Shown one piece after another: positions 1 to 64,000 of a stretch of DNA of 64,000 nucleotides. Source of the stretch: Sinohyriopsis cumingii (Eukaryota > Mollusca > Bivalvia > Unionida > Unionidae); contig JAPYKE020000516.1 in NCBI GenBank assembly GCA_028554795.2, positions 124,001 to 188,000 of the forward strand, in the 5' to 3' direction. Below the pieces are notes generated by a model, which ran no database searches, was not told the origin of the DNA, and saw only the letters and a list, made by a program, of their open reading frames with translations. A program made the position numbers and the translations under genes. Positions within the stretch are counted from its first letter, which is position 1, and each line of letters begins with the position of its first letter.

Positions 1-230
1 ACACACAGACAACAACACCCTGAGCTCATATTATCAAGAATAAATGGTTACCTTTAAATCCCTACCAAAATGCATAAATAAAACTCTTCTATCTCCACCA
101 AAATAAGAGAGAAACAAATATTCTAAAAATAGACTAGAAATACATTCGTGGGTACTGAACTGGAAGTATTAATTGTGATGTAATTCCTGACAGGCTCCAT
201 GTTTTAAGCCAATTTTAGTCAAACTTTTAT

Positions 231-238
231 ATTTGCAT
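231..238 (+). promoter_or_regulatory. Octamer motif ATTTGCAT, shown in copy 1 (candidate)
   Basis: A perfect match to the octamer bound by POU-domain factors such as Oct1. It is repeated in each unit. Its mate at U3031-U3038 is in the opposite orientation, 415 bases upstream across the unit junction. Chance matches are quite possible in AT-rich DNA. Confidence 0.2.
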
Positions 239-1078
239 GCTATACCTATTTCAACTTTATACATGAAGTCTTTTTGAAATTCCTTGCAAACAAAACATGT
301 GACACCTGTCAGAAAGTATGTAGTGCTGGTGTTCCACAGGGTGCAAGGTCTAGTCCAAGTGCTCTTGAGAAGCCAAAACTAAATTTGCTATATCTTCCTT
401 AATTATAGAAATTTTTCAATGCAGTAAAAACCAAATTGTAATACAAGACAAGCCCTGTCTGAAATTATGTTTGAAATGTATCAATATTGATAAATTAAAT
501 TTTAATCGCAATTTAAATAAACATTTAAATTTTAAAAAGTAAATCGTTATTGAAAACTTATACAAGTTTTAAAACACAGATTGACAAATTTTAGACAGAA
601 AAGTTGACTAATGAATGGTATTTAAAACAAATGGTAGTCTGGGTTTGTACAACTGATAACATTTTTCCCAGGGATAGTGGAGCAACATAGCTCATAGTGA
701 TTTTGGCAGTAAACCGCTATATGCCTGTCCAGATACATATTGGTGTACACACTAAAGAAACAATGCCAGGTGCTATGTTCCACATTTATTGTGTCAGGTA
801 CTTAGGCAGTTGTTTCCATAACTAATAGCACATTCAGATTTAAAGTTCTGATGGGATCACTACCATGTTTTATAGCAAAAATGCATTCCATTTCAATGTC
901 GATAACTACAAAAGGTGACAATGGGATAGGAAAATAGTTTCTAGGGAGGCTCTACCTTACTAAAAAATGGTGCTGATCTCTCTCGTGAAGACCTAAGCCA
1001 AGTCTCTGAGGTGCTATATATCAGTGTGGTGATATAAACTAGTCTTGGCCACTTATGGCAGTACACTGCACATGCCCT

Positions 1079-1085
1079 TATAAAA
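1079..1085 (+). promoter_or_regulatory. TATAAAA motif in the GC-richest part of the unit (weak candidate)
   Basis: TATAAAA is preceded by GCACATGCCCT and followed, within 40 bases, by CACCGCCGG and CTATTGG. It lies in the stretch U960-U1170, the least AT-rich part of the unit. In an AT-rich sequence a TATA match is expected by chance, and no gene lies downstream, so this is only a place where a non-coding transcript might begin. Confidence 0.15.
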
Positions 1086-1274
1086 CCTTGCTATCACCGC
1101 CGGACTATTGGAGAGCTTAAAGCTGTTCCAACTCTAACACACTGTTCCAGATACCAGACTAAACCGGAAAAGATACAATATGTTTCACTTAATTCTAGAA
1201 AACAGTAAGATCTAGGTAAATGAAGTTAAAATGTGTTAGATATGGTGATTTCAAGATAACATTAAGGTTGCAAG

Positions 1275-1500
1275 CATGGGGGAAAATATTAAACTTGACA
1301 GAGTGACACTCAGAAATGTGAAGCAATGGCCATGCATTAAAGTGATAAATTCATCCTAAAAATATATCAGGTTTCTAGAAGCATATTTAACCATTTACAG
1401 CTTAAATAACTAATCAGGTAGACTATGTATCATAAAGTTTAAGGCAATGTTGAGGCAGTGAGGTTTGATCATTGGTGCAAACATTAGTACATACCAGTAT
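1275..1500. repeat. Possible third, older subrepeat Z, shown in copy 1
   Basis: Three landmarks match the X/Y pair in the same order: CATGGGGGAAA at 1275 against CATGAGGGAAA at 1560; GACACTCAGAAATGTG around 1311 against ACAGCCAGAAATGTG around 1971; and GATCATTGGTGCAAACATTAGTAC at 1467, whose parts resemble GATCAAATGTGCAAACAT at 1739 and GATCACTTATACAAAGTTAAGTAC at 2092. Offsets to X are 285, 300 and 272, so indels are needed. The middle part aligns poorly, so this is tentative. Confidence 0.4.
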
Positions 1501-1521
1501 AGAGGAAAGTCAAGTGACAAT

Positions 1522-1819
1522 GTACTAAATTAGAATATATTACTATAAGCAATCTTATTCATGAGGGAAATAACAATTTTGCATATTGCAAGTGAATACA
1601 GCCAAATGTGGTCACACAGATCAACTATAGGTACCAATAAATCCTATATCATCAACTAAATGTGAAAATCTGATCCCCAAAACTTGTAAACAAGGATGGA
1701 AAATTGCATATGTGGGACATATACAATGTACTTGTTAAGATCAAATGTGCAAACATAATTCAAATGATCTGTTTGAACATTTATAGTGTATTTTTAAGAG
1801 TGTTGGTTACCAATTATTA
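1522..1819. repeat. Internal subrepeat X (first of a diverged pair), shown in copy 1
   Basis: This stretch aligns in order with U1880-U2176. Matching landmarks are GTACTAAATT / GTACCAAATT (1522 / 1880), TATTCATGA (1556 / 1914), ACTATAGGTAC (in both halves, followed by divergent sequence), TTAAGATCA (1736 / 2089), AATCTGTTTGAA-like AATGATCTGTTTGAAC, and GTTACCAATTATTA / GTTAACAAATATTATTA at the ends. Identity over the first ~110 bases is roughly 70 % by hand. The same pair is present in every full unit, so the duplication predates the array. Confidence 0.85.
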
Positions 1820-1879
1820 AGCTCATTGATTCAGTGGAATCAGATATCAGCTGATGCTTCAATACCGCACTCTCTCAAA

Positions 1880-2176
1880 GTACCAAATTGAAATATGTTA
1901 CCATACATAGGCATATTCATGATGAAAATAACATTTTGGGATATTTTCAGTGCACACAGCCAGAAATGTGCCTTACAGATTCACTATAGGTACAATTGTC
2001 AGCCTATATGATGTACTGAATGTGAACTTTTGATCCCAAACATTCTAAAATGTATTGATATTTGTTCAGGTGGGATATGTAACCATGTTAAGATCACTTA
2101 TACAAAGTTAAGTACAAATAATCTGTTTGAATATTTCTTATGTAATCTTTAAAGTGTCAGTTAACAAATATTATTA
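1880..2176. repeat. Internal subrepeat Y (second of a diverged pair), shown in copy 1
   Basis: Partner of U1522-U1819 at an offset of 353-360 bases. Small changes in offset show several short indels between the halves. The first alpha/beta marker (U2149) lies inside this segment, and the marker at U1914 lies in its TATTCATGA landmark. Its presence shows that the 3.2-kb unit itself grew partly by an older, shorter tandem duplication. Confidence 0.85.
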
Positions 2177-2794
2177 GTAATTAATAATGCATGATAAAGC
2201 AAGATGGATCATTAGAATTCCCATAACATCATATTGGCCACAATGACACACTACACCAATCAATATCTTAACCAAACTGAACAATAAAATAGAATTCATT
2301 CTGTGTTCAACTTAACATCATTTTGCTCTTTTCTTACATCCAAGGGTAAATATACCTGGGGAAAGCATATTTTATCCCTTGGACCTGTATTTCATTCACA
2401 GACAGTGTAAAATGATTAAGTAGAGAACTTGAGTAGGTTCTATTATAAAGTTTTCATCACAGTCCTCTAACTAAATACCTTATAACTATGTTTATAAACA
2501 ATTACTAAAGGCTATACAAGCAGATATGTGTTACTCAGGAAGTGACCTCATCATAAACACATAAATTAACTGCTTGGAGCCGTAATAAATAGTCTGAATG
2601 GCCAATACAAAATATAATTTTGTCTTCATGTATTTAAAATGAAGGTCTCATTTTGACTTACAAAAATATTTTCTCTGACAAAATGTGACAAATATCCAAC
2701 ATTGGAGCTTGTATATGGTGTAGGAATATATACCTACTGATAACATTTAATATCATTCCAAAAAATATTATATATGTGCATTTTGGGAGGAAAC

Positions 2795-2850
2795 TTTATT
2801 AAAATTTTTAAATAAAAATTAATTTTTTACTTTTAATTTCATTCTTATAT
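2795..2850. other. Very AT-rich tract, shown in copy 1
   Basis: The tract is made of runs of A and T such as AAAATTTTTAAATAAAAATT and AATTTTTTAC, with few G or C. It is present in all units. Two base variants sit here or beside it: U2761 (A or G) and U2820 (T or C), which travel together in copies 16, 17 and 19. Such tracts can be bent or easily unwound DNA; any role is speculation. Confidence 0.7.
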
Positions 2851-3030
2851 TTTCACAGTCAATATACCTAACATATTCAAATTTCATGTGTCTATCATTA
2901 CTAATAAAGATTTTATACCAATTTAACTTTACTCCAATACTGCACTGACAGGATATAGAACATAATTAATTTTACTATATGTTCTCTACATTTGTTTCTC
3001 AGTACTGACCTTTCCACTGTGTGACAATCA

Positions 3031-3038
3031 ATGCAAAT
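3031..3038 (-). promoter_or_regulatory. Octamer motif ATGCAAAT, shown in copy 1 (candidate)
   Basis: Reverse-complement octamer within CAATCAATGCAAATCATATG, conserved in the units examined. It pairs with the forward copy at U231 of the next unit. Functional only if the array is accessible to transcription factors, which cannot be judged here. Confidence 0.2.
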
Positions 3039-3067
3039 CATATGTTAATCTAAAATACCTTCAAAGA

Positions 3068-3084
3068 TGACTTCACGGTGAAGT
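3068..3084. repeat. Short inverted repeat ACTTCAC-G-GTGAAGT, shown in copy 1
   Basis: Seven-base arms flank a single central G (about U3070-U3084). It is conserved in every full unit, and variant U3086 (C or G) lies just outside the right arm. It could be a protein-binding palindrome, or chance; it is not followed by a T-run and is not a terminator in any recognised sense. Confidence 0.5.
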
Positions 3085-3215
3085 TCTTGTCAAAGGTTGA
3101 CCTGCTCTTTTTTGAGATACTGGACTGTCAACATAGCAGCATGTAAACAGAACACAGATTTCACTTCCGAATCATCACCAAGGCCTTATTACTCACTGAG
3201 CGCTGTCGCCAAAAT

Positions 3216-6200
3216 ACACACAGACAACAACACCCTGAGCTCATATTATCAAGAATAAATGGTTACCTTTAAATCCCTACCAAAATGCATAAATAAAACT
3301 CTTCTATCTCCACCAAAATAAGAGAGAAACAAATATTCTAAAAATAGACTAGAAATACATTCGTGGGTACTGAACTGGAAGTATTAATTGTGATGTAATT
3401 CCTGACAGGCTCCATGTTTTAAGCCAATTTTAGTCAAACTTTTATATTTGCATGCTATACCTATTTCAACTTTATACATGAAGTCTTTTTGAAATTCCTT
3501 GCAAACAAAACATGTGACACCTGTCAGAAAGTATGTAGTGCTGGTGTTCCACAGGGTGCAAGGTCTAGTCCAAGTGCTCTTGAGAAGCCAAAACTAAATT
3601 TGCTATATCTTCCTTAATTATAGAAATTTTTCAATGCAGTAAAAACCAAATTGTAATACAAGACAAGCCCTGTCTGAAATTATGTTTGAAATGTATCAAT
3701 ATTGATAAATTAAATTTTAATCGCAATTTAAATAAACATTTAAATTTTAAAAAGTAAATCGTTATTGAAAACTTATACAAGTTTTAAAACACAGATTGAC
3801 AAATTTTAGACAGAAAAGTTGACTAATGAATGGTATTTAAAACAAATGGTAGTCTGGGTTTGTACAACTGATAACATTTTTCCCAGGGATAGTGGAGCAA
3901 CATAGCTCATAGTGATTTTGGCAGTAAACCGCTATATGCCTGTCCAGATACATATTGGTGTACACACTAAAGAAACAATGCCAGGTGCTATGTTCCACAT
4001 TTATTGTGTCAGGTACTTAGGCAGTTGTTTCCATAACTAATAGCACATTCAGATTTAAAGTTCTGATGGGATCACTACCATGTTTTATAGCAAAAATGCA
4101 TTCCATTTCAATGTCGATAACTACAAAAGGTGACAATGGGATAGGAAAATAGTTTCTAGGGAGGCTCTACCTTACTAAAAAATGGTGCTGATCTCTCTCG
4201 TGAAGACCTAAGCCAAGTCTCTGAGGTGCTATATATCAGTGTGGTGATATAAACTAGTCTTGGCCACTTATGGCAGTACACTGCACATGCCCTTATAAAA
4301 CCTTGCTATCACCGCCGGACTATTGGAGAGCTTAAAGCTGTTCCAACTCTAACACACTGTTCCAGATACCAGACTAAACCGGAAAAGATACAATATGTTT
4401 CACTTAATTCTAGAAAACAGTAAGATCTAGGTAAATGAAGTTAAAATGTGTTAGATATGGTGATTTCAAGATAACATTAAGGTTGCAAGCATGGGGGAAA
4501 ATATTAAACTTGACAGAGTGACACTCAGAAATGTGAAGCAATGGCCATGCATTAAAGCGATAAATTCATCCTAAAAATATATCAGGTTTCTAGAAGCATA
4601 TTTAACCATTTACAGCTTAAATAACTAATCAGGTAGACTATGTATCATAAAGTTTAAGGCAATGTTGAGGCAGTGAGGTTTGATCATTGGTGCAAACATT
4701 AGTACATACCAGTATAGAGGAAAGTCAAGTGACAATGTACTAAATTAGAATATATTACTATAAGCAATCTTATTCATGAGGGAAATAACAATTTTGCATA
4801 TTGCAAGTGAATACAGCCAAATGTGGTCACACAGATCAACTATAGGTACCAATAAATCCTATATCATCAACTAAATGTGAAAATCTGATCCCCAAAACTT
4901 GTAAACAAGGATGGAAAATTGCATATGTGGGACATATACAATGTACTTGTTAAGATCAAATGTGCAAACATAATTCAAATGATCTGTTTGAACATTTATA
5001 GTGTATTTTTAAGAGTGTTGGTTACCAATTATTAAGCTCATTGATTCAGTGGAATCAGATATCAGCTGATGCTTCAATACCGCACTCTCTCAAAGTACCA
5101 AATTGAAATATGTTACCATACATAGGCATATTCATGATGAAAATAACATTTTGGGATATTTTCAGTGCACACAGCCAGAAATGTGCCTTACAGATTCACT
5201 ATAGGTACAATTGTCAGCCTATATGATGTACTGAATGTGAACTTTTGATCCCAAACATTCTAAAATGTATTGATATTTGTTCATGTGGGATATGTAACCA
5301 TGTTAAGATCACTTATACAAAGTTAAGTACAAATAATCTGTTTGAATATTTCTTATGTAATCTGTAAAGTGTCAGTTAACAAATATTATTAGTAATTAAT
5401 AATGCATGATAAAGCAAGATGGATCATTAGAATTCCCATAACATCATATTGGCCACAATGACACACTACGCCAATCAATATCTTAACCAAACTGAACAAT
5501 AAAATAGAATTCATTCTGTGTTCAACTTAACATCATTTTGCTCTTTTCTTACATCCAAGGGTAAATATACCTGGGGAAAGCATATTGTATCCCTTGGACC
5601 TGTATTTCATTCACAGACAGTGTAAAATGATTAAGTAGAGAACTTGAGTAGGTTCTATTATAAAGTTTTCATCACAGTCCTCTAATTAAATACCTTATAA
5701 CTATGTTTATAAACAATTACTAAAGGCTATACAAGCAGATATGTGTTACTCAGGAAGTGACCTCATCATAAACACATAAATTAACTGCTTGGAGCCGTAA
5801 TAAATAGTCTGAATGGCCAATACAAAATATAATTTTGTCTTCATGTATTTAAAATGAAGGTCTCATTTTGACTTACAAAAATATTTTCTCTGACAAAATG
5901 TGACAAATATCCAATATTGGAGCTTGTATATGGTGTAGGAATATATACCTACTGATAACATTTAATATCATTCCAAAAAATATTATATATGTGCATTTTG
6001 GGAGGAAACTTTATTAAAATTTTTAAATAAAAATTAATTTTTTACTTTTAATTTCATTCTTATATTTTCACAGTCAATATACCTAACATATTCAAATTTC
6101 ATGTGTCTATCATTACTAATAAAGATTTTATACCAATTTAACTTTACTCCAATACTGCACTGACAGGATATAGAACATAATTAATTTTACTATATGTTCT

Positions 6201-6430
6201 CTACATTTGTTTCTCAGTACTGACCTTTCCACTGTGTGACAATCAATGCAAATCATATGTTAATCTAAAATACCTTCAAAGATGACTTCACGGTGAAGTT
6301 CTTGTCAAAGGTTGACCTGCTCTTTTTTGAGATACTGGACTGTCAACATAGCAGCATGTAAACAGAACACAGATTTCACTTCCGAATCATCACCAAGGCC
6401 TTATTACTCACTGAGCGCTGTCGCCAAAAT
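3216..6430. repeat. Array copy 2 (beta haplotype)
   Basis: 3,215 bp. It has the beta combination: G at U2149, G at U2255, G at U2372 and T at U2471, plus T at U2700. Its private difference is C at 4558 (U1343), which makes a CpG where all other copies have TpG. It is nearly identical to copy 3, from which I see only three differences (U1343, U1910, U2776). Confidence 0.97.
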
Positions 6431-9400
6431 ACACACAGACAACAACACCCTGAGCTCATATTATCAAGAATAAATGGTTACCTTTAAATCCCTACCAAAA
6501 TGCATAAATAAAACTCTTCTATCTCCACCAAAATAAGAGAGAAACAAATATTCTAAAAATAGACTAGAAATACATTCGTGGGTACTGAACTGGAAGTATT
6601 AATTGTGATGTAATTCCTGACAGGCTCCATGTTTTAAGCCAATTTTAGTCAAACTTTTATATTTGCATGCTATACCTATTTCAACTTTATACATGAAGTC
6701 TTTTTGAAATTCCTTGCAAACAAAACATGTGACACCTGTCAGAAAGTATGTAGTGCTGGTGTTCCACAGGGTGCAAGGTCTAGTCCAAGTGCTCTTGAGA
6801 AGCCAAAACTAAATTTGCTATATCTTCCTTAATTATAGAAATTTTTCAATGCAGTAAAAACCAAATTGTAATACAAGACAAGCCCTGTCTGAAATTATGT
6901 TTGAAATGTATCAATATTGATAAATTAAATTTTAATCGCAATTTAAATAAACATTTAAATTTTAAAAAGTAAATCGTTATTGAAAACTTATACAAGTTTT
7001 AAAACACAGATTGACAAATTTTAGACAGAAAAGTTGACTAATGAATGGTATTTAAAACAAATGGTAGTCTGGGTTTGTACAACTGATAACATTTTTCCCA
7101 GGGATAGTGGAGCAACATAGCTCATAGTGATTTTGGCAGTAAACCGCTATATGCCTGTCCAGATACATATTGGTGTACACACTAAAGAAACAATGCCAGG
7201 TGCTATGTTCCACATTTATTGTGTCAGGTACTTAGGCAGTTGTTTCCATAACTAATAGCACATTCAGATTTAAAGTTCTGATGGGATCACTACCATGTTT
7301 TATAGCAAAAATGCATTCCATTTCAATGTCGATAACTACAAAAGGTGACAATGGGATAGGAAAATAGTTTCTAGGGAGGCTCTACCTTACTAAAAAATGG
7401 TGCTGATCTCTCTCGTGAAGACCTAAGCCAAGTCTCTGAGGTGCTATATATCAGTGTGGTGATATAAACTAGTCTTGGCCACTTATGGCAGTACACTGCA
7501 CATGCCCTTATAAAACCTTGCTATCACCGCCGGACTATTGGAGAGCTTAAAGCTGTTCCAACTCTAACACACTGTTCCAGATACCAGACTAAACCGGAAA
7601 AGATACAATATGTTTCACTTAATTCTAGAAAACAGTAAGATCTAGGTAAATGAAGTTAAAATGTGTTAGATATGGTGATTTCAAGATAACATTAAGGTTG
7701 CAAGCATGGGGGAAAATATTAAACTTGACAGAGTGACACTCAGAAATGTGAAGCAATGGCCATGCATTAAAGTGATAAATTCATCCTAAAAATATATCAG
7801 GTTTCTAGAAGCATATTTAACCATTTACAGCTTAAATAACTAATCAGGTAGACTATGTATCATAAAGTTTAAGGCAATGTTGAGGCAGTGAGGTTTGATC
7901 ATTGGTGCAAACATTAGTACATACCAGTATAGAGGAAAGTCAAGTGACAATGTACTAAATTAGAATATATTACTATAAGCAATCTTATTCATGAGGGAAA
8001 TAACAATTTTGCATATTGCAAGTGAATACAGCCAAATGTGGTCACACAGATCAACTATAGGTACCAATAAATCCTATATCATCAACTAAATGTGAAAATC
8101 TGATCCCCAAAACTTGTAAACAAGGATGGAAAATTGCATATGTGGGACATATACAATGTACTTGTTAAGATCAAATGTGCAAACATAATTCAAATGATCT
8201 GTTTGAACATTTATAGTGTATTTTTAAGAGTGTTGGTTACCAATTATTAAGCTCATTGATTCAGTGGAATCAGATATCAGCTGATGCTTCAATACCGCAC
8301 TCTCTCAAAGTACCAAATTGAAATATGTTACCATACATAAGCATATTCATGATGAAAATAACATTTTGGGATATTTTCAGTGCACACAGCCAGAAATGTG
8401 CCTTACAGATTCACTATAGGTACAATTGTCAGCCTATATGATGTACTGAATGTGAACTTTTGATCCCAAACATTCTAAAATGTATTGATATTTGTTCATG
8501 TGGGATATGTAACCATGTTAAGATCACTTATACAAAGTTAAGTACAAATAATCTGTTTGAATATTTCTTATGTAATCTGTAAAGTGTCAGTTAACAAATA
8601 TTATTAGTAATTAATAATGCATGATAAAGCAAGATGGATCATTAGAATTCCCATAACATCATATTGGCCACAATGACACACTACGCCAATCAATATCTTA
8701 ACCAAACTGAACAATAAAATAGAATTCATTCTGTGTTCAACTTAACATCATTTTGCTCTTTTCTTACATCCAAGGGTAAATATACCTGGGGAAAGCATAT
8801 TGTATCCCTTGGACCTGTATTTCATTCACAGACAGTGTAAAATGATTAAGTAGAGAACTTGAGTAGGTTCTATTATAAAGTTTTCATCACAGTCCTCTAA
8901 TTAAATACCTTATAACTATGTTTATAAACAATTACTAAAGGCTATACAAGCAGATATGTGTTACTCAGGAAGTGACCTCATCATAAACACATAAATTAAC
9001 TGCTTGGAGCCGTAATAAATAGTCTGAATGGCCAATACAAAATATAATTTTGTCTTCATGTATTTAAAATGAAGGTCTCATTTTGACTTACAAAAATATT
9101 TTCTCTGACAAAATGTGACAAATATCCAATATTGGAGCTTGTATATGGTGTAGGAATATATACCTACTGATAACATTTAATATCATTCCAAAAAATATTA
9201 TATATATGCATTTTGGGAGGAAACTTTATTAAAATTTTTAAATAAAAATTAATTTTTTACTTTTAATTTCATTCTTATATTTTCACAGTCAATATACCTA
9301 ACATATTCAAATTTCATGTGTCTATCATTACTAATAAAGATTTTATACCAATTTAACTTTACTCCAATACTGCACTGACAGGATATAGAACATAATTAAT

Positions 9401-9645
9401 TTTACTATATGTTCTCTACATTTGTTTCTCAGTACTGACCTTTCCACTGTGTGACAATCAATGCAAATCATATGTTAATCTAAAATACCTTCAAAGATGA
9501 CTTCACGGTGAAGTTCTTGTCAAAGGTTGACCTGCTCTTTTTTGAGATACTGGACTGTCAACATAGCAGCATGTAAACAGAACACAGATTTCACTTCCGA
9601 ATCATCACCAAGGCCTTATTACTCACTGAGCGCTGTCGCCAAAAT
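6431..9645. repeat. Array copy 3 (beta haplotype)
   Basis: 3,215 bp, beta at the four linked sites, T at U2700 and A at U2776 (TATATATATGCA instead of TATATATGTGCA). Its private change is A at 8340 (U1910). It is the last copy with T at U465 and G at U1502, so copies 1-3 form a local group in the left half of the unit although copy 1 is alpha in the right half. Confidence 0.97.
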
Positions 9646-12600
9646 ACACACAGACAACAACACCCTGAGCTCATATTATCAAGAATAAATGGTTACCTTT
9701 AAATCCCTACCAAAATGCATAAATAAAACTCTTCTATCTCCACCAAAATAAGAGAGGAACAAATATTCTAAAAATAGACTAGAAATACATTCGTGGGTAC
9801 TGAACTGGAAGTATTAATTGTGATGTAATTCCTGACAGGCTCCATGTTTTAAGCCAATTTTAGTCAAACTTTTATATTTGCATGCTATACCTATTTCAAC
9901 TTTATACATGAAGTCTTTTTGAAATTCCTTGCAAACAAAACATGTGACACCTGTCAGAAAGTATGTAGTGCTGGTGTTCCACAGGGTGCAAGGTCTAGTC
10001 CAAGTGCTCTTGAGAAGCCAAAACTAAATTTGCTATATCTTCCTTAATTATAGAAATTTTTCAATGCAGTAAAAACCAAATTGTAATACAAGACAAGCCC
10101 TGTCTGAAAATATGTTTGAAATTTATCAATATTGATAAATTAAATTTTAATCGCAATTTAAATAAACATTTAAATTTTAAAAAGTAAATCGTTATTGAAA
10201 ACTTATACAAGTTTTAAAACACAGATTGACAAATTTTAGACAGAAAAGTTGACTAATGAATGGTATTTAAAACAAATGGTAGTCTGGGTTTGTACAACTG
10301 ATAACATTTTTCCCAGGGATAGTGGAGCAACATAGCTCATAGTGATTTTGGCAGTAAACCGCTATATGCCTGTCCAGATACATATTGGTGTACACACTAA
10401 AGAAACAATGCCAGGTGCTATGTTCCACATTTATTGTGTCAGGTACTTAGGCAGTTGTTTCCATAACTAATAGCACATTCAGATTTAAAGTTCTGATGGG
10501 ATCACTACCATGTTTTATAGCAAAAATGCATTCCATTTCAATGTCGATAACTACAAAAGGTGACAATGGGATAGGAAAATAGTTTCTAGGAAGGCTCTAC
10601 CTTACTAAAAAATGGTGCTGATCTCTCTCGTGAAGACCTAAGCCAAGTCTCTGAGGTGCTATATATCAGTGTGGTGATATAAACTAGTCTTGGCCACTTA
10701 TGGCAGTACACTGCACATGCCCTTATAAAACATTGCTATCACCGCCGGACTATTGGAGAGCTTAAAGCTGTTCCAACTCTAACACACTGTTCCAGATACC
10801 AGACTAAACCGGAAAAGATACAATATGTTTCACTTAATTCTAGAAAACAGTAAGATCTAGGTAAATGAAGTTAAAATGTGTTAGATATGGTGATTTCAAG
10901 ATAACATTAAGGTTGCAAGCATGGGGGAAAATATTAAACTTGACAGAGTGACACTCAGAAATGTGAAGCAATGGCCATGCATTAAAGTGATAAATTCATC
11001 CTAAAAATATATCAGGTTTCTAGAAGCATATTTAACCATTTACAGCTTAAATAACTAATCAGGTAGACTATGTATCATAAAGTTTAAGGCAATGTTGAGG
11101 CAGTGAGGTTTGATCATTGGTGCAAACATTAGTACATACCAGTATACAGGAAAGTCAAGTGACAATGTACTAAATTAGAATATATTACTATAAGCAATCT
11201 TATTCATGAGGGAAATAACAATTTTGCATATTGCAAGTGAATACAGCCAAATGTGGTCACACAGATCAACTATAGGTACCAATAAATCCTATATCATCAA
11301 CTAAATGTGAAAATCTGATCCCCAAAACTTGTAAACAAGGATGGAAAATTGCATATGTGGGACATATACAATGTACTTGTTAAGATCAAATGTGCAAACA
11401 TAATTCAAATGATCTGTTTGAACATTTATAGTGTATTTTTAAGAGTGTTGGTTACCAATTATTAAGCTCATTGATTCAGTGGAATCAGATATCAGCTGAT
11501 GCTTCAATACCGCACTCTCTCAAAGTACCAAATTGAAATATGTTACCATACATAGGCATATTCATGATGAAAATAACATTTTGGGATATTTTCAGTGCAC
11601 ACAGCCAGAAATGTGCCTTACAGATTCACTATAGGTACAATTGTCAGCCTATATGATGTACTGAATGTGAACTTTTGATCCCAAACATTCTAAAATGTAT
11701 TGATATTTGTTCATGTGGGATATGTAACCATGTTAAGATCACTTATACAAAGTTAAGTACAAATAATCTGTTTGAATATTTCTTATGTAATCTTTAAAGT
11801 GTCAGTTAACAAATATTATTAGTAATTAATAATGCATGATAAAGCAAGATGGATCATTAGAATTCCCATAACATCATATTGGCCACAATGACACACTACA
11901 CCAATCAATATCTTAACCAAACTGAACAATAAAATAGAATTCATTCTGTGTTCAACTTAACATCATTTTGCTCTTTTCTTACATCCAAGGGTAAATATAC
12001 CTGGGGAAAGCATATTTTATCCCTTGGACCTGTATTTCATTCACAGACAGTGTAAAATGATTAAGTAGAGAACTTGAGTAGGTTCTATTATAAAGTTTTC
12101 ATCACAGTCCTCTAACTAAATACCTTATAACTATGTTTATAAACAATTACTAAAGGCTATACAAGCAGATATGTGTTACTCAGGAAGTGACCTCATCATA
12201 AACACATAAATTAACTGCTTGGAGCCGTAATAAATAGTCTGAATGGCCAATACAAAATATAATTTTGTCTTCATGTATTTAAAATGAAGGTCTCATTTTG
12301 ACTTACAAAAATATTTTCTCTGACAAAATGTGACAAATATCCAACATTGGAGCTTGTATATGGTGTAGGAATATATACCTACTGATAACATTTAATATCA
12401 TTCCAAAAAATATTATATATGTGCATTTTGGGAGGAAACTTTATTAAAATTTTTAAATAAAAATTAATTTTTTACTTTTAATTTCATTCTTATATTTTCA
12501 CAGTCAATATACCTAACATATTCAAATTTCATGTGTCTATCATTACTAATAAAGATTTTATACCAATTTAACTTTACTCCAATACTGCACTGACAGGATA

Positions 12601-12860
12601 TAGAACATAATTAATTTTACTATATGTTCTCTACATTTGTTTCTCAGTACTGACCTTTCCACTGTGTGACAATCAATGCAAATCATATGTTAATCTAAAA
12701 TACCTTCAAAGATGACTTCACGGTGAAGTTCTTGTCAAAGGTTGACCTGCTCTTTTTTGAGATACTGGACTGTCAACATAGCAGCATGTAAACAGAACAC
12801 AGATTTCACTTCCGAATCATCACCAAGGCCTTATTACTCACTGAGCGCTGTCGCCAAAAT
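9646..12860. repeat. Array copy 4 (alpha haplotype)
   Basis: 3,215 bp, alpha. It has G at U112, A at U465, T at U478 (perfect palindrome), A at U1087 (AAAACATTG, shared only with copies 6 and 12) and C at U1502. By eye it differs from copy 6, two units away, only at 10591, where it has A instead of G. This is much closer than its match to its immediate neighbours. Confidence 0.97.
10120..10141. repeat. Perfect 22-bp palindrome (shown in copy 4; U475-U496 in each unit)
   Basis: The arm AATTTATCAAT is followed directly by its exact reverse complement, with no loop. The copies with T at U478 (4, 6, 9, 11, 12, 14-18 and 20) have it perfect; copies 1, 2, 3, 5, 7, 8, 10, 13 and 19 have G at U478 and one mismatched pair. 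It sits in a very AT-rich stretch (about U480-U560). It could extrude as a cruciform or bind a dimeric protein, but nothing in the sequence shows a function. Confidence 0.8.
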
Positions 12861-15800
12861 ACACACAGACAACAACACCCTGAGCTCATATTATCAAGAA
12901 TAAATGGTTACCTTTAAATCCCTACCAAAATGCATAAATAAAACTCTTCTATCTCCACCAAAATAAGAGAGAAACAAATATTCTAAAAATAGACTAGAAA
13001 TACATTCGTGGGTACTGAACTGGAAGTATTAATTGTGATGTAATTCCTGACAGGCTCCATGTTTTAAGCCAATTTTAGTCAAACTTTTATATTTGCATGC
13101 TATACCTATTTCAACTTTATACATGAAGTCTTTTTGAAATTCCTTGCAAACAAAACATGTGACACCTGTCAGAAAGTATGTAGTGCTGGTGTTCCACAGG
13201 GTGCAAGGTCTAGTCCAAGTGCTCTTGAGAAGCCAAAACTAAATTTGCTATATCTTCCTTAATTATAGAAATTTTTCAATGCAGTAAAAACCAAATTGTA
13301 ATACAAGACAAGCCCTGTCTGAAAATATGTTTGAAATGTATCAATATTGATAAATTAAATTTTAATCGCAATTTAAATAAACATTTAAATTTTAAAAAGT
13401 AAATCGTTATTGAAAACTTATACAAGTTTTAAAACACAGATTGACAAATTTTAGACAGAAAAGTTGACTAATGAATGGTATTTAAAACAAATGGTAGTCT
13501 GGGTTTGTACAACTGATAACATTTTTCCCAGGGATAGTGGAGCAACATAGCTCATAGTGATTTTGGCAGTAAACCGCTATATGCCTGTCCAGATACATAT
13601 TGGTGTACACACTAAAGAAACAATGCCAGGTGCTATGTTCCACATTTATTGTGTCAGGTACTTAGGCAGTTGTTTCCATAACTAATAGCACATTCAGATT
13701 TAAAGTTCTGATGGGATCACTACCATGTTTTATAGCAAAAATGCATTCCATTTCAATGTCGATAACTACAAAAGGTGACAATGGGATAGGAAAATAGTTT
13801 CTAGGGAGGCTCTACCTTACTAAAAAATGGTGCTGATCTCTCTCGTGAAGACCTAAGCCAAGTCTCTGAGGTGCTATATATCAGTGTGGTGATATAAACT
13901 AGTCTTGGCCACTTATGGCAGTACACTGCACATGCCCTTATAAAACCTTGCTATCACCGCCGGACTATTGGAGAGCTTAAAGCTGTTCCAACTCTAACAC
14001 ACTGTTCCAGATACCAGACTAAACCGGAAAAGATACAATATGTTTCACTTAATTCTAGAAAACAGTAAGATCTAGGTAAATGAAGTTAAAATGTGTTAGA
14101 TATGGTGATTTCAAGATAACATTAAGGTTGCAAGCATGGGGGAAAATATTAAACTTGACAGAGTGACACTCAGAAATGTGAAGCAATGGCCATGCATTAA
14201 AGTGATAAATTCATCCTAAAAATATATCAGGTTTCTAGAAGCATATTTAACCATTTACAGCTTAAATAACTAATCAGGTAGACTATGTATCATAAAGTTT
14301 AAGGCAATGTTGAGGCAGTGAGGTTTGATCATTGCTGCAAACATTAGTACATACCAGTATACAGGAAAGTCAAGTGACAATGTACTAAATTAGAATATAT
14401 TACTATAAGCAATCTTATTCATGAGGGAAATAACAATTTTGCATATTGCAAGTGAATACAGCCAAATGTGGTCACACAGATCAACTATAGGTACCAATAA
14501 ATCCTATATCATCAACTAAATGTGAAAATCTGATCCCCAAAACTTGTAAACAAGGATGGAAAATTGCATATGTGGGACATATACAATGTACTTGTTAAGA
14601 TCAAATGTGCAAACATAATTCAAATGATCTGTTTGAACATTTATAGTGTATTTTTAAGAGTGTTGGTTACCAATTATTAAGCTCATTGATTCAGTGGAAT
14701 CAGATATCAGCTGATGCTTCAATACCGCACTCTCTCAAAGTACCAAATTGAAATATGTTACCATACATAGGCATATTCATGATGAAAATAACATTTTGGG
14801 ATATTTTCAGTGCACACAGCCAGAAATGTGCCTTACAGATTCACTATAGGTACAATTGTCAGCCTATATGATGTACTGAATGTGAACTTTTGATCCCAAA
14901 CATTCTAAAATGTATTGATATTTGTTCATGTGGGATATGTAACCATGTTAAGATCACTTATACAAAGTTAAGTACAAATAATCTGTTTGAATATTTCTTA
15001 TGTAATCTGTAAAGTGTCAGTTAACAAATATTATTAGTAATTAATAATGCATGATAAAGCAAGATGGATCATTAGAATTCCCATAACATCATATTGGCCA
15101 CAATGACACACTACGCCAATCAATATCTTAACCAAACTGAACAATAAAATAGAATTCATTCTGTGTTCAACTTAACATCATTTTGCTCTTTTCTTACATC
15201 CAAGGGTAAATATACCTGGGGAAAGCATATTGTATCCCTTGGACCTGTATTTCATTCACAGACAGTGTAAAATGATTAAGTAGAGAACTTGAGTAGGTTC
15301 TATTATAAAGTTTTCATCACAGTCCTCTAATTAAATACCTTATAACTATGTTTATAAACAATTACTAAAGGCTATACAAGCAGATATGTGTTACTCAGGA
15401 AGTGACCTCATCATAAACACATAAATTAACTGCTTGGAGCCGTAATAAATAGTCTGAATGGCCAATACAAAATATAATTTTGTCTTCATGTATTTAAAAT
15501 GAAGGTCTCATTTTGACTTACAAAAATATTTTCTCTGACAAAATGTGACAAATATCCAACATTGGAGCTTGTATATGGTGTAGGAATATATACCTACTGA
15601 TAACATTTAATATCATTCCAAAAAATATTATATATATGCATTTTGGGAGGAAACTTTATTAAAATTTTTAAATAAAAATTAATTTTTTACTTTTAATTTC
15701 ATTCTTATATTTTCACAGTCAATATACCTAACATATTCAAATTTCATGTGTCTATCATTACTAATAAAGATTTTATACCAATTTAACTTTACTCCAATAC

Positions 15801-16075
15801 TGCACTGACAGGATATAGAACATAATTAATTTTACTATATGTTCTCTACATTTGTTTCTCAGTACTGACCTTTCCACTGTGTGACAATCAATGCAAATCA
15901 TATGTTAATCTAAAATACCTTCAAAGATGACTTCACGGTGAAGTTCTTGTCAAAGGTTGACCTGCTCTTTTTTGAGATACTGGACTGTCAACATAGCAGC
16001 ATGTAAACAGAACACAGATTTCACTTCCGAATCATCACCAAGGCCTTATTACTCACTGAGCGCTGTCGCCAAAAT
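12861..16075. repeat. Array copy 5 (beta haplotype)
   Basis: 3,215 bp, beta. It has A at U112, G at U478 (imperfect palindrome), C at U1475 (CATTGCTGC, shared only with copy 8) and A at U2776. Copy 8 is its closest relative in the window; I see two differences, at U1312 and U2700. Confidence 0.97.
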
Positions 16076-19000
16076 ACACACAGACAACAACACCCTGAGC
16101 TCATATTATCAAGAATAAATGGTTACCTTTAAATCCCTACCAAAATGCATAAATAAAACTCTTCTATCTCCACCAAAATAAGAGAGGAACAAATATTCTA
16201 AAAATAGACTAGAAATACATTCGTGGGTACTGAACTGGAAGTATTAATTGTGATGTAATTCCTGACAGGCTCCATGTTTTAAGCCAATTTTAGTCAAACT
16301 TTTATATTTGCATGCTATACCTATTTCAACTTTATACATGAAGTCTTTTTGAAATTCCTTGCAAACAAAACATGTGACACCTGTCAGAAAGTATGTAGTG
16401 CTGGTGTTCCACAGGGTGCAAGGTCTAGTCCAAGTGCTCTTGAGAAGCCAAAACTAAATTTGCTATATCTTCCTTAATTATAGAAATTTTTCAATGCAGT
16501 AAAAACCAAATTGTAATACAAGACAAGCCCTGTCTGAAAATATGTTTGAAATTTATCAATATTGATAAATTAAATTTTAATCGCAATTTAAATAAACATT
16601 TAAATTTTAAAAAGTAAATCGTTATTGAAAACTTATACAAGTTTTAAAACACAGATTGACAAATTTTAGACAGAAAAGTTGACTAATGAATGGTATTTAA
16701 AACAAATGGTAGTCTGGGTTTGTACAACTGATAACATTTTTCCCAGGGATAGTGGAGCAACATAGCTCATAGTGATTTTGGCAGTAAACCGCTATATGCC
16801 TGTCCAGATACATATTGGTGTACACACTAAAGAAACAATGCCAGGTGCTATGTTCCACATTTATTGTGTCAGGTACTTAGGCAGTTGTTTCCATAACTAA
16901 TAGCACATTCAGATTTAAAGTTCTGATGGGATCACTACCATGTTTTATAGCAAAAATGCATTCCATTTCAATGTCGATAACTACAAAAGGTGACAATGGG
17001 ATAGGAAAATAGTTTCTAGGGAGGCTCTACCTTACTAAAAAATGGTGCTGATCTCTCTCGTGAAGACCTAAGCCAAGTCTCTGAGGTGCTATATATCAGT
17101 GTGGTGATATAAACTAGTCTTGGCCACTTATGGCAGTACACTGCACATGCCCTTATAAAACATTGCTATCACCGCCGGACTATTGGAGAGCTTAAAGCTG
17201 TTCCAACTCTAACACACTGTTCCAGATACCAGACTAAACCGGAAAAGATACAATATGTTTCACTTAATTCTAGAAAACAGTAAGATCTAGGTAAATGAAG
17301 TTAAAATGTGTTAGATATGGTGATTTCAAGATAACATTAAGGTTGCAAGCATGGGGGAAAATATTAAACTTGACAGAGTGACACTCAGAAATGTGAAGCA
17401 ATGGCCATGCATTAAAGTGATAAATTCATCCTAAAAATATATCAGGTTTCTAGAAGCATATTTAACCATTTACAGCTTAAATAACTAATCAGGTAGACTA
17501 TGTATCATAAAGTTTAAGGCAATGTTGAGGCAGTGAGGTTTGATCATTGGTGCAAACATTAGTACATACCAGTATACAGGAAAGTCAAGTGACAATGTAC
17601 TAAATTAGAATATATTACTATAAGCAATCTTATTCATGAGGGAAATAACAATTTTGCATATTGCAAGTGAATACAGCCAAATGTGGTCACACAGATCAAC
17701 TATAGGTACCAATAAATCCTATATCATCAACTAAATGTGAAAATCTGATCCCCAAAACTTGTAAACAAGGATGGAAAATTGCATATGTGGGACATATACA
17801 ATGTACTTGTTAAGATCAAATGTGCAAACATAATTCAAATGATCTGTTTGAACATTTATAGTGTATTTTTAAGAGTGTTGGTTACCAATTATTAAGCTCA
17901 TTGATTCAGTGGAATCAGATATCAGCTGATGCTTCAATACCGCACTCTCTCAAAGTACCAAATTGAAATATGTTACCATACATAGGCATATTCATGATGA
18001 AAATAACATTTTGGGATATTTTCAGTGCACACAGCCAGAAATGTGCCTTACAGATTCACTATAGGTACAATTGTCAGCCTATATGATGTACTGAATGTGA
18101 ACTTTTGATCCCAAACATTCTAAAATGTATTGATATTTGTTCATGTGGGATATGTAACCATGTTAAGATCACTTATACAAAGTTAAGTACAAATAATCTG
18201 TTTGAATATTTCTTATGTAATCTTTAAAGTGTCAGTTAACAAATATTATTAGTAATTAATAATGCATGATAAAGCAAGATGGATCATTAGAATTCCCATA
18301 ACATCATATTGGCCACAATGACACACTACACCAATCAATATCTTAACCAAACTGAACAATAAAATAGAATTCATTCTGTGTTCAACTTAACATCATTTTG
18401 CTCTTTTCTTACATCCAAGGGTAAATATACCTGGGGAAAGCATATTTTATCCCTTGGACCTGTATTTCATTCACAGACAGTGTAAAATGATTAAGTAGAG
18501 AACTTGAGTAGGTTCTATTATAAAGTTTTCATCACAGTCCTCTAACTAAATACCTTATAACTATGTTTATAAACAATTACTAAAGGCTATACAAGCAGAT
18601 ATGTGTTACTCAGGAAGTGACCTCATCATAAACACATAAATTAACTGCTTGGAGCCGTAATAAATAGTCTGAATGGCCAATACAAAATATAATTTTGTCT
18701 TCATGTATTTAAAATGAAGGTCTCATTTTGACTTACAAAAATATTTTCTCTGACAAAATGTGACAAATATCCAACATTGGAGCTTGTATATGGTGTAGGA
18801 ATATATACCTACTGATAACATTTAATATCATTCCAAAAAATATTATATATGTGCATTTTGGGAGGAAACTTTATTAAAATTTTTAAATAAAAATTAATTT
18901 TTTACTTTTAATTTCATTCTTATATTTTCACAGTCAATATACCTAACATATTCAAATTTCATGTGTCTATCATTACTAATAAAGATTTTATACCAATTTA

Positions 19001-19290
19001 ACTTTACTCCAATACTGCACTGACAGGATATAGAACATAATTAATTTTACTATATGTTCTCTACATTTGTTTCTCAGTACTGACCTTTCCACTGTGTGAC
19101 AATCAATGCAAATCATATGTTAATCTAAAATACCTTCAAAGATGACTTCACGGTGAAGTTCTTGTCAAAGGTTGACCTGCTCTTTTTTGAGATACTGGAC
19201 TGTCAACATAGCAGCATGTAAACAGAACACAGATTTCACTTCCGAATCATCACCAAGGCCTTATTACTCACTGAGCGCTGTCGCCAAAAT
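16076..19290. repeat. Array copy 6 (alpha haplotype)
   Basis: 3,215 bp, alpha. It matches copy 4 at all diagnostic sites (G at U112, T at U478, A at U1087), with a single difference noticed over the full unit. This near-identity at a distance of two units suggests that a two-unit block was duplicated. Confidence 0.97.
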
Positions 19291-22200
19291 ACACACAGAC
19301 AACAACACCCTGAGCTCATATTATCAAGAATAAATGGTTACCTTTAAATCCCTACCAAAATGCATAAATAAAACTCTTCTATCTCCACCAAAATAAGAGA
19401 GAAACAAATATTCTAAAAATAGACTAGAAATACATTCGTGGGTACTGAACTGGAAGTATTAATTGTGATGTAATTCCTGACAGGCTCCATGTTTTAAGCC
19501 AATTTTAGTCAAACTTTTATATTTGCATGCTATACCTATTTCAACTTTATACATGAAGTCTTTTTGAAATTCCTTGCAAACAAAACATGTGACACCTGTC
19601 AGAAAGTATGTAGTGCTGGTGTTCCACAGGGTGCAAGGTCTAGTCCAAGTGCTCTTGAGAAGCCAAAACTAAATTTGCTATATCTTCCTTAATTATAGAA
19701 ATTTTTCAATGCAGTAAAAACCAAATTGTAATACAAGACAAGCCCTGTCTGAAAATATGTTTGAAATGTATCAATATTGATAAATTAAATTTTAATCGCA
19801 ATTTAAATAAACATTTAAATTTTAAAAAGTAAATCGTTATTGAAAACTTATACAAGTTTTAAAACACAGATTGACAAATTTTAGACAGAAAAGTTGACTA
19901 ATGAATGGTATTTAAAACAAATGGTAGTCTGGGTTTGTACAACTGATAACATTTTTCCCAGGGATAGTGGAGCAACATAGCTCATAGTGATTTTGGCAGT
20001 AAACCGCTATATGCCTGTCCAGATACATATTGGTGTACACACTAAAGAAACAATGCCAGGTGCTATGTTCCACATTTATTGTGTCAGGTACTTAGGCAGT
20101 TGTTTCCATAACTAATAGCACATTCAGATTTAAAGTTCTGATGGGATCACTACCATGTTTTATAGCAAAAATGCATTCCATTTCAATGTCGATAACTACA
20201 AAAGGTGACAATGGGATAGGAAAATAGTTTCTAGGGAGGCTCTACCTTACTAAAAAATGGTGCTGATCTCTCTCGTGAAGACCTAAGCCAAGTCTCTGAG
20301 GTGCTATATATCAGTGTGGTGATATAAACTAGTCTTGGCCACTTATGGCAGTACACTGCACATGCCCTTATAAAACCTTGCTATCACCGCCGGACTATTG
20401 GAGAGCTTAAAGCTGTTCCAACTCTAACACACTGTTCCAGATACCAGACTAAACCGGAAAAGATACAATATGTTTCACTTAATTCTAGAAAACAGTAAGA
20501 TCTAGGTAAATGAAGTTAAAATGTGTTAGATATGGTGATTTCAAGATAACATTAAGGTTGCAAGCATGGGGGAAAATATTAAACTTGACAGAGTGACACT
20601 CGGAAATGTGAAGCAATGGCCATGCATTAAAGTGATAAATTCATCCTAAAAATATATCAGGTTTCTAGAAGCATATTTAACCATTTACAGCTTAAATAAC
20701 TAATCAGGTAGACTATGTATCATAAAGTTTAAGGCAATGTTGAGGCAGTGAGGTTTGATCATTGGTGCAAACATTAGTACATACCAGTATACAGGAAAGT
20801 CAAGTGACAATGTACTAAATTAGAATATATTACTATAAGCAATCTTATTCATGAGGGAAATAACAATTTTGCATATTGCAAGTGAATACAGCCAAATGTG
20901 GTCACACAGATCAACTATAGGTACCAATAAATCCTATATCATCAACTAAATGTGAAAATCTGATCCCCAAAACTTGTAAACAAGGATGGAAAATTGCATA
21001 TGTGGGACATATACAATGTACTTGTTAAGATCAAATGTGCAAACATAATTCAAATGATCTGTTTGAACATTTATAGTGTATTTTTAAGAGTGTTGGTTAC
21101 CAATTATTAAGCTCATTGATTCAGTGGAATCAGATATCAGCTGATGCTTCAATACCGCACTCTCTCAAAGTACCAAATTGAAATATGTTACCATACATAG
21201 GCATATTCATGATGAAAATAACATTTTGGGATATTTTCAGTGCACACAGCCAGAAATGTGCCTTACAGATTCACTATAGGTACAATTGTCAGCCTATATG
21301 ATGTACTGAATGTGAACTTTTGATCCCAAACATTCTAAAATGTATTGATATTTGTTCATGTGGGATATGTAACCATGTTAAGATCACTTATACAAAGTTA
21401 AGTACAAATAATCTGTTTGAATATTTCTTATGTAATCTTTAAAGTGTCAGTTAACAAATATTATTAGTAATTAATAATGCATGATAAAGCAAGATGGATC
21501 ATTAGAATTCCCATAACATCATATTGGCCACAATGACACACTACACCAATCAATATCTTAACCAAACTGAACAATAAAATAGAATTCATTCTGTGTTCAA
21601 CTTAACATCATTTTGCTCTTTTCTTACATCCAAGGGTAAATATACCTGGGGAAAGCATATTTTATCCCTTGGACCTGTATTTCATTCACAGACAGTGTAA
21701 AATGATTAAGTAGAGAACTTGAGTAGGTTCTATTATAAAGTTTTCATCACAGTCCTCTAACTAAATACCTTATAACTATGTTTATAAACAATTACTAAAG
21801 GCTATACAAGCAGATATGTGTTACTCAGGAAGTGACCTCATCATAAACACATAAATTAACTGCTTGGAGCCGTAATAAATAGTCTGAATGGCCAATACAA
21901 AATATAATTTTGTCTTCATGTATTTAAAATGAAGGTCTCATTTTGACTTACAAAAATATTTTCTCTGACAAAATGTGACAAATATCCAACATTGGAGCTT
22001 GTATATGGTGTAGGAATATATACCTACTGATAACATTTAATATCATTCCAAAAAATATTATATATGTGCATTTTGGGAGGAAACTTTATTAAAATTTTTA
22101 AATAAAAATTAATTTTTTACTTTTAATTTCATTCTTATATTTTCACAGTCAATATACCTAACATATTCAAATTTCATGTGTCTATCATTACTAATAAAGA

Positions 22201-22505
22201 TTTTATACCAATTTAACTTTACTCCAATACTGCACTGACAGGATATAGAACATAATTAATTTTACTATATGTTCTCTACATTTGTTTCTCAGTACTGACC
22301 TTTCCACTGTGTGACAATCAATGCAAATCATATGTTAATCTAAAATACCTTCAAAGATGACTTCACGGTGAAGTTCTTGTCAAAGGTTGACCTGCTCTTT
22401 TTTGAGATACTGGACTGTCAACATAGCAGCATGTAAACAGAACACAGATTTCACTTCCGAATCATCACCAAGGCCTTATTACTCACTGAGCGCTGTCGCC
22501 AAAAT
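19291..22505. repeat. Array copy 7 (alpha right half, beta-like left half)
   Basis: 3,215 bp. The left half resembles copies 5 and 8: A at U112, G at U478, and G at U1312 (CACTCGGAA, shared only with copy 8). The right half is alpha, as in copies 4 and 6: T at U2149, A at U2255, T at U2372, C at U2471 and G at U2776. This is the clearest mosaic unit in the array; the switch lies between U1312 and U2149. Confidence 0.97.
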
Positions 22506-25500
22506 ACACACAGACAACAACACCCTGAGCTCATATTATCAAGAATAAATGGTTACCTTTAAATCCCTACCAAAATGCATAAATAAAACTCTTCTATCTC
22601 CACCAAAATAAGAGAGAAACAAATATTCTAAAAATAGACTAGAAATACATTCGTGGGTACTGAACTGGAAGTATTAATTGTGATGTAATTCCTGACAGGC
22701 TCCATGTTTTAAGCCAATTTTAGTCAAACTTTTATATTTGCATGCTATACCTATTTCAACTTTATACATGAAGTCTTTTTGAAATTCCTTGCAAACAAAA
22801 CATGTGACACCTGTCAGAAAGTATGTAGTGCTGGTGTTCCACAGGGTGCAAGGTCTAGTCCAAGTGCTCTTGAGAAGCCAAAACTAAATTTGCTATATCT
22901 TCCTTAATTATAGAAATTTTTCAATGCAGTAAAAACCAAATTGTAATACAAGACAAGCCCTGTCTGAAAATATGTTTGAAATGTATCAATATTGATAAAT
23001 TAAATTTTAATCGCAATTTAAATAAACATTTAAATTTTAAAAAGTAAATCGTTATTGAAAACTTATACAAGTTTTAAAACACAGATTGACAAATTTTAGA
23101 CAGAAAAGTTGACTAATGAATGGTATTTAAAACAAATGGTAGTCTGGGTTTGTACAACTGATAACATTTTTCCCAGGGATAGTGGAGCAACATAGCTCAT
23201 AGTGATTTTGGCAGTAAACCGCTATATGCCTGTCCAGATACATATTGGTGTACACACTAAAGAAACAATGCCAGGTGCTATGTTCCACATTTATTGTGTC
23301 AGGTACTTAGGCAGTTGTTTCCATAACTAATAGCACATTCAGATTTAAAGTTCTGATGGGATCACTACCATGTTTTATAGCAAAAATGCATTCCATTTCA
23401 ATGTCGATAACTACAAAAGGTGACAATGGGATAGGAAAATAGTTTCTAGGGAGGCTCTACCTTACTAAAAAATGGTGCTGATCTCTCTCGTGAAGACCTA
23501 AGCCAAGTCTCTGAGGTGCTATATATCAGTGTGGTGATATAAACTAGTCTTGGCCACTTATGGCAGTACACTGCACATGCCCTTATAAAACCTTGCTATC
23601 ACCGCCGGACTATTGGAGAGCTTAAAGCTGTTCCAACTCTAACACACTGTTCCAGATACCAGACTAAACCGGAAAAGATACAATATGTTTCACTTAATTC
23701 TAGAAAACAGTAAGATCTAGGTAAATGAAGTTAAAATGTGTTAGATATGGTGATTTCAAGATAACATTAAGGTTGCAAGCATGGGGGAAAATATTAAACT
23801 TGACAGAGTGACACTCGGAAATGTGAAGCAATGGCCATGCATTAAAGTGATAAATTCATCCTAAAAATATATCAGGTTTCTAGAAGCATATTTAACCATT
23901 TACAGCTTAAATAACTAATCAGGTAGACTATGTATCATAAAGTTTAAGGCAATGTTGAGGCAGTGAGGTTTGATCATTGCTGCAAACATTAGTACATACC
24001 AGTATACAGGAAAGTCAAGTGACAATGTACTAAATTAGAATATATTACTATAAGCAATCTTATTCATGAGGGAAATAACAATTTTGCATATTGCAAGTGA
24101 ATACAGCCAAATGTGGTCACACAGATCAACTATAGGTACCAATAAATCCTATATCATCAACTAAATGTGAAAATCTGATCCCCAAAACTTGTAAACAAGG
24201 ATGGAAAATTGCATATGTGGGACATATACAATGTACTTGTTAAGATCAAATGTGCAAACATAATTCAAATGATCTGTTTGAACATTTATAGTGTATTTTT
24301 AAGAGTGTTGGTTACCAATTATTAAGCTCATTGATTCAGTGGAATCAGATATCAGCTGATGCTTCAATACCGCACTCTCTCAAAGTACCAAATTGAAATA
24401 TGTTACCATACATAGGCATATTCATGATGAAAATAACATTTTGGGATATTTTCAGTGCACACAGCCAGAAATGTGCCTTACAGATTCACTATAGGTACAA
24501 TTGTCAGCCTATATGATGTACTGAATGTGAACTTTTGATCCCAAACATTCTAAAATGTATTGATATTTGTTCATGTGGGATATGTAACCATGTTAAGATC
24601 ACTTATACAAAGTTAAGTACAAATAATCTGTTTGAATATTTCTTATGTAATCTGTAAAGTGTCAGTTAACAAATATTATTAGTAATTAATAATGCATGAT
24701 AAAGCAAGATGGATCATTAGAATTCCCATAACATCATATTGGCCACAATGACACACTACGCCAATCAATATCTTAACCAAACTGAACAATAAAATAGAAT
24801 TCATTCTGTGTTCAACTTAACATCATTTTGCTCTTTTCTTACATCCAAGGGTAAATATACCTGGGGAAAGCATATTGTATCCCTTGGACCTGTATTTCAT
24901 TCACAGACAGTGTAAAATGATTAAGTAGAGAACTTGAGTAGGTTCTATTATAAAGTTTTCATCACAGTCCTCTAATTAAATACCTTATAACTATGTTTAT
25001 AAACAATTACTAAAGGCTATACAAGCAGATATGTGTTACTCAGGAAGTGACCTCATCATAAACACATAAATTAACTGCTTGGAGCCGTAATAAATAGTCT
25101 GAATGGCCAATACAAAATATAATTTTGTCTTCATGTATTTAAAATGAAGGTCTCATTTTGACTTACAAAAATATTTTCTCTGACAAAATGTGACAAATAT
25201 CCAATATTGGAGCTTGTATATGGTGTAGGAATATATACCTACTGATAACATTTAATATCATTCCAAAAAATATTATATATATGCATTTTGGGAGGAAACT
25301 TTATTAAAATTTTTAAATAAAAATTAATTTTTTACTTTTAATTTCATTCTTATATTTTCACAGTCAATATACCTAACATATTCAAATTTCATGTGTCTAT
25401 CATTACTAATAAAGATTTTATACCAATTTAACTTTACTCCAATACTGCACTGACAGGATATAGAACATAATTAATTTTACTATATGTTCTCTACATTTGT

Positions 25501-25720
25501 TTCTCAGTACTGACCTTTCCACTGTGTGACAATCAATGCAAATCATATGTTAATCTAAAATACCTTCAAAGATGACTTCACGGTGAAGTTCTTGTCAAAG
25601 GTTGACCTGCTCTTTTTTGAGATACTGGACTGTCAACATAGCAGCATGTAAACAGAACACAGATTTCACTTCCGAATCATCACCAAGGCCTTATTACTCA
25701 CTGAGCGCTGTCGCCAAAAT
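22506..25720. repeat. Array copy 8 (beta haplotype)
   Basis: 3,215 bp, beta, with G at U1312 (shared with copy 7), C at U1475 (shared with copy 5), T at U2700 and A at U2776. It therefore combines markers of copies 3, 5 and 7. Confidence 0.97.
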
Positions 25721-28700
25721 ACACACAGACAACAACACCCTGAGCTCATATTATCAAGAATAAATGGTTACCTTTAAATCCCTACCAAAATGCATAAATA
25801 AAACTCTTCTATCTCCACCAAAATAAGAGAGGAACAAATATTCTAAAAATAGACTAGAAATACATTCGTGGGTACTGAACTGGAAGTATTAATTGTGATG
25901 TAATTCCTGACAGGCTCCATGTTTTAAGCCAATTTTAGTCAAACTTTTATATTTGCATGCTATACCTATTTCAACTTTATACATGAAGTCTTTTTGAAAT
26001 TCCTTGCAAACAAAACATGTGACACCTGTCAGAAAGTATGTAGTGCTGGTGTTCCACAGGGTGCAAGGTCTAGTCCAAGTGCTCTTGAGAAGCCAAAACT
26101 AAATTTGCTATATCTTCCTTAATTATAGAAATTTTTCAATGCAGTAAAAACCAAATTGTAATACAAGACAAGCCCTGTCTGAAAATATGTTTGAAATTTA
26201 TCAATATTGATAAATTAAATTTTAATCGCAATTTAAATAAACATTTAAATTTTAAAAAGTAAATCGTTATTGAAAACTTATACAAGTTTTAAAACACAGA
26301 TTGACAAATTTTAGACAGAAAAGTTGACTAATGAATGGTATTTAAAACAAATGGTAGTCTGGGTTTGTACAACTGATAACATTTTTCCCAGGGATAGTGG
26401 AGCAACATAGCTCATAGTGATTTTGGCAGTAAACCGCTATATGCCTGTCCAGATACATATTGGTGTACACACTAAAGAAACAATGCCAGGTGCTATGTTC
26501 CACATTTATTGTGTCAGGTACTTAGGCAGTTGTTTCCATAACTAATAGCACATTCAGATTTAAAGTTCTGATGGGATCACTACCATGTTTTATAGCAAAA
26601 ATGCATTCCATTTCAATGTCGATAACTACAAAAGGTGACAATGGGATAGGAAAATAGTTTCTAGGGAGGCTCTACCTTACTAAAAAATGGTGCTGATCTC
26701 TCTCGTGAAGACCTAAGCCAAGTCTCTGAGGTGCTATATATCAGTGTGGTGATATAAACTAGTCTTGGCCACTTATGGCAGTACACTGCACATGCCCTTA
26801 TAAAACCTTGCTATCACCGCCGGACTATTGGAGAGCTTAAAGCTGTTCCAACTCTAACACACTGTTCCAGATACCAGACTAAACCGGAAAAGATACAATA
26901 TGTTTCACTTAATTCTAGAAAACAGTAAGATCTAGGTAAATGAAGTTAAAATGTGTTAGATATGGTGATTTCAAGATAACATTAAGGTTGCAAGCATGGG
27001 GGAAAATATTAAACTTGACAGAGTGACACTCAGAAATGTGAAGCAATGGCCATGCATTAAAGTGATAAATTCATCCTAAAAATATATCAGGTTTCTAGAA
27101 GCATATTTAACCATTTACAGCTTAAATAACTAATCAGGTAGACTATGTATCATAAAGTTTAAGGCAATGTTGAGGCAGTGAGGTTTGATCATTGGTGCAA
27201 ACATTAGTACATACCAGTATACAGGAAAGTCAAGTGACAATGTACTAAATTAGAATATATTACTATAAGCAATCTTATTCATGAGGGAAATAACAATTTT
27301 GCATATTGCAAGTGAATACAGCCAAATGTGGTCACACAGATCAACTATAGGTACCAATAAATCCTATATCATCAACTAAATGTGAAAATCTGATCCCCAA
27401 AACTTGTAAACAAGGATGGAAAATTGCATATGTGGGACATATACAATGTACTTGTTAAGATCAAATGTGCAAACATAATTCAAATGATCTGTTTGAACAT
27501 TTATAGTGTATTTTTAAGAGTGTTGGTTACCAATTATTAAGCTCATTGATTCAGTGGAATCAGATATCAGCTGATGCTTCAATACCGCACTCTCTCAAAG
27601 TACCAAATTGAAATATGTTACCATACATAGGCATATTCATGATGAAAATAACATTTTGGGATATTTTCAGTGCACACAGCCAGAAATGTGCCTTACAGAT
27701 TCACTATAGGTACAATTGTCAGCCTATATGATGTACTGAATGTGAACTTTTGATCCCAAACATTCTAAAATGTATTGATATTTGTTCAGGTGGGATATGT
27801 AACCATGTTAAGATCACTTATACAAAGTTAAGTACAAATAATCTGTTTGAATATTTCTTATGTAATCTTTAAAGTGTCAGTTAACAAATATTATTAGTAA
27901 TTAATAATGCATGATAAAGCAAGATGGATCATTAGAATTCCCATAACATCATATTGGCCACAATGACACACTACACCAATCAATATCTTAACCAAACTGA
28001 ACAATAAAATAGAATTCATTCTGTGTTCAACTTAACATCATTTTGCTCTTTTCTTACATCCAAGGGTAAATATACCTGGGGAAAGCATATTTTATCCCTT
28101 GGACCTGTATTTCATTCACAGACAGTGTAAAATGATTAAGTAGAGAACTTGAGTAGGTTCTATTATAAAGTTTTCATCACAGTCCTCTAACTAAATACCT
28201 TATAACTATGTTTATAAACAATTACTAAAGGCTATACAAGCAGATATGTGTTACTCAGGAAGTGACCTCATCATAAACACATAAATTAACTGCTTGGAGC
28301 CGTAATAAATAGTCTGAATGGCCAATACAAAATATAATTTTGTCTTCATGTATTTAAAATGAAGGTCTCATTTTGACTTACAAAAATATTTTCTCTGACA
28401 AAATGTGACAAATATCCAACATTGGAGCTTGTATATGGTGTAGGAATATATACCTACTGATAACATTTAATATCATTCCAAAAAATATTATATATGTGCA
28501 TTTTGGGAGGAAACTTTATTAAAATTTTTAAATAAAAATTAATTTTTTACTTTTAATTTCATTCTTATATTTTCACAGTCAATATACCTAACATATTCAA
28601 ATTTCATGTGTCTATCATTACTAATAAAGATTTTATACCAATTTAACTTTACTCCAATACTGCACTGACAGGATATAGAACATAATTAATTTTACTATAT

Positions 28701-28935
28701 GTTCTCTACATTTGTTTCTCAGTACTGACCTTTCCACTGTGTGACAATCAATGCAAATCATATGTTAATCTAAAATACCTTCAAAGATGACTTCACGGTG
28801 AAGTTCTTGTCAAAGGTTGACCTGCTCTTTTTTGAGATACTGGACTGTCAACATAGCAGCATGTAAACAGAACACAGATTTCACTTCCGAATCATCACCA
28901 AGGCCTTATTACTCACTGAGCGCTGTCGCCAAAAT
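25721..28935. repeat. Array copy 9 (alpha haplotype)
   Basis: 3,215 bp, alpha. G at U112, T at U478 (perfect palindrome), C at U1087 (unlike copies 4 and 6) and G at U2069, as in copies 1, 15 and 16. Confidence 0.97.
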
Positions 28936-31900
28936 ACACACAGACAACAACACCCTGAGCTCATATTATCAAGAATAAATGGTTACCTTTAAATCCCTAC
29001 CAAAATGCATAAATAAAACTCTTCTATCTCCACCAAAATAAGAGAGGAACAAATATTCTAAAAATAGACTAGAAATACATTCGTGGGTACTGAACTGGAA
29101 GTATTAATTGTGATGTAATTCCTGACAGGCTCCATGTTTTAAGCCAATTTTAGTCAAACTTTTATATTTGCATGCTATACCTATTTCAACTTTATACATG
29201 AAGTCTTTTTGAAATTCCTTGCAAACAAAACATGTGACACCTGTCAGAAAGTATGTAGTGCTGGTGTTCCACAGGGTGCAAGGTCTAGTCCAAGTGCTCT
29301 TGAGAAGCCAAAACTAAATTTGCTATATCTTCCTTAATTATAGAAATTTTTCAATGCAGTAAAAACCAAATTGTAATACAAGACAAGCCCTGTCTGAAAA
29401 TATGTTTGAAATGTATCAATATTGATAAATTAAATTTTAATCGCAATTTAAATAAACATTTAAATTTTAAAAAGTAAATCGTTATTGAAAACTTATACAA
29501 GTTTTAAAACACAGATTGACAAATTTTAGACAGAAAAGTTGACTAATGAATGGTATTTAAAACAAATGGTAGTCTGGGTTTGTACAACTGATAACATTTT
29601 TCCCAGGGATAGTGGAGCAACATAGCTCATAGTGATTTTGGCAGTAAACCGCTATATGCCTGTCCAGATACATATTGGTGTACACACTAAAGAAACAATG
29701 CCAGGTGCTATGTTCCACATTTATTGTGTCAGGTACTTAGGCAGTTGTTTCCATAACTAATAGCACATTCAGATTTAAAGTTCTGATGGGATCACTACCA
29801 TGTTTTATAGCAAAAATGCATTCCATTTCAATGTCGATAACTACAAAAGGTGACAATGGGATAGGAAAATAGTTTCTAGGGAGGCTCTACCTTACTAAAA
29901 AATGGTGCTGATCTCTCTCGTGAAGACCTAAGCCAAGTCTCTGAGGTGCTATATATCAGTGTGGTGATATAAACTAGTCTTGGCCACTTATGGCAGTACA
30001 CTGCACATGCCCTTATAAAACCTTGCTATCACCGCCGGACTATTGGAGAGCTTAAAGCTGTTCCAACTCTAACACACTGTTCCAGATACCAGACTAAACC
30101 GGAAAAGATACAATATGTTTCACTTAATTCTAGAAAACAGTAAGATCTAGGTAAATGAAGTTAAAATGTGTTAGATATGGTGATTTCAAGATAACATTAA
30201 GGTTGCAAGCATGGGGGAAAATATTAAACTTGACAGAGTGACACTCAGAAATGTGAAGCAATGGCCATGCATTAAAGTGATAAATTCATCCTAAAAATAT
30301 ATCAGGTTTCTAGAAGCATATTTAACCATTTACAGCTTAAATAACTAATCAGGTAGACTATGTATCATAAAGTTTAAGGCAATGTTGAGGCAGTGAGGTT
30401 TGATCATTGGTGCAAACATTAGTACATACCAGTATACATGAAAGTCAAGTGACAATGTACTAAATTAGAATATATTACTATAAGCAATCTTATTCATGAG
30501 GGAAATAACAATTTTGCATATTGCAAGTGAATACAGCCAAATGTGGTCACACAGATCAACTATAGGTACCAATAAATCCTATATCATCAACTAAATGTGA
30601 AAATCTGATCCCCAAAACTTGTAAACAAGGATGGAAAATTGCATAGGTGGGACATATACAATGTACTTGTTAAGATCAAATGTGCAAACATAATTCAAAT
30701 GATCTGTTTGAACATTTATAGTGTATTTTTAAGAGTGTTGGTTACCAATTATTAAGCTCATTGATTCAGTGGAATCAGATATCAGCTGATGCTTCAATAC
30801 CGCACTCTCTCAAAGTACCAAATTGAAATATGTTACCATACATAGGCATATTCATGATGAAAATAACATTTTGGGATATTTTCAGTGCACACAGCCAGAA
30901 ATGTGCCTTACAGATTCACTATAGGTACAATTGTCAGCCTATATGATGTACTGAATGTGAACTTTTGATCCCAAACATTCTAAAATGTATTGATATTTGT
31001 TCATGTGGGATATGTAACCATGTTAAGATCACTTATACAAAGTTAAGTACAAATAATCTGTTTGAATATTTCTTATGTAATCTGTAAAGTGTCAGTTAAC
31101 AAATATTATTAGTAATTAATAATGCATGATAAAGCAAGATGGATCATTAGAATTCCCATAACATCATATTGGCCACAATGACACACTACGCCAATCAATA
31201 TCTTAACCAAACTGAACAATAAAATAGAATTCATTCTGTGTTCAACTTAACATCATTTTGCTCTTTTCTTACATCCAAGGGTAAATATACCTGGGGAAAG
31301 CATATTGTATCCCTTGGACCTGTATTTCATTCACAGACAGTGTAAAATGATTAAGTAGAGAACTTGAGTAGGTTCTATTATAAAGTTTTCATCACAGTCC
31401 TCTAATTAAATACCTTATAACTATGTTTATAAACAATTACTAAAGGCTATACAAGCAGATATGTGTTACTCAGGAAGTGACCTCATCATAAACACATAAA
31501 TTAACTGCTTGGAGCCGTAATAAATAGTCTGAATGGCCAATACAAAATATAATTTTGTCTTCATGTATTTAAAATGAAGGTCTCATTTTGACTTACAAAA
31601 ATATTTTCTCTGACAAAATGTGACAAATATCCAACATTGGAGCTTGTATATGGTGTAGGAATATATACCTACTGATAACATTTAATATCATTCCAAAAAA
31701 TATTATATATGTGCATTTTGGGAGGAAACTTTATTAAAATTTTTAAATAAAAATTAATTTTTTACTTTTAATTTCATTCTTATATTTTCACAGTCAATAT
31801 ACCTAACATATTCAAATTTCATGTGTCTATCATTACTAATAAAGATTTTATACCAATTTAACTTTACTCCAATACTGCACTGACAGGATATAGAACATAA

Positions 31901-32150
31901 TTAATTTTACTATATGTTCTCTACATTTGTTTCTCAGTACTGACCTTTCCACTGTGTGACAATCAATGCAAATCATATGTTAATCTAAAATACCTTCAAA
32001 GATGACTTCACGGTGAAGTTCTTGTCAAAGGTTGACCTGCTCTTTTTTGAGATACTGGACTGTCAACATAGCAGCATGTAAACAGAACACAGATTTCACT
32101 TCCGAATCATCACCAAGGCCTTATTACTCACTGAGCGCTGTCGCCAAAAT
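28936..32150. repeat. Array copy 10 (beta haplotype)
   Basis: 3,215 bp, beta with C at U2700 and G at U2776. It has G at U112, G at U478 (imperfect palindrome) and G at U1711 (GCATAGGTGG, shared with copies 11 and 15). Its private change is T at about 30439 (ATACATGAAAG). Confidence 0.97.
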
Positions 32151-35100
32151 ACACACAGACAACAACACCCTGAGCTCATATTATCAAGAATAAATGGTTA
32201 CCTTTAAATCCCTACCAAAATGCATAAATAAAACTCTTCTATCTCCACCAAAATAAGAGAGGAACAAATATTCTAAAAATAGACTAGAAATACATTCGTG
32301 GGTACTGAACTGGAAGTATTAATTGTGATGTAATTCCTGACAGGCTCCATGTTTTAAGCCAATTTTAGTCAAACTTTTATATTTGCATGCTATACCTATT
32401 TCAACTTTATACATGAAGTCTTTTTGAAATTCCTTGCAAACAAAACATGTGACACCTGTCAGAAAGTATGTAGTGCTGGTGTTCCACAGGGTGCAAGGTC
32501 TAGTCCAAGTGCTCTTGAGAAGCCAAAACTAAATTTGCTATATCTTCCTTAATTATAGAAATTTTTCAATGCAGTAAAAACCAAATTGTAACACAAGACA
32601 AGCCCTGTCTGAAAATATGTTTGAAATTTATCAATATTGATAAATTAAATTTTAATCGCAATTTAAATAAACATTTAAATTTTAAAAAGTAAATCGTTAT
32701 TGAAAACTTATACAAGTTTTAAAACACAGATTGACAAATTTTAGACAGAAAAGTTGACTAATGAATGGTATTTAAAACAAATGGTAGTCTGGGTTTGTAC
32801 AACTGATAACATTTTTCCCAGGGATAGTGGAGCAACATAGCTCATAGTGATTTTGGCAGTAAACCGCTATATGCCTGTCCAGATACATATTGGTGTACAC
32901 ACTAAAGAAACAATGCCAGGTGCTATGTTCCACATTTATTGTGTCAGGTACTTAGGCAGTTGTTTCCATAACTAATAGCACATTCAGATTTAAAGTTCTG
33001 ATGGGATCACTACCATGTTTTATAGCAAAAATGCATTCCATTTCAATGTCGATAACTACAAAAGGTGACAATGGGATAGGAAAATAGTTTCTAGGGAGGC
33101 TCTACCTTACTAAAAAATGGTGCTGATCTCTCTCGTGAAGACCTAAGCCAAGTCTCTGAGGTGCTATATATCAGTGTGGTGATATAAACTAGTCTTGGCC
33201 ACTTATGGCAGTACACTGCACATGCCCTTATAAAACCTTGCTATCACCGCCGGACTATTGGAGAGCTTAAAGCTGTTCCAACTCTAACACACTGTTCCAG
33301 ATACCAGACTAAACCGGAAAAGATACAATATGTTTCACTTAATTCTAGAAAACAGTAAGATCTAGGTAAATGAAGTTAAAATGTGTTAGATATGGTGATT
33401 TCAAGATAACATTAAGGTTGCAAGCATGGGGGAAAATATTAAACTTGACAGAGTGACACTCAGAAATGTGAAGCAATGGCCATGCATTAAAGTGATAAAT
33501 TCATCCTAAAAATATATCAGGTTTCTAGAAGCATATTTAACCATTTACAGCTTAAATAACTAATCAGGTAGACTATGTATCATAAAGTTTAAGGCAATGT
33601 TGAGGCAGTGAGGTTTGATCATTGGTGCAAACATTAGTACATACCAGTATACAGGAAAGTCAAGTGACAATGTACTAAATTAGAATATATTACTATAAGC
33701 AATCTTATTCATGAGGGAAATAACAATTTTGCATATTGCAAGTGAATACAGCCAAATGTGGTCACACAGATCAACTATAGGTACCAATAAATCCTATATC
33801 ATCAACTAAATGTGAAAATCTGATCCCCAAAACTTGTAAACAAGGATGGAAAATTGCATAGGTGGGACATATACAATGTACTTGTTAAGATCAAATGTGC
33901 AAACATAATTCAAATGATCTGTTTGAACATTTATAGTGTATTTTTAAGAGTGTTGGTTACCAATTATTAAGCTCATTGATTCAGTGGAATCAGATATCAG
34001 CTGATGCTTCAATACCGCACTCTCTCAAAGTACCAAATTGAAATATGTTACCATACATAGGCATATTCATGATGAAAATAACATTTTGGGATATTTTCAG
34101 TGCACACAGCCAGAAATGTGCCTTACAGATTCACTATAGGTACAATTGTCAGCCTATATGATGTACTGAATGTGAACTTTTGATCCCAAACATTCTAAAA
34201 TGTATTGATATTTGTTCATGTGGGATATGTAACCATGTTAAGATCACTTATACAAAGTTAAGTACAAATAATCTGTTTGAATATTTCTTATGTAATCTGT
34301 AAAGTGTCAGTTAACAAATATTATTAGTAATTAATAATGCATGATAAAGCAAGATGGATCATTAGAATTCCCATAACATCATATTGGCCACAATGACACA
34401 CTACGCCAATCAATATCTTAACCAAACTGAACAATAAAATAGAATTCATTCTGTGTTCAACTTAACATCATTTTGCTCTTTTCTTACATCCAAGGGTAAA
34501 TATACCTGGGGAAAGCATATTGTATCCCTTGGACCTGTATTTCATTCACAGACAGTGTAAAATGATTAAGTAGAGAACTTGAGTAGGTTCTATTATAAAG
34601 TTTTCATCACAGTCCTCTAATTAAATACCTTATAACTATGTTTATAAACAATTACTAAAGGCTATACAAGCAGATATGTGTTACTCAGGAAGTGACCTCA
34701 TCATAAACACATAAATTAACTGCTTGGAGCCGTAATAAATAGTCTGAATGGCCAATACAAAATATAATTTTGTCTTCATGTATTTAAAATGAAGGTCTCA
34801 TTTTGACTTACAAAAATATTTTCTCTGACAAAATGTGACAAATATCCAACATTGGAGCTTGTATATGGTGTAGGAATATATACCTACTGATAACATTTAA
34901 TATCATTCCAAAAAATATTATATATGTGCATTTTGGGAGGAAACTTTATTAAAATTTTTAAATAAAAATTAATTTTTTACTTTTAATTTCATTCTTATAT
35001 TTTCACAGTCAATATACCTAACATATTCAAATTTCATGTGTCTATCATTACTAATAAAGATTTTATACCAATTTAACTTTACTCCAATACTGCACTGACA

Positions 35101-35365
35101 GGATATAGAACATAATTAATTTTACTATATGTTCTCTACATTTGTTTCTCAGTACTGACCTTTCCACTGTGTGACAATCAATGCAAATCATATGTTAATC
35201 TAAAATACCTTCAAAGATGACTTCACGGTGAAGTTCTTGTCAAAGGTTGACCTGCTCTTTTTTGAGATACTGGACTGTCAACATAGCAGCATGTAAACAG
35301 AACACAGATTTCACTTCCGAATCATCACCAAGGCCTTATTACTCACTGAGCGCTGTCGCCAAAAT
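32151..35365. repeat. Array copy 11 (beta haplotype)
   Basis: 3,215 bp, beta. It shares G at U1711 and the whole right half with copy 10, but has T at U478 (perfect palindrome). Its private change is C at about 32592 (TGTAACACAAG). Confidence 0.97.
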
Positions 35366-38300
35366 ACACACAGACAACAACACCCTGAGCTCATATTATC
35401 AAGAATAAATGGTTACCTTTAAATCCCTACCAAAATGCATAAATAAAACTCTTCTATCTCCACCAAAATAAGAGAGGAACAAATATTCTAAAAATAGACT
35501 AGAAATACATTCGTGGGTACTGAACTGGAAGTATTAATTGTGATGTAATTCCTGACAGGCTCCATGTTTTAAGCCAATTTTAGTCAAACTTTTATATTTG
35601 CATGCTATACCTATTTCAACTTTATACATGAAGTCTTTTTGAAATTCCTTGCAAACAAAACATGTGACACCTGTCAGAAAGTATGTAGTGCTGGTGTTCC
35701 ACAGGGTGCAAGGTCTAGTCCAAGTGCTCTTGAGAAGCCAAAACTAAATTTGCAATATCTTCCTTAATTATAGAAATTTTTCAATGCAGTAAAAACCAAA
35801 TTGTAATACAAGACAAGCCCTGTCTGAAAATATGTTTGAAATTTATCAATATTGATAAATTAAATTTTAATCGCAATTTAAATAAACATTTAAATTTTAA
35901 AAAGTAAATCGTTATTGAAAACTTATACAAGTTTTAAAACACATATTGACAAATTTTAGACAGAAAAGTTGACTAATGAATGGTATTTAAAACAAATGGT
36001 AGTCTGGGTTTGTACAACTGATAACATTTTTCCCAGGGATAGTGGAGCAACATAGCTCATAGTGATTTTGGCAGTAAACCGCTATATGCCTGTCCAGATA
36101 CATATTGGTGTACACACTAAAGAAACAATGCCAGGTGCTATGTTCCACATTTATTGTGTCAGGTACTTAGGCAGTTGTTTCCATAACTAATAGCACATTC
36201 AGATTTAAAGTTCTGATGGGATCACTACCTTGTTTTATAGCAAAAATGCATTCCATTTCAATGTCGATAACTACAAAAGGTGACAATGGGATAGGAAAAT
36301 AGTTTCTAGGGAGGCTCTACCTTACTAAAAAATGGTGCTGATCTCTCTCGTGAAGACCTAAGCCAAGTCTCTGAGGTGCTATATATCAGTGTGGTGATAT
36401 AAACTAGTCTTGGCCACTTATGGCAGTACACTGCACATGCCCTTATAAAACATTGCTATCACCGCCGTACTATTGGAGAGCTTAAAGCTGTTCCAACTCT
36501 AACACACTGTTCCAGATACCAGACTAAACCGGAAAAGATACAATATGTTTCACTTAATTCTAGAAAACAGTAAGATCTAGGTAAATGAAGTTAAAATGTG
36601 TTAGATATGGTGATTTCAAGATAACATTAAGGTTGCAAGCATGGGGGAAAATATTAAACTTGACAGAGTGACACTCAGAAATGTGAAGCAATGGCCATGC
36701 ATTACAGTGATAAATTCATCCTAAAAATATATCAGGTTTCTAGAAGCATATTTAACCATTTACAGCTTAAATAACTAATCAGGTAGACTATGTATCATAA
36801 AGTTTAAGGCAATGTTGAGGCAGTGAGGTTTGATCATTGGTGCAAACATTAGTACATACCAGTATACAGGAAAGTCAAGTGACAATGTACTAAATTAGAA
36901 TATATTACTATAAGCAATCTTATTCATGAGGGAAATAACAATTTTGCATATTGCAAGTGAATACAGCCAAATGTGGTCACACAGATCAACTATAGGTACC
37001 AATAAATCCTATATCATCAACTAAATGTGAAAATCTGATCCCCAAAACTTGTAAACAAGGATGGAAAATTGCATATGTGGGACATATACAATGTACTTGT
37101 TAAGATCAAATGTGCAAACATAATTCAAATGATCTGTTTGAACATTTATAGTGTATTTTTAAGAGTGTTGGTTACCAATTATTAAGCTCATTGATTCAGT
37201 GGAATCAGATATCAGCTGATGCTTCAATACCGCACTCTCTCAAAGTACCAAATTGAAATATGTTACCATACATAGGCATATTCATGATGAAAATAACATT
37301 TTGGGATATTTTCAGTGCACACAGCCAGAAATGTGCCTTACAGATTCACTATAGGTACAATTGTCAGCCTATATGATGTACTGAATGTGAACTTTTGATC
37401 CCAAACATTCTAAAATGTATTGATATTTGTTCATGTGGGATATGTAACCATGTTAAGATCACTTATACAAAGTTAAGTACAAATAATCTGTTTGAATATT
37501 TCTTATGTAATCTTTAAAGTGTCAGTTAACAAATATTATTAGTAATTAATAATGCATGATAAAGCAAGATGGATCATTAGAATTCCCATAACATCATATT
37601 GGCCACAATGACACACTACACCAATCAATATCTTAACCAAACTGAACAATAAAATAGAATTCATTCTGTGTTCAACTTAACATCATTTTGCTCTTTTCTT
37701 ACATCCAAGGGTAAATATACCTGGGGAAAGCATATTTTATCCCTTGGACCTGTATTTCATTCACAGACAGTGTAAAATGATTAAGTAGAGAACTTGAGTA
37801 GGTTCTATTATAAAGTTTTCATCACAGTCCTCTAACTAAATACCTTATAACTATGTTTATAAACAATTACTAAAGGCTATACAAGCAGATATGTGTTACT
37901 CAGGAAGTGACCTCATCATAAACACATAAATTAACTGCTTGGAGCCGTAATAAATAGTCTGAATGGCCAATACAAAATATAATTTTGTCTTCATGTATTT
38001 AAAATGAAGGTCTCATTTTGATTTACAAAAATATTTTCTCTGACAAAATGTGACAAATATCCAACATTGGAGCTTGTATATGGTGTAGGAATATATACCT
38101 ACTGATAACATTTAATATCATTCCAAAAAATATTATATATGTGCATTTTGGGAGGAAACTTTATTAAAATTTTTAAATAAAAATTAATTTTTTACTTTTA
38201 ATTTCATTCTTATATTTTCACAGTCAATATACCTAACATATTCAAATTTCATGTGTCTATCATTACTAATAAAGATTTTATACCAATTTAACTTTACTCC

Positions 38301-38580
38301 AATACTGCACTGACAGGATATAGAACATAATTAATTTTACTATATGTTCTCTACATTTGTTTCTCAGTACTGACCTTTCCACTGTGTGACAATCAATGCA
38401 AATCATATGTTAATCTAAAATACCTTCAAAGATGACTTCACGGTGAAGTTCTTGTCAAAGGTTGACCTGCTCTTTTTTGAGATACTGGACTGTCAACATA
38501 GCAGCATGTAAACAGAACACAGATTTCACTTCCGAATCATCACCAAGGCCTTATTACTCACTGAGCGCTGTCGCCAAAAT
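35366..38580. repeat. Array copy 12 (alpha haplotype, several private variants)
   Basis: 3,215 bp, alpha, with A at U1087 as in copies 4 and 6. It has an unusual load of private changes: TTGCAATATC near 35751, ACATATTGAC near 35941, CTACCTTGTT near 36229, CCGCCGTACT near 36467, ATTACAGTGA near 36702 and TTTGATTTAC near 38021. It marks the left edge of the less homogenised zone. Confidence 0.97.
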
Positions 38581-41500
38581 ACACACAGACAACAACACCC
38601 TGAGCTCATATTATCAAGAATAAATGGTTACCTTTAAATCCCTACCAAAATGCATAAATACAACTCTTCTATCTCCACCAAAATAAGAGAGAAACAAATA
38701 TTCTAAAAATAGACTAGAAATACATTCGTGGGTACTGAACTGGAAGTATTAATTGTGATGTAATTCCTGACAGGCTCCATGTTTTAAGCCAATTTTAGTC
38801 AAACTTTTATATTTGCATGCTATACCTATTTCAACCTTATACATGAAGTCTTTTTGAAATTCCTTGCAAACAAAACATGTGACACCTGTCAGAAAGTATG
38901 TAGTGCTGGTGTTCCACAGGGTGCAAGGTCTAGTCCAAGTGCTCTTGAGAAGCCAAAACTAAATTTGCTATATCTTCCTTAATTATAGAAATTTTTCAAT
39001 GCAGTAAAAACCAAATTGTAATACAAGACAAGCCCTGTCTGAAAATATGTTTGAAATGTATCAATATTGATAAATTAAATTTTAATCGCAATTTAAATAA
39101 ACATTTAAATTTTAAAAAGTAAATCGTTATTGAAAACTTAAATTTTTATACAAGTTTTAAAACACAGATTGACAAATTTTAGACAGAAAAGTTGACTAAT
39201 GAATGGTATTTAAAACAAATGGTAGTCTGGGTTTGTACAACTGATAACATTTTTCCCAGGGATAGTGGAGCAACATAGCTCATAGTGATTTTGGCAGTAA
39301 ACCGCTATATGCCTGTCCAGATACATATTGGTGTACACACTAAAGAAACAATGCCAGGTGCTATGTTCCACATTTATTGTGTCAGGTACTTAGGCAGTTG
39401 TTTCCATAACTAATAGCACATTCAGATTTAAAGTTCTGATGGGATCACTACCATGTTTTATAGCAAAAATGCATTCCATTTCAATGTCGATAACTACAAA
39501 AGGTGACAATGGGATAGGAAAATAGTTTCTAGGGAGGCTCTACCTTACTAAAAAATGGTGCTGATCTCTCTCGTGAAGACCTAAGCCAAGTCTCTGAGGT
39601 GCTATATATCAGTGTGGTGATATAAACTAGTCTTGGCCACTTATGGCAGTACACTGCACATGCCCTTATAAAACCTTGCTATCACCGCCGGACTATTGGA
39701 GAGCTTAAAGCTGTTCCAACTCTAACACACTGTTCCAGATACCAGACTAAACCGGAAAAGATACAATATGTTTCACTTAATTCTAGAAAACAGTAAGATC
39801 TAGGTAAATGAAGTTAAAATGTGTTAGATATGGTGATTTCAAGATAACATTAAGGTTGCAAGCATGGGGGAAAATATTAAACTTGACAGAATGACACTCA
39901 GAAATGTGAAGCAATGGCCATGCATTAAAGTGATAAATTCATCCTAAAAATATATCAGGTTTCTAGAAGCATATTTAACCATTTACAGCTTAAATAACTA
40001 ATCAGGTAGACTATGTATCATAAAGTTTAAGGCAATGTTGAGGCAGTGAGGTTTGATCATTGGTGCAAACATTAGTACATACCAGTATACAGGAATGTCA
40101 AGTGACAATGTACTAAATTAGAATATATTACTATAAGCAATCTTATTCATGAGGGAAATAACAATTTTGCATATTGCAAGTGAATACAGCCAAATGTGGT
40201 CACACAGATCAACTATAGGTACCAATAAATCCTATATCATCAACTAAATGTGAAAATCTGATCCCCAAAACTTGTAAACAAGGATGGAAAATTGCATACG
40301 TGGGACATATACAATGTACTTGTTAAGATCAAATGTGCAAACATAATTCAAATGATCTGTTTGAACATTTATAGTGTATTTTTAAGAGTGTTGGTTACCA
40401 ATTATTAAGCTCATTGATTCAGTGGAATCAGATATCAGCTGATGCTTCAATACCGCACTCTCTCAAAGTACCAAATTGAAATATGTTACCATACATAGGC
40501 ATATTCATGATGAAAATAACATTTTGGGATATTTTCAGTGCACACAGCCAGAAATGTGCCTTACAGATTCACTATAGGTACAATTGTCAGCCTATATGAT
40601 GTACTGAATGTGAACTTTTGATCCCAAACATTCTAAAATGTATTGATATTTGTTCATGTGGGATATGTAACCATGTTAAGATCACTTATACAAAGTTAAG
40701 TACAAATAATCTGTTTGAATATTTCTTATGTAATCTGTAAAGTGTCAGTTAACAAATATTATTAGTAATTAATAATGCATGATAAAGCAAGATGGATCAT
40801 TAGAATTCCCATAACATCATATTGGCCACAATGACACACTACGCCAATCAATATCTTAACCAAACTGAACAATAAAATAGAATTCATTCTGTGTTCAACT
40901 TAACATCATTTTGCTCTTTTCTTACATCCAAGGGTAAATATACCTGGGGAAAGCATATTGTATCCCTTGGACCTGTATTTCATTCACAGACAGTGTAAAA
41001 TGATTAAGTAGAGAACTTGAGTAGGTTCTATTATAAAGTTTTCATCACAGTCCTCTAATTAAATACCTTATAACTATGTTTATAAACAATTACTAAAGGC
41101 TATACAAGCAGATATGTGTTACTCAGGAAGTGACCTCATCATAAACACATAAATTAACTGCTTGGAGCCGTAATAAATAGTCTGAATGGCCAATACAAAA
41201 TATAATTTTGTCTTCATGTATTTAAAATGAAGGTCTCATTTTGACTTACAAAAATATTTTCTCTGACAAAATGTGACAAATATCCAATATTGGAGCTTGT
41301 ATATGGTGTAGGAATATATACCTACTGATAACATTTAATATCATTCCAAAAAATATTATATATGTGCATTTTGGGAGGAAACTTTATTAAAATTTTTAAA
41401 TAAAAATTAATTTTTTACTTTTAATTTCATTCTTATATTTTCACAGTCAATATACCTAACATATTCAAATTTCATGTGTCTATCATTACTAATAAAGATT

Positions 41501-41803
41501 TTATACCAATTTAACTTTACTCCAATACTGCACTGACAGGATATAGAACATAATTAATTTTACTATATGTTCTCTACATTTGTTTCTCAGTACTGACCTT
41601 TCCACTGTGTGACAATCAATGCAAATCATATGTTAATCTAAAATACCTTCAAAGATGACTTCACGGTGAAGTTCTTGTCAAAGGTTGACCTGCTCTTTTT
41701 TGAGATACTGGACTGTCAACATAGCAGCATGTAAACAGAACACAGATTTCACTTCCGAATCATCACCAAGGCCTTATTACTCACTGAGCGCTGTCGCCAA
41801 AAT
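38581..41803. repeat. Array copy 13 (beta haplotype, 8-bp longer)
   Basis: 3,223 bp because of an extra AATTTTTA at 39141-39148. Beta, with T at U2700. Private changes include AATACAACTC near 38660, TCAACCTTAT near 38833, ACAGAATGAC near 39890, CAGGAATGTC near 40092 and C at U1711 (a new CpG near 40299). Confidence 0.97.
39141..39148. other. 8-bp indel AATTTTTA in copy 13
   Basis: Most units read GAAAACTTATACAAG; here AATTTTTA sits between CTTA and TACAAG. The 8 bases end in TTA and are preceded by TTA, so a slip between two TTA triplets would either add or remove exactly these bases. The direction of change cannot be told from this window alone. Confidence 0.95.
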
Positions 41804-44800
41804 ACACACAGACAACAACACCCTGAGCTCATATTATCAAGAATAAATGGTTACCTTTAAATCCCTACCAAAATGCATAAATAAAACTCTTCTATCTCCA
41901 CCAAAATAAGAGAGGAACACATATTCTAAAAATAGACTAGAAATACATTCGTGGGTACTGAACTGGAAGTATTAATTGTGATGTAATTCCTGACAGGCTC
42001 CATGTTTTAAGCCAATTTTAGTCAAACTTTTATATTTGCATGCTATACCTATTTCAACTTTATACATGAAGTCTTTTTGAAATTCCTTGCAAACAAAACA
42101 TGTGACACCTCTCAGAAAGTATGTAGTGCTGGTGTTCCACAGGGTGCAAGGTCTAGTCCAAGTGCTCTTGAGAAGCCAAAACTAAATTTGCTATATCTTC
42201 CTTAATTATAGAAATTTTTCAATGCAGTAAAAACCAAATTGTAATACAAGACAAGCCCTGTCTGAAAATATGTTTGAAATTTATCAATATTGATAAATTA
42301 AATTTTAATCGCAATTTAAATAAACATTTAAATTTTAAAAAGTAAATCGTTATTGAAAACTTAAATTTTTATACAAGTTTTAAAACACAGATTGACAAAT
42401 TTTAGACAGAAAAGTTGACTAATGAATGGTATTTAAAACAAATGGTAGTCTGGGTTTGTACAACTGATAACATTTTTCCCAGGGATAGTGAAGCAACATA
42501 GCTCATAGTGATTTTGGCAGTAAACCGCTATATGCCTGTCCAGATACATATTGGTGTACACACTAAAGAAACAATGCCAGGTGCTATGTTCCACATTTAT
42601 TGTGTCAGGTACTTAGGCAGTTGTTTCCATAACTAATAGCACATTCAGATTTAAAGTTCTGATGGGACCACTACCATGTTTTATAGCAAAAATGCATTCC
42701 ATTTCAATGTCGATAACTACAAAAGGTGACAATGGGATAGGAAAATAGTTTCTAGGGAGGCTCTACCTTACTAAAAAATGGTGCTGATCTCTCTCGTGAA
42801 GACCTAAACCAAGTCTCTGAGGTGCTATATATCAGTGTGGTGATATAAACTAGTCTTGGCCACTTATGGCAGTACACTGCACATGCCCTTATAAAACCTT
42901 GCTATCACCGCTGGACTATTGGAGAGCTTAAAGCTGTTCCAACTCTAACACACTGTTCCAGATACCAGGCTAAACCGGAAAAGATACAATATGTTTCACT
43001 CAATTCTAGAAAACAGTAAGATCTAGGTAAATGAAGTTAAAATGTGTTAGATATGGTGATTTCAAGATAACATTAAGGTTGCAAGCATGGGGGAAAATAT
43101 TAAACTTGACAGAGTGACACTCAGAAATGTGAAGCAATGGCCATGCATTAAAGTGATAAATTCATCCTAAAAATATATCAGGTTTCTAGAAGCATATTTA
43201 ACCATTTACAGCTTAAATAACTAATCAGGTAGACTATGTATCATAAAGTTTAAGGCAATGTTGAGGCAGTGAGGTTTGATCATTGGTGCAAACATTAGTA
43301 CATACCAGTATACAGGAAAGTCAAGTGACAATGTACTAAATTAGAATATATTACTATAAGCAATCTTATTCATGAGGGAAATAACAATTTTGCATATTGC
43401 AAGTGAATACAGCCAAATGTGGTCACACAGATCAACTATAGGTACCAATAAATCCTATATCATCAACTAAATGTGAAAATCTGATCCCCAAAACTTGTAA
43501 ACAAGGATGGAAAATTGCATATGTGGGACATATACAATGTACTTGTTAAGATCAAATGTGCAAACATAATTCAAATGATCTGTTTGAACATTTATAGTGT
43601 ATTTTTAAGAGTGTTGGTTACCAATTATTAAGCTCATTGATTCAGTGGAATCAGATATCAGCTGATGCTTCAATACCGCACTCTCTCAAAGTACCAAATT
43701 GAAATATGTTACCATACATAGGCATATTCATGATGAAAATAACATTTTGGGATATTTTCAGTGCACACAGCCAGAAATGTGCCTTACAGATTCACTATAG
43801 GTACAATTGTCAGCCTATATGATGTACTGAATGTGAACTTTTGATCCCAAACATTCTAAAATGTATTGATATTTGTTCATGTGGGATATGTAACCATGTT
43901 AAGATCACTTATACAAAGTTAAGTACAAATAATCTGTTTGAATATTTCTTATGTAATCTGTAAAGTGTCAGTTAACAAATATTATTAGTAATTAATAATG
44001 CATGATAAAGCAAGATGGATCATTAGAATTCCCATAACATCATATTGGCCACAATGACACACTACGCCAATCAATATCTTAACCAAACTGAACAATAAAA
44101 TAGAATTCATTCTGTGTTCAACTTATCATCATTTTGCTCTTTTCTTACATCCAAGGGTAAATATACCTGGGGAAAGCATATTTTATCCCTTGGACCTGTA
44201 TTTCATTCACAGACAGTGTAAAATGATTAAGTAGAGAACTTGAGTAGGTTCTATTATAAAGTTTTCATCACAGTCCTCTAACTAAATACCTTATAACTAT
44301 GTTTATAAACAATTACTAAAGGCTATACAAGCAGATATGTGTTACTCAGGAAGTGACCTCATCATAAACACATAAATTAACTGCTTGGAGCCGTAATAAA
44401 TAGTCTGAATGGCCAATACAAAATATAATTTTGTCTTCATGTATTTAAAATGAACGTCTCATTTTGACTTACAAAAATATTTTCTCTGACAAAATGTGAC
44501 AAATATCCAACATTGGAGCTTGTATATGGTGTAGGAATATATACCTACTGATAACATTTAATATCATTCCAAAAAATATTATATATGTGCATTTTGGGAG
44601 GAAACTTTATTAAAATTTTTAAATAAAAATTAATTTTTTACTTTTAATTTCATTCTTATATTTTCACAGTCAATATACCTAACATATTCAAATTTCATGT
44701 GTCTATCATTACTAATAAAGATTTTATACCAATTTAACTTTACTCCAATACTGCACTGACAGGATATAGAACATAATTAATTTTACTATATGTTCTCTAC

Positions 44801-45026
44801 ATTTGTTTCTCAGTACTGACCTTTCCACTGTGTGACAATCAATGCAAATCATATGTTAATCTAAAATACCTTCAAAGATGACTTCACGGTGAAGTTCTTG
44901 TCAAAGGTTGACCTGCTCTTTTTTGAGATACTGGACTGTCAACATAGCAGCATGTAAACAGAACACAGATTTCACTTCCGAATCATCACCAAGGCCTTAT
45001 TACTCACTGAGCGCTGTCGCCAAAAT
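41804..45026. repeat. Array copy 14 (8-bp longer, mixed haplotype)
   Basis: 3,223 bp with the extra AATTTTTA. The four linked sites are mixed: G at U2149 and U2255 (beta-like), then T at U2372 and C at U2471 (alpha-like). It shares with copies 15 and 16 C at U857, T at U1101 and G at U1158, and with copy 15 C at U117 and C at U1190. Private changes include GACCTAAACC near 42808, CTTATCATC near 44126 and TGAACGTCTC near 44455. Confidence 0.97.
42364..42371. other. 8-bp indel AATTTTTA in copy 14
   Basis: Same insertion at the same unit position (after U560) as in copies 13 and 16. It lengthens this unit to 3,223 bp. Confidence 0.95.
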
Positions 45027-48000
45027 ACACACAGACAACAACACCCTGAGCTCATATTATCAAGAATAAATGGTTACCTTTAAATCCCTACCAAAATGCA
45101 TAAATAAAACTCTTCTATCTCCACCAAAATAAGAGAGGAACACATATTCTAAAAATAGACTAGAAATACATTCGTGGGTACTGAACTGGAAGTATTAATT
45201 GTGATGTAATTCCTGACAGGCTCCATGTTTTAAGCCAATTTTAGTCAAACTTTTATATTTGCATGCTATACCTATTTCAACTTTATACATGAAGTCTTTT
45301 TGAAATTCCTTACAAACAAAACATGTGACACCTGTCAGAAAGTATGTAGTGCTGGTGTTCCACAGGGTGCAAGGTCTAGTCCAAGTGCTCTTGAGAAGCC
45401 AAAACTAAATTTGCTATATCTTCCTTAATTATAGAAATTTTTCAATGCAGTAAAAACCAAATTGTAATACAAGACAAGCCCTGTCTGAAAATATGTTTGA
45501 AATTTATCAATATTGATAAATTAAATTTTAATCGCAATTTAAATAAACATTTAAATTTTAAAAAGTAAATCGTTATTGAAAACTTATACAAGTTTTAAAA
45601 CACAGATTGACAAATTTTAGACAGAAAAGTTGACTAATGAATGGTATTTAAAACAAATGGTAGTCTGGGTTTGTACAACTGATAACATTTTTCCCAGGGA
45701 TAGTGGAGCAACATAGCTCATAGTGATTTTGGCAGTAAACCGCTATATGCCTGTCCAGATACATATTGGTGTACACACTAAAGAAACAATGCCAGGTGCT
45801 ATGTTCCACATTTATTGTGTCAGGTACTTAGGCAGTTGTTTCCATAACTAATAGCACATTCAGATTTAAAGTTCTGATGGGACCACTACCATGTTTTATA
45901 GCAAAAATGCATTCCATTTCAATGTCGATAACTACAAAAGGTGACAATGGGATAGGAAAATAGTTTCTAGGGAGGCTCTACCTTACTAAAAAATGGTGCT
46001 GATCTCTCTCGTGAAGACCTAAGCCAAGTCTCTGAGGTGCTATATATCAGTGTGGTGATATAAACTAGTCTTGGCCACTTATGGCAGTACACTGCACATG
46101 CCCTTATAAAACCTTGCTATCACCGCTGGACTATTGGAGAGCTTAAAGCTGTTCCAACTCTAACACACTGTTCCAGATACCAGGCTAAACCGGAAAAGAT
46201 ACAATATGTTTCACTCAATTCTAGAAAACAGTAAGATCTAGGTAAATGAAGTTAAAATGTGTTAGATATGGTGATTTCAAGATAACATTAAGGTTGCAAG
46301 CATGGGGGAAAATATTAAACTTGACAGAGTGACACTCAGAAATGTGAAGCAATGGCCATGCATTAAAGTGATAAATTCATCCTAAAAATATATCAGGTTT
46401 CTAGAAGCATATTTAACCATTTACAGCTTAAATAACTAATCAGGTAGACTATGTATCATAAAGTTTAAGGCAATGTTGAGGCAGTGAGGTTTGATCATTG
46501 GTGCAAACATTAGTACATACCAGTATACAGGAAAGTCAAGTGACAATGTACTAAATTAGAATATATTACTATAAGCAATCTTATTCATGAGGGAAATAAC
46601 AATTTTGCATATTGCAAGTGAATACAGCCAAATGTGGTCACACAGATCAACTATAGGTACCAATAAATCCTATATCATCAACTAAATGTGAAAATCTGAT
46701 CCCCAAAACTTGTAAACAAGGATGGAAAATTGCATAGGTGGGACATATACAATGTACTTGTTAAGATCAAATGTGCAAACATAATTCAAATGATCTGTTT
46801 GAACATTTATAGTGTATTTTTAAGAGTGTTGGTTACCAATTATTAAGCTCATTGATTCAGTGGAATCAGATATCAGCTGATGCTTCAATACCGCACTCTC
46901 TCAAAGTACCAAATTGAAATATGTTACCATACATAGGCATATTCATGATGAAAATAACATTTTGGGATATTTTCAGTGCACACAGCCAGAAATGTGCCTT
47001 ACAGATTCACTATAGGTACAATTGTCAGCCTATATGATGTACTGAATGTGAACTTTTGATCCCAAACATTCTAAAATGTATTGATACTTGTTCAGGTGGG
47101 ATATGTAACCATGTTAAGATCACTTATACAAAGTTAAGTACAAATAATCTGTTTGAATATTTCTTATGTAATCTTTAAAGTGTCAGTTAACAAATATTAT
47201 TAGTAATTAATAATGCATGATAAAGCAAGATGGATCATTAGAATTCCCATAACATCATATTGGCCACAATGACACACTACGCCAATCAATATCTTAACCA
47301 AACTGAACAATAAAATAGAATTCATTCTGTGTTCAACTTAACATCATTTTGCTCTTTTCTTACATCCAAGGGTAAATATACCTGGGGAAAGCATATTTTA
47401 TCCCTTGGACCTGTATTTCATTCACAGACAGTGTAAAATGATTAAGTAGAGAACTTGAGTAGGTTCTATTATAAAGTTTTCATCACAGTCCTCTAACTAA
47501 ATACCTTATAACTATGTTTATAAACAATTACTAAAGGCTATACAAGCAGATATGTGTTACTCAGGAAGTGACCTCATCATAAACACATAAATTAACTGCT
47601 TGGAGCCGTAATAAATAGTCTGAATGGCCAATACAAAATATAATTTTGTCTTCATGTATTTAAAATGAAGGTCTCATTTTGACTTACAAAAATATTTTCT
47701 CAGACAAAATGTGACAAATATCCAACATTGGAGCTTGTATATGGTGTAGGAATATATACCTACTGATAACATTTAATATCATTCCAAAAAATATTATATA
47801 TGTGCATTTTGGGAGGAAACTTTATTAAAATTTTTAAATAAAAATTAATTTTTTACTTTTAATTTCATTCTTATATTTTCACAGTCAATATACCTAACAT
47901 ATTCAAATTTCATGTGTCTATCATTACTAATAAAGATTTTATACCAATTTAACTTTACTCCAATACTGCACTGACAGGATATAGAACATAATTAATTTTA

Positions 48001-48240
48001 CTATATGTTCTCTACATTTGTTTCTCAGTACTGACCTTTCCACTGTGTGACAATCAATGCAAATCATATGTTAATCTAAAATACCTTCAAAGATGACTTC
48101 ACGGTGAAGTTGTTGTCAAAGGTTGACCTGCTCTTTTTTGAGATACTGGACTGTCAACATAGCAGCATGTAAACAGAACACAGATTTCACTTCCGAATCA
48201 TCAACAAGGCCTTATTACTCACTGAGCGCTGTCGCCAAAA
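45027..48240. repeat. Array copy 15 (ends in a 2-bp deletion)
   Basis: About 3,214 bp; it lacks the 8-bp insertion carried by copies 14 and 16 on either side. It shares the U857, U1101 and U1158 variants with copies 14 and 16. Private changes include CCTTACAAAC near 45311, GATACTTGTT near 47086, TCTCAGACAA near 47702 and CATCAACAAG near 48203. G at U3086 (GTTGTTGTC) is shared with copies 16 and 18. The junction to copy 16 reads CCAAAACACAC instead of CCAAAATACACAC. Confidence 0.97.
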
Positions 48241-48246
48241 CACACA
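48235..48246. other. 2-bp deletion at the copy 15/16 junction
   Basis: Other junctions read GCCAAAATACACACAGAC; here the sequence is GCCAAAACACACAGAC, so TA (or an equivalent AT) is missing. It is the only length change in the window besides the 8-bp indel. Confidence 0.95.
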
Positions 48247-48799
48247 GACAACAACACCCTGAGCTCATATTATCAAGAATAAATGGTTACCTTTAAATCC
48301 CTACCAAAATGCATAAATAAAACTCTTCTATCTCCACCAAAATAAGAGAGGAACAAATATTCTAAAAATAGACTAGAAATACATTCGTGGGTACTGAACT
48401 GGAAGTATTAATTGTGATGTAATTCCTGACAGGCTCCATGTTTTAAGCCAATTTTAGTCAAACTTTTATATTTGCATGCTATACCTATTTCAACTTTATA
48501 CATGAAGTCTTTTTGAAATTCCTTGCAAACAAAACATGTGACACCTGTCAGAAAGTATGTAGTGCTGGTGTTCCACAGGGTGCAAGGTCTAGTCCAAGTG
48601 CTCTTGAGAAGCCAAAACTAAATTTGCTATATCTTCCTTAATTATAGAAATTTTTCAATGCAGTAAAAACCAAATTGTAATACAAGACAAGCCCTGTCTG
48701 AAAATATGTTTGAAATTTATCAATATTGATAAATTAAATTTTAATCGCAATTTAAATAAACATTTAAATTTTAAAAAGTAAATCGTTATTGAAAACTTA

Positions 48800-48807
48800 A
48801 ATTTTTA
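48800..48807. other. 8-bp indel AATTTTTA in copy 16
   Basis: Same insertion as in copies 13 and 14, while copy 15 between them lacks it. Loss by recombination or conversion in copy 15, or transfer between copies, is needed to explain the pattern. Confidence 0.95.
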
Positions 48808-48850
48808 TACAAGTTTTAAAACACAGATTGACAAATTTTAGACAGAAAAG

Positions 48851-49072
48851 TTGACTAATGAATGGTATTTAAAACAAATGGTAGTCTGGGTTTGTACAAC
48901 TGATAACATTTTTCCCAGGGATAGTGAAGCAACAAAGCTCATAGTGATTTTGGCAGTAAACCGCTATATGCCTGTCCAGATACATATTGGTGTACACACT
49001 AAAGAAACAATGCCAGGTGCTATGTTCCACATTTATTGTGTCAGGTACTTAGGCAGTTGTTTCCATAACTAA
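48851..49072 (+). other. Open frame of 73 codons in copy 16, judged not to be a gene
   Basis: The frame opens at a TTG; the first ATG is codon 10, leaving 64 codons to the TAA. It is open only because a T-to-A change turns the TAG at codon 29 (U688-U690 in other copies) into AAG. All the other copies keep the stop. Codon 26 is GAA here and in copy 14, but GGA elsewhere. The predicted peptide has no signal peptide, membrane segment, repeat or motif that I recognise, and no codon-usage or conservation pattern points to selection. It could be a remnant of an old coding sequence within the repeat, but a chance frame is the simpler reading. Confidence 0.1.
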
Positions 49073-51462
49073 TAGCACATTCAGATTTAAAGTTCTGATG
49101 GGACCACTACCATGTTTTATAGCAAAAATGCATTCCATTTCAATGTCGATAACTACAAAAGGTGACAATGGGATAGGAAAATAGTTTCTAGGGAGGCTCT
49201 ACCTTACTAAAAAATGGTGCTGATCTCTCTCGTGAAGACCTAAGCCAAGTCTCTGAGGTGCTATATATCAGTGTGGTGATATAAACTAGTCTTGGCCACT
49301 TATGGCAGTACACTGCACATGCCCTTATAAAACCTTGCTATCACCGCTGGACTATTGGAGAGCTTAAAGCTGTTCCAACTCTAACACACTGTTCCAGATA
49401 CCAGGCTAAACCGGAAAAGATACAATATGTTTCACTTAATTCTCGAAAACAGTAAGATCTAGGTAAATGAAGTTAAAATGTGTTAGATATGGTGATTTCA
49501 AGATAACATTAAGGTTGCAAGCATGGGGGAAAATATTAAACTTGACAGAGTGACACTCAGAAATGTGAAGCAATGGCCATGCATTAAAGTGATAAATTCA
49601 TCCTAAAAATATATCAGGTTTCTAGAAGCATATTTAACCATTTACAGCTTAAATAACTAATCAGGTAGACTATGTATCATAAAGTTTAAGGCAATGTTGA
49701 GGCAGTGAGGTTTGATCATTGGTGCAAACATTAGTACATACCAGTATACAGGAAAGTCAAGTGACAATGTACTAAATTAGAATATATTACTATAAGCAAT
49801 CTTATTCATGAGGGAAATAACAATTTTGCATATTGCAAGTGAATACAGCCAAATGTGGTCACACAGATCAACTATAGGTACCAATAAATCCTATATCATC
49901 AACTAAATGTGAAAATCTGATCCCCAAAACTTGTAAACAAGGATGGAAAATTGCATATGTGGGACATATACAATGTACTTGTTAAGATCAAATGTGCAAA
50001 CATAATTCAAATGATCTGTTTGAACATTTATAGTGTATTTTTAAGAGTGTTGGTTACCAATTATTAAGCTCATTGATTCAGTGGAATCAGATATCAGCTG
50101 ATGCTTCAATACCGCACTCTCTCAAAGTACCAAATTGAAATATGTTACCATACATAGGCATATTCATGATGAAAATAACATTTTGGGATATTTTCAGTGC
50201 ACACAGCCAGAAATGTGCCTTACAGATTCACTATAGGTACAATTGTCAGCCTATATGATGTACTGAATGTGAACTTTTGATCCCAAACATTCTAAAATAT
50301 ATTGATATTTGTTCAGGTGGGATATGTAACCATGTTAAGATCACTTATACAAAGTTAAGTACAAATAATCTGTTTGAATATTTCTTATGTAATCTGTAAA
50401 GTGTCAGTTAACAAATATTATTAGTAATTAATAATGCATGATAAAGCAAGATGGATCATTAGAATTTCCATAACATCATATTGGCCACAATGACACACTA
50501 CGCCAATCAATATCTTAACCAAACTGAACAATAAAATAGAATTCATTCTGTGTTCAACTTAACATCATTTTGCTCATTTCTTACATCCAAGGGTAAATAT
50601 ACCTGGGGAAAGCATATTTTATCCCTTGGACCTGTATTTCATTCACAGACAGTGTAAAATGATTAAGTAGAGAACTTGAGTAGGTTCTATTATAAAGTTT
50701 TCATCACAGTCCTCTAACTAAATACCTTATAACTATGTTTATAAACAATTACTAAAGGCTATACAAGCAGATATGTGTTACTCAGGAAGTGACCTCATCA
50801 TAAACACATAAATTAACTGCTTGGAGCCGTAATAAATAGTCTGAATGGCCAATACAAAATATAATTTTGTCTTCATGTATTTAAAATGAAGGTCTCATTT
50901 TGACTTACAAAAATATTTTCTCTGACAAAATGTGACAAATATCCAACATTGGAGCTTGTATATGGTGTAGGAATATATACCTACTGATAACATTTAATAT
51001 CATTCCAGAAAATATTATATATGTGCATTTTGGGAGGAAACTTTATTAAAATTTTTAAATAAAAATCAATTTTTTACTTTTAATTTCATTCTTATATTTT
51101 CACAGTCAATATACCTAACATATTCAAATTTCATGTGTCTATCATTACTAATAAAGATTTTATACCAATTTAACTTTACTCCAATACTGCACTGACAGGA
51201 TATAGAACATAATTAATTTTACTATATGTTCTCTACATTTGTTTCTCAGTACTGACCTTTCCACTGTGTGACAATCAATGCAAATCATATGTTAATCTAA
51301 AATACCTTCAAAGATGACTTCACGGTGAAGTTGTTGTCAAAGGTTGACCTGCTCTTTTTTGAGATACTGGACTGTCAACATAGCAGCATGTAAACAGAAC
51401 ACAGATTTCACTTCCGAATCATCACCAAGGCCTTATTACTCACTGAGCGCTGTCGCCAAAAT

Positions 51463-54400
51463 ACACACAGACAACAACACCCTGAGCTCATATTATCAAG
51501 AATAAATGGTTACCTTTAAATCCCTACCAAAATGCATAAATAAAACTCTTCTATCTCCACCAAAATAAGAGAGGAACAAATATTCTAAAAATAGACTAGA
51601 AATACATTCGTGGGTACTGAACTGGAAGTATTAATTGTGATGTAATTCCTGACAGGCTCCATGTTTTAAGCCAATTTTAGTCAAACTTTTATATTTGCAT
51701 GCTATACCTATTTCAACTTTATACATGAAGTCTTTTTGAAATTCCTTGCAAACAAAACATGTGACACCTCTCAGAAAGTATGTAGTGCTGGTGTTCCACA
51801 GGGTGCAAGGTCTAGTCCAAGTGCTCTTGAGAAGCCAAAACTAAATTTGCTATATCTTCCTTAATTATAGAAATTTTTCAATGCAGTAAAAACCAAATTG
51901 TAATACAAGACAAGCCCTGTCTGAAAATATGTTTGAAATTTATCAATATTGATAAATTAAATTTTAATCGCAATTTAAATAAACATTTAAATTTTAAAAA
52001 GTAAATCGTTATTGAAAACTTATACAAGTTTTAAAACACAGATTGACAAATTTTAGACAGAAAAGTTGACTAATGAATGGTATTTAAAACAAATGGTAGT
52101 CTGGGTTTGTACAACTGATAACATTTTTCCCAGGGATAGTGGAGCAACATAGCTCATAGTGATTTTGGCAGTAAACCGCTATATGCCTGTCCAGATACAT
52201 ATTGGTGTACACACTAAAGAAACAATGCCAGGTGCTACGTTCCACATTTATTGTGTCAGGTACTTAGGCAGTTGTTTCCATAACTAATAGCACATTCAGA
52301 TTTAAAGTTCTGATGGGATCACTACCATGTTTTATAGCAAAAATGCATTCCATTTCAATGTCGATAACTACAAAAGGTGACAATTGGATAGGAAAATAGT
52401 TTCTAGGGAGGCTCTACCTTACTAAAAAATGGTGCTGATCTCTCTCGTGAAGACCTAAGCCAAGTCTCTGAGGTGCTATATATCAGTGTGGTGATATAAA
52501 CTAGTCTTGGCCACTTATGGCAGTACACTGCACATGCCCTTATAAAACCTTGCTATCACCGCCGGACTATTGGAGAGCTTAAAGCTGTTCCAACTCTAAC
52601 ACACTGTTCCAGATACCAGACTAAACCGGAAAAGATACAATATGTTTCACTTAATTCTAGAAAACAGTAAGATCTAGGTAAATGAAGTTAAAATGTGTTA
52701 GATATGGTGATTTCAAGATAACATTAAGGTTGCAAGCATGGGGGAAAATATTAAACTTGACAGAGTGACACTCAGAAATGTGAAGCAATGGCCATGCATT
52801 AAAGTGATAAATTCATCCTAAAAATATATCAGGTTTCTAGAAGCATATTTAACCATTTACAGCTTAAATAACTAATCAGGTAGACTATGTATCATAAAGT
52901 TTAAGGCAATGTTGAGGCAGTGAGGTTTGATCATTGGTGCAAACATTAGTACATACCAGTATACAGGAAAGTCAAGTGACAATGTACTAAATTAGAATAT
53001 ATTACTATAAGCAATCTTATTCATGAGGGAAATAACAATTTTGCATATTGCAAGTGAATACAGCCAAATGTGGTCACACAGATCAACTATAGGTACCAAT
53101 AAATCCTATATCATCAACTAAATGTGAAAATCTGATCCCCAAAACTTGTAAACAAGGATGGAAAATTGCATATGTGGGACATATACAATGTACTTGTTAA
53201 GATCAAATGTGCAAACATAATTCAAATGATCTGTTTGAACATTTATAGTGTATTTTTAAGAGTGTTGGTTACCAATTATTAAGCTCATTGATTCAGTGGA
53301 ATCAGATATCAGCTGATGCTTCAATACCGCACTCTCTCAAAGTACCAAATTGAAATATGTTACCATACATAGGCATATTCATGATGAAAATAACATTTTG
53401 GGATATTTTCAGTGCACACAGCCAGAAATGTGCCTTACAGATTCACTATAGGTACAATTGTCAGCCTATATGATGTACTGAATGTGAACTTTTGATCCCA
53501 AACATTCTAAAATGTATTGATATTTGTTCATGTGGGATATGTAACCATGTTAAGATCACTTATACAAAGTTAAGTACAAATAATCTGTTTGAATATTTCT
53601 TATGTAATCTTTAAAGTGTCAGTTAACAAATATTATTAGTAATTAATAATGCATGATAAAGCAAGATGGATCATTAGAATTCCCATAACATCATATTGGC
53701 CACAATGACACACTACGCCAATCAATATCTTAACCAAACTGAACAATAAAATAGAATTCATTCTGTGTTCAACTTAACATCATTTTGCTCTTTTCTTACA
53801 TCCAAGGGTAAATATACCTGGGGAAAGCATATTTTATCCCTTGGACCTGTATTTCATTCACAGACAGTGTAAAATGATTAAGTAGAGAACTTGAGTAGGT
53901 TCTATTATAAAGTTTTCATCACAGTCCTCTAACTAAATACCTTATAACTATGTTTATAAACAATTACTAAAGGCTATACAAGCAGATATGTGTTACTCAG
54001 GAAGTGACCTCATCATAAACACATAAATTAACTGCTTGGAGCCGTAATAAATAGTCTGAATGGCCAATACAAAATATAATTTTGTCTTCATGTATTTAAA
54101 ATGAAGGTCTCATTTTGACTTACAAAAATATTTTCTCTGACAAAATGTGACAAATATCCAACATTGGAGCTTGTATATGGTGTAGGAATATATACCTACT
54201 GATAACATTTAATATCATTCCAGAAAATATTATATATGTGCATTTTGGGAGGAAACTTTATTAAAATTTTTAAATAAAAATCAATTTTTTACTTTTAATT
54301 TCATTCTTATATTTTCACAGTCAATATACCTAACATATTCAAATTTCATGTGTCTATCATTACTAATAAAGATTTTATACCAATTTAACTTTACTCCAAT

Positions 54401-54677
54401 ACTGCACTGACAGGATATAGAACATAATTAATTTTACTATATGTTCTCTACATTTGTTTCTCAGTACTGACCTTTCCACTGTGTGACAATCAATGCAAAT
54501 CATATGTTAATCTAAAATACCTTCAAAGATGACTTCACGGTGAAGTTCTTGTCAAAGGTTGACCTGCTCTTTTTTGAGATACTGGACTGTCAACATAGCA
54601 GCATGTAAACAGAACACAGATTTCACTTCCGAATCATCACCAAGGCCTTATTACTCACTGAGCGCTGTCGCCAAAAT
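51463..54677. repeat. Array copy 17 (right-hand group)
   Basis: 3,215 bp. Linked sites read T, G, T, C (a recombinant of alpha and beta), as in copies 15 and 18-20. It has C at U308 (as copy 14), C at U776 (as copies 18 and 20), G at U2761, C at U2820 and C at U3086. The last three match copy 19, two units away. Its private change is CAATTGGATA near 52385. Confidence 0.97.
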
Positions 54678-57600
54678 ACACACAGACAACAACACCCTGA
54701 GCTCATATTATCAAGAATAAATGGTTACCTTTAAATCCCTACCAAAATGCATAAATAAAACTCTTCTATCTCCACCAAAATAAGAGAGGAACAAATATTC
54801 TAAAAATAGACTAGAAATACATTCGTGGGTACTGAACTGGAAGTATTAATTGTGATGTAATTCCTGACAGGCTCCATGTTTTAAGCCAATTTTAGTCAAA
54901 CTTTTATATTTGCATGCTATACCTATTTCAACTTTATACATGAAGTCTTTTTGAAATTCCTTGCAAACAAAACATGTGACACCTCTTAGAAAGTATGTAG
55001 TGCTGGTGTTCCACAGGGTGCAAGGTCTAGTCCAAGTGCTCTTGAGAAGCCAAAACTAAATTTGCTATATCTTCCTTAATTATAGAAATTTTTCAATGCA
55101 GTAAAAACCAAATTGTAATACAAGACAAGCCCTGTCTGAAAATATGTTTGAAATTTATCAATATTGATAAATTAAATTTTAATCGCAATTTAAATAAACA
55201 TTTAAATTTTAAAAAGTAAATCGTTATTGAAAACTTATACAAGTTTTAAAATACAGATTGACAAATTTTAGACAGAAAAGTTGACTAATGAATGGTATTT
55301 AAAACAAATGGTAGTCTGGGTTTGTACAACTGATAACATTTTTCCCAGGGATAGTGGAGCAACATAGCTCATAGTGATTTTGGCAGTAAACCGCTATATG
55401 CCTGTCCAGATACATATTGGTGTACACACTAAAGAAACAATGCCAGGTGCTACGTTCCACATTTATTGTGTCAGGTACTTAGGCAGTTGTTTCCATAACT
55501 AATAGCACATTCAGATTTAAAGTTCTGATGGGATCACTACCATGTTTTATAGCAAAAATGCATTCCATTTCAATGTCGATAACTACAAAAGGTGACAATG
55601 GGATAGGAAAATAGTTTCTAGGGAGGCTCTACCTTACTAAAAAATGGTGCTGATCTCTCTCGTGAAGACCTAAGCCAAGTCTCTGAGGTGCTATATATCA
55701 GTGTGGTGATATAAACTAGTCTTGGCCACTTATGGCAGTACACTGCACATGCCCTTATAAAACCTTGCTATCACCGCCGGACTATTGGAGAGCTTAAAGC
55801 TGTTCCAACTCTAACACACTGTTCCAGATACCAGACTAAACCGGAAAAGATACAATATGTTTCACTTAATTCTAGAAAACAGTAAGATCTAGGTAAATGA
55901 AGTTAAAATGTGTTAGATATGGTGATTTCAAGATAACATTAAGGTTGCAAGCATGGGGGAAAATATTAAACTTGACAGAGTGACACTCAGAAATGTGAAG
56001 CAATGGCCATGCATTAAAGTGATAAATTCATCCTAAAAATATATCAGGTTTCTAGAAGCATATTTAACCATTTACAGCTTAAATAACTAATCAGGTAGAC
56101 TATGTATCATAAAGTTTAAGGCAATGTTGAGGCAGTGAGGTTTGATCATTGGTGCAAACATTAGTACATACCAGTATACAGGAAAGTCAAGTGACAATGT
56201 ACTAAATTAGAATATATTACTATAAGCAATCTTATTCATGAGGGAAATAACAATTTTGCATATTGCAAGTGAATACAGCCAAATGTGGTCACACAGATCA
56301 ACTATAGGTACCAATAAATCCTATATCATCAACTAAATGTGAAAATCTGATCCCCAAAACTTGTAAACAAGGATGGAAAATTGCATATGTGGGACATATA
56401 CAATGTACTTGTTAAGATCAAATGTGCAAACATAATTCAAATGATCTGTTTGAACATTTATAGTGTATTTTTAAGAGTGTTGGTTACCAATTATTAAGCT
56501 CATTGATTCAGTGGAATCAGATATCAGCTGATGCTTCAATACCGCACTCTCTCAAAGTACCAAATTGAAATATGTTACCATACATAGGCATATTCATGAT
56601 GAAAATAACATTTTGATATATTTTCAGTGCACACAGCCAGAAATGTGCCTTACAGATTCACTATAGGTACAATTGTCAGCCTATATGATGTACTGAATGT
56701 GAACTTTTGATCCCAAACATTCTAAAATGTATTGATATTTGTTCATGTGGGATATGTAACCATGTTAAGATCACTTATACAAAGTTAAGTACAAATAATC
56801 TGTTTGAATATTTCTTATGTAATCTTTAAAGTGTCAGTTAACAAATATTATTAGTAATTAATAATGCATGATAAAGCAAGATGGATCATTAGAATTCCCA
56901 TAACATCATATTGGCCACAATGACACACTACGCCAATCAATATCTTAACCAAACTGAACAATAAAATAGAATTCATTCTGTGTTCAACTTAACATCATTT
57001 TGCTCTTTTCTTACATCCAAGGGTAAATATACCTGGGGAAAGCATATTTTATCCCTTGGACCTGTATTTCATTCACAGACAGTGTAAAATGATTAAGTAG
57101 AGAACTTGAGTAGGTTCTATTATAAAGTTTTCATCACAGTCCTCTAACTAAATACCTTATAACTATGTTTATAAACAATTACTAAAGGCTATACAAGCAG
57201 ATATGTGTTACTCAGGAAGTGACCTCATCATAAACACATAAATTAACTGCTTGGAGCCGTAATAAATAGTCTGAATGGCCAATACAAAATATAATTTTGT
57301 CTTCATGTATTTAAAATGAAGGTCTCATTTTGACTTACAAAAATATTTTCTCTGACAAAATGTGACAAATATCCAACATTGGAGCTTGTATATGGTGTAG
57401 GAATATATACCTACTGATAACATTTAATATCATTCCAAAAAATATTATATATGTGCATTTTGGGAGGAAACTTTATTAAAATTTTTAAATAAAAATTAAT
57501 TTTTTACTTTTAATTTCATTCTTATATTTTCACAGTCAATATACCTAACATATTCAAATTTCATGTGTCTATCATTACTAATAAAGATTTTATACCAATT

Positions 57601-57892
57601 TAACTTTACTCCAATACTGCACTGACAGGATATAGAACATAATTAATTTTACTATATGTTCTCTACATTTGTTTCTCAGTACTGACCTTTCCACTGTGTG
57701 ACAATCAATGCAAATCATATGTTAATCTAAAATACCTTCAAAGATGACTTCACGGTGAAGTTGTTGTCAAAGGTTGACCTGCTCTTTTTTGAGATACTGG
57801 ACTGTCAACATAGCAGCATGTAAACAGAACACAGATTTCACTTCCGAATCATCACCAAGGCCTTATTACTCACTGAGCGCTGTCGCCAAAAT
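54678..57892. repeat. Array copy 18 (right-hand group)
   Basis: 3,215 bp. It shares with copy 20, two units away, CCTCTTAGAA (U308 and U310), AAAATACAGA near 55250 and C at U776, together with A at U2761 and T at U2820. Its private change is TTTGATATAT near 56616. Confidence 0.97.
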
Positions 57893-60800
57893 ACACACAG
57901 ACAACAACACCCTGAGCTCATATTATCAAGAATAAATGGTTACCTTTAAATCCCTACCAAAATGCATAAATAAAACTCTTCTATCTCCACCAAAATAAGA
58001 GAGGAACAAATATTCTAAAAATAGACTAGAAATACATTCGTGGGTACTGAACTGGAAGTATTAATTGTGATGTAATTCCTGACAGGCTCCATGTTTTAAG
58101 CCAATTTTAGTCAAACTTTTATATTTGCATGCTATACCTATTTCAACTTTATACATGAAGTCTTTTTGAAATTCCTTGCAAACAAAACATGTGACACCTG
58201 TCAGAAAGTATGTAGTGCTGGTGTTCCACAGGGTGCAAGGTCTAGTCCAAGTGCTCTTGAGAAGCCAAAACTAAATTTGCTATATCTTCCTTAATTATAG
58301 AAATTTTTCAATGCAGTAAAAACCAAATTGTAATACAAGACAAGCCCTGTCTGAAAATATGTTTGAAATGTATCAATATTGATAAATTAAATTTTAATCG
58401 CAATTTAAATAAACATTTAAATTTTAAAAAGTAAATCGTTATTGAAAACTTATACAAGTTTTAAAACACAGATTGACAAATTTTAGACAGAAAAGTTGAC
58501 TAATGAATGGTATTTAAAACAAATGGTAGTCTGGGTTTGTACAACTGATAACATTTTTCCCAGGGATAGTGGAGCAACATAGCTCATAGTGATTTTGGCA
58601 GTAAACCGCTATATGCCTGTCCAGATACATATTGGTGTACACACTAAAGAAACAATGCCAGGTGCTATGTTCCACATTTACTGTGTCAGGTACTTAGGCA
58701 GTTGTTTCCATAACTAATAGCACATTCAGATTTAAAGTTCTGATGGGATCACTACCATGTTTTATAGCAAAAATGCATTCCATTTCAATGTCGATAACTA
58801 CAAAAGGTGACAATGGGATAGGAAAATAGTTTCTAGGGAGGCTCTACCTTACTAAAAAATGGTGCTGATCTCTCTCGTGAAGACCTAAGCCAAGTCTCTG
58901 AGGTGCTATATATCAGTGTGGTGATATAAACTAGTCTTGGCCACTTATGGCAGTACACTGCACATGCCCTTATAAAACCTTGCTATCACCGCCGGACTAT
59001 TGGAGAGCTTAAAGCTGTTCCAACTCTAACACACTGTTCCAGATACCAGACTAAACCGGAAAAGATACAATATGTTTCACTTAATTCTAGAAAACAGTAA
59101 GATCTAGGTAAATGAAGTTAAAATGTGTTAGATATGGTGATTTCAAGATAACATTAAGGTTGCAAGCATGGGGGAAAATATTAAACTTGACAGAGTGACA
59201 CTCAGAAATGTGAAGCAATGGCCATGCATTAAAGTGATAAATTCATCCTAAAAATATATCAGGTTTCTAGAAGCATATTTAACCATTTACAGCTTAAATA
59301 ACTAATCAGGTAGACTATGTATCATAAAGTTTAAGGCAATGTTGAGGCAGTGAGGTTTGATCATTGGTGCAAACATTAGTACATACCAGTATACAGGAAA
59401 GTCAAGTGACAATGTACTAAATTAGAATATATTACTATAAGCAATCTTATTCATGAGGGAAATAACAATTTTGCATATTGCAAGTGAATACAGCCAAATG
59501 TGGTCACACAGATCAACTATAGGTACCAATAAATCCTATATCATCAACTAAATGTGAAAATCTGATCCCCAAAACTTGTAAACAAGGATGGAAAATTGCA
59601 TATGTGGGACATATACAATGTACTTGTTAAGATCAAATGTGCAAACATAATTCAAATGATCTGTTTGAACATTTATAGTGTATTTTTAAGAGTGTTGGTT
59701 ACCAATTATTAAGCTCATCGATTCAGTGGAATCAGATATCAGCTGATGCTTCAATACCGCACTCTCTCAAAGTACCAAATTGAAATATGTTACCATACAT
59801 AGGCAGATTCATGATGAAAATAACATTTTGGGATATTTTCAGTGCACACAGCCAGAAATGTGCCTTACAGATTCACTATAGGTACAATTGTCAGCCTATA
59901 TGATGTACTGAATGTGAACTTTTGATCCCAAACATTCTAAAATGTATTGATATTTGTTCATGTGGGATATGTAACCATGTTAAGATCACTTATACAAAGT
60001 TAAGTACAAATAATCTGTTTGAATATTTCTTATGTAATCTTTAAAGTGTCAGTTAACAAATATTATTAGTAATTAATAATGCATGATAAAGCAAGATGGA
60101 TCATTAGAATTCCCATAACATCATATTGGCCACAATGACACACTACGCCAATCAATATCTTAACCAAACTGAACAATAAAATAGAATTCATTCTGTGTTC
60201 AACTTAACATCATTTTGCTCTTTTCTTACATCCAAGGGTAAATATACCTGGGGAAAGCATATTTTATCCCTTGGACCTGTATTTCATTCACAGACAGTGT
60301 AAAATGATTAAGTAGAGAACTTGAGTAGGTTCTATTATAAAGTTTTCATCACAGTCCTCTAACTAAATACCTTATAACTATGTTTATAAACAATTACTAA
60401 AGGCTATACAAGCAGATATGTGTTACTCAGGAAGTGACCTCATCATAAACACATAAATTAACTGCTTGGAGCCGTAATAAATAGTCTGAATGGCCAATAC
60501 AAAATATAATTTTGTCTTCATGTATTTAAAATGAAGGTCTCATTTTGACTTACAAAAATATTTTCTCTGACAAAATGTGACAAATATCCAACATTGGAGC
60601 TTGTATATGGTGTAGGAATATATACCTACTGATAACATTTAATATCATTCCAGAAAATATTATATATGTGCATTTTGGGAGGAAACTTTATTAAAATTTT
60701 TAAATAAAAATCAATTTTTTACTTTTAATTTCATTCTTATATTTTCACAGTCAATATACCTAACATATTCAAATTTCATGTGTCTATCATTACTAATAAA

Positions 60801-61107
60801 GATTTTATACCAATTTAACTTTACTCCAATACTGCACTGACAGGATATAGAACATAATTAATTTTACTATATGTTCTCTACATTTGTTTCTCAGTACTGA
60901 CCTTTCCACTGTGTGACAATCAATGCAAATCATATGTTAATCTAAAATACCTTCAAAGATGACTTCACGGTGAAGTTCTTGTCAAAGGTTGACCTGCTCT
61001 TTTTTGAGATACTGGACTGTCAACATAGCAGCATGTAAACAGAACACAGATTTCACTTCCGAATCATCACCAAGGCCTTATTACTCACTGAGCGCTGTCG
61101 CCAAAAT
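57893..61107. repeat. Array copy 19 (right-hand group, mosaic left half)
   Basis: 3,215 bp. The right end matches copy 17 (G at U2761, C at U2820, C at U3086), but the left third has the older states G at U308, G at U478 and T at U776. CATCGATT at U1827 (a new CpG) and GCAGATTC at U1914 are shared only with copy 20. Its private change is TTTACTGTGT near 58681. Confidence 0.97.
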
Positions 61108-64000
61108 ACACACAGACAACAACACCCTGAGCTCATATTATCAAGAATAAATGGTTACCTTTAAATCCCTACCAAAATGCATAAATAAAACTCTTCTATC
61201 TCCACCAAAATAAGAGAGGAACAAATATTCTAAAAATAGACTAGAAATACATTCGTGGGTACTGAACTGGAAGTATTAATTGTGATGTAATTCCTGACAG
61301 GCTCCATGTTTTAAGCCAATTTTAGTCAAACTTTTATATTTGCATGCTATACCTATTTCAACTTTATACATGAAGTCTTTTTGAAATTCCTTGCAAACAA
61401 AACATGTGACACCTCTTAGAAAGTATGTAGTGCTGGTGTTCCACAGGGTGCAAGGTCTAGTCCAAGTGCTCTTGAGAAGCCAAAACTAAATTTGCTATAT
61501 CTTCCTTAATTATAGAAATTTTTCAATGCAGTAAAAACCAAATTGTAATACAAGACAAGCCCTGTCTGAAAATATGTTTGAAATTTATCAATATTGATAA
61601 ATTAAATTTTAATCGCAATTTAAATAAACATTTAAATTTTAAAAAGTAAATCGTTATTGAAAACTTATACAAGTTTTAAAATACAGATTGACAAATTTTA
61701 GACAGAAAAGTTGACTAATGAATGGTATTTAAAACAAATGGTAGTCTGGGTTTGTACAACTGATAACATTTTTCCCAGGGATAGTGGAGCAACATAGCTC
61801 ATAGTGATTTTGGCAGTAAACCGCTATATGCCTGTCCAGATACATATTGGTGTACACACTAAAGAAACAATGCCAGGTGCTACGTTCCACATTTATTGTG
61901 TCAGGTACTTAGGCAGTTGTTTCCATAACTAATAGCACATTCAGATTTAAAGTTCTGATGGGATCACTACCATGTTTTATAGCAAAAATGCATTCCATTT
62001 CAATGTCGATAACTACAAAAGGTGACAATGGGATAGGAAAATAGTTTCTAGGGAGGCTCTACCTTACTAAAAAATGGTGCTGATCTCTCTCGTGAAGACC
62101 TAAGCCAAGTCTCTGAGGTGCTATATATCAGTGTGGTGATATAAACTAGTCTTGGCCACTTATGGCAGTACACTGCACATGCCCTTATAAAACCTTGCTA
62201 TCACCGCCGGACTATTGGAGAGCTTAAAGCTGTTCCAACTCTAACACACTGTTCCAGATACCAGACTAAACCGGAAAAGATACAATATGTTTCACTTAAT
62301 TCTAGAAAACAGTAAGATCTAGGTAAATGAAGTTAAAATGTGTTAGATATGGTGATTTCAAGATAACATTAAGGTTGCAAGCATGGGGGAAAATATTAAA
62401 CTTGACAGAGTGACACTCAGAAATGTGAAGCAATGGCCATGCATTAAAGTGATAAATTCATCCTAAAAATATATCAGGTTTCTAGAAGCATATTTAACCA
62501 TTTACAGCTTAAATAACTAATCAGGTAGACTATGTATCATAAAGTTTAAGGCAATGTTGAGGCAGTGAGGTTTGATCATTGGTGCAAACATTAGTACATA
62601 CCAGTATACAGGAAAGTCAAGTGACAATGTACTAAATTAGAATATATTACTATAAGCAATCTTATTCATGAGGGAAATAACAATTTTGCATATTGCAAGT
62701 GAATACAGCCAAATGTGGTCACACAGATCAACTATAGGTACCAATAAATCCTATATCATCAACTAAATGTGAAAATCTGATCCCCAAAACTTGTAAACAA
62801 GGATGGAAAATTGCATATGTGGGACATATACAATGTACTTGTTAAGATCAAATGTGCAAACATAATTCAAATGATCTGTTTGAACATTTATAGTGTATTT
62901 TTAAGAGTGTTGGTTACCAATTATTAAGCTCATCGATTCAGTGGAATCAGATATCAGCTGATGCTTCAATACCGCACTCTCTCAAAGTACCAAATTGAAA
63001 TATGTTACCATACATAGGCAGATTCATGATGAAAATAACATTTTGGGATATTTTCAGTGCACACAGCCAGAAATGTGCCTTACAGATTCACTATAGGTAC
63101 AATTGTCAGCCTATATAATGTACTGAATGTGAACTTTTGATCCCAAACATTCTAAAATGTATTGATATTTGTTCATGTGGGATATGTAACCATGTTAAGA
63201 TCACTTATACAAAGTTAAGTACAAATAATCTGTTTGAATATTTCTTATGTAATCTTTAAAGTGTCAGTTAACAAATATTATTAGTAATTAATAATGCATA
63301 ATAAAGCAAGATGGATCATTAGAATTCCCATAACATCATATTGGCCACAATGACACACTACGCCAATCAATATCTTAACCAAACTGAACAATAAAATAGA
63401 ATTCATTCTGTGTTCAACTTAACATCATTTTGCTCTTTTCTTACATCCAAGGGTAAATATACCTGGGGAAAGCATATTTTATCCCTTGGACCTGTATTTC
63501 ATTCACAGACAGTGTAAAATGATTAAGTAGAGAACTTGAGTAGGTTCTATTATAAAGTTTTCATCACAGTCCTCTAACTAAATACCTTATAACTATGTTT
63601 ATAAACAATTACTAAAGGCTATACAAGCAGATATGTGTTACTCAGGAAGTGACCTCATCATAAACACATAAATTAACTGCTTGGAGCCGTAATAAATAGT
63701 CTGAATGGCCAATACAAAATATAATTTTGTCTTCATGTATTTAAAATGAAGGTCTCATTTTGACTTACAAAAATATTTTCTCTGACAAAATGTGACAAAT
63801 ATCCAACATTGGAGCTTGTATATGGTGTAGGAATATATACCTACTGATAACATTTAATATCATTCCAAAAAATATTATATATGTGCATTTTGGGAGGAAA
63901 CTTTATTAAAATTTTTAAATAAAAATTAATTTTTTACTTTTAATTTCATTCTTATATTTTCACAGTCAATATACCTAACATATTCAAATTTCATGTGTCT
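61108..64000. repeat. Array copy 20 (partial, cut by window end)
   Basis: The first 2,893 bases of a unit; the window stops at U2893, inside the sequence TCATGTGTCT. The left half matches copy 18 (CCTCTTAGAA, AAAATACAGA, C at U776), and U1827 and U1914 match copy 19. Private changes are TATATAATGT near 63116 and TGCATAATAA near 63300. Confidence 0.97.

Follow-up and report, generated by a model that had tools for sequence, protein, structure and literature searches.

Human D4Z4 and DXZ4 are GC-rich macrosatellites in which a unit of about 3 kb is repeated in a long tandem array. Layered centromeric satellite arrays are known for regional subfamilies and older-looking edges. In bivalves, the oyster Crassostrea gigas has a CgiSat38 monomer of 3,287 bp and CgiSat04 and CgiSat07 monomers of over 2 kb, the last two, both standalone satellites, having arrays of at most 19 and 13 monomers; the available parts of that report describe oyster satellite arrays as relatively short and scattered, the longest among the satellites inspected measuring about 40 kb (PMC8268682). 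In the accessible text on Limnoperna fortunei, satellite units reach 2,891 bp (PMC12818792), and the SSUsat satellite of Spisula subtruncata is placed, in the portion available, in heterochromatin with methylation at three times the genome mean (PMC5537241).

The array described here comes from Sinohyriopsis cumingii. The window, by which we mean the whole 64,000-nucleotide stretch that was analysed (positions 124,001 to 188,000 of contig C516), is filled head-to-tail by a 3,215-bp unit that we call A. Unit A shares a size of about 3 kb and a long tandem array with D4Z4 and DXZ4, but these are GC-rich and the window has 32.2% GC. The human comparison drawn in the sequence-only reading is probably not apt, as the 19 large contigs of the genome, its CpG observed/expected ratio (o/e) of 0.71 in sampled stretches and the presence of a tRNA-derived SINE-like repeat are unlike a mammal. 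Regional subfamilies and older-looking edges bring the array close to layered centromeric ones, whereas its unit is far longer than nucleosomal. Compared by their published descriptions, as far as these are available, the long-monomer satellites of C. gigas are likewise kilobase tandem monomers in a bivalve, although the longest oyster array inspected (~40 kb) contrasts with about 740 kb of A, as sampled, on contig C242 (PMC8268682). SSUsat, in the same partial sense, differs in its 315-bp monomer and 44% GC, against 3,215 bp and 32% GC for A (PMC5537241). No described satellite could be equated with unit A in the open full-text literature, judged mostly from titles and the beginnings of abstracts. 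Unit A is most likely a species- or lineage-specific macrosatellite. The array looks like a known kind of satellite block, unusually large and otherwise ordinary, and it is notable mainly for its size and for the pairing of A arrays with those of a second repeat, B.

Structure and content of the A array

The features of the window are as follows, all on the plus strand.

1 to 64,000, plus strand: tandem array of unit A (autocorrelation, anchors and alignment)
1 to 3,215, plus strand: one unit A, phase arbitrary (copy alignment)
2,951 to 4,321, plus strand: module common to A and B, 1,371 bp, made of unit positions 2,951-3,215 joined to 1-1,106
1,107 to 2,950, plus strand: A-specific part, with no counterpart in unit B
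1,518 to 1,819, plus strand: internal duplication, first copy
1,876 to 2,173, plus strand: internal duplication, second copy
39,138 to 39,145, plus strand: 8-bp insertion in copy 13
42,361 to 42,368, plus strand: 8-bp insertion in copy 14
48,797 to 48,804, plus strand: 8-bp insertion in copy 16
208 to 399, plus strand: open stretch in the shared module with a sub-threshold resemblance to RVT_1

The autocorrelation of the window peaks at lag 3,215 and its multiples, with 87.7% ungapped identity at 3,215 and a median of 28% over lags 50 to 19,999. Anchors locate 20 copy starts; the last copy is truncated at 2,893 bp and the other 19 are complete. Fifteen of the 19 spacings are 3,215 bp, one is 3,213 bp, and the three of 3,223 bp contain an 8-bp insertion (alignment columns 558-565). 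Flanking sequence is absent from the window, both of whose ends lie inside the array. Identity to copy 1 ranges from 99.19 to 99.88% among the other 19, the mean pairwise identity is 99.6%, and 76 of the 3,223 columns of the copy alignment are variable, three of them spuriously, because the last copy is cut short. An old duplication is visible within the unit, its ~300-bp halves being 71% identical and spaced by about 358 bp. Tandem Repeats Finder reported nothing, because its longest period of 500 is shorter than the 3,215-bp unit. The array thereby has the head-to-tail kilobase units, the homogeneity consistent with concerted evolution and the extent of hundreds of kilobases that are expected of a macrosatellite.

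Copies differ in ways that bear on how they evolve. Up to column 2,895, the 20 window copies have 28 informative sites, and all four gametes occur at 87 of the 378 site pairs. Provided that each site mutated only once, the copies must have recombined at least 7 times; such pairs can also stem from recurrent mutation. Distance between copies grows with their separation (Mantel r 0.24, p 0.011), neighbours being more alike, and the mean distance by lag has no sharp period, which speaks against a higher-order repeat in the window. This pattern shows recombination and local homogenisation among copies. It fits unequal crossing-over, gene conversion and rolling-circle reinsertion alike.

A coding or RNA function for unit A was considered and rejected: the entire window holds a single open reading frame of at least 60 amino acids (73 aa, TTG start, table 11), the tRNA search of the window was empty, and in a scan of 10 kb every Rfam family stayed below its gathering score. 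An exact 32-base pattern of unit A had 0 matches in prokaryote and viral contig collections. Positions 208-399 score E 0.05 and 13.7 bits against the RVT_1 profile (cut-off 29.6) and contain the letters GVPQG, a weak hint that this part of the shared module is perhaps a scrap of an old retrotransposon. The sequence-only reading had proposed an AT-rich, CpG-poor, non-coding and highly homogeneous array of a unit of about 3,215 bp, in at least 19.9 copies without flank, and the composition, copy counts and searches given here and below agree with it on each of these points.

CpG dinucleotides are scarce in the window (318, o/e 0.19). Unit A itself has a CpG o/e of 0.18, with TG at 1.38 and CA at 1.33, compared with 0.71, 1.23 and 1.23 in the genome background. 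This background, of 38% GC, is a non-random sample of 32 stretches (29.3 kb), each starting at base 50,001 of its contig. CpG-poor sequence also occurs outside the array: four of the 35 stretches sampled have an o/e of 0.11 or less (L074, L081, L090 and L105, of which two measure 1,500 bases and the other two 400). As far as base composition can tell, CpG depletion with an excess of TG and CA suggests long-standing germline methylation, and a heterochromatic block is plausible.

Extent of A and its borders with repeat B

A haploid number of 19 and tRNA-derived SINEs are both common in bivalves. The assembly comprises 2,904,868,851 bases in 1,138 contigs. Contigs C1 to C19 measure 72-193 Mb each and sum to about 2.51 Gb, C20 to C22 are each below 2 Mb, and about 0.39 Gb remain outside the large ones. 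For Anodonta woodiana, a genome of 2.80 Gb and 19 chromosomes is given in the available part of the report (PMC12048480). On the contig number, the background CpG o/e and the SINE-like piece of unit B alone, a bivalve host, possibly among the freshwater mussels, would be likely.

A search with 301 bases of unit A returned 1,179 first-look candidates, and the best 40 of these, which were scored, are all 100% identical and lie on C516, C242 and C54; there may be further sites elsewhere in the genome. In the stretches sampled on C516, A runs forward from about position 246 (about 0.25 kb) to about 291,000. At the very start of this contig (L011:1-251), ~250 bp of unit A stand inverted before the forward array. 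On C242, reading covered 13 separate stretches spread over 1-739.3 kb (L017-L024; L004-L010, counted as one; L042; L043; L107; L045), and each of them holds A in reverse orientation. A 300-bp stretch of shared module on the same contig, L044, is on its own closer to B (99.3 vs 96.7%), and its 9-kb surroundings (L107) are A. On C54, forward A extends from 158 kb or earlier to the contig end at 203 kb. As the contigs end inside arrays, the full length of the array may exceed what they show.

Repeat B recurs roughly every 7,711 bp. It takes over where A ends on C516 and C242, and is also found on C54 and C442; these four contigs carry the best 40 of the 632 first-look candidates of the B search, the 40 that were scored. 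Neighbouring B copies are 99.5-99.9% identical, as measured on the 2.3-kb self-overlap of three 10-kb stretches (L016:1-10000, L026 and L027, from C516, C242 and C54). The two units share 1,371-1,383 bp, leaving specific parts of 1,844 bp for A and 6,328 bp for B. Unit B also has a SINE-like piece, found again in stretches L028, L084 and L103, whose head scores as a tRNA (tRNA-Pro-like, Rfam tRNA 35.4 bits on L016). On C516, A gives way to B inside the shared module, at a point that can only be bracketed to about 291.0-292.3 kb because few sites separate the 21 A modules from the 6 B modules. On C242 it falls between 739.3 and 746.5 kb. Within this module, 7 window copies differ by 0.4% among themselves, by 1.0% from 12 C242 copies, and by 1.6-2.1% (mean 1.9%) from 6 B modules.

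Subfamilies of A are arranged with respect to B. The copies read far from B, at 1-64 kb of C516 and 1-362 kb of C242, have in common a one-base insertion near unit position 66 and another near 1118 (stretch L003 is too short for the second insertion). The copies read nearer to B have neither. The 8-bp piece, too, is missing from 17 of the 20 window copies and from the pair of C516 copies read at 220-284 kb.

The array meets other DNA on C54, at about 52,889 and 146,959. Remnants of the A-specific part at these edges are 92.4 and 92.7% identical, while truncated modules, at 89.9-94.9% depending on the stretch and reference unit, lead into B. Edge remnants of A are thus 90-95% identical overall to interior units, compared with 99.6% within the window. 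The B-specific part next to them is little diverged (99.1 and 97.8%). The two edges are mirror images across a palindrome of about 200 kb, the arms of which are separated near position 99,809 by a spacer of about 570 bp. Each of the 10 mirrored pairs tested is 97.4-100% identical in reverse orientation, the lowest being L063 with L118 (97.4%); the stretches read over 52,000-147,000 are L028, L057-L067 and L108-L120, with the array at both outer ends. Outside the edges the arms differ: to the left, the places read hold B as far as the beginning of the contig, and to the right there is one B unit or little more, and then A. The middle of C54 has a CpG o/e of 0.60 (7.3 kb). Either a genuine inverted duplication that has since changed or a head-to-head join of two haplotypes would account for this palindrome.

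What kind of locus this is

We favour, at a probability of about 0.82, the reading that the window lies inside a long macrosatellite array without coding function, next to arrays of B with which it shares the 1.37-kb module; the block would be silent and is probably methylated heterochromatin. Copies of A would have been spread and made uniform by unequal exchange together with gene conversion between misaligned repeats, and this homogenisation would be more effective inside the array than at its edges. The shared module may serve as a bridge that lets A and B recombine, and the block would have no sequence-encoded product. Counting against this reading are the CpG-poor stretches elsewhere in the genome, the coarse bracketing of the A-to-B change on C516, the recurrent mutation that could equally produce four-gamete pairs, and the limited divergence of B-specific sequence beside the edge remnants.

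Among more specific interpretations, the array could be the functional centromere or pericentromere of one chromosome, with A as the interior core and B on the flanks. This is doubtful, but it agrees with the layering on C242 and C516, where one A subfamily lies far from B and others near it, as well as with the diverged remnants at the array edges. Joined in sequence, C242 and C516 would also fit a candidate order of B-A-A(core)-A-B. Against a centromere, the 64 kb of the window contain 0 CENP-B-box-like sites within one mismatch of the consensus, although invertebrate centromeres do not need this box, and C. gigas is reported, in the part of the paper available, to be without centromere-specific repeats (PMC8268682). 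A non-recombining sex-linked or ampliconic region is improbable. The C54 palindrome, with its two long arms, short spacer, ten mirrored pairs and array at both outer ends, would suit such a region, but palindromic contigs can be assembly joins of two haplotypes. We see a distinctly unlikely combination in which A and B form one composite B-A-B locus, megabase-sized, grown outward from a central A core and with a palindromic border, acting as a bivalve centromere or sex-linked block built of kilobase units that are not nucleosome-sized.

That unit A might be a tandemised mobile element, still moving, is very improbable: the RVT_1-like peptide (E 0.05) and the tRNA-derived SINE-like piece that unit B shares with three other stretches point in that direction, but unit A has no long open reading frame and no match in the 35 other sampled stretches of the genome (30.5 kb). 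It is scarcely credible that a few real copies were looped into a long contig by the assembly. C516, C242 and C54 all lie outside the 19 large contigs, and C516 begins with its inverted stretch of about 250 bp; however, unit lengths vary by region, three contigs agree, and a looped single copy is argued against because copies carry their own variants.

The macrosatellite that we favour, a kilobase-unit array of several hundred kilobases or more with a module-sharing partner and recognisable old edges, would be well suited as a model of the growth, exchange and decay of such blocks in molluscs. Were it centromeric, it would offer a sequence handle on a centromere in a genome of this type; otherwise it is an ordinary repeat that was not placed in the large contigs of the assembly.

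One observation concerns the last contig of the assembly, C1138 (17.1 kb). It was considered as a mitochondrial genome and set aside, the three pieces read (4.9 kb) not being mitochondrial-looking. What is apparently the same open frame of ~350 codons (table 5) occurs within 5,001-8,000 (L110) and within 12,001-13,500 (L112), from which C1138 may itself be repeated. Another of its frames may resemble a GIY-YIG endonuclease.
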